Shown here: piece by piece, positions 1-64,000 of the stretch
Layout of the letters: each line of letters opens with the position of its first letter
Numbering within the stretch: the first letter of the stretch is position 1
Assembly (NCBI GenBank): GCA_029339195.1
Contig: JAPTJF010000261.1
Span: 1 to 64,000, forward strand
Length of the DNA: 64,000 nt
Reading direction: 5' to 3'
From: Micractinium sp. NFX-FRZ
Taxonomy: Eukaryota; Chlorophyta; Trebouxiophyceae; Chlorellales; Chlorellaceae
Notes under the pieces: model-generated
The model's database searches: none
Told to the model about the DNA's origin: nothing
What the model saw: only the letters and a program-made list of their open reading frames with translations
Translations under genes and position numbers: made by a program

Positions 1-367
1 TCTGCACTGATATCACACCAAAACAGTGTCAACTTCTGGTGCCAAATCAGTGCGGTTCCAGTGGGAGAGCAGGCACATGGATTTCACACTGAAATGGCAG
101 GAAACCAGCGGGTGGGATTGGTGTTGTTTTGGTGTGATTCCAGCGTCACCCTTGTTGGTAGTGGTACAGCAAGTGGGGAGGGAGGGTGCACTGAACGGGC
201 GCAACGAGGAGGTTAAGAGGAGGCACCCGACTTTCCTGCTGTGCGCACCCTCTCACCAGCCAGCCTTGTGCAGCAGCAGCAGCAGCTGCCAACCTAGAAT
301 TCGGCCCTGTTGTCCCCTCCGCCACCTTTTGCGTTGCGTTGCCTTGCCTGTGTCCTATCACTCGCAG
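1..367 (+). other. Intron of the carotenoid cleavage dioxygenase gene
   Basis: No coding signal joins phase 1 into the exon at 368, whose acceptor is ctcgcag. The stretch is therefore read as the end of an intron. It is less GC-rich than the exons and carries a 14-bp inverted repeat (12-25 with 125-138). ORFs crossing it have no recognisable protein content. Confidence 0.6.
12..138. repeat. Foldback with 14-bp perfect inverted arms
   Basis: The arm at 12-25 (atcacaccaaaaca) is the exact reverse complement of 125-138, with about 100 bp between. It lies in an intron. It could be the end pair of a very small decayed inverted-repeat element or chance; no target-site duplication was established. 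Confidence 0.4.
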
Positions 368-3300
368 GCCTCTTTGAGGTGGGGGGCACCAAGATATCAC
401 AGCCCTTTGACGGCGACGGCATGCTGGCCATCTTTGCCTTCAAGGACGGCAAGTGCTTCTTCAACAACAGCTACGTGCGCACCGAAGGTGAGCGAGGGCA
501 GGTCGGGGGTGGGGCAGGGCGGCGCACTTGCCGTCTTTGCCTTCGAAAGAGGGAGGTGTTTTGCTACTAGCTGTTGAACATTTAATGCGTACACACAGAA
601 GTTGAGACAGCATGGGGCGAGTGGCTGGTGATGCGATGAGCTGCAATGGGCGGGGGCGGGCCTGCCTGCCTGCCTGCCTGCCTGCCTGCCCGCTTGCCTG
701 CCTGCCCTGCTTGCGCACAAGAAACATACCTGCCTGCGGTCTTCCTGCCAACTCCCCAAGTCTAGATCTCCTCCTCCCGCATTCCCCACGCCCCTGTTTG
801 CCTGTCCCCCTCCTCCAACACGCCACACCCCTCACAATTATCCCCTCGCCAGGCTTCCAAGCAGGAGCAGGCAAGGCAGGCAAAGCGTGGCCGGTGCCTT
901 GCTGCGTCCTGGCCCGCCTCTCCTGCCAGAATGGGATCTGTCCCGCTTGTCCTTCCCCCTCCCTTCCCACAAGCAACATGCTGCACCTCCCTGCTATCTC
1001 CCTACTCTCCCTCATCCTATCCTCCCCCTTCCTCCGCCCCCCAATCGCTGACAATGCAGGCTTTGTGAAGGAGCAGCAGGCACAGCGCATGCTGTACCGC
1101 GGCGCCTTTTCTGTGGGCAACCCCGGGGGCGGCTGGTTCTACAACCCCTTTGACCTGTCAGTCAAGGGCATCGCCAACACGGGGGTGGTGCACTGGGGCG
1201 GCAAGCTGCTGGCGCTGTACGAGGTGAGCTGGGCAGGGGCAGGGGGGGGCGTAGACACCCGCTGACGTCTGCCAGCATTGACAGGCCGTTGGGGTCCGTT
1301 GGAATGGCGGCCTGTCTTCTGCTGTGTCTGCTGCGCTCAGGGAGAGACTGGCCTGCTTGCTTGTTTGGGCTTACAGTCTGTTCTCCCATAGCGAAACGTG
1401 CGACACATACCAAGTGTGTTTCGCTGGATGTGTGGGTGGGTTCAGCACAGGCACGACGTCACCTGGCACTGTAGGTCGGGCCTGCCGCCCTGCCAAGGCT
1501 TGCCCAAGTCACGCCCCTCGTGGCTGTATGCCTGCCTGCCTGCCCTGCACCACGACCTGCACCTACCAGCTGCCCCCTCACTGCCAACTGCACTGGCTCT
1601 TCCTGTCTTTCAAATAGCAACACCTCTTGCTTCCACTCGCCCCCGTCTGCCTTCAGCGCGACCTGCCCTACCAGCTGTCCACGCCTGACCTGCACACCCA
1701 GGGCCAGACGGTCAGCGTGCCCAGCACAGCGCCCTACTTTGGCGCGCACTACCGCATCACAGCGGTGAGTAAACGGGGGCTGTTGATCATTCTTTGTCAT
1801 TGTATTCGTGATTAGCATTTTTCGAAGGGGCGATTCCTACTTGGGGGCACACTACGGCATCACACAGGCATGCAGTTTCAACAGCAGGGTGCCAGCATTG
1901 AGGGACTCGACCGTGCCTGCTGCTCTCCCCCTGCTGCCTGGCCACCCCAGCTGTACGCTGCTGTACCGTGTGCCTCCCCTGCCCCTGCTTCCCGGGCTAG
2001 TCCCTTCCTGCTCTGGCCCACGTCGGTCTCCCTCTGCCTGCCTGTTCCTGCGCTGTGCGTACAGGAGGCGGATGGCAGTCGGCGGCTGGTGGCGTTCAAC
2101 GCTGCCGAGGTGGGGAAGGCCAACCGCATCAATGTGTTTGAGTATGGCGAGGACATGAAGATGCTGCACAGGTGCGGGAAGCTGGTAGGGTGGGTGGATG
2201 GATGGGCGTAAGTGGAGGCCAACCGGGGCAACACGTTTGAGTATGTACAAGAAATTGACGATGATGATCAATGCACACGTGTGTGGGGGTGTGGTGGGCA
2301 GGGTGGCAGGGGCGGGCAGCGGCATTTGTGGCCCTCCGTCATCACGATTCGGCCCCTGCAGCTCGCTCATCCCTTCTCACCCCCCCCCCCCCCTATCCCT
2401 CCCCTTGCCCCTACTCCCTCCCCAGGACGGAGTTTGAGCTGCCGGGCGCCGCCTTTGGCTTCTTCCACGACTTCCTGGTCACCCCAAACTACTACCTCTT
2501 CCTGGCGAATCCCAGTGAGCGGTGCGGGGCTGCTTGGGTAACGTGCTTTACCAGAAGGGGGTTCTAATTGGCTGACGAAGGTTGGGCTGGGAAGGCGGAG
2601 CACGCCACCCCACAACATGCCTCACTCCAGGGCCCCCCCAACCCCGCTCCCGCTGTCGCACAAGTGCAGTGTCCTTGGACCTGTGGAAGATGGCCACCAA
2701 GTACATGTTTGGCAAGGTTGGTAGCGCCTGCATGTACTGCCTGTACTGCCTGTACTGCATGTACGACATGCACTAGGTTTCCCTGAGCTATGTCTGTATA
2801 TACCAGGCCCAAGTGCACCGCCTGCCTGCACAGCCTCCCTGTCTTTCTCGTGCACAACAAGGGTACACACCCGTGCCCTCGCCACCACAGCCACTGCAGG
2901 CCACTTCTCTTCTCCCTCACAGTGTGGCACGCCCTGCCCACAGACTGCTTTCTGCTGGCTGCCTCACCCCGCACCCCTGGCGGCATTTTGTGCAAATTGT
3001 GGGAAGGAGAGAAGACCCATGGTTCGCCTGCTCCGGCTGACCAACCGCTCCACTGTGGCTCACCCCTCGCCTCGCAGGCCTGCATCGCCGATTGCATTGT
3101 GTGGGATGCACACAAGAAGGGCAGGGTGCACGTGATCCCGCGGCCCGGCCGTGGCCTGCCCTTCCACCCCGCAGGTGGGCGGCAGGGCCAGGGCCGGGGC
3201 CGGGGCCGGGGCAGGGCAGGGCAGGGCAGACGACTGTTTGGCAGGTCATTTGTGATGGATGCTCGGGTTGGTGGGGGTGCCGGGCGCTCTCTCTTGGCTG

Positions 3301-5971
3301 AGGATTCCACGCACCAGCACCTGCATCCCGCATTACACAACCTGCCCGGCCAGCTGACTACCCACTGCCCCCACCCCACCCCCGCCTCGCCCCACCGACA
3401 CACAACACACACACTTGCCTGCCCCCTGCAGACCCGCTGGCAGTGTGCAACGCTGTGCCACGCTTTTGAGACGCTGTGCCACGCTTTAGAGACTGCCACC
3501 TTCTCTTCTTCCCACTTGCAGAGCCCCATTATTGGCCCCTGCCCACCTGTTCCCCTGCAGACCCGGCTGGGGGCCCGCGTACCTTTGACACCGCCCCCTT
3601 CTTCTCCTTCCACCACGCAAACGCCTTTGAGACGCGCCTGCCCAGCGGCGCCCCCGCCCTGGTGCTGGACACTGTGGCCAACCACGACGGCATCGACTTC
3701 AGGTGTGTAGCAACCGGTGTGCTATATCCTCATTGGTGTTGTTCATGTGACATGTGGGTGGGGCGCAAGCATTAACCGTGTTTGCGCCACTGCGGGTAAA
3801 TTAGGCTCCTCCCTTCCAGTGACCCCCCCTGCCGTGTGCCCTCCCGCCTGGCTGCCCCTACTGGGGACGGGGCCCACCCACTACGATGACTGTGACGTTG
3901 CATAACACCAGTTGGGAGCTTATCTGCCACCCTCCCGCTGCAGCGCCAACTTTGAGACGGGGCCCACCTATTACGACGACAACGAGGGGCGGGGCACCCT
4001 CACGCGCCTGGTGCTCGACCTGCAGGTGGGGCGGGTGGGGGCTTAGGGGGGAGTTTTGTGTGTGGTTGCGGCGAAAACGGAGGGACAGGAGTAGGCACCC
4101 TCACGCGCCTGGTGCTGACCTGCAGGCTCTAGTGACATTCTCAAAAGTATAGCTCACACTCCTGCTAGCACGCTCATGCCGTGCAGGCCGGCACCGCTGC
4201 CCAGCACCGCTTGATGGACCGCTCCTGCGAGTTCCCATCGGTGGCGCCCTCAGGCAAGGGGACAGAGAACCAAAACAAGGCCACCCTGGCCACCTGTCCG
4301 CCCGTCTGCCTTGCATGCTCTGCATGGGTGGCACTACATGGGTGGCACTGCATGGGCGGCACTACCCTCCCTGCTCTTGCCGCTGCCACCAGCCAAGGAG
4401 AGATGACGACAGGAACTGGAGCCAGGTTCGGCAGATGGGCAGGCCAGCCCCCATGCAGAGCTCTCCTCGGCTGGTAGCAGCGGCACTGCCTTCCTTGCTC
4501 TTGCCGCGGACTTTGCCAGATGCGCTTCAGCGCTTTGCAAATGCTGCTGCCCCACTCAACCATATGCAAACCAGCCTGGTCCGCCCCACCCCTCCTGCCC
4601 TGCGCTGCCTGCAGTGACAGGGCAGCCGCACCGCCACATGTACGTGGTGGGCAGCCGCTTCCCCTCGGCAGACACCTGGGGCGCGCCGCAGGTTGGTCTC
4701 GGTCGGGAAAGCCACCCTTTGCAGCCAACTCTGTGACTGTAACTCAAGTCTGAGCAGCATGCATTCTCATTCTCGCACATCTCAACGTCCTCTCCCTTCC
4801 GCTGCTGGCAAGCTTGCCGTTGCCGCCGCGCTGCTCGAATGCCGCTCCTGCCCTCAGCTCTCGCCTGCACCTGCCGGATCGCCCATCCGCATTACTCCCT
4901 GCTCCCCCCACAGGTGGTGTGCAAGGTGTCGCTGGCGCCAGAGGCGGGTGTGTCTGCACCCTGCGGCAAGGAAGCGGTGCAGCAGGATGTGTACTACCCC
5001 GGCAAGCAGGCCTTTGCCCAGGAGCCCATCTTTGTGCCCCGCCCGGGAGGCCAGGCAAGCCCAGCGGCGCCGGGCACCTGTGGGGTCTTGCCCACAGGTT
5101 GATGAGGGATGGGGGTTTGGCATGACGCAGGAAGCAGGGAGAAGCAGGTGGCGTGTGACGCCTGCACAACTCCTTCAATACCCTGCATGCTTACTACACA
5201 CTCCTACCACCACCCTCCCACCCTCGGACCACCGTCTCATGTCATCCGCAGGCGGAGGACGACGGGTGGGTGCTGGCGCTGGTGTATGACGCTGCAGAGG
5301 GGCGCACGCAGCTGGTGATTCTGAACGCACAGAACCTCTCAGGTGTGTGGGGTGTGTTACAATACAAGTTGTGCATTGTGTGGTGCACCGCTGCATGGGC
5401 GGGGGTGGGGCGCCCTGGTGGTCCTTCCGGAAGCTCAGAACCTGTCGGGTGGGCGGCGGCCACTTCTCTCGGGAGCCTCTACTGCTTGTGGTAGGATGGG
5501 AAGATGCCGGCAGTTGCGTGGGATGCACCGAGCCTGGCACCTGGATGCCTCCACACGACGCCCTCTACCCTCTCTCTGTTGTGCACCAACCTCCCCGCTT
5601 GCTCCGACCTGCAGCGGGGCCGGTGGCAAAGATCAAGCTGCCGCACATGCTGCCCTTTGGGCTGCATGGCAGCTGGACGGGCGCCTACCTGGGGCCACAG
5701 CCGGGGGAGGTGAGCGGGGCTGAGACGGCGCTGTGGCCGAAGTCTTTGCTGCCGCCCGTGTGCCGGTTTGTCGGTGTGCCGGTGCACGCCATCATGGCAG
5801 TTGTCTCTATTTCGCATTGATTGGAATGGATAGGATAAGGGCGATCGTGCGCAGAGTGACCTGCGTCCCCTGCCTCCCTCAGCTGCCCTTCCCCCTGGCC
5901 GCCTGCCTCCCTTGCAGCCCTATGCCCCCACCCTGCACGATATCCGCAACGGCGTCCAGGCGGAGCCTTGA
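368..5971 (+). CDS. Carotenoid cleavage dioxygenase (CCD/RPE65 family), 5' partial
   Basis: Non-haem iron enzyme that splits carotenoids or apocarotenoids with O2. Fifteen exons: 368-487, 1060-1223, 1657-1764, 2065-2171, 2426-2514, 2670-2716, 3078-3174, 3561-3702, 3944-4025, 4187-4253, 4615-4691, 4914-5054, 5252-5342, 5615-5709, 5918-5971. All phases agree and give about 493 residues ending TLHDIRNGVQAEP-stop. Family marks: FDGDGML and YVRTE near the start, NTGVVHWGGKLLALYE, and four candidate iron histidines in GAHYRIT (exon 3), FFHDFLVT (exon 5), FHHANAFE (exon 8) and GLHGSWTG (exon 14). The first exon enters in phase 1, so the N-terminus (roughly 60 or more residues by family length) lies left of the window. 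Introns at 4254 and 5055 start with GC. Several introns hold decayed copies of neighbouring exons. The subclass (CCD1, NCED or apocarotenoid oxygenase) cannot be decided from sequence alone. Confidence 0.94.
521..573 (+). repeat. Exon echo of dioxygenase exon 1
   Basis: About 50 bp in intron 1 repeat, in degenerate form, the exon segment at about 420-475 that encodes LAIFAFKDGKCFF. The copy reads LAVFAFERGRCFA in its own frame. It is displaced by about 98 bp and is not joinable as an exon. Confidence 0.7.
661..704 (+). repeat. CCTG tetranucleotide repeat
   Basis: About seven uninterrupted CCTG units followed by imperfect ones in intron 1 of the dioxygenase gene. Similar CTGC/CCTG tracts recur at 13171-13194 and 17839-17894, always in introns. 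Confidence 0.9.
1831..1867 (+). repeat. Exon echo of dioxygenase exon 3 end
   Basis: The intron copy encodes YLGAHYGITQ and mirrors the exon 3 end YFGAHYRITA at 1735-1764, including one putative iron-ligand histidine. It is displaced by about 97 bp and lacks a usable donor at the matching place. Confidence 0.75.
2207..2268 (+). repeat. Exon echo of dioxygenase exon 4 end
   Basis: The intron 4 copy (VEANRGNTFEYVQEIDDDD in translation) matches the exon 4 segment GKANRINVFEYGEDMKM at about 2111-2165. Displacement is about 100 bp. The copy is degenerate. Confidence 0.75.
2380..2393 (+). repeat. Poly-C tract
   Basis: Fourteen consecutive C residues in the pyrimidine-rich region before the exon 5 acceptor. 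Confidence 0.9.
3863..4126 (+). repeat. Exon echoes on both sides of dioxygenase exon 9
   Basis: Exon 9 is 3944-4025. Upstream, 3863-3892 copies its start region (GTGPTHYDDC versus ETGPTYYDDN). Downstream, 4095-4126 copies its last 33 bases almost perfectly, missing one base, and still ends in ctgcag. Displacements are about 92 and 103 bp, so this exon is the centre of a three-unit tandem array. Confidence 0.85.
5415..5456 (+). repeat. Exon echo of dioxygenase exon 13 end
   Basis: Intron 13 contains a copy of the exon end that encodes LVILNAQNLS together with the start of its donor region. The copy reads LVVLPEAQNLSG with a short insertion. Displacement is about 105 bp. Confidence 0.7.
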
Positions 5972-6611
5972 GGTAATAAGAGTCGGCCTGCGCGCAGGGT
6001 GAGCACAGCAGTCCAGTTTAAATGAAATTTGGTCCTCTCCCCTCCCTTTCATTTTGAACCGCTCCCTCCCCATCCACGCTTCAGCAAACGAGTGCCTCCC
6101 AATGGGAGTCCCATGCTGCCGCTGGGCACGAGCGGCGCCCTCCTTTGCACGTTGCTGTCCCTCAGGGCCCAGCGCCGCTGTAGTACAGCCTGCACTCCCT
6201 CACCCCTGCACATTGTGAATCCATGGTAGACCCTTTACGTGTAACAGCACGTCTATGGGCTGACAGCAGTTCGGGGGCAACAGCTGCAGCAACGGCGGCA
6301 GCGGCCACCTGGCGGCGCCGCATCTGGAGCTCCCCCCAAACTCTCCCAGCGGGAATTGCTCTCTCACTCGCGCTTCCACATCTGCGTGACACAAAACGCA
6401 CCAGTCTCGCGGCTCGCATGTCGATGCCCTTCTGACTAGGGCCGTGTCAGTTGCGAACGGCAGGTCGGCACAGCCCCTCCTTTGCGCCCAACACAGCTTC
6501 TTGAGGCTCGCGTAAAGCGCCGCGAGACGTCCGATACGCCGGAGGCGGTGCCCTCAACTGCCGCCGTCGCCGCCGCCTCTCGCTGCCCCAGCCCGTCCCT
6601 CGACAGCAGCG
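5972..6611. other. Intergenic: dioxygenase 3' UTR and upstream region of next gene
   Basis: 640 bp between two plus-strand genes. It holds the probable poly(A) signal at 6240. The rest is GC-rich DNA with only short shadow ORFs. No RNA gene or repeat was seen. Confidence 0.6.
6240..6244 (+). terminator. Poly(A) signal TGTAA (dioxygenase gene)
   Basis: TGTAA 269 bp after the stop codon. TGTAA is the usual chlorophyte polyadenylation signal. Assignment is by position only. Confidence 0.6.
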
Positions 6612-9600
6612 ATGCAGCGTGAGGGAGCGCTGTCCACGGAAGGCAGCGAGGAGTTCGACCTGGTATCAGCCGCCAGGAAGCAGGCCGGTCGGACCAGCGC
6701 GCCGCCGGCGCGGCCCAGCCACAAACCACCACCGCGCACAGCCACCGCCGCCGGCGGCACACCGGGCGGCAGAGCACACAACATGGGTGCTGACTCAGAC
6801 TCTGACGGCGAGCCCTTTGACCTGATTGCTGCCGCCAAGAAGAGCAGCGCCGCCGCCGCCGCCGCTGCCGCCAAGGCGTCGCTGGTGGGCAGTGCGCACA
6901 GCCGCTCTCCAAGCAGCTCTCCGGCACCAGCACCGGCCAAACCAGCACCCACCTCCTCTGCTGCTGGCAAGATAGACGGCGGTGTGACCCTGGAGGCCAC
7001 TGCAAGCAGCGACAGCGATGTGGACATGCTGACGCTGGCCAAGCAGCGCACCACCCGCCGGGCCGCCTCCGCCGCCGCCGCAAGTGCGCCCGCCAAGCCG
7101 TCGTCGGTGTCGCCGTCGGCGGCGCCAGAGGCGACTCCTCGGGACAGCCGCTACCACAGCCGCACGCCCTCCGCCGCGAGCCCACTCAAGCCTGCAGCTT
7201 ATCCATCAGCCTACGCAGCAGAGCCCCTGGCGGCAGCCTTCTTCCCGCAGCAAGCGCAGGCAGGCGGGACGCCCAGCCGCAATGCCTCTTCCGGCTTCCC
7301 ACCCCCACCCGCGGTCGCCGGCCGCACGCCTTCCCTGCACGAGCTGGCGTCCAGCCAGCTGCCGCTGCTGGAAGAACAGGAGGTGGAGCAGGGGCCCGTG
7401 CCGACAGTCAGCACCGGTGCCACTGTGGCGGGCGCTGCGTGGGTGGCCCCGCCCTTTGCCCCCGCCTCGCCTGCAGCTGCTGTGCCGCTTGCCTCCCTGG
7501 CAGACCTGGGGGAGGTGGTGAGCGGGGTGGTGGGAGATCTGGCCTCATCCCTCAGGTGAGCTGATCCCGTCGGGACACTGTGGTGTTGCGGTGTTGAGGT
7601 GTTGCCGCCGTGCTGAGCGGGGTTCAGTGCCCGCTCGCCTTCCTCCCACCCACATGGTCAGCCCGTGCCTTGCGCCTGACCTTGTTGCTGCCCTGCTGCT
7701 TCGATCTCTGATTTGAACGTTCGTCCGCCATAGCTCTTCTCGTTCCTCTGGCCCCCCTCCTCACAGGTCTGACATCGTCCGCCTGGAGGCGGGGTGGCAG
7801 GAGCGCTGGGCGGAGCAGGCCAGCAGCACCGCCGACCTGCGCCAGCGCCTGCAAGGCCTGCAGGCATCGGGCGCCAGCCAGGCGCAGGAGGTGGCTGGCC
7901 GGCTGCAGGGCATGGCCGCTGAGATGGCGCTGCAGCGGTCCAGGCTGGATGCCGTGGAGCAGGCGCAGCAGGCGCAGCAGCAGGCTGCTGCCGCGGCGCC
8001 GCCGCCCGCTCAACCCACCACGACCACTGGTGCGTCAGCTGCCTTTGGGAAGGCCTGGGCTGTGCTGTGTCCCGGCACTCCTGCGTAGATGCAGAACTTC
8101 TGTCCTTTCTGCTTACGTCACCCAAGCTCTTCCTCCCTGCAGAGGGTGCACCCGTTCGTGCCCAGCTGGCGGCGTCCGCCATTGCCAACCCCGCCTTTGA
8201 GCCGTGCCCCACACCAGCGGCAGGTCAGCCCGCTACCGCTGCTCTTCAGGCTCCTCCTGAGGCGTAGCAGCAGGGCAGCGGGCCCACTGTGGAGGCAATC
8301 CTGCGCCGGTGAGTGCTTCTCTGAAGTGTCTCACCGGGCCTTCCCGCAGCTTGATGTGACGGATGGCACTGCATTCTGTCAAGTGTCTGCCGCCCATTGT
8401 GTTACCTCTCAAGTTTTCTTGCACCTTGCCCCACCCGCCTGCAGGTTGAGCCTCCTGGAGAGCCGCGTGGGCACGCAGTTGCACCACATCGAGACAGCGT
8501 GCGCCGACGCCGGCAGCGGTGGCAGCCCCCGCAGCGCCCCCGTCAGCCCGCTCAAGTCTGGGCCCTGGGGAGGTGCCCCCCAGCAGCAGCAGCAGCAGCA
8601 GCAGCAGCACAAGGCCCCCGGCTGGGTGTCCCGCGCTGCGCAGGCCGCCGCTGTGGCGGCTGCCGCTGTCTACGGCACCTCCACCCAGAGCACCGAGTGC
8701 AGCACGGTTGAGGATGCTGGTGATGCCAAGTGGGCTGCAGGCATGGGTTGGGTGGGCTCCCAATGGGGCAGCCAGGCCTACGAGGCGGCACTGCCCGGCA
8801 GCCCTCGCATCATGGCCAGCGGGCTGGCCCGACCGGCCAGCGCCGCAGCAGGCTACTACTGCAGCGGCAATGGCACCGGCGGTGGGTCGCCTGCCGGCGG
8901 GCGGCGGTCGCCCGCTGGGTACAACGGGGGCAGCGGGGGGAGCGCCTCCAAGCGGAGCAGGGCGGTGGAGATGCAGGTGGCGGAGACGCATGGGCTCATC
9001 GCCGGCATTCAGACACAGAGTGAGCCCCGTTGGTTGACAGGAGGTGGGGTGGGGTTGAGCGGAGGGCTGCACCTGAGCTTGCCTGGATAGGGGTGGGGCG
9101 GCTCGCCAGTTTCTGGGCAGCTGCCTTCCCCATCCTCCCTGCATGGTGCAAAGCTAGCGGTGTCACACTTCTGCGTCCCAACGCAGCTGGTCTCTGCCTG
9201 CTGCCTCCTTGCTCTCCCTCTTACCTCCCTCACCCTGCCCCGCCGCCCTGCTTGCCCCCCTCCCACAAATTCCCGTACCCCAGTCGCTGCCATCAAGACC
9301 AGCCTGGCGCACGCCAGCGGGGAGCTGGATGCCCGCCGCCAGGAAGCCAGCTTCACTACGCAGCGGTTGGACCAGCTGGAGCGCACAGACAGGCACATGG
9401 TGGGTGGGTGGGATGGAGGTTGTCGGAAGGTGGGTGGGTGGGCGTGCTGGTGTTTGTTTCTGCATTGTCGGTGCTTGGCTGGTTGCAGGAGGCGCCTGGC
9501 GAGAAAGCAGGCCCCTATCCCGAACCTGCCGTGCGTGCATGGGGGGCACCCAGGCAGCGCCAGTACCGCTGACAACCCCATTGCTTTCCACTGCTGTCGC

Positions 9601-10180
9601 TGTTGCCCCTGCTGTGCCCCACCGCAGGTCAAGGTGGAGGCTGCCAACCTGGCTGGGGCTGTCTCCCTGGAGCGCCGGGTGCGCAGCCTGGAGGAGCAAG
9701 TGGTGTCGGCCTCCCGCCAGGCGGCCGCAGGCGGAGCGCTGGCCCGCGAAACTTCCGCTGCCCTGCGGGCGCTGGAGTGGCGGGTGGACAAGGTGAGTGG
9801 GATTAGAGGACACGAACTTCCAGAACTTGTCGCCTTTGCACACTTGTGGTCACATCACCGGCCTGTCCCCAAGTGCCTGCTGTTGACAGTCCTCACAAGC
9901 ACAAGACATGATGTGCCTGTGCCTGTGCCTCCTTGCCTCACATGCGCCCCCTCGACTCCCTGCCTCGCAGTCTGCCGGGGCCACCATTGGCACGATCAAG
10001 GCGCTGGAGGGGCGGCAGGACAAAGCGCGCAGCGAGCTGCACAGCGTGGCCGCCACCGCCACGCTGGCAGAGGCCAAGGTTGCCACCCTGGCGACAGAGG
10101 TGGCCCGCCTGCAGCGCCGCATCCACGGCTCCGGCTCACCGCTGGGTGGCGGCAAGTCGGGGCCCTATCGCATGTATTGA
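6612..10180 (+). CDS. Ser/Ala-rich protein with C-terminal coiled coil, unknown function
   Basis: Eight exons: 6612-7555, 7767-8029, 8143-8203, 8279-8308, 8445-9019, 9284-9399, 9628-9792, 9971-10180; 787 residues. The first roughly 315 residues are low-complexity (Ser, Pro, Ala) with two copies of an acidic-Ser motif (SDSDGEPFDLIAAAKK and SDSDVDMLTLAKQ) and a related EEFDLVSAARKQ near the start. From about residue 316, heptad-like stretches rich in Gln, Glu, Arg and Leu (RLQGLQ, SLLESRVGTQL, RLDQLERTD, SLERRVRSLEEQVV, ALEGRQDKA, LATEVARLQRR) predict a discontinuous coiled coil. A polyglutamine run is encoded at about 8580-8607. An in-frame TAG at 8265 requires a 75-bp intron (8204-8278) with a weak donor. 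The start at 6612 is the first ATG of the open frame. I recognise no domain. Confidence 0.75.
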
Positions 10181-10707
10181 ACCGGTGCCAGCTGGCGCCG
10201 TCAGCGCTGACCGCGGCGGAGAGCCCATCAGCAGCGGCACTGGCAGAGCAAATGACCGGCAGCTGGGGTTGCTATTGATTGGTGGAACTCGGGTTGGGGA
10301 CACGGGGGGATGGACTTCAATTGACACTGCTGTTTTATTGCTGACAACTATACGTTTGTACACTGTCATGCCTTTTATCATTTCTCTGACCTTCTCGGTT
10401 GCTGGGGAAGAGATCCCAACAGGCTGACCTTTAGCCAGTCTTACCAAGGGCCCACTGCTCCCCCTGCCCGCCCGCTGCGGGCGCACCGCCGCCCCTCCGC
10501 CTGGGCCGACCCAGTGCCCGGCTGTGGCGATCACCCATGTGACTGACCGCAAGTCACACAGGAGCCCCAGCGTCGGGCCAATCGGCCGCCAAGCGCCCGA
10601 TACCTTCTGCCAACCACTGCCAGCGCATTGCCTGCGCTCCGCCACCTGCCTCCTCCTCTTCGATCGCTCTCTCTCGCTCCCCACAGGGCCTGGTGGCCGC
10701 ACGGCAC
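10181..10707. other. Intergenic region before the guanylate kinase gene
   Basis: 527 bp holding the 3' UTR of the coiled-coil gene and the 5' region of the kinase. No TGTAA was seen, and there is a relatively AT-rich patch at 10318-10400. A ccacag at 10681-10686 could be an acceptor from a non-coding 5' exon. Confidence 0.5.
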
Positions 10708-13700
10708 ATGGGCCAAGCGGAGAGCGTTCCTGCCGAGGCAGAGGCGCCGCCGGCGCCTCAGTCGGGCGCGCCGCAGCCCTCGGCGCTGGTCATTGTCGGG
10801 CCTTCGGGCGTGGGCAAGGGCACGCTGATTAACCGGCTCATGGAGGGCGACCCGCGGTTTGGCTTCTCTTGCAGCCACACCACGCGGCCTCCGCGCGAGG
10901 GAGAAGTGGTGAGGCGCCCTCTTGGGGTCTCGGGGATCCTTTGAGCGAGCTGGATGGCCGGCTGGCTGGGCGGTCTTCAGGCCAGCGGCGCATGCGGGCG
11001 GCGGCCGCCGCCACCAGCCGCCGCTGGTGCCTCACCGCCGTTCCTGCTCCCTCTACGTGCCTTCCACAGAACGGCGTGCACTACCACTTCACCACGCACG
11101 AGGCGTTTGAGGCGGACATTGCTGTTGGCAAGTTCCTGGAGCACGCGCACGTGCACAAGAACATTTACGGCACCTCGGTGCAGGCGGTGCAGGACGTTGC
11201 CGACTCGGGCCGCTGCTGCGTGCTGGACATTGACGTGCAGGGCGCGCGCCAGGTGGGTGCTGCGCGCTGATCTTGTTGCAGCGTCAAAGCCAGCAGGCGG
11301 GGTTGCCTAGCAGGCTTGCTTCCTGGGCGGTGTCTTGGGGCTGTGCCGTCGGCCAGGCCAGCACCCACATGTCTCACCTGCCGCTGATTCTCTCGCACCC
11401 ACCTGCCACGCCTTCTCCTGCAGGTGCGCAAGTCTGGGCTGAAGGCCATCTTTGTGTTCATTGCTCCCCCAAGCCTGGAGGAGCTGGAGCAGCGGCTGCG
11501 CGGCCGCGCCACAGGTGCGCCCCGGCTGGCGCCTGGCTGGGCAGGCAGGCTGGGGTGGGTGCATTGTGGGGACTGCCTGCGATTTTGGACGGGCAGTGCT
11601 TTGCTGGCTTGCTGTGCTTGCAGCATGCGATGGGGCTACACACTACCCTGCCCTCACCCCACTTTTTCTTGGGCTCACATAGCCACCTGTTCTGCTTGCC
11701 CCTGCCTGCCCTCGCCCCGGCCTCCCTGGCCCGCAGACAGCGAGGAGCAGATCACGACGCGCCTGCGCAATGCGCAGGAGGAGGTGGAGAGCGTGAAGGA
11801 GGCGGGCCTGTATGATCACGTCATCGTGAATGCTGAGCTGGAGGGGGCGTATCGCCAGCTGGCAGCCGTGGCGCAGCGCTGCCTGGCCGGCGAAGTGGGC
11901 GGCCCGGAGAGCGGCGCCGCGGCTGTTCCTGCCGCTGCTGCTGCTGCCGCAGCCTCCGTGCTCAGCAGCAGCACAGCAGCCAGCCCCCGCTCAGCCGGCA
12001 CAAGCGACGCTGCCGGCAGCACGGGCGCTGCCGCTGCGCCTCAAATGGGGTCTGCAGCCACCTTCAAGACGTGGCTGCCCTTGGACCAGCAGTCGGGCAG
12101 CCCGCCGCCAGCAGAGCAGCAGCAGGTGCGGCTCATGGGACCAGGGCGGTGAGAGTGGTGAAGTGTGATGAGCTGCCACCAGGCTGCCTGCTGGTGCTGT
12201 GGGGACTGAGGGCACATGTACAGAGTGCGGGCTGCATGGCTCAGCTTCATCAGCAGGTGCCTGCCTGCTTGCAGTGCGCAGCTGCGGCTTGCTGACGCTC
12301 CCGCCCCGCCCTCCCTGACTGCAGCAGCTGGCAGCGGCCTCGGCAGCCTACGGCCTGGAGCGGCACCGGGGGCGCGTGGCGCTTGTGACGGGCGCGGGCT
12401 CAGGCGCGGGCTGGGAGCTTGCCCAGTCACTGGCGCTCAATGGCCTGCGCGTGGTGGCGGTCAGCCGGCGCAAGGCACAGGTGCTCCCTCAGCTGCTCCG
12501 CATGCGGCAGTAATTTACGAGGCGGTCGGCACCTGCACCGGCTTGCTGGTTGCTGTGGCAGCGGCGGCGATGGCGGCAGCACGGCGGCGCACAGGCAGAA
12601 CGCCAGCGGCAAGGGTGGAATCTTTGAGGCAGGGCAGCGCCCAAACTGTAACCCTGGATCGTTCAGCTCGCAGAGAGAGAGCTGCACTGAGCGCTCGTGC
12701 ACATGCCTGCATGCACTGTTACGGCAGGCGCTCATGGTATTGTGCACCCCCCACCCACCCCTGCCCCCTGCGCCCGCAGCTGGAGAAGCTGCAGCAGGCG
12801 GTGCTGGAGGCGGGAGTGCCGGCGGCCGAGTTCCTGCCGGTGCGTGGGCGGGGGAGGGTGTGCCCTTGGGACAGGGCAGGCGTGGCTCTCACTGCCTGGC
12901 AAGCAAGAGCGCGTGTGCTTGTCTGTGGCTTCTACAGGGGTGTACGTAGAAGCACCACAAGAGCAAAACATGACCCGCTCTTGACACGGCCTGCCCTGCA
13001 CCGCTCATTTCCTGTCTGCCCAGGTGGTGTGCGACCTGACAAAGGAAGCTGAGGTGGCGGCGCTGCCGCGCATCGTGGCCAAGCGCTGGCCGGGGAGCGG
13101 CATCGACATTGTGGTGAACAATGCAGGTGGGCGAGGGCTGTGCAGCTTGTTGGGTGGTGTGACTGGGTGTGGCTGCCTGCCTGCCTGCCTGCCTAGGGGC
13201 AGGGGCAGTGATGGTGAGGTTGAGGACAGCAGTACGGGACGAGGGGCAGGGGGTCTGGGTGGGGGCCAACTGGGTGCCTGTGCCAGTGAATGCAGACCGG
13301 GCACAATGCACTGCCTACGCCTGGTTCGAAATGGCCGCCGGGCCGCCGAGCTGCTGCACGCATCCAGCCTCATCCCCTGCTACCCCACCCTCCCCCGTCC
13401 TCCCCATGCCCCAATGTACAGCCGTGTCCCGCACCGATGTCTCGCTCATGGCTGGCAGCACGGCTGGCTGGGTGGAGACAGTGAGCACCAACGTTCTGGG
13501 GACTGCCATGGTCACTCGGGAGGCGGTGCAGGCAAGTGCCAGGAGGCAGCGCAGCAGGGACAGCAGCCATGCGAGCAGGCAGCTACCTGTGCTTGGTTGG
13601 GTGGCTGCAGTAGCATGTGGTCATGCTGCGCCAGTGGTGGCGCCTTCCTACCCTGCCCTACTTGGATGGTGCTGCTCCTCAGGCGGTCAGCTCGCATGTG

Positions 13701-14508
13701 CCTACATCTCTGCCCACCTGCTGGCCTGGCAGCCTGCCACCTCCTGCCCCGCCCGTCGGGGGGGGAGGGGGGGCCGCCCTGCCCTTCTGCCACCTCACCC
13801 TGCTGAGCCCGCCCTCCCGCTATGCCCGCCCCGCTGTGCAGGACATGGAGCAGCGGCAGCAGTGGGGGCACATTGTCAACGTCTGCTGCGCTGAGCAGGG
13901 CAGCGGTATGCATGCGGCCACCAAGCAGACGGTGTGCAGCATGGCTGAGGAGCTGCGGTGAGTGGATGCCAGGGCTGGGACATGGCGGTGCAGTGCAATT
14001 CGAGGGTGCAGTGAGAGGGTACAGCCAGCTTGGATCGGGCAGGTGGCGCGGTAACGGCACGGCAGCCTGAGTTCACCGGATGCCTGCCAGCCAGCCAGCC
14101 ACAGCGGTCGTTGCACGCTGCCGGGTGCAGCAGACTGGCTTCCCTGTGACAGCGCGTTCAACAGTTCCTTTGCCCTGCTTTGCATGCTGCAGGCTGGAGG
14201 CGCAGGCGCGGCGTGTGCCGCTGCGCGTGTCCACCGTAACCCCAACTGCGCTCAACACCTACTTTTTTCGGGCCAGAGCCGCCGGAAACCAGACTCCGGC
14301 CGTTCCCTCCTCCTCCTCTGCGGGTTCCCCAGCCACCTCAGCGGCAGCCGACGACGGCGAGCAGCAGCAGCAGGAGGGGCAGGCGCTACCCGGGGCAGGC
14401 ACCCCGCTGCTTCATGCCTCGGACATCGTTCAAGCCGTCCTCTACTGCCTCTCTGCGCCTGACCACGTCGATGTCAGCTCTGTGACCGTGCGCTCCACGC
14501 TTGCATGA
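10708..14508 (+). CDS. Guanylate kinase fused to a DHRS11-like short-chain dehydrogenase
   Basis: Ten exons: 10708-10908, 11070-11252, 11424-11514, 11737-12125, 12325-12480, 12780-12839, 13024-13126, 13422-13531, 13842-13957, 14193-14508; 574 residues. Residues about 26-215 form guanylate kinase (ATP + GMP to ADP + GDP). It has the P-loop GPSGVGKG (31-38), TTRPPREGE and a GMP-binding segment, then [12 protein letters not shown]. An Ala/Ser linker follows, then an SDR domain from about 300 with the cofactor motif TGAGSGAG (310-317). The fusion rests on three points: exon 5 has an in-frame TGA just upstream and no ATG of its own; exon 4 ends with a phase-0 donor (cagcag/gtgcgg) that joins it in frame; no TGTAA lies between the parts. 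If exon 4 is not spliced, the kinase ends at 12152. The intron at 13532 begins with GC. Confidence 0.8.
12325..14508 (+). other. SDR domain with altered catalytic residues
   Basis: This is the C-terminal half of the fusion, closest to animal DHRS11-type reductases by features such as [16 protein letters not shown] and the end [21 protein letters not shown]. The family NNAG motif reads NNAA (392-395). In the active-site region the sequence is [19 protein letters not shown]. The usual Ser aligns with Cys447, and the Tyr of the YxxxK motif aligns with His455, while Lys459 is kept. The Ser-Tyr spacing is also shorter than normal. Either this is a pseudoenzyme or it uses different chemistry; coenzyme binding looks possible. 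Confidence 0.75.
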
Positions 14509-15531
14509 GCGCCCTCTCTGGCCTGGCGCTGCCACCGGCGCTACTGCCTGCGCGCCGCCAGCAGCCTTTCTGTACACCCACACTGCCCCCGCTTTCATTC
14601 ACTCACCCTGCTGTGGTGGGGGCGTTGCCGGCAGGGCCGGTACCCCCGGCCGGTACCCCCTGAACTGCCTACCTCTGTCTGTAAATAACTGGATTCGAGG
14701 ACTTCAGTGGGCTTCTGCGGGTGCTTGGATAGGTGGCGCCCGCAGCTGTGCAGAACGAGGAAGTCGCGCGCTGCCACGTAGGCAGGATGCCGCGTGCAAC
14801 AAGTTTAGGTGCCTGTAGGCGCCAGGTTCCGCCCCAGTCCATTGTCAAGTAGTTGTTGAGGGTTCTGGAGAGCGTAGATTGGCGGTCAAGTGGCATCGCT
14901 ATTTGGGCCATGTTGGCTTGAAGAGTCCTGTCCAGCACCGTCGTCCATTGGCTTCGCAGGTGCGCTCATCAAGCTCGGACATCATTGCGAGCGGAATGAT
15001 GCGAGTGCCCCTGCCGCGGGGCGCGTGCAGCAGCCGGGTGCCGCCGCCATTCTGAGCATGCCATCAGTCTGAGGCATAAGGCCCTCCAGGGGCCGCCAGG
15101 ACGCGATCCCCCGGCAATTGGCATTCTGCTTGCTGTCATAAGGCAGCCAGGGCAGCGCAAGGACGGCAGGATGCTGCGCGGGGCTGCCTCCCCAGCCGGC
15201 ACTCGCTGCCACGGTATCGGCCGTGCCGCCGCCGCCAGTGGCGGTGGTAGGGTCCCTCCCGCTTGCAGCAGCACCCCCTGCACACTGCACCCTGCCGAAC
15301 CTGAACACCATCTCGTTGCTCTGCAGGTGTCTTGCCTCCCTCTTGTGGCTTTCCGGTGTGCGGTACAGGTTTAGTGCCACTCCTGCATCACGGCAAGTCC
15401 TCGCATCCAGGACCTGCCGTCGACTTGACTGCACAGGGGCGGCACATCACCCAGTGTGACCACCTAGAAGCTGGGTTGACACCGCCTGAGCGCATCCCAG
15501 GCACGGAATCCAGCGCACAACAGCACCAGCC
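14509..15531. other. Intergenic region between SDR fusion and hydrolase genes
   Basis: 1023 bp. The first about 180 bp are 3' UTR with TGTAA at 14680. A short direct repeat ggccggtaccccc lies near 14635-14660. The remainder has no convincing ORF, RNA gene or repeat and should contain the promoter of the hydrolase gene. Confidence 0.6.
14680..14684 (+). terminator. Poly(A) signal TGTAA (kinase-SDR gene)
   Basis: TGTAA 172 bp after the stop at 14508, in tctgtctgtaaataac. Confidence 0.7.
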
Positions 15532-18500
15532 ATGGCGCGCACGGCAGCAGGCGTAGCGGCGGCGCTGCTGCTGCTAGCGGCGGCGGCGGCGGGCGTGGAG
15601 GACAGCCCCGCGCTCTTCCCGGAGAGCAACCAGGGGCTGCGCCCCACGGAGCTGGTCACTTTTGGCACCACCCACTACTACCAGCTGGCAGAGAACCCCA
15701 TTGGCACGGTGGTGAGTGGGGCGCCTGCTGGGCATGCTGCAGGGCTTACTGGGTGAGCGCCAGCGCGGCGTACACTGCACGGGAGGGACGGCGGTGGGGG
15801 CGCGCTGCACGGGGGCTCCAAGTGGTGCCCTGGGGGGTGCTGCGGGTGCTGGGGATATGCACTGCACGGGGTGTACCGCAGCGTGTGTACTGCCGGGGTT
15901 GCACTGCACAGGGTCGGCGGTACGGGGGCCGCAGCTTGCGTTGCGCACGTGGTGTGCACGAGGTGGCAGGGAGGCGCACGTGGCATGCAGGCCGGACAGA
16001 GGCAGTGCATGGCGAGGCGCATGTCAGCAGCCTGCCCTGGCCCACGCCTGCGGAGCTGCACGCGCATGCGCCCCTCCTGTTGCGCCGCTGCCTGCCGGCG
16101 TAGTCCCACCGCTGCACTTGGGGCCCCTGCTCACGGCCGCCGCCCTGCTGCTGCTGCTGCTGCCGGCACACCCCGTGCCCGCAGGTCTTCTTCCACGGCT
16201 GCTCCCGCTCAGCCCGCAACTTCTTCCCTTATGATCCAAAGCACTGCCCCAACTGCCTGGGTGAGCCCAGGGGACAACTCTGCTTGCTGCAGCCTGTCCT
16301 GCCAGCCTTACTTGACTGCCCACGGACCAGGGCGGGAGGGGCTGGCGGGACGGGCTATGACCTCCAGAAATGTAGCAAATGCATGCCTGGGGAGCTCAGT
16401 GGTGGCGGGGTGGCAGCACAAGCCCAGCAGAAGGGGGCAGCACCACCGCACCTACCTCCAATCAACTGGACCATGGAGTGTGGCCAGGGGTGGCAGGGCA
16501 GCGCGGCCGCGCACGGCACGGCACACATTTTCACCATTGCCGCCACCTGACATGTACACACACACACACACACACGCCCACACAATGCGCTCCCCGCCCT
16601 GCAGGCTTCCCGGAGCACCTGAGCCACACCAAGCAGGCGCTGGCGCGGGGCTACCACGTGCTGGCTCTGGACCCCCATGATGACAAAAACTTCTGCTGGA
16701 GCTCCTCGGAGAAGGGGACCTACATCAACGACCAGCCACAGGTGTGCCCCTCCAGGTGTCTTGTTGTTGCTGGTTGTTGGTGATGGCCCCTAGCTTGCCT
16801 GAAGGCAAGGGGTTGGGGTGGGAGCAGGAAGGGGCCCTACATCAATGACCAGCCGCAGGTGTGCCCCCCCAGGTGCCTTTGTTGATGGTGGTTAGCTGTT
16901 GATGAAGGCCTGCTAAAGAGGGTGCTGAAGGGAAGGGGTGGGAGCGGGAAGGGGCCCTATATCAACCACCAGCCGCAGGTGCCTTGTTGCTGTTGGTTGT
17001 TGTTGGTCGCTGGTGAGGGTTGACCAGTGCATGGGAGGAAGAGGTGGGAGCGGGGAAGCGGCCCTACATCAAGACGAGCTGCAGGTGTGCCCCTCGAGGT
17101 GCCTGTGTTGATGGTGGTTGGCTGTTGGTGAAGGCTTCCTGGTTTGTTTGAAGGGAAGGGGTGGCAGCGAGGGAGGGTGAGAGGTGGCCCTCGCTGCAAA
17201 AAGGTCCCTCAAGTCTTACACCCCCTCTGCGAAACCTTGCGGCGAGGTTGAATGAAACCCACGCTACTGGCCGTCACCGCTGCTTTGCTCCTCTCACCCA
17301 AACACCCGCCCCCTCCTGCCCACCCCTCCTCCTCCCCTGCGCCCCCCTCCCCCCCAGGCCATTGCCACCATCCGCTTCTTTATCCTCACCAACAGCCTCA
17401 CAGACCTGCCCATCTACTTCTGGGGCGCCTCCAGCGGCGGCACGCTGGCGCTCAAGATGATGGGCACGCTGTACCGCAACGACGTGGTGAGTTGTACCGC
17501 TTGGTGGGTGGCACTGCATGGGTGCTGCTGCAGTGCGGGTTGTGGCTGTGTCATTCGTGCCAGAGCCCTGTGGTGCACTGTAGTGCCCCCCTGCTGGTGC
17601 CGCAGTGGGCGTTTGCTCTGGAGTCTGGTCCCTCCCCACCACCACCTACCCCTCCTGCCTCTCTCCTCCCCACCGCCCCTCCCCCTCCCCCCAGGCTGCC
17701 AAGGCTGACGCCAAGGAGAAGGGCATGCTGCCGGCATACACTCTGTGGGGCAACGTGGCGGGCATGATTGCGGGTGAGAGAGCAAGCCCAGCTTCCGTTG
17801 TGGTGTGTAGGCAGTGGCGGGGCATCACTTTCCTCGACTGCCTGCCTGCCTCCTGCCTGCCTGCCTGCCTGTCTGCCTGCCTGCCTGCCTGCCTGTCACC
17901 TGCAAGCCCGCCTGTTGCAGTGCTGAACCCTGCATCTCAGGCACACAGGCCCACCAAATCTCAAACACAGCCAGCAATCAGTGCACTTATCACACCACCT
18001 GCCTACCTGACCACTTGCCCGCCTGCCTGACTGACCACTTGCCCGCCTGGCTGCCTGCCTGCTGCAGAGGCGGCCACCCCCACCGACTTTGATGCCTCTG
18101 ATCGCGACGGCAACCTGCTGTACCCCACCTTGCCCCCCACCATCTTCGTCCGCATGCAGGTAAGCGTTGGGGTGGGAGAGTGTGTGTGTGCGTGTGTGTG
18201 TGTGTGGCGTGGGGGCGCGGGAGGTGTTGGGCAGGGCTGTGTTGTGCACATGGCACCTGGCGGCAGTCTGCGCAGGCCCCGCCCGTCTGCCCCGTCTTCC
18301 CGCTTTCCCGGGCTGATGCAGAGCAACCCACTCCACGTCACCGTGTTCCCATGTACCGCCCTCAACTTGCCTCTTCCCGTCCCTGTTTTGCTCACTCTGT
18401 GGCGCAGTGGGGCTGTGAGCAAGATGTGGCCACCAACTTGGCCCTTTCTCCTGGCCTGCCTCATCACTGCCTAGCTGCCTCCTGCCTCTGCCGTCCCATT

Positions 18501-20138
18501 CGCTTGCCTCTGCAGTACGACGGGGATAAGCAGGATGTGGCCTCCAACTTGGCCTTTCCTCCCGGCATGCCTCATCACCGCCTAACTGCCTCCTGTCTCT
18601 GCTTCTTGGCCTGCATCATCACTGCCCGGATGCCCCCTGTTCGCCTCTGCAGAACGACGGCGCCGAACAGGATGTCGCCACCAACCTGGCCTTCTTCCGT
18701 AAGAACAAGGTGCCCTCTGACGTCATCATTGTGAGTGGCAATCGACCCCCTGGGGGGAGCGTGGGTGCCCTGGGTGGCGGTCGGCTGGGTGTGGAACCCA
18801 CGGGTGGGTGCCTGGGCAGGCTGGGGCATCTTCGCCTTGCCCAGTATGCCCCACAAAGCGCACCACAGCATGAGTGGCATCCCTGGGTGGTATTAAGCCT
18901 GGGTGCGGCAGTTGTGGGCGGTGGGGCTTTGTTCCTCGGCCAGGGTGTTGATCCTGGCAGGGTTATGAGCATCCCTGCAGGCTGCGCCTGGCTGCTGGGC
19001 TGCCTAGCCACGAGTGCCCGCTCCCCTCCCTCCTCTTCCCGCGCGCTGCACAACCCCCACCTTCTCAGCCGCACTCTCCCTGCCGCCTGCCCCACTGCCC
19101 TTCCCCGCAGTCCCCCGCCCGCCGCATCGGGCTGTATCACTTTTCGAACCGCATCCCCACGATCACGCCGGAGCAGAGCCAGAACATTGTGGAGGCGCTG
19201 AGGGCGATTGGCATGCTTTCGGATAATGGCTGGCTGCTGGGCAACCCCAAGGACGTCGACGTGGGTGTTGCATTATTTCTAGGGCGGGTGTTGCATTCCA
19301 GGGCAGCGCGGCGCTGCTGCTGTGTGCACGAACCCTTTGAAGGGCGTTGCGATGCTGGGGGAGGGTGTGTGTGTGTTGGGCCACCCCCGGTGATGATACC
19401 GTGAGTAGCTGCCCGCCCTTGTCCAACCGCTCCGCTCGTCCACTCTCTGTGCAGGACCCCAAGTCTCCCGCCTTCCGCTGGACCACCAAGCTTCAGACCA
19501 TGCTGCCCTTCCTCACCCCCATGAGCAAGTCCCTCTCCCTCGTCCTCAAGTTCTCGCCCATCCAGCAAGCCTTGATGGTGGCGTACGCCAAGCACGATGC
19601 AGTGTCGGGTGGGTGCCACGCTGTGCCACGCTGCGCTGTGTTGTGGCGTGCCGTGCTGCACTGTGGTGTGCTGTGTTGTGCTGGGCTGCGCTGTGCTGTG
19701 CTGTGGTGGGCTGGGCTGGGCTGGGCTGCCATGACGGGGCCTTTGGCTTCTCAAGAGGTCCGTGCCGTGCCAGTGGTGCCGTGCCAGCGAGGCGTCGCTG
19801 CCTGCCTATGCGTCCCTTCCACTCACCTACCCGCCCGCCCGCCTGCCTGCCTGCCCGCCCCCTCTGCAGACTACTTCACCGCCTGCCTTGCCTGGCTGGA
19901 GGCGGGCGGGCGGGCCAATGCCACGGAGCTGGCTGAGCAGCTGGTGGTGCCCAACTTCCGGCTGTCGGAGCTCACAGCCGAGCGCAAGTCCACGCCCCCG
20001 CCACCCATCGAGGGCCCTGCCGACACCGACGCACCCAACCGGCAGGCAAAGGCGGAGCAGCTGCCGGCGCCGGAGAGCGACGGCGGTGAGCGCCGCGGTG
20101 CGGTGAAGAGGAACAGCAACAAGAAGGATGACAAATGA
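15532..20138 (+). CDS. Secreted or luminal alpha/beta hydrolase
   Basis: Ten exons: 15532-15711, 16185-16260, 16605-16741, 17358-17486, 17695-17773, 18068-18159, 18653-18730, 19111-19260, 19455-19608, 19870-20138; 447 residues. A hydrophobic leader (MARTAAGVAAALLLLAAAAA) predicts a signal peptide. Residues 61-66 are VFFHGC, the beta-strand/oxyanion HG of alpha/beta hydrolases; GASSGG at 154-159 is the nucleophile elbow (Ser156). Two cysteines in PKHCPNC and further Cys suit a secretory protein. The C-terminal about 60 residues are charged and low-complexity, ending KRNSNKKDDK, with no ER-retention motif. Related proteins in plants and algae are uncharacterised, so the substrate is unknown. 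Introns 3 and 6 are filled with tandem copies of the adjacent exon ends. Confidence 0.83.
15773..15912 (+). repeat. Degenerate repeats of a ctgcacggg core in hydrolase intron 1
   Basis: Four copies of a roughly 10-bp core (15773, 15804, 15859, 15901) lie in intron 1 with variable spacing. No function is evident. Confidence 0.45.
16556..16575 (+). repeat. CA dinucleotide repeat
   Basis: Ten CA/AC units just before the exon 3 acceptor of the hydrolase gene. Confidence 0.9.
16712..17110 (+). repeat. Four-unit tandem array of the hydrolase exon 3 end and its donor
   Basis: The true exon end (GTYINDQPQ, donor at 16742) is followed by three decayed copies at about 16827-16885, 16940-16990 and 17047-17110. 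Each keeps part of ggccctacatcaa, agccgcag and usually the following gtgcc. Units are spaced about 107-120 bp. At least two copies keep a cag/gtg donor-like junction. Confidence 0.9.
17839..17894 (+). repeat. CTGC tetranucleotide repeat
   Basis: Nearly uninterrupted CTGC/CCTG units in hydrolase intron 5. Confidence 0.9.
18181..18206 (+). repeat. TG dinucleotide repeat
   Basis: A TG run with one interruption, directly after the exon 6 donor. Confidence 0.9.
18416..18610 (+). repeat. Two tandem copies of hydrolase exon 7 upstream of the real exon
   Basis: The real exon 7 (18653-18730) starts NDGAEQDVATNLAFF. A copy at about 18417-18470 reads QDVATNLALS. A better one at 18516-18600 has its own acceptor (cctctgcag) and reads YDGDKQDVASNLAF in the same phase. 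Unit spacing is about 111 and 137 bp. The second copy could serve as an alternative exon. Confidence 0.88.
19614..19730 (+). repeat. CTGTG/CTGGG pentanucleotide-like tract
   Basis: About 115 bp of degenerate GCTGTG and CTGGG units in hydrolase intron 9. Related tracts occur in DPE2 introns at 59767-59802 and 60855-60881. Confidence 0.85.
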
Positions 20139-21088
20139 CTCGCGCCCTGGGCCCGCCAGAGCGGCGGCGGGCCTTGGGCTCGTGCCTCTGGCAGTGCCTC
20201 CGGGCGTTCAACCCCGGCGCCCGCATTTGCACTGCCCCTGCTGCTCTCAAGCGTGATACTACGTGTGTTTGCATCACCCCAATTGCTCGTGGCGGCCGCC
20301 TGGCTGCTGCTGCTGTCGTGATCCCCTGATTCCCCTGATTCTTCCCGATTCCCAATCCCACCGAGCTATGCTGTGTGCTTTTTCAAACAGCCGAACACAT
20401 GCCGCCACTTCTCCCAACCAACCACCCCCAATTCATTCATTCACCATGCATACCAGTCAACCCCTCATCCCTTACCCGTTCGGGTCCCACCAGCCAGGCC
20501 TGCCTCTCGCCCCCAGCCAGCAGCTGCAGCACCCTCACACCCACAAGAGTCCCCAGGAGCCAGCAAAGTTACAGCGCAGCGAAACAGCCCCCCGTGAGCG
20601 CCCTTTGCCGTTCCTTCCGCCGTATTTTTCAAGCTCCCTCCCTGATACATGCTACGCACGTCCTGCAGCCGCAAACGCAGTCGTGATGTTTCGGCAGGTG
20701 GCCCACGCCCACGTGCTCACCGCTCCCTGCAGCCCTGTACAGCAAACACCTGCTGCCCCTACTTGTAATGACAAATGTGACGCGATATAACCCCGACAAA
20801 TGGTTGCAGAGGAGTGCAGAGGAGGGCGGCCTGGCGGGGCTGCATGGGCGGTGTGCATGACGTCATGCCTGGCGTGCACGCTTTGATGCACAGCACGGAG
20901 CCGGAATGGAGTGACTCCGCCCCTTGCTACACCATCGCATTTGTAGGCGGTTTACATGCACTTGAGCGCTTAGTTTTGGCAAGCTGGCCGGCCAAACACG
21001 GTGGTTGACTACCCCTCTCTCATTATATCGTGCACGCCTCCGCAGCGGCCCTGGACCACCCCCCTAGCCGGTGACACTCACCAGAGAC
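20139..21088. other. Intergenic region downstream of the hydrolase gene
   Basis: 950 bp, notably C-rich and less G-rich at about 20330-20600. It holds the hydrolase 3' UTR with TGTAA at 20764. ORFs here are low-complexity Pro/Ser shadows. The 5' region of the next gene lies at the right. Confidence 0.6.
20764..20768 (+). terminator. Poly(A) signal TGTAA (hydrolase gene)
   Basis: TGTAA 626 bp after the stop at 20138, in a locally AT-richer stretch. The distance implies a long 3' UTR; assignment is by position. Confidence 0.55.
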
Positions 21089-22625
21089 ATGGAGGCAGCA
21101 GCCGCTGCCGCTCAGCGGATTCTGGCCGCGCTGGGCAAGACGAGCAGTGAAGCCACGCCGCGCTTCTTCAAGGCAAGCTCTCCCCGCGCCCTTCTGTTTG
21201 CTTTTTACCCGCATAGATCCGCCGAAGTGTGGGAAAGGGTCCAGGTGGGTGCAGGCGGGTGCGCCGCTGCTGCTCAGCTCCGACGCCGCCGCTGGTAACC
21301 CTTACCGCCACTCCTCCCTGCCACTCCCTCTGCAGCACTTCTTCGGGCAGAATGCTGCTGGCCTGGTCGTCGAGGACAATGAGCAGCTGCCGCCTTCGCG
21401 CTGCCGCTTAAACAAGCTGACCCGAAAGGTGCGGGCAGGGCTGCCTGGCAGCTTGCCGGCATCTGCCAGCTAGGGCCTGCTGCCTGCTGCTGCCGCCTGC
21501 CGCGGTGCTGCCGGTCTACTTGACTCTGTTACCCACCCTGAAGAGCTAGTGCGGCTGAGGGCCAAGCCTGCTCGATGCTGCTGCCTCCCTCCGATTAGCC
21601 GATACCCATTTTGCTTGCTCCACCACCGCCCGGCCTTCTGCCTGGTGCAGGTCAAGGACATTGTATTTGAGGAGGGGGCTGCGCTGCACCGCTGCAGCAG
21701 CCCAGAATGCGCTCATAAGGCGGAGGAGGAGCAGGAGGAGCAGCAGCAGCGGCAGCAGCAGCAACAAGGCCTCCGGCTGTTGCACCAGCAGCCAGCGTGC
21801 GCGGTGGCGGCTGAGGCAGCAGCAGCCGCCAGGGCGGCCCATGCAGCGGCAGCATCGGCAGCAGGTGAGCACGCACTTGTGTGGGCGAGTGAGGCAGGGC
21901 TGCATTCGAGGCAGGGGAGGGGCTGGGCCACAAGCGAGCCTTTAGGTGTGGCGGCAGACCGTCTCGGCAGCTGCAGTACTGCACCTGCCTGCGCTTGCCT
22001 CACCCCGCTGCTGCGATGGCCCCCTCTGTGGCGCTGCAGGGCCGCCCCACAGCCGGCGAGGGGTCCTACTCTAGACCGGCGCCTCCCCGGCCTCGGCGGA
22101 ATCGCGTTTTCATTCCTCCTGCCTGCATTTTGGCTGGTTGGCTGCCGGCAACCAGGGACCTTTGACGAGCTTGCTAGAGCGGCTGATCCCATCTGTGTCT
22201 ACCCTCCCCGTGCACATGTACCTCGCGATTCGCTGAACTGCCCCAGCACTGCCCATCACAATGATTGCTTCTCCTCTGCCACTCGCTTGGACGCTTTATG
22301 ACCCTCTCCATACTGGTTCATATACTGACCTTCCAAATGCATCCCTACATGCCTCGTCCCCTATGCCTTCACTCCACACATCTGCGGCACATGGTACTGC
22401 TGCAGCGCTGCAATGTTTGTAGTAGTTGTAAAAGTTGTACTGCATTCCATCCAAACCCTTGCAGCAGCTCCCCTCCTTGCTGTCCTGGCCCCATCTCCAC
22501 TCCCCCCGGGGCCTCGCCCTATGCGGCGGTCGCTAGATTTGCATGTAGGCAGATACACAACCGCCCAGGTAGCACCAATGAAGTGCGTGTACACGTGCGA
22601 CTGTAACACTAGGCTCTGCACGTGA
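21089..22625 (+). CDS. Small protein of unknown function with Gln/Ala-rich middle
   Basis: Four exons proposed: 21089-21172, 21336-21428, 21651-21864, 22465-22625; 183 residues, phases consistent. The N-terminus (MEAAAAAAQRILAALGK) is probably helical. Residues about 29-60 (HFFGQNAAGLVVEDNEQLPP) and CSSPECAH look like real, non-repetitive protein. A Glu/Gln then Ala run follows. The C-terminus is Cys-rich (MKCVYTCDCNTRLC). Intron 1 starts with GC. The last exon is the weakest part: it is 600 bp away and chosen because its phase fits and TGTAA follows. I recognise no family. Confidence 0.5.
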
Positions 22626-22692
22626 TTGCTGGCCACTTCCGATAGGTGTCAATGAGCGAAAGTGGGATTTGCAGGAGGGCTGAACAAGGCGA

Positions 22693-22697
22693 TGTAA
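22693..22697 (+). terminator. Poly(A) signal TGTAA (small unknown gene)
   Basis: TGTAA 68 bp after the stop at 22625. It lies close to the opposing TTACA at 22765, as expected for convergent genes. Confidence 0.55.
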
Positions 22698-22764
22698 GCA
22701 GGCGCCTTCAAGTTACCTCGGCGGCCCCAGCGGGCGACCGGCGCTGCTTTTTGCTTTTGTGGGG

Positions 22765-22769
22765 TTACA
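22765..22769 (-). terminator. Poly(A) signal TGTAA, minus strand (coiled-coil gene)
   Basis: TTACA on the plus strand, 143 bp after the minus-strand stop at 22912. Confidence 0.65.
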
Positions 22770-22911
22770 GTCTCATATCTGCAAACAAACAAAGTGCGAC
22801 ATAGACCCTTGGAACAGCGCGGGGCTGCCAGGGTTGCAAGCAGGAAAGGAGAGCAGGGCACACACCAACCTCCCCTCTGCTGCAGCTGCCCTGTGCATAC
22901 ATGCATGGGCG

Positions 22912-25900
22912 CTACCTCCCTGCGCCGTCCGAGACCCCATGCACCGCCGCCGCCGCCGCCTCCAGCTGCTGCACTGACTGAGGGAAGCGCTGCAGCAGGG
23001 CGCGCCATTCGGGGCTGGACACCAGCTCCATCCACTGCTCAGCCATCTTGGCGCCAGCCTGGCGGGAAGCCGCCTTGCCCGCCTGCTCCGCCCGGGACAG
23101 CGCCTCCTCCTCCTGCCAGGGTGGGCACGGGAGGGGGGTAACATGTAGAAGCGAAGCATTTGTTGCCAAGGGGAGGGTTGAGAAGGACGTGAGCGGGACG
23201 GAGGGGCCCGGGATGCTGGCTCTGCGTCCATCGGCAGCCTGCACGCCAACCCTCGTCCTGCGCCTGGCCCGACGCTGCAGGGGCCCAGCTGGTGCCTTGA
23301 AACCGGGGGGCTTGCCTCGACCTCCCTGGGCCGATAAAACTAATGGTATCGGCGTTTGGGTGGGACCGCCCACCCCCTAAGCCCTAAACCCGCACACCGC
23401 CTGCCCTTGGGCCCCACACCTGCAGGTGCGCCTGCTCGGCATCCGCCAGCACGCGGCGCACGTGGATGGCGCTGCGCTCCGCATTGTGCTCCAGCCGCCC
23501 CGCGTGCTGCACCTTCCTGCAAGTGTGGACAGCAGGAAAGTGGTTGGCGGATGGAGTCGTTCAAAGTGCCCCGTGTGCTGCATCTTCTAAGGTTCTAAAG
23601 ATGCTGGAGGGTTGACGGGGACAGAGTCCTGCTGCATGACGGCATTGAACACTGCAGCTGCTCGTCTAAGCTTCAGGCACCAGCAACTCGACGGCAGTCT
23701 TGGGCAGCACACAGACGTGGCACTCAACACGCCTGGGCACCCAAAGACGCCTGCCCCACCAGCTGTGGCGCATGCTCACAGCACAGTGCACACGCGGCAG
23801 GGTGGTGCCCTGCCGCACACAGTGAGCGGGCATGAGGTGCACAACACCTGCATGCCTGACTGGCAGCGTGGGCAGGCGTGCACAGGCCGCCAGGCGATGC
23901 CATGCTGTGGTATCCAGCCTGCCGGGCCTCACCGGTGAGCCTGCTCCACCAGCTGCGCAGCGTGCAGCTCAGCGGCGGCCCGCCCCCTCTGGGCGCGGTC
24001 CAGCTCAGCAGCCAGGCGCTGCGCCTGCAGGCGGGAAGTTCACCGAAATCGAGGCAGGAGGGATTTGGTTTGAGAATGGGTGTACTGGCACAGCGCTGAC
24101 TGCACACGGCACCTGGCGCGGCCCAGCAAAGCAGCCAGGCACTGCGCATGCGGCAGGCGCGCAGCTCAAACACACGCACACCCACACACTCACACGCGTG
24201 TCGTGCCGCTCCAGTGATGCTGGCTTGGTACACTTGGTACAGCATTTGTGATGCCTTACACACACCCTCTTGCAGGCTCCTGCCGTGTGCACAGGGGCAG
24301 CAGCAGCGGCAGCCGCTCTGTTCTTTCTGACCTGTCTTCTTCATCTGCGGGCGGCGACTTACCTGGGAAGGGTGCTCTGGCGTGTCCGGGGCGGCCAAGG
24401 GTGCCGCGCCCCCCTCCCCCTCCTCCTCCTCCTGCTCCTGCGGGCAGACGCCCAACAGGCTCAGGACTTGCAGGATGCGAGCGTGGCAAGAGCGAACAAA
24501 CAGGGCAGAGGGGTGCGGGGGAAGCAAGGCCCTGCAAGGCTGCCAAAAGGCATGCCCTCCCGGGCCGCACTCCAGGGCCTCAACCCTCAATCCACCAGCC
24601 CGTACAAGACGTGCGCACACACACGCACACGCACACACGTTGTCAAAGTGTTGCGCGGTGCGCACACCCACCGGGGCGCTCTGTGCGGCCGACTTGGCTT
24701 GGAACCCCTCCTCCGCCTTCTCAAAGCCGCGCTGCATGAGCGCCTGGGCGGCCTGCGGAGGGTGAGGCGGCAGCGGGGGTCACGCACCATCAGGGAGTGG
24801 GCATCTGTCTGCATCCGAGCGCGCTTATGGACAAAGGCTGCACGCGCTGCGCTGCTCTGGGCACTACAGCGCCCCCTCAGGCTGACTGGCGGCACAGCCG
24901 CACAGCGTGCGCCCGCTGCCCTGAACCTGGGGACAGAGAGAGAGAGGAGCGTGCAGGGGGCGCTTGCCTCGGCTGCCGCCTCTGCCTGCTGCAGCAGCCC
25001 CTCGGCGCGGGAGGTCAGCAGCTGGGCGTTGCGCTGGGCCTGCAGGGGGGCACAGAGAGGCCAGCCCGCCAGCGAGAAAGGGACTAAGTGCCACTCTGCA
25101 GCCACTGGAGCCCCTCTGCTTGCAGGCGTCAAGTCAAGTCTCGCCTCCCCTGTGGGCAGCTTGCACCGCACAGTCTCCCGCCCCGCCTCCACACCTCCTC
25201 GGCCCATCCACCATCCAACCCTATTCCCCTTCCCTGGCGCCGGCCCGCCCCCCCGCCCACCCACCTGCAGCAGGGCGCTCCTGGCCATCTCGGCGCGCTG
25301 CATCGCCTCCTCGGCTGCGGGGAAGTGCAGCTCAACTCGCGCTGCCGTCAGGTCTGCCCGCTCGGTCAGCGCGTGCGCCTGCCGGGGGGGTGGGGGGGTG
25401 AAGACGTGAGGGGTGTGGTGGGCGAGACGAAACAATCCAGACCGGCAGGACTGTTCCAGCACGGGTGGTGTACACACCTCGTGCCGCAGTGCCAGCCCTG
25501 CATCCGTCAAACGAAGCCACCGCACTTTTGCCAGCCAAACCTGCTACACCATGCCAGCATAATAAGGCAAGGCAGGGGTAGAAGATTGGGAGCGGCGGCG
25601 AGGGCAGCAGGCAAGGGGGGTGCGAAACCCTCCACCATACATGATGAACTCTAAAACTGCAGCAGGGGCTGTACCTCGCACAGCAGCCCTGTGGTCTTGT
25701 CAGCCTCGCCGCGCGCTCCAGTTGCGCTGGTGCCAGGGCCGGCGCCGGTGCTGGTGAGCCGACGGCTGAGCTCCGCAGCTCGGCGCTGGTTCTCCTCTGC
25801 CGCCTGCAGGAGCCCAGGGGGCAGCGAGGAATGCAGGCTGGACACCACGGCACCGCATTGCCTGGCTGCCTGTGCACCACTGCCCGTGTTGCAATCAGTG

Positions 25901-28900
25901 CTGCAGGTGTTGTACTGCAACGGCTTCCGCTGTGCCACCCTTTGCCTGATCTGGTGCTGCCCCCTGGCCTCCCTCTAGCTCAGCAGCCAGCGAGGCAGCA
26001 AGTGCACTGGCCATGCTTACGCAGTACTGCCCCATTCCCGCCTGGTAATGCATGGCGCACTCGCCTTGTACTGCCTCTTGGCCTCCTCCAGCTCAGCGGC
26101 CAGCGAGGCCATCATCTCGTCTGCTTGCCGGTCCAGCTGCAGCGCCAGCAACAAGAGAGCGCAGGCAGTCAGGGTTAGGGCACAAGGCATGGGCAAGGTC
26201 TTCATCTGCGCAACGGTCCAGCTGCAGTGCGGGGGTGGAGTGGACCCAGGGCGGTTAAAATCTTGAACCTAATAACATGGTTGAGCTCGGCAGGGCAGGG
26301 CTCTTCGGTGAAGCTACTGACATTGGTGCAGTGCGCCGGGCATTGGTGCAGGTTGGTGGGTAGAGGAACACACATGATTTGCTCTAGTTTGAGCCCCGCC
26401 CGCCACCGCAAAATCCACCCAATTAACCTGTGGGGTGTCTTGCTCCCAGCCTTGAGACCACACCCGCAACCTTTTCCCACCCACACGTGTGTCCCAACCA
26501 CAACCAACACGCTTGTCCCTCCTGCACACGATTTCCTCTCACCCCTGGGATGTCTCGCTCAAACTCTTGCACCTTCTTCTGCTGCTCAGCGCTCAGGGCT
26601 GCGGGCAGGGACGGGCCAGGGGTTCAGGCGGATGCAGGAAGGCACACGCAGGGGCACAGAGATGGAGAGGCTCGGCAGCTGTAAGCAGCTGCCATCGTGC
26701 CGTAGAGTGAGCGCCCCAGGCCTGCCACACTCGTGCTCTCTCCGCCTGCCTCCTCAGCCCCACCCCACACCCGCCCTGCCCCTCTCAAACCAGACTTGCT
26801 GTCCCGCCCACCTTAAACCCCAGCGCCTACCCTGCAGCTGCCCTGCAGCTGCCCAGCACCTACCCTGCAGCTGCTCCGCCTCCTTCTCGAGGTAGAAAGC
26901 CTGCAAGGGAGCGGCAGGGAGAGGAGGAGGCACACGGCTGACAGGCGGGCTGTGCAGGTCGTGCAGGATGTGTTGGCGGGCAGGAACTCTGGGACAGGCG
27001 TGCAAATGTGCAAACGCAGTGCGTCAGTGCCCCCTCGTCGCCACCTTCTCCTAGAAAGGCATTACCTGCGCCTCCTTCCTCTTGGCTTCCTCCTCCAGGT
27101 TGGCAGCCTGCTTGGCCAGGCGGGCAGCCAGCGCCAGCAGGCCACGCCGGCTGCGCGGCGGCGTGCCCCTGCACAATGCAAGCACCCACAGGGATGGACG
27201 GTGCAAGTGACGGTCGCTTTAGACGCAGCGTGCAGCCGCTGCTTGGGCAGGGGCGCCGCCAAACCTGTGAGCAGCCTGTGGGTCGGCGCTTCCGCGCCAG
27301 CGCGGCACTCGCCCCCGGCTTCTGCCTCTGCTGTTGACCTTGGCCCAGCACAGCCGCACCTGGGCGTGGCGAGGTGCACACTTGCCCCTGCTGCCCCTGG
27401 CATGGCGGTTTGCCCAGGCTTGCACACATGTACCCTTCCAGCTCTCACCTGGGCTGCCTTCCCACCCCTGCTTACTTTGCCTGCCTGCCCGATGTCCTCA
27501 CCTGGGTGAGGTGGGCTGCGCTGACGTGGCCGCCAGCTGGCGCTCCAGCTGCTGGGCGCGCCCCGTCAGCCGGTCCAGCCGGTCCATCTCCACTTCTGCT
27601 TGCTGCAGGCCAATAGGGAGAGGTTGCTACACGGAATCAACTAATGCTTGCTGCGGGCGAACCAGGCAGGGAGGGGAGCCAGAGATGGGGGCGGAGCGCG
27701 GATGAGCCGGAGGGATGATTTGCACGGTGGCCTGGCTGACCAGTGAGCATGCCTGCTGCTCTCCCCCTCCCCCTCCACCTCCCCCCCCAGCTCCAACTCC
27801 TACGCCCAATCCCCCTCCGCTCGTCCACACCACCAGACCAGCACGCCACCACTGTTGCTTAAACTGTACTGCTCCTTTGTACTGTTCCGTGCTGGGCACC
27901 CGACCCTTCCTGCACTGGGACTGCTCCTGGCCTCCCTGCTGCCTCCTGCCCTGCCCTGCCCTGCCCGCCCTGCCTGCATGATGTTTCGTGCCTCCGCCTT
28001 CTCCTGCTCCGCCCGGGCCGCCACGTGCGCCCACACGCGAGCCTCCTGCGCACAGTCAGGGAAGGCGGGTGGATGTGGGGGAAGGCGGGTGGATGTGGCA
28101 GTTGCAACACTCAAAGGAGTGAGGGATGCGCCCGGAGGTGGGAGGAGTGCAGCCCCAAGCCACCTGCCGGAGCAACGGGAGGGGAATGCAAGCATCGGAG
28201 GTGGCTTGGGGCTGCACTCCTCCCACTTCCCGTTGCCTTGCTGCCTCGCATGCCGTCCCGCTGCACGCAATTCCGCCTCCCCCCTTCTACCCGTTCTCCT
28301 TATCTGCCACCATCTGCCCGCCTGCTCATCCACCTGCATCTCCTCTGCTCCTTCCAACTCCGCAGCACCCCCGTCCGCCGTCCCGCCACCCTGCCCACCC
28401 ATCCTGCGCACCTGCACCGCCTCGGCGCTCTTCAGCTCGGCGGCCCGCGCCTGTTCCTGCGCCTCGCCGACCTCCTGCTGCACCTTCTGGAACAGCGGCG
28501 CCTCGTGAGCCAGGAACTCCTGTTGTGAGCGACGAGAAAGAAGTAAGCATGAGTGCGTAGGCACTTTGAGCGAAGAGAGGCTGGGGGACTTGTGTTGCTG
28601 AAGGTGGGGAAGGAAGACGACACGAAATGAAGAAAAAAAACAGAACGACGGCGGGACTGCGACAGAGGAGGGGAGGACAAATAGTGCACTCGATGGAATG
28701 GAGGCACCTTGTGAGCCGAAACGTCCTGCAACCCACTCGCTTCCCCCTCCGGCCGCGGGGTGCAGTCCCCTCCTTCTGCCCTCTCCCCAGGGCTCAGCTG
28801 CCCACGTGCCTGCTCTGCCGCCGCGACCTCACGGACGTGGGGAGACCAGTAGGCTTCCAGGGGCTCCTCAGGAGGGGTCGCCTGTGCACCGCTGGCGCCA

Positions 28901-30567
28901 GCTGGGCGGTGGACGTGTGCGCCAGCGGGAGGCCCCTCCACCAAAACAGGGACCTGCGGAGGGGCGCCTGTGCCGCTGTCCACCCCGCCAGCCAGCGGCT
29001 TGCTGCCATCAGGCGCCGGGCCGGCGGCAGACTCTTCCGGCATGCCCACAGCAGCCCTGCCTGTCATGCCGGCAGCGGAATCCTGTTGGTCAGCGGGCAG
29101 GTGGGCAGCGGCAGCAGGGGGTCCCTCCTCCATGCCACCCCTCAGGCGCAGCACCTCCTGTGCCCGCTGGTCCACACCCCTGCGGGCGGGCAGGAATGTT
29201 GGGCAGCCAGGCAGGAAGTTGGGGGGGCACGTGCCGCCTCTTCCACAGGGTACAACGGCACGGCAGCTTCTGACCTGCCCACACGACACGACACCGCCTC
29301 AGCCCGCCCCTCCACCCACATCGCGCCCACCTAGACACGCAGGCTGCTCCACCCCACCCTGCCACGTGACAGTCACTCTGCTGACAGGAAGAGAAGAGAA
29401 GAGAAGCCCCCCTTATCCCCCCTGTCCCAGAGCGCCCCCACAGCACATGCTTGCTTGTCCATTTGGCGATACTGTGGTGATTGAGAAGACCAAGAGGCAC
29501 CCCTCAGTACCTTTGCACCCCCACAGCATGTGATCACCTGGAGGTGGTGTCTTCAGGGCGCCCCAGGGACTGAGACTCCCTGGCCAGCGTCTGCTTGGCG
29601 GCCGCCTGCACCTCTGGGGTGGCGGTCACACGATCCAGCTGGGAGGCTGTGGAGGCCTGGAGGGAGGAGGGGGCCGGCGGAAAGGGCTGAAGGTGGAGGC
29701 CAGAGGCAGGGCCAGGAAGGGGCCGGCGGAAAGGGCTGAAGGTGGAGGCCTGAGGCAGGGCTAGGAGGGGAAGGGTGGTGTGAGCAGGAGGAAGGCGGTC
29801 ACAGTGAGCACAGGTGCACATGCTTGCTTGTTTGCTATGCTAAACAGCCTCTTTGCACACACACAAGTGGCACGTGTTCAGACCTGTTCATCCCTCGTCC
29901 CAACCCAACCGCCCTCCACTGCACCTGCACGGCGGGCGCCGCCAGAGGCTTCTCCTCGTCCCGCTGCAGGTAGTGCTGGGCAGCCGCCTTGGGGGGCGGC
30001 GCCACCTGCGCACACGCAAGCGGGGCAGGCAAGCGGCCGTGTGATGTTGCAGCGTGGCCATGGAAAGCCCAGCGGCCCACCAGCCAGCCTGCTTGCCGTG
30101 GGTGGGGGCTGCCGCCACCTGGGCGCCACGTGGCGTGGGGCAGGCAGGAGAGCGTGCTGTGCCACCTCACCTCGGGCACCTCCTCTGCCGCCGCCACCAC
30201 CCCGTGGGTTGGCTCTGTTGCCTCTGAGAACGACAACCCCACGTCGGGGCCGTGCAGCTTGGTGGCTGACACATGTAGCCTTCGCACAAGCAGAGGGATC
30301 GAAGGGAGGGAGGGAGGGCACGAAGGGTGAGGTATAAGCCAGGGTGGGCGGCAGCTGACTCACTGGCGCGCGCGGGGCCGCCCCCCCCGGCAAGCCTGCA
30401 GCTGCCGCCGCCGCCGGCGCACCCCAGCCAGGACCGGACCCACGCGAGCTCTGGCCCCTCTCGCCACATCATGTGTGCTCGGCTGGGTCTGGGCGGCAGC
30501 TCAGGCGAGCGCCGCCGGCGTCCAAGGCCTCCCGAGCCCTGTTGGCTCTCGCTTACCTGCTCGCCAT
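22912..30567 (-). CDS. Long coiled-coil protein, 20 exons, unknown function
   Basis: Exons in transcript order: 30567-30557, 30279-30171, 30005-29925, 29656-29538, 29179-28708, 28519-28412, 28045-27974, 27602-27502, 27168-27066, 26900-26864, 26598-26543, 26136-26065, 25803-25675, 25378-25265, 25039-24968, 24752-24668, 24466-24363, 24024-23933, 23516-23420, 23112-22912. They sum to 744 codons plus stop. The first coding exon is only 11 nt (ATG GCG AGC AG, then gtaagc). Residues about 1-265 are acidic and Pro/Ala-rich. From there to about 700 the protein is dominated by Ala, Glu, Gln, Arg and Leu heptads (AELKSAEAVQ, EMDRLDRLTGRAQQLERQLA, LAKQAANLEEEAKRKEAQ), predicting a long coiled coil. The end (EWRALLQRFPQSVQQLEAA) looks globular or helical. 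GC donors follow the exons ending at 27974, 26065 and 24968. A structural or tethering role is only inference. Confidence 0.8.
24113..24165 (-). repeat. Exon echo beside coiled-coil exon 18
   Basis: The intron copies the exon 18 start region at 23998-24030 (plus-strand gtccagctcagcagccaggc versus gcccagcaaagcagccaggc, then actgcgcatgcgg). Displacement is about 110 bp. Confidence 0.65.
25966..26003 (-). repeat. Exon echo of coiled-coil exon 12
   Basis: Plus-strand cctggcctccctctagctcagcagccagcgaggc repeats the exon 12 segment at about 26079-26110 that encodes LAAELEEA. Displacement is about 113 bp into the downstream intron. Confidence 0.7.
28061..28100 (-). repeat. Two 20-bp tandem copies in a coiled-coil gene intron
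   Basis: The unit gaaggcgggtggatgtggnn is present twice head to tail, just outside the exon at 27974-28045. Confidence 0.8.
28136..28228. repeat. Near-perfect intronic hairpin (30-bp arms)
   Basis: 28136-28165 and 28199-28228 are reverse complements at 29 of 30 positions, separated by a 33-base loop. A shorter inverted pair (28173-28181 with 28228-28236) sits beside it. It is inside the intron between exons 6 and 7 of the coiled-coil gene. The structure is strong enough for a hairpin RNA, but nothing shows that it is processed. Confidence 0.85.
29670..29767 (-). repeat. Two-unit 49-bp tandem repeat
   Basis: ggggccggcggaaagggctg begins both units (29670 and 29719), which differ at a few positions. 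It lies in the intron directly upstream, in transcript direction, of the exon at 29538-29656. Confidence 0.85.
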
Positions 30568-30788
30568 CGCTCCGCAAGCCTCAAACTCCTCGTTGTTCAA
30601 CCTTGCGCAACGTATTGGATCCGGTAACAGCAGGGTGAAGCGCTGACGCCCCTGGTTCGTGCCAAATCAGGGGTGCTTTCTTCTTGACATGCCAGCACAG
30701 AGAGGGCAGGTGAGAGAGGTCTGACTCGACAGAAGCGGTGCATTCCGAGCAAAGAACAGCTTCAGACAAAGCAAGGTAGAAGGCAAGC
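30568..30788. other. Short tandem intergenic between two minus-strand genes
   Basis: 221 bp between the RBBP5 stop (30789) and the coiled-coil start (30567). It must hold the RBBP5 3' UTR and the downstream promoter. No TTACA signal is present. Confidence 0.6.
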
Positions 30789-33700
30789 CTACTCGGAGCG
30801 CTGCCGCTTGGGTGGCGCCTCGCCCTCTACTGCCGTCTCTTCCACCGACGCCGTGCCTTCTCCACTCCCTGCAGCCGCTGCCCCTGCTGAGGGCGAGGCA
30901 TCCATTGGCTCCGCCTCTCCATCTTCTCCCCCAGGTGCCACTGTCCCCCCTCCAGCAGCGGCAGCAGCAGCAGCAGCAGCAGCAAGTGGTGCAGCGGCAG
31001 CAGCAGCGCCCGCACCGCCGTCGGCTCCGCTGCTGGGTGCGGAGCCGGCGGGCTGCCCTGCCGCAGCTGCCGGCTGCTGCTGCAGTGCCTCCAGGCGCAG
31101 CGGGAGGTGCAGCAGCGGCAGGGGGGCGCCCGGGGCAGCACCCAGCTGGGCAGCCAGGGCGGCCTGCCCAGCGGGCGGGGCGCCTATGTCTATTTCCCCC
31201 GCCTCCTCCGCCTCTGCCGCCGCCTGACGCTCGGCCGCTGCTGCAGAAGGGCAAAGAGTACACACACAGGGGCAGAGGGTGTGCTGATCAGCAGGCTTGG
31301 GGGCGCTGGTGGTGCGAATGCAAGACCCCGCAGAGAGCAAGCCAAGCGGCTGGAATAGGCAGGCAGGCAGGCTGGCGGGTGGTTTGCAAGCAGGCAGGGG
31401 GAGGGCAGCGGTCACGCCCGCCTGTCGGCGCCTGTGCAATGCTGCTGATCTGCTCAACCAGCCCCCAGCCGCACAGACCTGACCAGCCCTTTTGCGCACA
31501 CCACCCCAGCCGCCCACCACCACCAGCAATCCACCCCGCACGGCCCACCTGCCGCCGCCGCCGCCTCCTCCTCGGGCCGCGGGTTGCGATCAAACTCGTC
31601 CTCAGGCTCAAAGTATTCACTGCATGAGGAATGCATGGGGGAAAAAGACCCACTGTCAGCACCCAGGTCCAGTTGTAAAAGCAGCGCAGGGGCAGGGGGG
31701 GCGAGGGCCAGGGGGGCGGGGCAGGGCGCGGCGCCTCCCAGCTACTAGTCCCTCAGGCTCCCCAATGTTGCTGCCCACTACTTGCCCCCCTCACTGCTGT
31801 GAGCGTGTAAGCCCCACCCTCTGCCCGGGGCTTCAGCTGCTGGAATCGGGTGCAAAGGGACGCCAGATGCCGGCACCATCCCGAATGAGAAGTATACCAA
31901 GAGGCTCGTCCCCTCAACTCACTCGTTGACTTTGAGCTCGTTGAAGTCAGGGGCAAAGGCAGACCAGTTCTCTGTGAAGGCCTGCATGGGGGAGTGACAA
32001 AAGGGGAGATGATCTGGGAGGGCCGATGCCAACAACCTGCTCAACGACGCTAGACCGAGCCCCTGCCATGCAGCAAAGACCAGAGTGCCTTCCTGCCGCC
32101 CACTTTGCGTGTTGCAGGAGCACACACTGGGACTCACACTGCCACCCGCCAACTACCCGCCAGGTGCCGCAAGGTACTGGCAAACTTCTGCCGCCCACCC
32201 AGCCACCCGCCTTGGCATGCCGCTAAGCTAGGGGTGGACCCCTGCCACCCACCACTACAAGAATAAGACAAGAAGAGTGGGAATCCGGGCCCCCACCTTT
32301 GCCCAGATGTCGATCCAGCCAGCGGAGCTCAGCGCCAGCAGCTGCATGGGCGCAAAGCTGGGGTGCCAGCACAGCGACACAACGCTGCTCCTGCAGTGCG
32401 GCGCCCGGGGGGGGGTAGCGGTCAAATGGGCCGGGTGGGAGGCGAGCGGGCCAGCGGGCATCCACACGCACGTGCACATGGGCACATAGGCTTGCACCGC
32501 CCCCACGACCCGCCTCTCACGCGCTTGCTGCTGTCCTGCCTCGCCAGGGCACCAAATTCCCGCACCTCCAAGCCAGCTCTCCAAGGCACCCGCCACCTCG
32601 TTGCTCCACCCCACATCAGGACACCAGCAGCACACCAGCAACACGCTTCAACACACACCCACACCCACACACAAGATACCCACATCAGCACAAGGAAATA
32701 CCCCACATCAGCACACATACACAGGCTCACTTGACAGCGCCCCCCTGCCCCTCCAGCACCGCGTTCTGCCTCGCCTCCAGGTCGGCTTCATACAGGTAGA
32801 CCACCTGGCCGCCGCCCTCGCAGGCCGCCGCAAAGTACTCGCCGTCTGCGGGAGACAGGCGGGCACAAGGGAAGGTGGAGATGAGTGACCGGCAGGGCAG
32901 GGCAGGGCAGGGCAAAGCGGCTGTGTACAGGTATCATCAATCAATCAATGAAATGAAACACACACATTTGTTGTTAGGGTTGTTGTAACACTCCCCAGCG
33001 CCACACCCCCTGCTCTTGCAGGCACACATCCCCCCACCAGGCCCCCATTCACGGCCACGCCCACCTGCGGAGAAGGCGGCACACCTCCAGGGCTTCCCCC
33101 GCACCCCGTTCTCGCTCACAAAGTCCAGCTGCTGCGTCAGCCAGGCCCGGCCGTCGCCGTAGAAGAGGGAGCTGCGGTAGCGGGGGGGGCGGCCCGCCAG
33201 GTGGCGCGCCTCTTCCAAGCTCACCACCTCCCACTCCTTGGCCTCCTGCCCCTGCTGCCCCTGCTCCTGCTGCTGCTGCACTGCGGCCGGCAGCCCTGCC
33301 GCCGCCGCCGCCGCCTGTGGCTCCGCGACGGCCACGTTCCAGCTGCCTGCGGCGCGCGCCAGGCGCTGCTGCGAGCGCAGCGGCTGGCGGTTGCCCGGGC
33401 AGTGGAGCAGGTAGATCCGGACGTGGAGGTCGGCGGTGGTGACCAGCAGGCGGCGCCCGCTGGGGTGCAGCTGCAGTCCCAGGATGCGGGGCGCACCCTC
33501 AATCTGCAGGGGGTGCCAGTGGGGGCAGGCAGGCGGACGGGTGGGCGGGAGGACATCCAGGAGTGCAACGTCCTGGCGGCGCAGCATTGGCAGCACACAG
33601 CTAAAAAGGGCACAGCAGCACGCCACAAAGTGGGAACAGACAGAGGACAGAAAGGCAGAATGAACTTCCCGCGCACCTAGCAGCGCCAGGTCCCGGCGGC

Positions 33701-35010
33701 ATAACACTTGCACAGCAGCACGCCACAACAGGCAACAGAAAGAAGACCGAAAGACAGAAGAACACATACCTTGTGCACATCTAGCAGCGCCAGGTCGTGC
33801 CGGCGCAGCACCAGCAGCATGCCCCGGCCCCCGGCGTAGATCAGCTGCCCATCGTGGGACAGCACCGCCACCTGGCCGCCCGGCCCCATCACCGGTGTCA
33901 CCTCGCTGCCCACGCTCATGCGGCTGCTGCTGCTGGGCTGCCGTGACTCCAGCTCTGCGGTGGGATAGGGACAAGGATGTGGGGCAGGTAGGTAAGGGGG
34001 GCGTGCAGGCAGCAGAGGAGGCGAGGGAAGCGAGGCCAGGCAGAGGCAGAGGACCACAATGGCAGAGCATGAGGCGTGCAAGGCGGTGAAACAACGTGAC
34101 GCAGCGCACATGGCTGGATGCGGCATAAAATGCGGCCCCCAAAAACTGCCCATACCAGCGGCACCACCCCGTCTCTTTGCCACTTCCTCCCGCCAGACCC
34201 GGCACCTCACTGTCCCCCCTACTGCCCGTGAGCCTGCCATACACATGCCCCCGAACACGCACTCACTCACCCACCCACCTATCGCCACCATCGGCAGCTC
34301 CTTCTGCCTGCTGCTGTCCCGCAGGCTGAGCAGCAGCGCCGGCCCGGCGCCCCGGCTCACCAACACTTCGTCCTCTCCCAATTGCTGCTGCCCCTGCTGC
34401 TGCTGCTGCTGCTGCGGCTGGTCAGGCTGTCCGCCCTGCTGCTGCGCCTGCTGCGCCGCCTGCTGCTGCACGTCCTGTTGCGGCTGCCCCGCCCAGGCCA
34501 GCTGCACGACGGCCCCTCCCGCCGGCGACAGCTGCAGCTGGAAGCGGCGCGTGCCTGCGGCCACATCCCAGCCCGCCAGGCTACCGTCGGCGCCACCCGT
34601 CAGCAGCGTCCTCCCGTCGGCGCTCCACAGCAGCGCAGTGACATCTGCATCGCTGCTGTGCCCTCCCTCCAGGCGACACGCCACCCCACGGGTCTGATAG
34701 TCAAACAGGGTGATGACCCCGCCCGCACAGCCCGCCGCAAGCAGCGTGCCCCATCGGTTGAATGCCAGGCAGCGGGCGGGCGGGCCGTCGGTGCTCAGGC
34801 GCTCCTCAATGCGCTCCGGCAGGCCCACCAGGTCGCTCACATCTGCGCATGGGACAGTTATGCAGGGGCAGGAGGGGGCGCAGGATGAAACAAAAGCAAA
34901 CAAGAGGAGGGCTGCCCTACGAACCCCGCCGGTGCGCGGTGCTCAGGCAGCGGCGGCAAAGTATTGCTGCCTCCTGCGGCCGCCCACGCACCCAGCAATC
35001 CGGCAGACAT
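30789..35010 (-). CDS. RBBP5: RBBP5/Swd1 homologue, WD40 subunit of COMPASS (H3K4 methyltransferase)
   Basis: Nuclear beta-propeller that bridges the SET subunit and ASH2L in Set1/MLL complexes. Nine exons in transcript order: 35010-34992, 34842-34279, 33954-33770, 33503-33065, 32845-32731, 32390-32297, 31981-31923, 31619-31549, 31240-30789; 665 residues. The start is a 19-nt exon encoding MSAGLL. Diagnostic segments are CLAFNRWGTLLAAGC (31-45), LLWSADGRTLLTGGADGSLAGWD, GGQVAVLSHDGQLIYAGG, a final repeat ending IDIWAK, and ENWSAFAPDF (476-485) followed by the acidic DEYFEPEDEFD (492-502). The last two match the hinge and ASH2L-binding region of RBBP5. Gln-rich inserts lengthen the propeller loops, and the C-terminal about 150 residues are Ala/Gly-rich with KRQR near the end. 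Intron 3 holds copies of the exon 3 end. Confidence 0.94.
33551..33764 (-). repeat. Two tandem echoes of the RBBP5 exon 3 end
   Basis: The true exon end encodes RRHDLALLDVHK (33770-33805). In transcript direction the next intron repeats it twice, reading CRRDLALLGAR (about 33665-33705) and RRQDVALLDV (about 33551-33590). Each is followed by similar A-rich intron sequence. Spacing is about 115 bp. Confidence 0.88.
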
Positions 35011-35431
35011 GTCGGGCAGCTGGTGGCGGCCCCCAGGGCCGGCAGAGGACGGGTGAGGCGCAGCAGATAGCGGTCAGGAAGCGGAGAGTCGGACAGGTGA
35101 TGGGACTGGCACAAGCTTGGCTGGCAATCGGCACTGGCGTGTGCCGTGATGCTGCAATGTCAGCAAATGCTAGCACAGCGCACAAGAGCAGCCTGGAGTC
35201 AGTGCCCTCAAGCGCAGCACGCCACAGCAGCCTGCCAGCCGGGGTGTGCGATGGCTGGAACCCTTGCGGCAGGGTGATCGGGCGTACTTGCAGCAGCGGC
35301 CCATCAGGCGGGAGCTATCAGCTGTGCGAGGGGACACGACACTCGGCGTTTGCTGTGCTTGGCGTCTCACCCGGGCAGGCGGGAAATCGCTGTTGTAGAT
35401 CAGAAGGCCGAGACAGCAGCAGCGGGGCGCC
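35011..35431. promoter_or_regulatory. Divergent promoter region RBBP5/NDUFS5
   Basis: 421 bp between two start codons on opposite strands. It should contain both promoters and 5' UTRs. No specific element was recognised. Confidence 0.5.
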
Positions 35432-36366
35432 ATGTCCTCGGGCTTCGGCATTCACGGCGGCCAGGGCAGGTGAGGCGCGTTTTCCGCAGGCGCTGGCCTC
35501 TGTCCGCCACTGCAAGCGTCAAGGATCGCCCTGCAGCGCCTCCAGGGCCCGCACCTACCCGCTGGGGCCCCTGCCGGCCCGCAGCTGGGTGCCGCCGCTC
35601 GTGCCGCCGCCGGCCCTGAACTCGACTTCCCTCTCCCGCTCTCCCGCAGGTGCTACCCAATTTGGATGGACTTCTCCGAGTGCATGTCCAAGGCGGAGGA
35701 CCCCAAGAGCTGCAAAGATTTCCGGGACGATTACCTGGAGTGCCTGCACCACCGCAAGGAGGTGCGTGGGCGCCTCGGTACCTGCTACCTGTGCACACGC
35801 CTGGCACGCTCGCTAGTGTCATCCTGTGCTGCCAGATGCTGCAATTGGATTGTGTGATGGTGCCTGCACCATCACAAGGAGGTGCACCTGTGGCCGGTGG
35901 CCAGGATGCGGCCCAACAATGCTCTGCTGGGCAACTGAATGCCGCCTGCTGTGCATCATGCTGCTGCCTGCGTGCTCCTGCTGTGCTCATGTGCTGGCGT
36001 CATGTGCGGCGAATACCCGCCCCTGGTGGGCCATGTGTGCAGCCGTGCCGTCCTGCCGCAGCTGTGGCAGCCAATTTTGGGTGCTGCCATCATGCCCTAG
36101 CGATGGCAGCCAGTGCTGGGTTGAAGCAGCGGCCAGGCGGCAGGCAGGCGGGCAGGCAGTGGTTCCGCTGGGAAGCTACGGCAGGCAGCCTCGCAGGCCA
36201 CCACTCGACCCGAACCTGCACACTGTTCCCTTCCATCCACCGCCAACATGTCTCCCCCAATTCTCCTCTCTCCCTGCAGTTCACCAAGCTCAACCAGTTT
36301 TTCAGAGAAGAGAAGCGGCAGCGGGATGGCGGCAGCAGCGACGATGTGCACGGCCACAAACACTAG
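35432..36366 (+). CDS. NDUFS5: NADH:ubiquinone oxidoreductase 15-kDa subunit (NDUFS5-like)
   Basis: Accessory subunit of mitochondrial complex I, located on the intermembrane-space side. Three exons: 35432-35469, 35650-35761, 36280-36366; 78 residues. It has the twin CX9C (CHCH) fold: Cys14 and Cys24 in CYPIWMDFSEC, Cys34 and Cys44 in CKDFRDDYLEC. Such proteins are imported and oxidised by the Mia40 pathway, so no cleavable presequence is expected and none is seen. The C-terminus (FTKLNQFFREEKRQ) matches the family. The length is typical of the plant/algal form. Intron 2 contains a copy of the exon 2 end. Confidence 0.94.
35860..35890 (+). repeat. Exon echo of NDUFS5 exon 2 end
   Basis: tgcctgcaccatcacaagga then ggtgc repeats the exon/donor junction at 35742-35766 (caccaccgcaaggag/gtgcg) with one or two changes. 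The donor-like junction survives. Displacement is 118 bp. Confidence 0.85.
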
Positions 36367-37066
36367 CGGGGCACCACCGCCCCTGTGCCTTGCCTGGGGC
36401 ATCATGCACCCGTGGGACGGCTAAGATGCCGCGTTCGCTGGCTGAGACATAGATGCCGCTTGCTACTTTGCTACACCCGCCAGCACACAGCCGCCCCTCT
36501 GCCCTGGGCAGCCTCTCATTTGCCCCACTCCCTTGCCGGCGTTTGAGCAAGGGGGGCAGGGGCCACGCCGGCGCCGCGCCCGCTTGACAGCAGGCGCACA
36601 GCGCGCTGCGCGCTGGCCTGTTGCCCCGCCCAGCACCCCCACTGTTCCTGCTGATCCCCGCTGTCCCTCCTCCACCCATCCCTCTCGTCTCAGCTCCCGC
36701 TCTCTTGCTGCACGCTTGGGCCGTGCGTTTTTGTGTCAACGAAATGTTACATACATGGCCTGTCACTTGCCAGAGAACCTGCCAGGCGTAGGTGTCGATC
36801 TGCACCCGACATTGAGGGCAGGGTAGCCCCGGGAGTAGCGGGAGGCTGGGAGCAGAATGGGGAGCAGCAATGGCAGTGCAGGCCGCAAGGAGCAGGGGGG
36901 CAGGTCAGAGGGGTCCAGCCGAGGGCAGGAGCCGCACCAAGGTACAAAGAGAGAACAAGGGGGGAGCAGTACAGTGCAGTGCAGCGCATGGCCTGCCCTG
37001 GGCGGGCAGCTGCCGGCGGCTGTGCGCAGGCAGCGTGCTGGCAAGGGGGTGCGTGGCCGGCCGCGC
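36367..37066. other. Convergent intergenic region NDUFS5/TMEM50-like
   Basis: 700 bp between two stop codons on opposite strands. It contains TTACA at 36747 for the minus gene. No TGTAA was seen for NDUFS5. No gene, RNA or repeat was recognised. Confidence 0.55.
36747..36751 (-). terminator. Poly(A) signal TGTAA, minus strand (TMEM50-like gene)
   Basis: TTACA on the plus strand, 316 bp after the stop at 37067. Confidence 0.55.
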
Positions 37067-38703
37067 TCAGAATGCGTCGTAGCCGCCGCCGCCCTCCCCC
37101 TCGGATCTCGAGGTGAACAGCACCAAGGCGGAGCCCAGGATGCACGCAACCTGCACAGAGGACAGCACCCACGTTGAGGCTGGGCAATTGGGCAGCACGC
37201 ACGCGGGGCGTGCGGGGTGGGCAGAGCAGCGCTGGTCGCAGCAGGGGGCGAGGGGGAGGGCGGAGGGGGCCACCTGCCTGAAGAGAGAGTGGTAACCACC
37301 CATGGCCATGCGGCGTCACGCCTGCTGGAGCGCTGGCATAGCGTGTCCCCATCACCTCCGCCCACAACGGACCTGCAGGATGGCCGACACGTCGCCCCCC
37401 TTGTGCAGCATCACAATCACGCTCCCGCCGATGGCTGAGAGGGAGATGCCGTAGGCCATGAGCAGCCAGAAGCGGGAGCGGCAGAAGGTGCCCTCATCAT
37501 AGGCATCGTACGACAGCAGCTCGTCGCTGCATGGGAAGCAAAGTCGGGGCAGATAAGGAGCACGAGAAGAGCGGCAGAAGGTGCCCTCATCACATGCCGT
37601 CATATGACAGCAGCTTGTCGCTGCGTGGGGGAGATGTGGGCAGGGTGTGCAGATGTGGGGAGGCGGGGGATGGGTGGGGACATGCGAGCAGTGATGGGAT
37701 CATCCCGGCAGCATTCTCGGGAGGGGAGGATGGGGTGGGATAGTAGGTGGATGGGTGAGAACATGGGTGCCCTCATTGCCGCAGTTGCACGGCAGCGGAT
37801 CCAGCACAGCCTAACCCATGCAGCGCGACATCCACCCAAACAAACCTCACGCTCACCGTCGCACGGAGTTGATCATACAAAGGGCGAAAGTGGCCACGAT
37901 GCCCGGCAGGTACTGCAGGCACCGGTGGGCGGCATCGGAGGAAGTGTGAAGCAGGCGGCAGGGGCGTAAAGCAGGTGGCGGGCAGGAAGGCAAGTGGGTG
38001 TGGCGGCAACCAGCGGGCGGTCAGTAGAGTGTGGTCACGCCAGGCAGGCGGGCAGCGGCAGCAAAGGCGGCCCTGTGCAACAGCCTTACACATACCTCGA
38101 GTGTCACCGGGCTGGCCCCAGGCTCTGCCGTTGCCCTGCCCAGGCCAGCCCTCTGACCATCCAGCCCTCCAACCCTGCCCCCGCCCGCCATTCGCTTACT
38201 CAACACAGCAGCACTTGCTACTCTCCTGCACCCCCTTGAACAGCAGCACCCACCTGGGAGAAGGGTATGTGCTGCGAGCTGACTGCCACTGCATCCACCC
38301 AGAACCACCAGCCCGCGCCAAACAGCGCCCCCGCAAAGCTGGGGCCCCACCGCTTGCCATGCTCGCGCCTGCGTGGTGCAAGGAGGGAGGGGAGAGAACG
38401 GCAGCGCAGGCAGCAGTCCTCAAACTGAAAGCTGCAGCAGGAGCATGGAACGATAGGTAACTTGATGACAGGAAAAGCTACATGTGCCAGTTCAGAAGGA
38501 GGAGGTGTGATTGAAGCGAGGCACAATGGACACGGGCGCCAGCGAGCGGGCGGCAGGCGGGCGGGGGCGTTGGTGGGACCACTGGCACGGCGGCGGCCTG
38601 CCCCGGCTCCCAGTCGCCCATCCCCTGCCGTCGCGACCACCCCGATCAGTACGCACCACCAGTCAACGACGACCGGGCTCACGACCAGCTCCAGAGTGCC
38701 CAT
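37067..38703 (-). CDS. TMEM50 (UPF0220) family four-helix membrane protein
   Basis: Exons in transcript order: 38703-38657, 38368-38254, 37912-37857, 37526-37373, 37150-37067; 151 residues. The arrangement matches plant TMEM50 proteins: GALFGAGWWFWVDAV (29-42, first helix), YLPGIVATFALCMINSVR (55-72, second helix), a loop with YDAYDEGTFCRSR, FWLLMAYGISLSAIGGSVIV (92-111, third helix), then VACILGSALVLFTSR (fourth helix). Members sit in endomembranes; their molecular function is poorly known (yeast relatives help ER export of some cargo). The spliced start MGTLELVVSPVVVDWW comes from a 47-nt exon whose phase fits. The exon 4 start is duplicated in the intron. Confidence 0.9.
37571..37650 (-). 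repeat. Exon echo of TMEM50-like exon 4 start
   Basis: Plus-strand gcggcagaaggtgccctcat begins both the exon copy (37479) and the echo (37571). The match continues through the acceptor region with about 10 differences. Displacement is 92 bp. The echo keeps a potential acceptor in the same orientation. Confidence 0.9.
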
Positions 38704-39370
38704 GACGGCTGCTGCAGGGCTGCGGCGAGCGGGTCGGTGCTCAGCTGTTGTTTCGTATTCTGCAGATCACTCAAGTGGGCGCGGTAAGGCTGCGCGGGTA
38801 GCACGAAGTCGGCCTACCGCTTCGCTGGCAGCAGGGTTCTTCAGTGTAGGAACTGTGAGGGTGTTTGGCTCGCTGCTAGTCGTTGGAGTCAAGGGTCGGA
38901 ATAGCAATGGGCGCACCTCATACCCGTCGCTCCTGGAGAGCGCCACCACCGCCGCTGCTGGCGCCCTGCCGCCACAACCCAACCTCGAATGGCTGATCAT
39001 TGGCAGATGCATTGAACAGCTCGCCCTCAAAACTGCACTAGGGAGACAGGCCAACACCTCCACGAAGCAGAAGCAGGACGCAGCTGCGCAGCTGAGCCCC
39101 ACGCTTGCTGCATGCATTTCATGTTCCCTCTGAGCCCGCCTTGCCAAACCGCTCTTTCAACACCCCATGCCCGCAGCCACCCTGCGCGCCCGTCACCCTG
39201 TTGGCTGGCTCTCTATCACGCACTTACACAGTGTTCATATTCACTCATCTTCCTCGCACCAGGCATGCATTCAACCCTGGACCTGGCACTCGCCCACGCA
39301 ACGCATGGTGGCTGCCAGCTTTTTCCGCTCAGCCCCCTACTTGTGCCGCCAAAGACTGCATCTGTGCCGC
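38704..39370. other. Intergenic region upstream of the TMEM50-like gene
   Basis: 667 bp. The plus ORF ending at 39133 has no recognisable protein content. It holds the TMEM50-like promoter on the left and the 3' UTR of the GT90-like fragment on the right. Confidence 0.5.
39224..39228 (-). terminator. Poly(A) signal TGTAA, minus strand (GT90-like fragment)
   Basis: TTACA on the plus strand, 143 bp after the stop at 39371. It supports a transcript ending here. Confidence 0.55.
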
Positions 39371-40400
39371 CTAGCCCCTCACGCCGGAACTGACAACGGA
39401 GGTGCTGCTGCTGGTGTAAACTGCCGCGCCAAGCAGGCCCCGGGCAGGGCTCCCGACAACAGCTGTGCCAGTGCCGTGCCCCGCTGGCTCCTGCTGGCCC
39501 AGTGACCTGCGCCGCCGCCACCCCTTCAGCTCGCCCGCCGGGCTGCCGCCCTGCTGGCTGGTTTTGGCTGCGGCGGCGCGCATTGTGGTGCAGAAATGGT
39601 CGATTTGGCTGGTGACAACAGCGGCGCGCTGCTTGCCGGTGTTTTGGGGCATGTCCATCAGAGGCACCGCCTGCTTGGGGGCTGGAGGGGGCGGTGTGGT
39701 TGAGGTGAAGGGCAGCTGTGCCTGAGTGAGCCTGGGCTCGTGCTGCAGCTGCAGCCCCGCCAACTGCCCCGCCAGCTGAGACGCACGCTGCTCTGCCGCA
39801 CCTGCCCGTGTTGTGTCGTGTGAGCACTGCTTGCTCAAGTGGCACGGCATCAGGGTGCAGCTGCAGGTGCAGGGACACATACATGCAACCTGTGAGGCGA
39901 CATGTTTTGGTGAAACCCCAGGATGTGCCCTCCTGGACACACAGCAAAGGGTGCAGGAGAGAGTGTGCATGCCAGCGGGGCAAGCTCCTAGAAAGGAAGC
40001 TGGGGTGGAGACACGTGAGGAAGTGCATGCACGCCACAAATGCGTATGGGTGCGCCGGAAGGCGGCGATGCACGGCGCCACCCATGCCGACGCCCACCCT
40101 CTGCCTTCTCTGCTCCACAACAGCATGCAACCTCCCCCTGCCCCCCTTCCCCCGCGCCGCGGCCCACCGTACCGTGGGCTTGAAGGTCTGCAGCTGAGCA
40201 TACGCGGTGAGCAGCCGGGCCCAGTACTCTACCACCCGCGCCGGGGACAGCGCATCAGTAGCCAAGGTTCGAGCTGCGGCGCCCATGGCTGCTGCCTCGC
40301 CGTCGGCTGCACGCAGGCTGCTGACCAGGCTCGCCAGTGCCCCTGCTGTGCCTTCTGCCAGAGGGTCCCAAACACCCAGCTCAATGTTGTTGGTTCCATT
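39371..40400 (-). CDS. C-terminal exons resembling a GT90 (CAP10/rumi-type) glycosyltransferase, 5' end missing
   Basis: Two exons are supported: 40400-40173 and about 39775-39371. The first reads NGTNNIELGVWDPLAEG, then AMGAAARTLATDALSPARVVEYWARLLTAYAQLQ. The ARTLA...LSP...YWARLLTAYAQLQ pattern resembles the last helices of GT90 O-glucosyltransferases/xylosyltransferases. The second is a 134-residue tail with KQAVPLMDMPQNTGKQ, ending SSTSVVSSGVRG. I could not find the catalytic part: the 1.4 kb upstream to the next minus-strand gene holds no GT90-like exon. It may be a gene remnant, a rearranged end, or a gene starting at the ATG of 40640 with a shorter novel protein. The exon 2 acceptor is one of two in-phase choices. 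Confidence 0.42.
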
Positions 40401-41805
40401 CTGCAGGGGTGGGGGAGCAGGAGCACATTCAATCTGGCATGTTGCCCTCCGCAGCGTAAGCCACACGACCACCCCCGGCAGCCAGCTCGACGTTTGGCTT
40501 GCAGGGGCGAAGCAAGAGGACGAAAAACTCCAGGGTCGAAGGGGTGCAGGGGTGCAGGAGGGATTCAGGAGCAGACACAGCGGTGGAGGATGAGGATATG
40601 GCGGGAGAGGAGGGGGCACCCCTTGGTGCCAGGTCAGCAAGCGCAGAGATACTTGCTGCTATGATACTGCCTGGGCGCCGGCAGCGCGGTTGTCCGCTGG
40701 GCGGGGTGCAGCCAGTGGCTGGGCCATCCTGGTGCCTGCATCAGGGTCAGGAGTGGGGCGCTTCAGCAGCAGAACGCATTGAAGCGGGGCGAGGAGGGCA
40801 GCGCAAGGCGCTGGACCAACGTGCGTCTGGCAGAGGCACTCCCAACGCTCGGCTCAGGCCCTGCACAATACCTGTACACTATGTATATGCCAAGGGGCTC
40901 GCTCGTGTGCAGGTTGGGATGCACAGCGCTGCCAACGACAGTCGGGAGCAGCGGGACAAGGCCGGGAAGGTCAGGTCCACTTGGGACAAGGCTTGCAGAC
41001 GCCTCCGGAAGCGATGATCGCTTGGCTCGCTGCCAGCTGGCCTTGCTTCGAAAGCATGCTGTGTATGCTGTGCTCTCCCGGGTGCTGTGCTGCACAGTTG
41101 CCCCAGACAGCGTGCACATGGAGCCAGCAGCAGGCTCCAACAGTCCACCAGCACGCAGTTAGCATCAGCAGGTCGACAGAAGGCCTTGCGGCTCCAGCCA
41201 CGCCATGCAGCTGTGGCCCACCAGCACACACCCTCCCCCGTCCCTCTTGCTGTGAGCTGCACCGGTCATGTGTGCCAGCAGTGCATGGACAGCCCACAGC
41301 TCGGCAGGAGTATCCCATACACCCTGATGATGCCTTGCTCGCACTCGTGTGAATACTGTTTGTTTTTTTAAGTCTTTTTTCTTTGTCTGTAAAGACAGGC
41401 GGCAGTCAAGTAGGAAATCGCAACAGCTGGGGGAGGACAGGAAGTGTTAGCTTGCAAACAGACATGGGACTGCTTACTTGCAAACTTCATAAACGGCGGT
41501 AGTGCACAGGTCTGCTCGGGGGTCGGTGCGGTAATAAATGAGAAGCCTTGGAGGGGGGAAATACTGGACCCCCCGGCTGCTGCACGGTAACCGCCTCTTC
41601 CGCCTGCCCGCCAGCTGCCACTCCGCAGTGGCGGCCCAACATACACGCGCTTGCCAGACGGTGTGCCTGCAACTTGCTCACCCCTAGTTAGCGCACCCGG
41701 CGGCAAGGGAGGCCACTGCCTTGCCTGGCAGCGAGGTGGGACCCGTCGGTAGCAACAGCGCCGGTTCCACCCAGTCTAACTGGGCACACAGGTGGTGTCA
41801 ACACG
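40401..41805. other. Unresolved 1.4-kb region
   Basis: No exon that I can support lies here. It contains several overlapping Cys/Pro-rich ORFs on both strands, a T-rich island at 41354-41385 and a plus-strand TGTAA at 41388. A small plus-strand transcript ending there is possible. The upstream part of the GT90-like gene might also hide here. Confidence 0.4.
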
Positions 41806-43221
41806 CTATGCACGGTTGGCATTAGAGGAGCCCAGGGGCCTGGCGGGAGCTGCGTTGTTGAAAGGGACGTTGAGCATAGGCTGCTTCTGCTGCTCATTAT
41901 CGGCAGCGGTCACCAGCGGACCTCCTATGGCAGACGGCCCCACCCCATCCTGCAGCAAAAGAGGTGCATGAAGTGGGGCTCACATGCGACGAATAGCGGC
42001 GGAGCTGACGCATGTTAGGACTCACTGGCACGGCATGAGGTGCAGTGAATTGAGCTGCTGCCCGGAGCATGCATCATTCCGTCCACACGCCCCGGCCTAC
42101 ATTCCCGCGGCATGCTTCTGACCACATGCCCCCGCTTAGACAACCACACCCCTCATGCGCACCTTGGCAGGGGCGTGCTGCACAGTAATTGGCGACTCCT
42201 GGCCAGGCGCTGGCCCAGGCTCCACCGCCTCGGGCTGCCCACATGTCTCAATCATTTGTCGCATCGCCTCGTTCTGCCTTTGCACCAGCTTCTTCCCAGG
42301 CGTACCATGCAGATACGCCGGCAGTTCTGCCTTTGGCGGCGTCTTGCGATGCTCGCCCGCCTCATGCCGTGCTGCACTTGGCGCCAGCGGTGACCCTGCC
42401 TGCTGCCTCAGCAGAGCCAGCTGGTGCTCAGCTGCCGCTGCCTGCTTCGCAGCTGCAGCAGACTGCCCCTCTGCGATTGTGGTCCGCTGCCGCGCCCGTG
42501 CCAGCTGCACCAGCACCCGCTTGTATTTCAACTGCAGTCTCTCATGTTCAGCTTCCAGGCTGCCCACGGCCTCAGCAGCCGAGTCGAGCGCCTGGAATGC
42601 TCCGGCATCCAGGATGCTTGCCTGGCCGGCTTCGGCATCAGGCTCACGCCCCCGCTTGCCAGCCGCCCGCTTGCCAGCCACCGTGCCGCCGCTGGTGCTG
42701 TTACCCTGCGAGAGCTGCTTCGCCATCTGCTTGCGTGCAGCACTGTTGAGTGCAAAATGGCCTTTGGCTGATTTAATATTCTGACGGGCTTCCTCACCAA
42801 AGCCGGGGCCAGGGCTGCGCACGAGTGGGCCATGCGCTGGGGACCCCAAGTCCGGCCGCCCGGCGGCGCCGCCCTGCTGGGGGAGGGTGCGCAAATTCGA
42901 ATCAGAGTGTGATGCAACTTGCAACCAGTCGAGGCCCTCTTCCGGCGACGTGCGGGCCACAGACTGCGGCCTCAGACTGCGGCAGCGTGTGCCAGTTCCC
43001 GTCCCTCCGCCCACCTGCGGCGCTCCGAGTCGGCTCATCCCGCCAATTAAGTCACTTCGGGGCTTCCCAGAAGGCGCAGCCGTGCCAGCGTGAGCGAGAG
43101 CTTCAGCAAGGTGCTCAGGCGGGGCAGGGCGGCAGCAGCTGGCCTGCCAAGGCTGCCAGACACCAGTCAACTGCAGTCGCCGTGCGGCGCGAGAAGGCGT
43201 GAGAACCACTAGCGCCCTCAT
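41806..43221 (-). CDS. Unknown protein with basic region and coiled coil
   Basis: Two exons: 43221-42163 and 41949-41806; 400 residues, joined in phase 0 (QHAPAK then DGVGPSAIGG). The N-terminal 120 residues are irregular (Ser, Pro, Gly). GKRAAGKRGREPD could be a nuclear localisation signal. A helical stretch follows (EAEHERLQLKYKRVLVQLAR, then AAAAKQAAAAEHQLALLRQQ), predicting a short coiled coil. PAYLHGTPGKKLVQRQNEAM and the end ARPLGSSNANRA are not repetitive. The start is the first ATG of the open frame; a later Met (MSRLGAPQVGG) is an alternative. I recognise no family. Confidence 0.6.
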
Positions 43222-43808
43222 TTCATCATTTCAAATGCTGCGCATGCTGGCGCTGCCACCCACCCACCCGCACCGCCGCCCAGCCTCAGGAACACTGAAT
43301 TATTTCCTGCCGCCTTTTCCAAATAGCCCAAAGCTCTCCCATAGCATCCCTCCACAGCCAAAACGACTGGGGCATTATGCAGTAACGCGTGGAGTCTGCG
43401 CATTACAGGGTACGGATTGTGGATGCAGGCAGTCTCAAATAATTGCCTGTTCTCAAAGTCATGCTGGTTGCAATGCAGGCAGGCATTTACCACCCATGCC
43501 ATGCCCTGGCAGCTACCAAGCACACGATACATGCCTTGCCGCGGCGCCGTTCAGGTATCCCGCCGGGTTCGCAAAGGCGCCAAGCCGTTCTGATGGAGGT
43601 TTGACGCATGTGTCTGGCTTCTTAAGGCCACTGAGTTCGCAACACATGCTGCATGGCCAACCGCGTGCGCGCCTGCCTTGATAGGGTGCAGAAGGAGTAT
43701 GCAGTGGCTGTGCCGCCGGCGCGCCAGCAGGGCGGCGGCAGGGGTTTCTGTATGTCGACAAGACCGCTACTCCCACGCTAACGCACGTCATTCACACATC
43801 AAACGGTC
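43222..43808. promoter_or_regulatory. Divergent promoter region between two unknown genes
   Basis: 587 bp between opposite start codons, with lower GC than the flanks (for example 43290-43460). No defined element was recognised. Confidence 0.45.
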
Positions 43809-44761
43809 ATGCTTGGCCAGGCTGTAACCGCGTCCGCCCTGTTTGCAAGTCGCGGGGCGGCCGGGGCGGCACCCCCACTGGCGCAGGGCCCTCAACCGTC
43901 GCCTCGGTCACGCCTAAACCGGCTTAGAGGAGCGACGAGCGCTGCATCAATAGCGGAGGGGCAGCAGGCAGGCGAGGTAGCACCGGGCGAGCGGCAGGCG
44001 TGGCACCCTGACGGTGCCGAGGCGGCAAGCAGCAGCATCAGCCAGACGCTTGCCGCGCTGGATAGCCTGCTGGGAGTAGAGGAGGCACCAAAGAGCAAAG
44101 TATTTCCAGCTGAGGACGCGCCGCGTCCGGCTGTCCCCCAGGCAACGGCGGCACCTCCGCCGGCACAAGACCGCCCCGCTGCCGCACCGGTGAGTTGCTG
44201 CCATGCCTTCCATGTGTGCAGGGCCTGGGCATGTTAGGGGCGGCTTGTGCATACACACCCCGTACCGATCGATTCTCGCCCTCAGCTGTGTGGTCTGTGC
44301 CTGCACCCTGCGCGTGTGCCTGCTCATCTCGGCTGAGCGGGCGAGCTGGCGGGCAGGCTGGGGGGCTGGCTGGGTTCCCCCCTGGCATGCCTCTGCTGCC
44401 GGCCCCTGCGGCCCCCCAAGCTGATGCTTGTTTGTGACATCACCAGTCCTTCTCAACCCACCCCACCTTCCTCACACCTCACCCCACACACCGTCACCAC
44501 GTGCCGCAGGCGGAGCCCGAGCAGCCGCTGACGCTCGGCGAGGCGCTGCTGCTGTCAGCGGCTGCCGGCATGGCGGCCGGCCTGCTCTATGTGCCGCTCT
44601 GGTTCTGGCTGGAAGGCTGGCAGCCAGACGACTTTAGCCAGCTGGAGGCGGGCAACTGCGTGTACAAGGAGCGGCCAAACAGAAAGTATGCGGTGTGCCC
44701 CAAGGTGTATGATGAGGCCGGGATGTGGGACATTGAGAGCGCGCGCGGCACGCCCTCGTGA
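43809..44761 (+). CDS. Predicted organelle-targeted membrane protein, unknown function
   Basis: Two exons: 43809-44189 and 44510-44761; 210 residues, phase 0. The N-terminus (MLGQAVTASALFASRGAAGA) is rich in Ala, Ser and Arg with no acids, as in chloroplast or mitochondrial transit peptides. The middle is disordered. Exon 2 carries one hydrophobic segment (LGEALLLSAAAGMAAGLLYV) followed by PLWFWLEGW and a charged domain (NCVYKERPNRKYAVCPKVYD). It probably has one transmembrane helix. Conserved-looking residues are in exon 2 only. I recognise no family. Confidence 0.72.
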
Positions 44762-45320
44762 GACCTGTGCAGGTTTGTGCCATACTCTGTTGCCAGGAGG
44801 CAGCTAATGGACTCTGTAAGCACCCTTCTCAGTGACGTGGTGGCGGGAGATACCTGACGATGCAGGATGGGGGCTGTGAAGGCAGCACGAGGACAGGGAG
44901 CTGCGGGGTTGCTGCACCCAGGCTGCACCTAGTGCCGCTTCCATCTGTTCAGTGACAGGGCGGAGGTGAACGGCCTTGCTCGCTGGCTGGCTGGAGGACT
45001 GAGGGCCTGCACAGTGGTTTGCTAATGCTGAAATGAGGGCATGTGCAAGGAAGTACTGTTGCTGCAAGCAACTGGGCATGCCCAAGCGCAGCCAGGGCGC
45101 CGACAGCTGGCGCGTGGGTGGGCGGGCAGCAAGCAGCGGCTGGCCTGCAGTGCCCAGTCCAGGGCCTCTGTCCTGAGCGCAGCGATTGGCCCAGTGGGTT
45201 GCAACTGTAAAGCCATTCCATTGCTGCGATGCGAGTCTGCGCTCAGTCCTAGCTGGCAGGGTTTCAATTCATGCCAGCTGCGGTCCCGGCGCATTCTACC
45301 CTTGCCATCTCCTTCACGAC
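44762..45320. other. Intergenic region before the CUE-domain gene
   Basis: 559 bp between two plus-strand genes. TGTAA lies at 44815 near the left end. The rest holds shadow ORFs only. Confidence 0.55.
44815..44819 (+). terminator. Poly(A) signal TGTAA (membrane protein gene)
   Basis: TGTAA 54 bp after the stop at 44761. Confidence 0.65.
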
Positions 45321-47336
45321 ATGGCATCAAGCTCTGCTGCGGTGCAGACAGGCATAGAAGCGCTGCTAACAGCGGTGTGCCCCGACCTGCCAGACGCGGA
45401 CGTGCGGGATTTCCTTGCGGCGGGCCTGGCGGAGGATGATGACCTAGATGTGGACGACGTGATGTAAGTCTGCACCCGCGGGGCAGCGGGCTCAAGCCGC
45501 CGCGCCGCCTGCCTGCCGCCACTGCCGCCACCGCTTGCGCCGCCTCCCATCCTGCCACCCTGCAGAGACTCTCTGGCGGGATTCTCCCCCAGCTTTGGCA
45601 GCCTGCCACCCGCGAAGCAGCGGCAGCTAGTGGAGGGCTTGCTGCAGCGCGTGGCGGCCGTAAAGGCCGAGGCCCAGCCGCAGCCCACAGCGGCAGCAGC
45701 CGGGGCAGCACCCACCAACGCTCTGGCAGCAGTGGTGGCGCAGACGCTGTCCCGCCTAGGAAACCTTTCTGTGGGCGGCAGCAGCGCAAGCGGGGGCCCA
45801 GCCAGCACGTGCAGCAGCGACGATGACGGCGAGCATGCTGGGGCGCCAGAGCAGCAGGCCGCGCTGTGCATGCTGCGTGAGCTGTGCGCGCTGCCAGCGG
45901 CCAGCGATGCATTCCTGGCGCACCTGCTGACGTCCAAGGGCGGCGGAGACATGGAGGTGAGGGGCTGGTGTGTGGTGCAGGAGCGGGAACAGTGAGGGGG
46001 CGATGTTACAGAGTGTCAGTACGGGCAAGAAGGGCGGCTGGGGAGACGGCGGGGCAGATGCCGGCAATCGTCAAGTGCAGGCAGCATGCCCCGTCTGCCT
46101 GCTCGCATCGTGGCCCGACCCCTGCTGTTCAGTACTGCCCTGCACGGCTTCCCGCAGCCTGAGCTCCACTACACACTTCCCTCCGCACCCTGACCCCACA
46201 GGCGGCAGCCACCTGGATGCTAGAATGCCCCGACCTGGCGGCAGCGCAGGCGGCGTGGCAGACGGCGCGGCAGCGGCGGCGGGAGGAGCGGCAGCGCGCG
46301 GCAGCGGAGCGGGAGGCGGCCAGGAAGCAGATCGTGAGCCGGTTCCACTTGCAGGTGAGAGGTGCTCAGACTGTAAGACAGTGACGGTGTCGTTGCTGCG
46401 CTTGTTTGCTCACAGGTTGCGTGTGGGCGGAGCAGGCTGGGTGGGCAGAGCAGGCGAGGTTGAGATAGTGAGGTAGTGACAGTGCCGTTGCTGCGCTTGT
46501 TTGAGTAGTGGTAGGCATTCAGGTGCATGTTCGCGGGGCAGGCTGGGTGGGCAGAGCAGGCGGGCAGGCCAGGTGGGCAGCACAGCAGGCAGGACAGGCA
46601 CGTGGGCAGCACATCTAGGCAGCGCTGGCAGGGAGGCACAGCAGGCGGAAGGCAGCAGGCAGACGGGCACTGTTGTTGGCAGCCGCGCAGCCAATGTGGC
46701 GGCAGATGCAGCTCGGTGGTGCGCTGTGCTGCCGCCGTGGCGTTTGCAGATATCAACTGTTGCTGTTGTGCGGTTGCTGTTGCATTTCCGCCCTGTGAAC
46801 TCAGTGGGAGGCCCACAGCACCCTGCTCTGTACTGTTACGTGTTGGCAGCCCCTCCCCTGCCCCGCCCTGCCCTGCTTGCCCCGCAGGCGGTGCCCGAAG
46901 GCAGCAGCAGCGGCAAGGGCAAGCCTGCTACCATCAAGGCTTGGGGGGCAGACGGCAAGGGCAAGGGGAGCAGCAGCAGCGAGGCCAAAGTGCGGTTCCG
47001 GGAGGGGCAGGTGGCGACGAGGGCTGGCCAAAAATATGTGGTAGAGAGAGTGGTGAGTTTCGCCAGAGTGGGCGAGTTGTGTTGGGGTGGGATGCACAGG
47101 GCAGGCAGCCTGCATGGGAGTGGCTGTACTAGCTGCACGCCAACGTTGCCTGCCTCACTGCCTGGCTCGGACAGCTTCCAGCTGCAAGCGTCAGCAGCTG
47201 CCTGCCTGCGTGCCCGGACGCATTGCGTGCCCACCCTGCATGCTGCCCCCCACCCATGCTGCAGGGCGAGGAGTGGGACGGCGGCAGTCGCGGTAAAGTG
47301 TATACCAAAGGAAAGCGAGGCAAGGGCTTTGTGTGA
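45321..47336 (+). CDS. CUE-domain protein (CUEDC2-like)
   Basis: Five exons: 45321-45463, 45566-45956, 46202-46354, 46888-47052, 47265-47336; 307 residues, all phases consistent. Residues about 8-48 (GIEALLTAVCPDLPDADVRD, then FLAAGLAEDDDLDVDDVI) resemble the helical N-terminal region of CUEDC2-type ubiquitin-binding proteins. Residues about 150-230 contain a leucine/alanine helix and a CUE-like stretch (ATWMLECPDLAAAQAAWQ), then a basic coiled helix (ARQRRREERQRAAAEREAAR). The C-terminus KVRFREGQVATRAGQKYVVE followed by KVYTKGKRGKGFV matches the conserved end of the family. It likely binds mono-ubiquitin; the pathway cannot be told from sequence. Confidence 0.72.
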
Positions 47337-47444
47337 GCCCAGGCAGGCAGCAGTGACCGCGTGCCGCTGTGGTGCAGCAGTGCCTCCTGGCCTTCTCTGC
47401 CTCTCTGCCTTCCGGAGCTCCCGTGAGCACTGTGCCTACCATCT

Positions 47445-47449
47445 TGTAA
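47445..47449 (+). terminator. Poly(A) signal TGTAA (CUE-domain gene)
   Basis: TGTAA 109 bp after the stop at 47336. Confidence 0.65.
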
Positions 47450-47591
47450 TGCTTGGCGCAAGGAAGTCGAGTGCTACCCCAAAGTTCAGCAAGGGGGTCG
47501 CTCCCTCCCGCCAGGGCGCCGCTGTGTGCACCCTGGGCTCCGGGCCTTCCTGGCGTGCACGCCATGTTTGTTTGCACATGTGCAAAGGGGC

Positions 47592-47596
47592 TTACA
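47592..47596 (-). terminator. Poly(A) signal TGTAA, minus strand (metaxin gene)
   Basis: TTACA on the plus strand, 140 bp after the stop at 47736. Confidence 0.65.
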
Positions 47597-47735
47597 AGAC
47601 GGGCGGGCGGCGATGGGGCGCTCGCAAGGCGGGCCCAGTATGGAACCCGGCACGCTTGCGCAAAGCATGCACCCCGCAGCCTCCGCCCCACCTCCTCGTT
47701 CAGCACGCTTTGTTGACGCTCGCTCCTCGCTCCGC

Positions 47736-49944
47736 TCACTCCTCCTCCTCCTCCTCCTCAAACTCAAACCCCGCCAGCTGCTCCAGCTGGATGTACTGCC
47801 CGCTGAGGAAGATGTACGCAGCAATGGCGGCGCCCGCGCACAGCAGCCAGCGCCGCCCCTTGCGCTGCAGCTCGCTCTCCTTCTCGCTGCGCGCCTTGGA
47901 GTACCTGGGGAGGGAGGGGGGCAATGGAAGAGGGGAGGGGGGAGCGGTTGGATCCATGCAGGCTGAACAAGAGTCAGTGAAGCGAAATCAGCTGCAGCTT
48001 GCTCGGGGCCTGGGAGTGCGTGCCGACGAGGATGGCAACAGAGTGGTAGGTTGCTTGCAGTGGGGGCCGGCCCCCAAAGCAGAATGCATAGGTGCACACC
48101 TGTGCTGGCTTCCTGCAAGCATTAGGCCAGCTTTCCAGAGAGAGCACGGTGCCAGGCGCCTCGCCCCTGGCCCAGCTGCAACCCCCACCACGGGCCCTGC
48201 CCTCCCTCTAACTCACTTGTCGTCTGCGGCGCCAGCGGTCGACCAGGCTGACCAGTCGAGGTGCGCATCAGCGGCAGAGGGCGCGGGGGCCGCAAAGGCA
48301 AGCTCCGCCACCCGATCCACGTAGGCGCTCAGGGAGCGGTGCCCCTCCAGCTTCTGAGCAAGCGCCGGGTGCACCACCGGAGCGGATCGCAGGTAGGCCA
48401 GGCAGGCATACAGCTGCGCGTCTAGGCTGCTGGGCTGCGAGCCGAAGAAAAAGTCTGTGCTGCCGCTGCTGCCGCTGCTGCCGCCGCTGCCGCTGCTGGG
48501 GTGCCCGCTGCCCAGCCGGAGCGCCAGCGCATCCAGCGCTTCCGCTGCCCCCTGGTACACCGCTGCAGCGGTTGTACCGTCAAAGTGCTGCGCCACCGCC
48601 TTGCGCTGCCCGCGTGGCACAAACTGGGACAGGGGGAAGGGCAGGCCGGCGCCAAAGGCGGGGCGCGTGTGCGTGGCGAACGCGTCGGCCTCGCACCACG
48701 TGCTGTACACCAGCGCTGGCTGCAGCTTGGCCTCGACTAGTGCTGAAAAAGCGGCTGCCTCGGCCTTCTGGGAGGCAGTCAGCGAGCGGTCCAGGTCCAC
48801 CACCTGACCACAGCAGGCAGGGCAGGGGTGGGGCAGGGGCGGGGCAGGCACGGCAGGGGTGGGGAGGGTAGGGGAGGGGGAGAGGAAAGGATGTGGAGCT
48901 GCCATGACCACAGCAGGCAGGGCAGGGGTGGGGATGAAACGTGAGGGAGCGGTGGGAGGATGGCATTGCTGCCACGATGCAAGCCCTGTGGCATGCAGCT
49001 TGTCTGCTGGCAGCGCAGCCAACGGGGCTGCATAGAGCGCAGCAGCAATAGCAGCGATGCAGCCTTGCTCACCTTGCGTTTCAAGTACTCGATCATCACC
49101 CGGGCAGCAGCGAACTCTGCGAGGGGCGCTGCCGCCGCTGCTGCCGCGCCCTCTGCGCCCACCTGCACACACTCGCACGGGTGCAGCGACAGGGCAGGTG
49201 AGCAGGGAGGCATGCTGGCTGGCCAAAAGCAGCACGCTGGCAGGCAGGCGGGCGGAAGGTAGAAGGGCAGGTGGTGCCCAGGAGCACAGAGGGCCCAAGC
49301 CGATGTTAAGTGGTGCGTGTGCGGGCGGCAGGAGATGTCCAGTGCAGGCATGACATGCAGCAAACACCTGCCGGCCAGGACACTGCAAGCAAGTGTGGCA
49401 GCTCCTCAGATGCAGTAGTGCACAGCACCCACGCGCTCACTCCGGCCAGCCCTGCAGCCCGCCCTGCTCCATACCCACCAGATCGGTGCTGGTGTCCAGC
49501 GCCGGCACCTGGCCCGTGGGGCAGGCGCTGGGCGCGCTGCAGTCGTGAACAGCAAACCGCACCTTGCCCAGCCGCAGATAGGCCTGCAAGCACCGGATTA
49601 GTTAGGTGTGCCAGCCTGATTGAATGTGCGAGTGGCAGAGAACGCAGGTGTGCTTGGTGGTGGGGCGGCGGCAGCGGCTGGGCGGCAGCGGGTGGGCCGC
49701 CGCCAGCAGACCCTGCCTCGGGCAGGTGCCCCGGCGCGCTGAGACGTGTGGTGACCAGCACGTGGACTGTGTGAGGATGCGTGGGCCCAGCAGGAGCCAG
49801 CGAGAGCGCACTGTCAATTTTCGATTTATGCGGGCAGCCGTCGTGTCTCACCTCGACCTGCAGGCAAGCCACGCTCAGAGAGGGCAGGCCCCAGGCGGGC
49901 GCTAGCTTGTACAAGACAACGTAGGGAGCGGGAGCCTCCGCCAT
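47736..49944 (-). CDS. Metaxin, mitochondrial outer membrane import/assembly protein
   Basis: Metaxins cooperate with Sam50 in inserting beta-barrel proteins. Exons in transcript order: 49944-49852, 49583-49479, 49162-49073, 48803-48217, 47904-47736; 347 residues. The N-terminal GST-like half begins YVVLYKLAPAWGLPSLSVAC with AYLRLGKVRF and VPALDTSTDLV. The long fourth exon holds the GST C-like helices, with PALVYSTWCEADAF, AAEALDALALRLG, FFFGSQPSSLDAQLYACLAY (the most diagnostic metaxin segment) and LEGHRSLSAYVDRV. The C-terminus has a basic patch, one transmembrane anchor (WLLCAGAAIAAYIFLSG, 311-327) and an acidic tail of consecutive Glu, like plant metaxin. It is a tail-anchored architecture. 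Confidence 0.87.
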
Positions 49945-50170
49945 GCTGCTTTCGGTGCGCAAATGCCTGTACGCTCGCTGATCGGATGCCAACCAATTGT
50001 CCTGGATTGAAAGCCGGCAGCTTGGGGTTGCTCAAAGTCGGAGAGAGGACAGGCTGGCAAAGACTTCTGGCGCTGGCTTTGGCGCCACGCCATCTGGGTC
50101 CTGCCCGTGTCTATTTTCACACAAGGTGGTTTGCAGCAGCGTTTCCCTCAGATTGGGGCAGGGTTGCGCT
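49945..50170. promoter_or_regulatory. Divergent promoter region metaxin/DPE2
   Basis: Only 226 bp separate the two start codons on opposite strands, so both promoters and 5' UTRs share this space. No defined element was recognised. Confidence 0.6.
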
Positions 50171-53100
50171 ATGTCGCTGCTCAGCGACCGCAAGCTGCTG
50201 CTGCACTTTCGCACCTCCTACTTTACACAGGTCGGTGAACCGTTTGTGACACCGTGAAATAGATGACCATTGTTTCATGTGCTGCCAAGGGCGGGATCGC
50301 GCCCCCAAGCGATCTCCCCCTCCCTTTCGGCCTGCCCCTGCCCTGCAGTGGGGCGAGCACGTGGCGGTGTGCGGCGAGGGGCCGCTGTTCGGCAACTGGG
50401 ATGTGAAGAAGTGAGCGCCCTGGTGGCGGCGGCAGAACCCTGCCGCCGCTGCCGCCAGTGCCGCTGGCGGCACGAGTGCAGCAGTTCTTACCTGTTCAGA
50501 ACTGCTGCCTGCTGCCCCTAATCGATGCTGCAGCAGGCTGCTTGTAGCCAAGCTGCCTGGCGAGCAGCATAGGCGCATGCATGCTGCGCCCCCGCCAGAA
50601 TGCCCGCAGCAGTGCCCGCTGCTTCCCTCCCCACCTGCCGCACCCTCCACCCTGCACCCCGCCTCCCTGGCACACCCTCCTGCCCGCCTGGCTTGCAGGG
50701 CGCATTGGCTGAGCTGCCGGCACCTGGGGGAGGAGCTGCTGTGGGAGGGGCTGGTGCCCATCCCTGCGGTACGGGAGTTCACGTACCGCCTGGCGGTCGT
50801 CAACGAGGCATTTGAGGTGCTCAAGTGGGCCAGCGAGCGGCACACAGTGGTGCTGCCTGAGGGCCTGGAGGATGGAGCCATTGGTGAGTTGCAGAACGGG
50901 GGCTGGGAGAAAGGGCGTGAGGGATGCTAAAGGGGTGAGCAAGCCGCACATGGGGGTGACGCCTGATGGCCTGGAGGACGGGGCGGTCGGTGGGCAGCAG
51001 GAAGCGTTTCAGCAAGGGCAAGTGAGGTGCTTGGAGTGGGCCAGCAGCGGTGCTCCCTGGAGGGGTGGTCAGGGCTACCCTGCTTGCGTGAGGGATCGTT
51101 GGGGCTGGTCAGGGGGCGAATGGTGGGGGTGAGCATGCGCCCTTCTCCCCCACCGCTGAGCCCTTCATTCCACAAGCCAGTGCGTGTCCCCGCTTTCGTC
51201 TGCAGTGGACGTTGATGAGGCATGGACTGACGAGGGGCACCCCTCGCTGGTGCTTGCCCGCTCCGCGTTTGCGCGCGTGGTGTGGCGCAACCGCAGCACG
51301 GCCGGCGACGGCCGCGTGCTGCGCCTGCAGCCGGTGCCCAACGAAGTGGTGGTCCGCTTCCAAGTGCAGTGAGTGCTGCTGACGTTGTGTGCCTTGTTCC
51401 ATGCATATGCTCTCGTGGTGTGCTGCTGCCCAGCGGGGGCTTGCTGGTACAAGCCGTGGCCGCTTCAAAGTGTGGCAAGTCGCTTTGTCCACCCTGTCAT
51501 GCTTTGCATGAAGTGCAGCAAGAGCCAATCTGTGCTGATCCCTGCATGACGGAGGATGGCAGTGGAGCTTCGGCTCCGTTGTATTCTGCTGTTCCCCTGC
51601 CAATCCTGAGTGCCAAGCCTACTTTCCTCTCCGCCCCGCCCTGCCCCTTCCTCGTATGCAGCGACGGCGAGCTAAAGGAGGGGGAGGCGGTGTGCATACT
51701 AGGAGGGGCGGCCCAGCTTGGCAACTGGCAGCTGCAGGTGCGGCGGCCACGCCCGGACACGACCGCCTGCTAGGGGCGCACCTGGCCTGGCCTGGCCTGT
51801 CCTGTTCACAATTGTGCAAAACCTGCTACACCACAGAGCCGATTTGCTGCTGTGCTTGCTGCTCACAGAACGGCGTGCTGTGGACGTCCGCGGCGTGACC
51901 AGACTGCCGCTGCCTCACTGCTGCTGGGGGTGCCGCCTGCCGCCCTTTTGGCACGGCTGCAGCCAGCACTGGCGACACGAGCCCGCCCACCGCTGTGGCC
52001 TTATGTGCCTCCCCGCCTCCCTGCCACGTCACGGCCAGCTCACCGCTGCTGCTGCCCCTGTGCTTTGTCGACTGGCTGCAGGAGGTGCTGGCCATGAGCC
52101 CCCTCACGCCCTCGTGCTGGGAGGCAGAGGTGCGTGGGTTTGTGGGTCATCGGGTGGTGGGGAGCTGGGGCGCTCTCATATGGCCCCGCCAGTGCAGCCG
52201 TCCACCGTGCTGCGCCTGCTGTGCTCCCCCAGTGCACGTGTGCCATTTGCTTTGCTCTGTGGGGCATACTCTGTGGGCTGCTCCCGATGGCCCAGGGGAG
52301 CATTCCCTCCGGCCGGCATCTCTTGCGCCGCCTCCGCCCTCTGCTCCGTGCGCCCTGCTGCCGCACACACACTTTGACTGGCCCTGCTGCCCTGCCATGC
52401 TGCCCTGCCACGCTGCCACGTAGGTGCGCCTCCCGCTGTCCAGCTTGCCCTGCACCTACAAGTACGGCATACGCCGTGCCGACGGCAGCCTGCATTTAGA
52501 GGCGGGAGAAAACCGCATGGTGGGGCTGGGCTGGGCGGGGTTGCGGTGGGTTTTGCTTGAATGGAGCTGCAAGCGGGATAGGGGTGGACTGCCGTGGATG
52601 GGGGCAGGGGTGGGGCGGGGCGGGACGTTCACTGGGTGGGTGACGCCCTCCTTAGCAGTCAGCGGCCGGCTGGGACTTTCGTAGACGGGCCGTCACTCGG
52701 TTGCTGCGACACAGCCATGAAGCCTTTGTGAAGGTCGGCCACAATGAACAGCCATCACTCCATAACCTTGTGCCCCGCAGGTGGCCCTGCCCGCCAACGA
52801 CGGCGCCCGCCCCCCCGTCCTGGTGGCCCGCTTTGACGGCTGCTTCCGGCGCGCGCAGCGCTGGCGCGGCGCGGGCGTGGCGGTGCCGGTGTTCAGCCTC
52901 AGAAGGTGCGCGCCATGCCGGGCTCTTGGCTGCACTATATCGCCTCCCAGCTAGTGCTCACATCGCGGGGACGGGCAAGCGTTATGGACCTCGCTCGCGC
53001 GCCCAGCCAACCCATTTCACCTATAAGGGTGGACGCTTTTCAACCATTGTTGAACCCTGCTTGCAGCGGCCAGAGCGTGGGGGCGGGTGAGTTTCTGGAC

Positions 53101-56100
53101 CTCATGCCCCTGGTGGACCTGTGCGCAGCCACCGGGTTCAGCCTCATCCAGGTGCGCTGTGCGTGCTGTGCATGCTGAGCATGCTGTGGTCGAGCTGCTT
53201 GCCGTGCTGGGCTCGCTGTGCAGTTGTGGTTCTTCCTGCGCTGGCCCCCTGCACCAGACTGTATCCCGCTGCACGTGTGTGCGTTTCACCACTGTTCTTT
53301 TAATTTTTACCTTGAACAACATCCTGGCTCCACTGTGGTCGCGGCTGTGACTGTGTTGAAAGAAATAAACTCTTCTGAGCCGCCATCCCTCGCTCCTGCC
53401 GCTGGCCACCCGCTGCCAGCAGGTGCTGCCTGTGAGCGACACCAGCGTGAGGGGCACGTGGAGGGACTCCTACCCCTACTCCTCCCTCTGCGTCTTTGCG
53501 CTGCACCCCCTCTACCTGCGCCTGCAAGCGCTCTCAGGTGGGTTGGGCGTGTGACGTTCTGGGGTGTGCGTGTGTATGGAGGCAGCGTGTTGCTCAGGCA
53601 CAGCCAATGGTTAAATCATCACCTGCCTGCCAAGCACCCACCTGAATTCTGACAGGCAGTGCCTGCCCGCACGACTTTCAAGCCGTTCTTGAAGCGGCCT
53701 GGCAACACTCTGCTGGTCCTCCTTGCTGTGGTCGTAGCAAGTCATCTCCTGTCTTCTTCCTCCCCCTACAGATCATCTGCCCGAGGACATCCAGGCTGAG
53801 ATTGAGGAGGCCCGGCAGGCGCTGGACCTGCCCGAGGGGGTGGACTACGAGCAGACCATGGAGGTGTGCGCCTGCTGCTCATTGTGCGTGCCTGCTGCTC
53901 ATTGTGTGTGCCTGCTGCTCACGGTGTGCTTCTACTGCTCACACGTAGCATGCGTGCGGCTTTGTTTTGCCTGTCCGCCGGAGATTAAGGAGCCAACCAG
54001 CGCTGAGCTGAGCTCTGGTCGGCAGGCTGGCAGGCTGGTGCGCACCCTCCCCGGCTCTCAGCACCTCCCGCCGACCCTCCCCTACTCCGCTCCCCCACCC
54101 CTGGCCTCACAAGCCAAGCTTCGCGGTTGTACACCAAGTGTCAACACCTGCAGGGGGCAGGCATACCCGCCCTGCAACCCACCCCCTGCCGCTCCCCCCG
54201 CCCCTGCCCCCCGCCCCCTTCTCCCCTTCAGCCGCAGGCCAAGCTGCGCATTGCAAAGGAAGTGTACACCTGCAGGGGCAGGGGCAACATGTCCTCTGAC
54301 CCAACCCCTGCCGCTTTTCCTCCCCCCTTCCCCTGTTCCGCCGCAGGCCAAGTTGCGCATTGCGCGGAAGGTGTACGAGCTGCAGGGGCGGGCGGATCTG
54401 GAGAGCGAGGAGTTTCGGAAGTTCAAGGAGGACGCCTGGGAGTGGCTGCAGGTGGGGCGGTGGTGGGTCTTGTCTCCCTTGCTTCCCGTTCCACAAGGCA
54501 GTGCACAGGCGCTGGGGCGGGGACCCACGCCGTCCTCCCAAATGTACGCTACACTCACTCCCCCCCATGTCGGCTAGCCTCGGTATCTGTGCACGCCCCC
54601 TCACCGCCCTCTCACAGCGTGCCCCGCCTCTTCCCTCCCTGCCTGCCCTGCAGCCCTACGCCGTGTTTTGCATGCTGCGCAAGGTGTTTGGCACGGGGGA
54701 GCACTGGCGGTGGGGCGCGCTGAGCACGCCAACGCAGGAGGTGAGCTGGCAGCGGGGCATGCACAGCAGGGCTGAGCGGGCGGGCGGGCAGGCCGGCAGG
54801 ACGGGCTTGCTGCATACTTGTGTGGCTGTGGCAAGGGCTGACCGCAGCAAACTCGAGTCGCGGTGCCAGACAGGTTAGAGCACTGCTGCACCCCTCACTC
54901 ACCTTGCACTCAAATTTCCACATCCCACATCCCACCTCTGCCGCCCCCGCAGGTGCTGGACCGCCTGTCCAGCCCCAGCCAGGACTGGCACCCCAGCCTG
55001 CTCTTCTGCTACTGGCTGCAGTTCCACCTGCACCGCCAGCTGACGCAGGCCAGCGCCTATGCCGCCTCACGCAACGTCGCTCTCAAGGGGGACCTGCCCA
55101 TTGGTGGGTGAACAAAGCATCGGTGCCTGCTGCTCTCCCCTTGTGTTCCTGCTCCTGCCTTCCTTCTGCTCCTTCTTCTGTCCTGATCCTGCTTTCGGTC
55201 CGCTCCTTCTTTCGTTCTGTGGCTTCTGCTGCGTTTCGTCCGTTCCGGTGTGTGGGTGCGGCGGCCGGCCAGGCCAGAGCCAATACTGGCGCTGCTTTGT
55301 ATGTTTGTGCCACAGCTTCTGCCTCACAGGACTGTGCTCATTTCTGGCTGGCCTGCCCCCTCTGCAGGCGTGGACAAGTGCAGCGTGGACACGTGGCTCG
55401 GCCCCAAGCTCTTCCGAATGAATGTTGGCACCGGTGAGCGCTTGTGCTGTGTGTGGGGGGCTTGGTGATGCTGGCACCACCTGTACCATGGGTCGGCGTG
55501 GAGACAACCTGGGGGGAGGCGCTAGCTTGTCAACTTCTCCTGCGCTCTGCACGGGGAGGCGCAAGGCATGTGTCTACCGGGGTCAGATCGAGCAGGCGCG
55601 CTGCCAGATTTGTTCGGGCCCCAACAGCCATACCTGGATTTTCGATGGGGCCAACCGTCCTCAAAACTGATTTTGTGTTGTGCAGGCGCCCCTCCCAATC
55701 ACTTTGACCCCTCCAGCCAGACCTGGGTCTCCTGAATAATCCAACCATCTCTTCAATTGCTTACTGTTTACCTTGTGGTGCGCTGTGCAGGCGCCCCCCC
55801 CGACTACTTTGACCCCAACGGCCAGAACTGGGGCTTCCCCACCTACAACTGGGAGGAGATGGCGCAGGATGGCTACCTCTGGTGGCGCCGGCGCCTGGCG
55901 CACATGGCACAGTGAGTGTGCATGTGGTGTGCCTGCCAGCGTGGGTTTCGTGCAAGGGAAAAGGGGGCAGGGAGGGGGGCACCGCCTCATGGCACTGCTC
56001 CTGCTGCGCCGCCCCCTTCAGTGCGCTCCTGCGTGCGCTCATTGCCGACTGCCGACTGCGTGTAGTACTGGACGGATATCATGTGTGCCAGCCCTGTGCC

Positions 56101-59100
56101 CCACTCGCCTGTGTGCTGTTGCCATCATCGCCTTTGCACCGCCCCTGTACTGCCTCTCCTGTGGGTACCGCAGGTACTTCCATGCGTACCGCATCGACCA
56201 CATCCTGGGCTTCTTGCGCACCTGACCTGCTGTACTGCCGTCTGTACTGCACCCCCTGTACTGCCTCGTCGTACCGCAGATACTTCCATGCGTACCGCAT
56301 CGACCACATCCTAGGCTTCTTCCGCATCTGGGAGATCCCGGGAGACTGCTGCTCAGGCATCCTCGGCCGCTTCCGCCCCTCAATACCACTCTCCCGGCAG
56401 GTGAGCCGTCACCGTGGTAACGTGGTTATGTGATACCGTGGTAATCTGTTAGTGCACAGCGGTCCAACATCCTACAGCAGGATGTGGGGCTGCACGGCAT
56501 CTGGGCAGTACGTGTGCCGCCGGCTGAGCACGTAGGCATCCAGGCTACCGGCACTTTGTGCACCTCGAGACTCACCGATGCACACTGGTTGTGCCAAATG
56601 CCCCTGCACAGGAGCTGGAGTCCCACGGCACTTGTGACACCTCCTCATCTGCAGACGTACTGATACAATCCCCCCTGGAGCTGGAGTTTCACAGCGCATT
56701 ATGCACCGATTGTATGCACACCGATTGTATGCACCGATTGCATGCACACCGATTGCATCCTGTTCCTCTGCACAGGAGCTGGAGTCCCACGGCATCTGGG
56801 ACTTTGACCGCCTCTGCCAGCCCTGGATCACCGACGAGGTGCGCCGACCACAACACAACTGGATGCACACTTGGGGGTTTGCTTATCTTGGGAGGCTGGC
56901 GGGGCCGGGGACAGATGGGGATAGGGTGGGGGGGGGGGGGAGGGAGGGGGGAACCTGGACCACTTAGGAGGTGTGCCGGGATCAATTCTGGTATGCCCAC
57001 GTGGGTTCTCATGTGAGGGTGCTCTTGTGTTGCTGGAGGATGGCGGTGCAGGTGCTGCGCAAGGCAGTTGGTACCGTCACGCTGTGCTGCGCTGAGCAAC
57101 TGCACATGCCTGTTCTGTCCCCGCGGCTGTGCCCGGTGTTGCGTGCGACACATGGCGCTGAGCTTGCGCCTCTCGACTCCATGCACCATTGCTCTGCTGA
57201 CGAGTCCCTTTCCTCCCTTGCAAGCAGGTGCTGCGCGAGGTGTTTGGCGCTGAGCTGGCGCCCGAGGTGGCGGCGCGCTACCTGCAGGAGCAGGCGGGCG
57301 GGCGGTACCGCTTCCGGCAGCAGTACGCCAGGTGGGCAGGGGCAGGCTTGCTGCGCTCCTGTGCGTGCTGTGCTGCAGCACTCATGTGCATCAAGCTTGC
57401 GGCTGGTGCCAGAGCGACCGCTGCCTCCCTCCCCCTACCCTTCCCCCACCCACCCACCTATACTGCGCAGCGAAAGCGCGCTGGCGACGGCGCCGCTGTG
57501 GCGAGGTCTGGCGGCAGATGCGGCACCTGAAGATGCAGAGGCGGTGCGGCGCGGGCTGCTGACGCTGCGGCAGAATGTGGTGCTGCTGCGGGATCCAGAG
57601 GACCCAGACGCCTTCTACCCGGTGAGTATAATGTGATGCCTACTTCGGTGATTGATTAGTGCTGCTGCTGCAAGCCGTGGTGCCGGTGCGGGACTTAAAC
57701 GGCCCAGAGGCCTTCGTTCTTGTGTTGCATGGGATTCACCCTGATCGAGAACTGCACGGGTGGATAGATAGGATTCAAGGCACAGCGAATTCTGATTGCC
57801 TGGTGCCGTACTGTTGCAAGATTTACACACGTGGTTACCTAGGATTCAAAGCACAGCAACGTTTAGTAAGGCCTGGTGCCTCACTGGTGCATTCCCATGA
57901 CCCCTCCCCTTCTCCCTCCACCCCACCCCACCCCGCAGCGCTTTGCCCTGCACACCACCAGCAGCTTCAAGTGCCTGGAGCTGCACTGGCAGGAGGAGCT
58001 GCAGCGGCTGCACAACGACTACTACCACCACAGACAGGTGGGTGACCCAGCGGTGGTGGCCGTGCAAGTACAAGTGCTTGCACAGCGGTGCTGTCGGCAC
58101 CGAATGCCTGCTTGAGCTGACTGCCCAAAACCGATGGTGGATGCGCAACATGACTGTTTGTTTCAGATTTGGCATTTGCTTTAGCTGAGTGCCTGCTTGC
58201 ATGATGGCACTGGGGACGAGGGCGGCAAGCGTGAAAGAGAGGGGAGGGCAAGAGGCACCACCAAGCAGGTGTGTTGACTCCCAGGGTGCCCCCTGAGCTC
58301 CCCTCCCCCCACCCGTTCATCTCCCGACTTGCCGCCCGCAGGACGCGCTGTGGCGGCAGCAAAGCCACCGCACGCTGCCGGCCCTGATGGGCGCAACCGA
58401 CATGCTGGTGGGTTGGGCCTCACACGCCTGCGCCTGCCAGCTGCCAGCCGCCCCCGCCTTGCTCGTGCAAGCATGCATGCAAGCAAGCAAGCATGCATGC
58501 CGGCATGCACGCGGGCCTCCACCCCCCACAGTGTTTGCTTCCGTGGCACAAGCAGTATTCCCCCAGACGTAGCGCCCTGCATACCATCTGCGTTATGCCC
58601 TCTCAGCTGCCTGCCCCTCCTGCCACGGCACCTGCCGCTGCCGCTGCTGCAGGTGTGCGGTGAGGATCTGGGCATGATCCCCGCCTGCGTGCACCCCGTC
58701 ATGGCTGAACTGGGCCTCATAGGTGTGTGGGCAGGGCACAAATGACTGTCTGTTCCTGCATGCCTCCGACATGAACGCATCATGGGTGTGCGAGGCGGCA
58801 ACACAGCCCACATGCTCTGCAGCCGTGTGGCAACTCCCTGCCCCTCGAGTGCCCCCTTCAGGCCCCAGCATGCACCCGGTTTGTTCAACACTGCACCCCG
58901 TTTCCTCCTCCCTCACCCCGCTCAGGCCTGCGCATACAGCGCATGCCGGCGGAAGAGAACATCCCTGCCTGCAGGGACCCCCGTTAACCCCTCCACGTTG
59001 CCACAATGCAACCTCCTGCCCACGAGTGCCCTTCACAGGCATCACTACGGCTTCCCTTCAACTCCGCAACTCCAATCTTCTTGCCATCCCCCCTGCTTGC

Positions 59101-60925
59101 AGGCCTGCGCATCCAGCGCATGCCGGCGGAAGAGAACGCGGCGTTTGGAGATCCGCTGGCCTACCCCTACATGACGGTAGCCTCCCCCTCCAGCCACGAC
59201 ACCTCCACCACCCGGGGCTGGTGGGAGGGCGACGCGCAGCGGCGGCAGGAGTTTTACGAGGAGGTGGGTGGGTGCGGCGGGGGCTGGGTTTGGGTGGAGA
59301 GGAAGGGCAGATGTGTGCCAAGGTTTGCTCCGTTTTCTTCCTGCTGATTGCTTTCTACCGCACCTTGCCGCATTTCAATACTACCTACGTACATATCATC
59401 ACCGGGCTACGGAACCTCCCCCGGCCCCCCGTTTCTTTTTTGCCGCCCGGAATCCCAAGTTTGATTTGCAGCCCCCTAATAGGGCAGTGGGCAGGGGTGG
59501 GGCAAGCAGGTGGCCCAGAGGATCGTGGAGGACGCCCTCCCTGCCGCCCTGTTCCGCTGGCTGCCTGCACCCCTTCGGCCCCACACCGCCCCACACCGCC
59601 ACTGACGCTCAAATGTGACCGCGCCCCCCCTCCCCTGCACCGCAGGTCCTGGGCGGCGAGGGCAAGGCGCCCGCTCAGTGCACGCCCGCCGTGCTGGAGC
59701 ACATCCTGCAGCAGCACATGGACAGCCCATCCCTGCTGGCCATCTTCCCACTACAGGTGCGCTGCGCCGTGCTGTGCTGCGCTGTGCTGTGCTGTGCTGT
59801 GGTCATGTGTACAGGACGTGGGTGCCTCCCGGTCTTCCAGCTGGCGTGGACATCCGTCAACGACCCTTCCTCACAACTTATGACCACGTGAAACGCTCCG
59901 CTCCGCCCCGCCCCCACCTCACCCCGACCGATGTGCAGGACCTGCTGCCGCTGTCGCCGCGCCTGCCCGACTGCCAGCCGGACAAGCAGCAGATCAACGA
60001 CCCCACAAACCCGCAGCACTACTGGCGGTGCGTTCCTGGCCCCAGCTGCTCCTTTGCTGCTTGCTGTTGGCGGGCGTGGGTGGGTGCATTAGGAATCGAG
60101 ACAGCAATGAATCCACAACCCGCGCCGTGGTATGCTCCACTGTTGATGTGTGTGCTCTCTCTGGGTTTGTTGAGTCCAAGCGCTGCGCAGCCCCAAGGCC
60201 TCTCTGTCTCTCTGCTCCCGCCCCTGCCCCCCCGCCCCTGTACCATGCCCGCACATCCGTGTGCCACGCACTGGCTGCGCTCGAGGCCCCTCAGGCCCAC
60301 TGTCTGGAGTGCCTTCCCGTGCTCGTGAGGCCCCCCATTTGCTGCAGCTCCCGACTGCACACACATCAGGACGTAGGCAGGCAGCAGAACCAGTACAACA
60401 GACCGCCGCCCCCTACTCCCCTGTATGCTTTGCTTGAGCCCTAACGTTTCCTGCACCCCTGGGTGCAGGTACCGGCTGCACGTGCGGCTGGAGGACATTC
60501 AGGAGGATGAAGACCTGCGCTGCCTCCTCACAGACATGCTGCAGGTGAGCAGAGCATGTGGTTCTGTGTTGTGTGTTTGTGTGTGTGTTCAGGAGGAGAA
60601 AGCGTGTCCAGGCGGGGATTGCCAGCATGGCTGCCTGCTCACAGACATGCCGCAGGTGCGGACAGTTGTTTGTGGCTGTGTGTTGTCAGCGGTGCTCTTC
60701 TCCTTTGCTGCTACTGCTAATGCTGCTGTTGCTGCTGCTGTGAATGGGACGCGTTGCTGCCTCAAAACGGGGTGCATCACAGCAGGTGCGTCACCAGCCG
60801 CCGCTGCCCGCCCTTGATGCCTGCCTCTCACATCCACGCATGCTGCCCGCCGTCGTGCTGTGCTGTGCTGTGCTGTGCTGCAGGCGGCGCAGCGGTACCA
60901 TGGAGCAAGCACCACGTCGTGCTAG
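50171..60925 (+). CDS. DPE2: 4-alpha-glucanotransferase DPE2 (cytosolic disproportionating enzyme)
   Basis: Transfers glucose from maltose to soluble heteroglycan in the cytosol during starch breakdown (GH77). Exons: 50171-50230, 50349-50410, 50699-50883, 51206-51368, 51662-51737, 52082-52129, 52424-52519, 52781-52905, 53067-53151, 53423-53537, 53772-53863, 54347-54451, 54654-54740, 54953-55103, 55368-55433, 55791-55911, 56280-56400, 56776-56838, 57228-57331, 57471-57621, 57939-58037, 58342-58407, 58653-58722, 59103-59263, 59646-59756, 59939-60027, 60469-60544, 60884-60925; 929 residues. Two CBM20 starch-binding domains (about 10-125 and 147-245; FGNWDVKK, LGNWQLQ) precede GH77. Catalytic residues by motif: Asp554 (YRIDHILGFF), Glu751 (CGEDLGMIP), Asp803 (SSHDTSTTRGWW). 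VDTWLGPKLFRMN then DPNGQNWGFPTYNW is typical of DPE2. The length is close to plant enzymes (about 950). No transit peptide. Many introns carry exon echoes. Confidence 0.97.
50958..51062 (+). repeat. Exon echo of DPE2 exon 3 end
   Basis: The intron carries gatggcctggaggacggggc (copy of the DPE2 exon sequence LEDGAI at about 50860-50883) and, further on, cttggagtgggccagcagcg (copy of VLKWASERH at about 50816-50845). It is a rearranged or two-step duplication of about 100-200 bp. Confidence 0.8.
54110..54285 (+). repeat. Two tandem echoes of DPE2 exon 12 start
   Basis: The acceptor/exon junction at 54341-54385 (ccgcaggccaagttgcgcat, then aaggtgtacgagctgcaggg) is preceded by two decayed copies at 54110-54160 and 54234-54285. 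The latter has an intact gccgcag/gcc acceptor and reads AKLRIAKEVYTCRG. Spacings are 125 and 109 bp. Confidence 0.9.
55677..55732 (+). repeat. Exon echo of DPE2 exon 16 start
   Basis: ttgtgcaggcgcccctccca and actttgacccctccagccag repeat the true acceptor and exon start (GAPPDYFDPNGQ) at 55783-55830. The copy reads GAPPNHFDPSSQTWVS-stop. Displacement is about 106 bp. Confidence 0.9.
56168..56224 (+). repeat. Exon echo of DPE2 exon 17 start, with intact acceptor and in-frame stop
   Basis: taccgcag/gtacttccatgcgtaccgcatc duplicates the true junction at 56272-56320 with few changes. Spliced from exon 16 it keeps phase, encodes YFHAYRIDHILGFLRT and then meets TGA at 56222. It is therefore a candidate poison exon. 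Displacement is about 106 bp. Confidence 0.9.
56601..56700 (+). repeat. Echoes of DPE2 exon 18 start
   Basis: cccctgcacaggagctggag and tcccacggca at 56601-56630 copy the acceptor/exon junction at 56766-56796. A shorter copy ggagctggagtttcacagcg lies near 56676. Short tgcaccgattgtatgcacac repeats follow at 56702-56760. Confidence 0.85.
57657..57722 (+). repeat. Exon echo of DPE2 exon 20 end
   Basis: The copy reads VVPVRDLNGPEAFV where the exon (57574-57621) encodes VVLLRDPEDPDAFYP. A second intronic repeat pair (aggattcaaggcacagc, 57769 and 57841) lies just downstream. Confidence 0.75.
58467..58508 (+). repeat. Palindromic GCATGCATGC/AAGC repeat
   Basis: gcatgcatgc occurs twice around an AAGC triplicate in a DPE2 intron. 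The arms are self-complementary. Confidence 0.85.
58923..58966 (+). repeat. Exon echo of DPE2 exon 24 start
   Basis: caggcctgcgcatacagcgc and atgccggcggaagagaacat copy the true acceptor/exon junction at 59100-59140 (GLRIQRMPAEENAA) with one difference in about 40 bases. The acceptor AG is kept and the frame is open for a stretch. Displacement is 177 bp. It could act as an alternative acceptor. Confidence 0.92.
59767..59802 (+). repeat. CTGTG repeat in DPE2 intron
   Basis: GCTGTGCTGTG-type units directly after the exon 25 donor. A second tract is at 60855-60881, right before the last acceptor. Confidence 0.9.
60585..60664 (+). repeat. Exon echo of DPE2 exon 27
   Basis: The copy contains ttcaggaggagaaagcgtgt and ctgctcacagacatgccgca, matching IQEDEDL and LLTDMLQ coding sequence at 60497-60544. 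It ends in cag/gtgcgg, an intact donor. Displacement is about 110 bp. Confidence 0.88.
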
Positions 60926-61667
60926 GCAGCAGCTGGGCCCTGCACATTGAGCCGGCACCGTGGCAGCACCGCCTGGGGTGCGGCTCACGTGCAGTCCCCA
61001 GCTGCAGCCCTCGGACTGTAACCTTGTCACCGCAGCGCGCCCTTACGACTGTTGGGCGCATGCAATGCACCCCCGCTGCACTGTCAGCGCTTTGTGCTTA
61101 CAGTAACACCTTGCATCCACTGCGCTCTGGTGAGTCCTGGCCTTAGTGATGCCCCGCTCAGCAGCCGCAGCAGATGACTGGGCCCCCGTGCCGCCTCCCC
61201 TCCCCGCTCCCTTCCCTGTATGCAACCCCGCCCGTCTTGTCCCCAGATCACAATGCGCTGACGCCGCTCCCCCAACGTATGCCCCTCTCGTGTCCGAACC
61301 AAGCCCCAGCCAGCGCCTCGCCTCCCATATGATTGATTGACCGATTGCATCCTCTCCCCTCCCTGCAACCCCTCTGTTTTCGCACCGTCCGCAACTTCCC
61401 ATGTGCCGCCCCTGTACCGCGAGTGGCACCCAGCCATGTGACCCCTTGTGCCGTCTGAGCGGCAGCCCGCAGACAATCCCACAGAGAGCCTAGCGCACTA
61501 ACAGTCTGTCGACGGGGTGGGGGTTAGAGCCCTCTTGCTGGGGCATTGCAAAGGGTTCACATCCGGCGGGCAACAGCGCTGGGCCCCTTCTAGAGAGAGG
61601 GACAGGGGAACTTTGTAGGGTTGGGGAGAGCCTGGGGCCGCGGGCCTTCCAACCGTGCTGTGGGCCG
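60926..61667. other. Convergent intergenic region DPE2/Ap4A phosphorylase
   Basis: 742 bp between opposed stop codons. TGTAA (plus) lies at 61017. A TTACA at 61098 is the nearest candidate signal for the minus gene, 566 bp past its stop. Nothing else was recognised. Confidence 0.6.
61017..61021 (+). terminator. Poly(A) signal TGTAA (DPE2)
   Basis: TGTAA 92 bp after the DPE2 stop at 60925. Confidence 0.75.
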
Positions 61668-63792
61668 CTACCACTGATAGCCGGTGGCTGTCAGGATGCT
61701 CATGGGGCCGCGCTCCGTCACATACTGCACCTCCTCCCGGCTCCGAACAAAGATGCTGCCCGCAAATGCCACCGAGTTGCAGCTGCATGAGGCCGGAAGG
61801 GGAGTGCGTGGGCGCAGGCGTGGGGAGGGGAGGGCGGGAGATGAGCAGTGACTTTGTGCATCGGGTGGCAGAGGTGCAGTGCGGGCCAGGTGAGGGAGGA
61901 GGAGGGCAAGGGTGGGCGGGAGGGCAAGCGTGGGCGGGAGATTGCCAGCTGGCTGGGGTGGCCGCCACAGCGCACGCCACATCAGCGGCGCAGCCAGCAC
62001 CAGCACTGCTTGCCTGCCTTGATTTTCCGACTGGCAAAAGGATAGCTTTTTCGCTGCTTTACATAACACCATAACTCCTGCTTGGAGAGTGTACACACCG
62101 TACTGCACACCCTGCAACGTACTCTGCACATTCCTGCAGCAAGCAGAGAGCCAACAGCGGCCTCACCTGACCGGGCCGTCGGCCTCTTGCCGCCGCGGCA
62201 CAACCATCATGAAATCTCGGGTGCAGACTGCAAGAAAGCAAATCAGACGCATACACATGAGAGACAGGCATGGGCAAGGTCGAGCACTGTGGAACGGTTT
62301 GTGGCAGCTGTTGGACGAGGCCGCCCGTGACTGCAGTACTGCCCAACGACCGCGCCAGGAGGCTGCAGCGGGGCATGCAGGCTTTGAGGCCATCGCGTGC
62401 GACACACAGCGCCAGCCGAGCAGACAAAGTCAACAATCGTTCGCAGCCACCCAGCCACTACCCATGTTGTGCGCCAGGCTGCTGCGTTTGGTGGATAAGC
62501 AAAGGCAACACGCCTCTAAAACACAACACGCCTCTGAAGCACAGGCACGCCACTCACCCATGTTGTAAGACAGGCTGCCGTCCCGGGGGCTCACCCCCGC
62601 CCGCCCCGTCTGTGCCTCCACAAACGAGCGGCAGCGAGCCATCAGCTGCCGGTACACGCCCTCCAGATACTCCCCAGCAGCCGGATCCACCGAACCTGCT
62701 GCCTCGGGAGCCGCTGCTGCTGCCCCCACTGCCTGCGGCGGTGGCACCTGTGCTGCTGCTGCCGCCGTCGCTGCCTGCTGCGCCTGCTGTGCCTGCCCGG
62801 GTGGCGCCAGGGTGGCAGCGAATGCGGCAAACGGAAGGTTGCGCAGCTCCGCGGGATGCCCCGCTGGACCTGCTGTGGTTGCTGCTGCGACGGCTGGCCA
62901 GATGGGTGGCCGTGCCAAGCTGCCATCACTGCTGCCGCTGCTGCTGCTGCCGCTGCAGCTGCAGCCGTCGAGAGGTAGCGGCACAATTTGCATGTGTTTG
63001 TGCGGCTGGCTGGCACCTGCACACAATTGGAGGGCGGAAGGCAAGTGTTGAGATGGAGTTGGAAGGGTGGAGGTGTGGGCGGGCAGCCGCCGCAGCACAG
63101 CAGAGGCAGCAGCAGCAGCAGACGCACCACAGGCGGCAGCAGCGGCGGGCAGCAGCAGCTGTAGCGTCCAGACACACAACGCAGCCAGCCGCTCCACCAA
63201 CCGCCCAACCGGTGGTGCATTCGAAACAACCAAACACAAGAGAAAACAAGCACCTGAGACGGGGCCGCAGTTGTAGAAGGCAAGCCCTCCATGCGGCATG
63301 GCCTGCAGGGGGGGTGAGCGGCACACGGCGGCAGGGCAGCATTGGCAGGCACGTGCCAAGCAGCTGACCTGGTCCGGCCAGAGCTCCCCGGTGCCAGCCC
63401 CCCACGCTTGCCCACACCGGCACCACTGCCCCACCTGGCGGCCCAATCCCCTGTCGCTAAGCTTACCGTGCCCTGCACTTCAAGCGCACCTGCAGTACCG
63501 CCCACGTGGCGGCCCAGTCCCCGGCATGCAAGCCATCCAGCGCTCCTTCACAAACACACACACACACTGAAAGTGGTGAACCCTCACCTGCAGTACCGCC
63601 CAAGTGACGGCCCAGCCCCCTGCCTAAAGTTTCCTTGACCTGCCCTGCACTTTAAGCTCACCTGCAGTACCGCCCACGTGGCGGCCCAGTCCCCGGCGTC
63701 CAGGTCATCCAGCTGCGATCGGAAGTCGGATGTGACCACCAGGCAGTGCCAGGGCACGATGTTGAACTTGTTGAGCAGCAGCACGTGGGAGG
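61668..63792 (-). CDS. Ap4A phosphorylase / ATP adenylyltransferase (APA family), 5' partial
   Basis: Cleaves diadenosine tetraphosphate with phosphate to ADP and ATP; HIT superfamily. Exons in transcript order: 63792-63662, 63302-63254, 63016-62558, 62227-62167, 61782-61668, giving about 271 residues. The first exon enters in phase 1, so the N-terminal part lies right of the window. Family marks in order: HVLLLNKFNIVPWHCLVVT, HGGLAFYNCGPVSGASQPHK followed by HMQIVPL. That is HxHxQ with the catalytic His, as in yeast Apa1/Apa2. A low-complexity Ala/Gln insert in the third exon is followed by YNMG, CTRDFMMVVPRR, then NSVAFAGSIFVR and the end GPMSILTATGYQW. The insert makes the protein longer than fungal relatives. 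Two copies of the first exon's end lie in the following intron. Confidence 0.92.
63461..63640 (-). repeat. Two tandem echoes of the Ap4A phosphorylase exon end
   Basis: The true exon/donor junction (63633-63716 on the plus map) is copied at 63461-63541 with only about five changes in 55 bases around cacctgcagtaccgcccacg. A more decayed copy lies at 63586-63625. Both keep the cag/gtg donor. The first copy appears recent. Confidence 0.93.
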
Positions 63793-64000
63793 CTGCGGGC
63801 AGGGAAGGGCAGGGAAGGGGTGGGGTGGGGAGGTGAAGGGGGATGTTACGTGCGGGGATGATGGCAGCTTGCGTCAGAGCAGGAGGTGGGGCAGGGAACA
63901 ACGCTGACGTGGCACGTGCATGCGAGTAGAGGTAGCGAAGGAGATTGAGCAGGGGCCAACCGCAGCAGCAAGACGCACGCGGATGGTGGTGGGTGGGGCA
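63793..64000 (-). other. Intron of the Ap4A phosphorylase gene
   Basis: No exon with the required phase is visible to the right edge. The acceptor used by the exon at 63792 is cccgcag on the minus strand. Confidence 0.6.

What the first reader, a model, noticed from the sequence alone, without database searches (positions are those of the whole stretch)
368..63716. Exon echoes: introns hold tandem, decayed copies of the neighbouring exon end and splice site
Seen directly in at least nine genes (dioxygenase, hydrolase, coiled-coil gene, RBBP5, NDUFS5, TMEM50-like, DPE2, Ap4A phosphorylase) at more than 20 junctions. Copies are always in the same orientation and usually displaced by about 75-180 bp, most often 100-120 bp. 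They span the splice site and range from near-identical to barely recognisable, so duplication appears ongoing. Tandem duplication across splice junctions is a proposed route of intron gain (segment duplication containing AGGT). Here it seems to be a continuous genome-wide process that builds and lengthens introns and seeds alternative exons. The preferred displacement hints at a specific mechanism (replication slippage, short-patch repair or fragment-sized re-replication).
Basis: partly seen in the sequence, partly recalled or inferred. Interest (0 to 1): 0.9.

Follow-up and report, generated by a model that had tools for sequence, protein, structure and literature searches.

The report
Decaying exon-end copies inside algal introns
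In this green alga, many introns carry a worn-down copy of the end of the neighbouring exon, most likely left by small tandem duplications across the exon-intron boundary that lengthen introns without changing the protein.

Summary
In 314 kb of this Chlorellaceae genome (window plus 25 other 10-kb pieces), 97 of 1073 exon ends tested have a direct copy in the adjoining intron (score >=16), against 0.96% for introns of other genes; 90 of 562 introns are affected. Outside the window the rate is 67 of 833. Most copies reach the splice site (67 of 97), donor and acceptor sides are alike, and half lie 88-120 bp from their source. They decay like noncoding DNA; introns with a copy are longer (median 315 vs 235 bp). 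Best reading: short tandem duplications straddling exon-intron junctions, where selection keeps the exon copy and the other decays. AGGT intron gain and alternative exons are not supported. Two features stay unexplained: units under about 88 bp are rare at junctions but not elsewhere in noncoding DNA (odds ratio 13), and the intron-derived part of each unit has faded more than neutral decay predicts. Single junction-spanning duplications are in print; nine searches of a partial library found no genome-wide account.

The parts
417..561 (+). exon 417-458 (donor side) and its echo 520-561 in intron 1 of the carotenoid oxygenase gene, d 103
   Evidence: score 18
1553..1695 (+). echo 1553-1593 upstream of acceptor; source exon 1659-1695, d 106
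   Evidence: score 19
1733..1864 (+). exon end 1733-1761 and echo 1836-1864, d 103
   Evidence: score 21
2117..2266 (+). exon end 2117-2166 and echo 2216-2266, d 99
   Evidence: score 21.5
3484..3644 (+). echo 3484-3545 and exon 3583-3644, d 99
   Evidence: score 20
3857..3980 (+). echo 3857-3890 and exon start 3946-3980, d 89
   Evidence: score 19.5
3993..4125 (+). exon end 3993-4025 and echo 4094-4125, identical but for one missing base, d 101; no match at score >=14 in the paralog's intron
5267..5446 (+). exon end 5267-5340 and echo 5377-5446, d 110
   Evidence: score 20
16707..17169 (+). junction-spanning duplications (displacements 117 and 238) with intron side still alike
18418..18602 (+). 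repeat 18418-18491 / 18529-18602, d 111, 88% identity; second copy begins with an exon end
23992..24157 (-). exon start 23992-24035 (with a few intron bases) and echo 24115-24157, d 123
25951..26109 (-). echo 25951-25996 and exon end 26065-26109, d 114
33610..33816 (-). head-to-tail pair 33610-33712 / 33710-33816, d 100, second copy partly exonic
50807..51000 (+). exon end 50807-50894 and echo 50914-51000, d 107, DPE2
54227..54392 (+). echo 54227-54282 (taken for an exon by the gene finder; absent from three relatives' proteins) and copy with the true exon start 54336-54392, d 109, DPE2
55674..55835 (+). echo 55674-55730 and copy with exon start 55779-55835, d 105, DPE2
56142..56330 (+). echo 56142-56224 and copy with exon start 56253-56330, 94%, d 111, DPE2
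56578..56802 (+). echo 56578-56638 and copy with exon start 56742-56802, d 164, DPE2
57564..57715 (+). exon 57564-57615 and echo 57664-57715, d 100, DPE2
58830..59137 (+). repeat 58830-58960 / 59008-59137, d 178; exon start 59103-59137 lies in the second copy
60519..60686 (+). repeat 60519-60572 / 60630-60686, d 111; exon end 60519-60544 lies in the first copy
63411..63713 (-). repeat 63411-63541 / 63581-63713, d 170, exon end 63662-63713; intron side still alike

Best explanation
Short head-to-tail tandem duplications, mostly under about 145 bp, arise in the noncoding DNA of this alga (seen as repeats; the mutation itself is inferred). When a unit straddles an exon-intron boundary, one copy of exon end plus splice site keeps working under selection. 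The other becomes intron passenger DNA, lengthens the intron and decays neutrally. Because the working copy barely changes, such events stay visible longer than duplications inside introns. The likely source is fill-in repair of breaks with long staggered overhangs (two nicks on opposite strands), which gives tandem duplications as long as the overhang (inferred from other organisms). The rarity of junction units under about 88 bp is best explained by a filter: a viable unit must carry a whole splice-signal set, or keep the two identical splice sites far enough apart (inferred, not shown).
For: 97 of 1073 sides at score >=16 vs 0.96% control, 90 of 562 introns, echo introns longer, p 1.6e-6. 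Donor 33, acceptor 34, both 4 of 71 events; 46 donor and 51 acceptor of the 97. 67 of 97 matches end less than 6 bp from the junction; the flank beyond the echo resembles the real intron flank at score >=10 in 37% of 97 (8% in the control), and in 57% of the 21 with exon identity >=0.9. Several pairs are head to tail with a gap near 0 (whose output was cut). Splice dinucleotides are lost about as other bases are (GT kept 17 of 33, AG 20 of 34). Codon-position differences are nearly flat. 18 of 19 non-junction noncoding repeats (score >=22) are also under 145 bp. 7 of the 9 echoes of the carotenoid oxygenase gene have no counterpart at score >=14 in a close paralog, so they come and go. The DPE2 model matches three relatives with one internal difference of more than two residues, itself an echo.
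Against: Simulated random contiguous duplications with neutral decay give a junction to non-junction ratio of 0.9-1.0 at d about 91-137; observed 49 to 7 at 90-140. They predict intron-side identity of 0.70-0.82 over the first 40 bp in high-identity echoes; observed 0.70 in the first 10 bp and 0.48-0.59 beyond. The model needs intron-derived DNA to decay at least 4 times faster than exon-derived DNA, or refreshing of echoes from the exon. Exonic parts are shorter than random breakpoints predict. The splice-signal filter predicts longer intron parts on acceptor than donor sides; the trend is there but not significant (p 0.18). Events cluster in some genes (0 of 2000 permutations), which the model does not explain. 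Reverse-complement matches also exceed the control slightly.
Confidence: 0.6

Rival explanations
1. Junction-directed copying: a process tied to exon-intron boundaries copies only 30-50 bp of exon end to a site about 105 bp away in the intron (a templated insertion with a fixed reach), not a whole tandem unit.
For: In the 25 of 49 events (d 80-140) with identity >=0.82 the median match is 53 bp with a 53-bp spacer and little intron-side similarity; simulated tandem units give about 97-105 bp and a gap of 2-4. Density corrected for visibility is 28 at 88-120 bp against 6 at 60-88 and 4 at 145-200 (x1000). Non-junction repeats lack the 88-120 peak (3 of 19).
Against: 57% of the 21 highest-identity events do show intron-side similarity beyond the control; some pairs are exactly head to tail; echo introns are longer by 80 bp at the median and 63-68 bp at the quartiles, more than an insert of about 45 bp would give.
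Confidence: 0.2
2. Tandem duplication as above, but the echo is repeatedly refreshed by gene conversion from the exon, which keeps the exon part alike while intron parts drift.
For: Exon parts outlive intron parts by more than neutral decay allows. The paralog's intron-2 echo carries the paralog exon's own variant at the two sites I could read by eye.
Against: The same echo could simply be younger than the gene duplication. The window's intron-3 echo looks, by eye, like the paralog's exon end rather than its own. No direct test.
Confidence: 0.12
3. The duplications make new introns by the AGGT route.
For: The model is demonstrated elsewhere (PMC3443670, passages).
Against: Signature in register in 2 of 582 introns at >=16, 0 at >=20. 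Displacement does not track intron length (Spearman 0.05 over 97).
Confidence: 0.03
4. Echoes are functional: decoy splice sites or alternative exon ends kept by selection.
For: About half keep GT or AG; one is good enough to fool a gene finder.
Against: Almost no codon-position bias, frame-breaking gaps; splice dinucleotides decay like the rest; 7 of 9 not shared with the paralog.
Confidence: 0.04
5. Assembly artefact or chance similarity of low-complexity introns.
For: Draft assembly of 838 contigs, reads not available.
Against: Copies are diverged to all degrees, direct matches far exceed inverted ones, controls at about a tenth of the signal, 23 of 26 pieces affected.
Confidence: 0.01

Closest known systems
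Tandem genomic duplication across an intron-exon boundary (potato RdRp gene; PMC4974935, abstract and results section read)
   Same: A tandem unit holding intron end plus exon start; splice signals copied with it; the paper also mentions an 83-bp tandem duplication inside an intron.
   Different: There one event made a new spliced intron with inserted exon. Here dozens of events appear to lengthen existing introns and leave the protein alone.
Intron gain by duplication of an AGGT-bearing exon segment (Rogers model; Gao and Lynch 2009, Hellsten 2011, seen only as cited in PMC3443670, passages, and PMC4974935)
   Same: Short tandem duplication within genes.
   Different: The unit here straddles an existing junction; the in-register signature was found in 2 of 582 introns.
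Tandem duplications from repair of staggered double-strand breaks (PMC5730883 and PMC8355091, passages; rice and Arabidopsis work seen only as cited there)
   Same: Direct head-to-tail duplications drawn from the segment between two nicks.
   Different: Mechanism not tested here; hardly any fresh breakpoints; junction enrichment is not part of that model.
Introner elements (recalled, not from a call)
   Same: Bulk change of introns in green algae.
   Different: Echoes are copies of each gene's own exon, not a dispersed family; exon ends match introns of other genes at 0.96% only.

Membership tests
Junction-spanning tandem duplication | Same orientation, source adjacent | tested here: met
   9.0% direct vs 2.2% reverse complement and 0.96% other-gene control
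Junction-spanning tandem duplication | Repeat includes or reaches the splice site | tested here: met
   67 of 97 end less than 6 bp from it; the other 30 stop 6 bp or more short
Junction-spanning tandem duplication | Copies contiguous; intron part duplicated too | tested here: inconclusive
   Some pairs exact; 37% of 97 show intron-side similarity at score >=10; the rest do not, and similarity is lower than simulations allow
AGGT tandem duplication intron gain | Intron length equals displacement, splice sites in register | tested here: not met
   2 of 582 at >=16, 0 at >=20
Staggered-break fill-in duplication | No or short microhomology at fresh breakpoints | not testable with these tools
   Too few fresh pairs; no population data
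Introner element | Same sequence in many unrelated introns | tested here: not met
   Exon ends vs introns of other genes at background
Minisatellite array | Three or more head-to-tail copies of a short unit | tested here: not met
   Arrays with period <=20 or >=3 copies were masked before the repeat-event counts; the 97 exon-end hits were not masked, and a few places hold three copies
Alternative or mutually exclusive exon | Reading frame and codon pattern kept | tested here: not met
   Codon positions 17.6, 17.5, 20.6%; 136 of 137 gaps not a multiple of three

The most novel reading that the evidence does not exclude
Exon ends are copied into introns by a junction-directed process with a reach of about 105 bp, active in some genes more than others, so that introns of this alga are continually rewritten from their own exons while the exons themselves change little.
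Probability: 0.18. Interest if true: 0.85.

Novelty: new variant of a known kind. Interest (0 to 1): 0.6.

Why it matters
It gives a direct record of how introns grow: in the sample about one intron in six still shows a piece of its neighbour exon. It makes the tolerance of splicing to duplicated splice sites measurable by unit size and side, and offers a natural assay of short tandem duplication. It also warns that gene finders may take echoes for exons, as mine did in DPE2.

Tried and rejected
RNA-templated copying: echo flanks compared with the next exon gave 5.6% of 89 at score >=14 against 0 of 421 in the control (>=10: 12.4 vs 4%); a small class, probably units that span a whole short intron, not the rule. 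Displacement set by exon or intron length: weak or absent (Spearman 0.21, p 0.04, and 0.05 over 97). A shuffle control (order-2, blocks of 400) reproduced repeat-rich stretches and was dropped in favour of far displacements and other-gene introns. Counts before masking arrays (20 pieces) showed no sharp peak, because tandem arrays dominate; the peak appears after masking and merging. Search for algal relatives' DNA with the DPE2 alignment in viral contigs and genome contigs: none. The Chlorella variabilis genome paper is not held, so an earlier mention there cannot be excluded. Literature searches, seen as listings: in an open-licence library only. Rows dropped before the main count: introns under 90 bp, and 51 of 1124 sides with under 25 bp of exon.
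Full report
Setting. The window is 64,000 bases, 65% GC, and is contig C261 positions 1-64000 of a 66.07-Mb assembly of 838 contigs. The DPE2 protein in it is 85% identical to that of Micractinium conductrix and 83% to that of Chlorella vulgaris (an unnamed record is at 89%), so the organism is probably a Chlorellaceae alga close to these.

Gene models. No annotation was at hand, so I trained a hidden Markov gene finder on the sequence, starting from long open frames and crude splice-site weights that I supplied; training sharpened these to GTGAG donors and TGCAG acceptors. On 314 kb (window plus 25 pieces of 10 kb) it gave 678 exons and 607 introns. The 29-exon DPE2 model aligns with three relatives (88, 84, 82% identity); the only internal difference of more than two residues is ten extra residues in the model. 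That stretch is the acceptor echo at 54227-54282, which the finder mistook for an exon. Some models fuse neighbouring genes and models are cut at piece ends, so gene counts are approximate; no RNA evidence was available.

The echoes are real. In the window, direct local repeats outnumber inverted ones 29 to 1 at 75-300 bp. Comparing each exon end (25-90 bp) with its own intron, for 562 introns of at least 90 bp and 1073 sides, gives 97 matches at score >=16 (9.0%). Introns of other genes give 0.96% (four draws per side) and the reverse complement in the own intron 2.2%. At score >=14 direct and control are 14.8% and 4.3%. Ninety introns carry at least one. The window has 30 of 240 sides, the other 25 pieces 67 of 833; 23 of 26 pieces hold at least one.

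Anatomy. Of 97 matches, 67 end less than 6 bp from the splice junction, with a median exonic length of 40 bp. In a general scan for direct repeats (simple arrays masked, overlaps merged, score >=22), 71 junction events under 300 bp split 33 donor, 34 acceptor, 4 both, with median displacement 111 bp. With a rough correction for visibility, the density of the 97 is 28 at 88-120 bp, 6 at 60-88 and 4 at 145-200 (arbitrary units; 88-120 vs 60-88 p 1.5e-5, vs 145-200 p 5e-12; pieces outside the window alone p 0.003 and 2e-8). Introns with an echo are longer, median 315 against 235 bp (p 1.6e-6). Echoes cluster by gene model (42 of 73 models; 0 of 2000 permutations as clustered).

They decay like noncoding DNA. 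Exon-echo differences are nearly flat over codon positions (236 of 1344, 236 of 1348, 282 of 1372), 136 of 137 gaps are not a multiple of three, and base changes run toward about 66% GC, the genome's own value (the equilibrium is my arithmetic from that table). GT is kept in 17 of 33 donor echoes and AG in 20 of 34 acceptor echoes, a little below what 80% identity per base predicts.

Tandem duplication as the source. Several pairs are head to tail, for example 33610-33712 / 33710-33816, and L012 5472-5559 / 5560-5647. The flank beyond the echo resembles the real intron flank at score >=10 in 37% of 97 cases (control 8%), rising to 57% among the 21 with exon identity >=0.9. Random duplications would hit donors and acceptors alike, as seen. 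The in-register signature of AGGT intron gain is near control (2 of 582 at >=16, 0 at >=20; out of register 22 against 4).

What plain duplication does not explain. I simulated random contiguous duplications in this sequence, with events inside coding sequence left out, neutral decay and the same detection. They give a junction to non-junction ratio of 0.9-1.0 at d about 91-137; observed 49 to 7 at 90-140. High-identity echoes should have matches of about 97-105 bp and intron-side identity 0.70-0.82 over 40 bp; the 25 observed have a median of 53 bp, 0.70 in the first 10 bp and 0.48-0.59 beyond. Lower-identity echoes (0.70-0.82) do fit the simulation on the intron side. Letting intron-derived bases decay 4-8 times faster brings the ratio to 3.3-4.7 and the intron side close to the data, but exonic parts stay too long. 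So either intron-derived DNA is far less durable than exon-derived DNA, or echoes are refreshed from the exon, or part of the events copy only the exon end.

A size filter at junctions. At score >=22, non-junction noncoding repeats under 300 bp number 19: 11 under 88 bp, 7 at 88-145, 1 above. Junction repeats number 71: 6, 51 and 14. The odds ratio is 13 (p 4e-5), and 8 (p 0.002) outside the window. At score >=18 it is 10 (p 1.4e-6; 10, 74, 28 against 18, 13, 4). Chance background, scaled by me from displacements of 1500-2480 bp, is about 6 junction and 1 other event at >=22, and about 19 and 10 at >=18. Geometry alone predicts an odds ratio of about 2 (from the ratios). My reading, not shown, is that a junction unit must carry a full set of splice signals or hold the two identical sites far enough apart. 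A mutational ruler that acts only at junctions is the alternative.

A paralog shows fast intron turnover. The carotenoid oxygenase gene has a close paralog on contig C760. Ten of 15 exons are at least 94% identical (range 82-99%) and four-fold sites differ at 21 of 242 (8.7%). Introns have diverged much more: 9 of 14 score above all 13 mismatched pairs, so some likeness remains, while 5 do not, and identity in aligned columns is 0.63-0.81 with 13-37 gaps, against 0.64-0.73 for mismatched pairs. The window gene has 9 echoes by this test and the paralog 3; 7 of the 9 have no counterpart at score >=14. For the rest of the window no such collinear partner showed up in the listed hits (only the best candidates are scored there), so this is one gene pair only; conversion between the paralogs' exons could also produce the contrast.

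Known and new. Tandem duplication across a junction is in print as a single case (PMC4974935); duplication from staggered breaks is in print in mouse and human cells and cited for plants (PMC5730883, PMC8355091, passages). The Coccomyxa genome paper passages I saw mention no such repeats. I found no genome-wide account in the listings of nine searches of a partial library. I therefore call it a new variant of a known kind.

Noticed in passing
window 1348-1411: A roughly 60-bp dispersed repeat inside an intron with many genome hits, mostly 80-88% identity; it contains a predicted 12-pair hairpin, three of the pairs G-U. Possibly a MITE-like or introner-like element.
   Followed up: partly
window 1-166: Near-identical copies (97-99%) at the start of contig C54 and on C730.
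   Followed up: no
window about 39809-40650: 854-bp match at 89% on contig C132, perhaps a mobile element.
   Followed up: no
L027 (C760:1-7000) vs window 368-5968: Close paralog with well-kept exons and strongly diverged introns; 8.7% four-fold divergence.
   Followed up: yes
window about 59323-59479 and 59755-59803: Dispersed repeats within the DPE2 gene shared with many contigs.
   Followed up: no
562 introns of the 314-kb sample: A slight excess of reverse-complement exon-intron matches (2.2% vs 0.96%), which may mean rare inverted copies.
   Followed up: no
L002 minus-strand gene: Highest echo load seen: 9 of 20 sides at score >=16.
   Followed up: no
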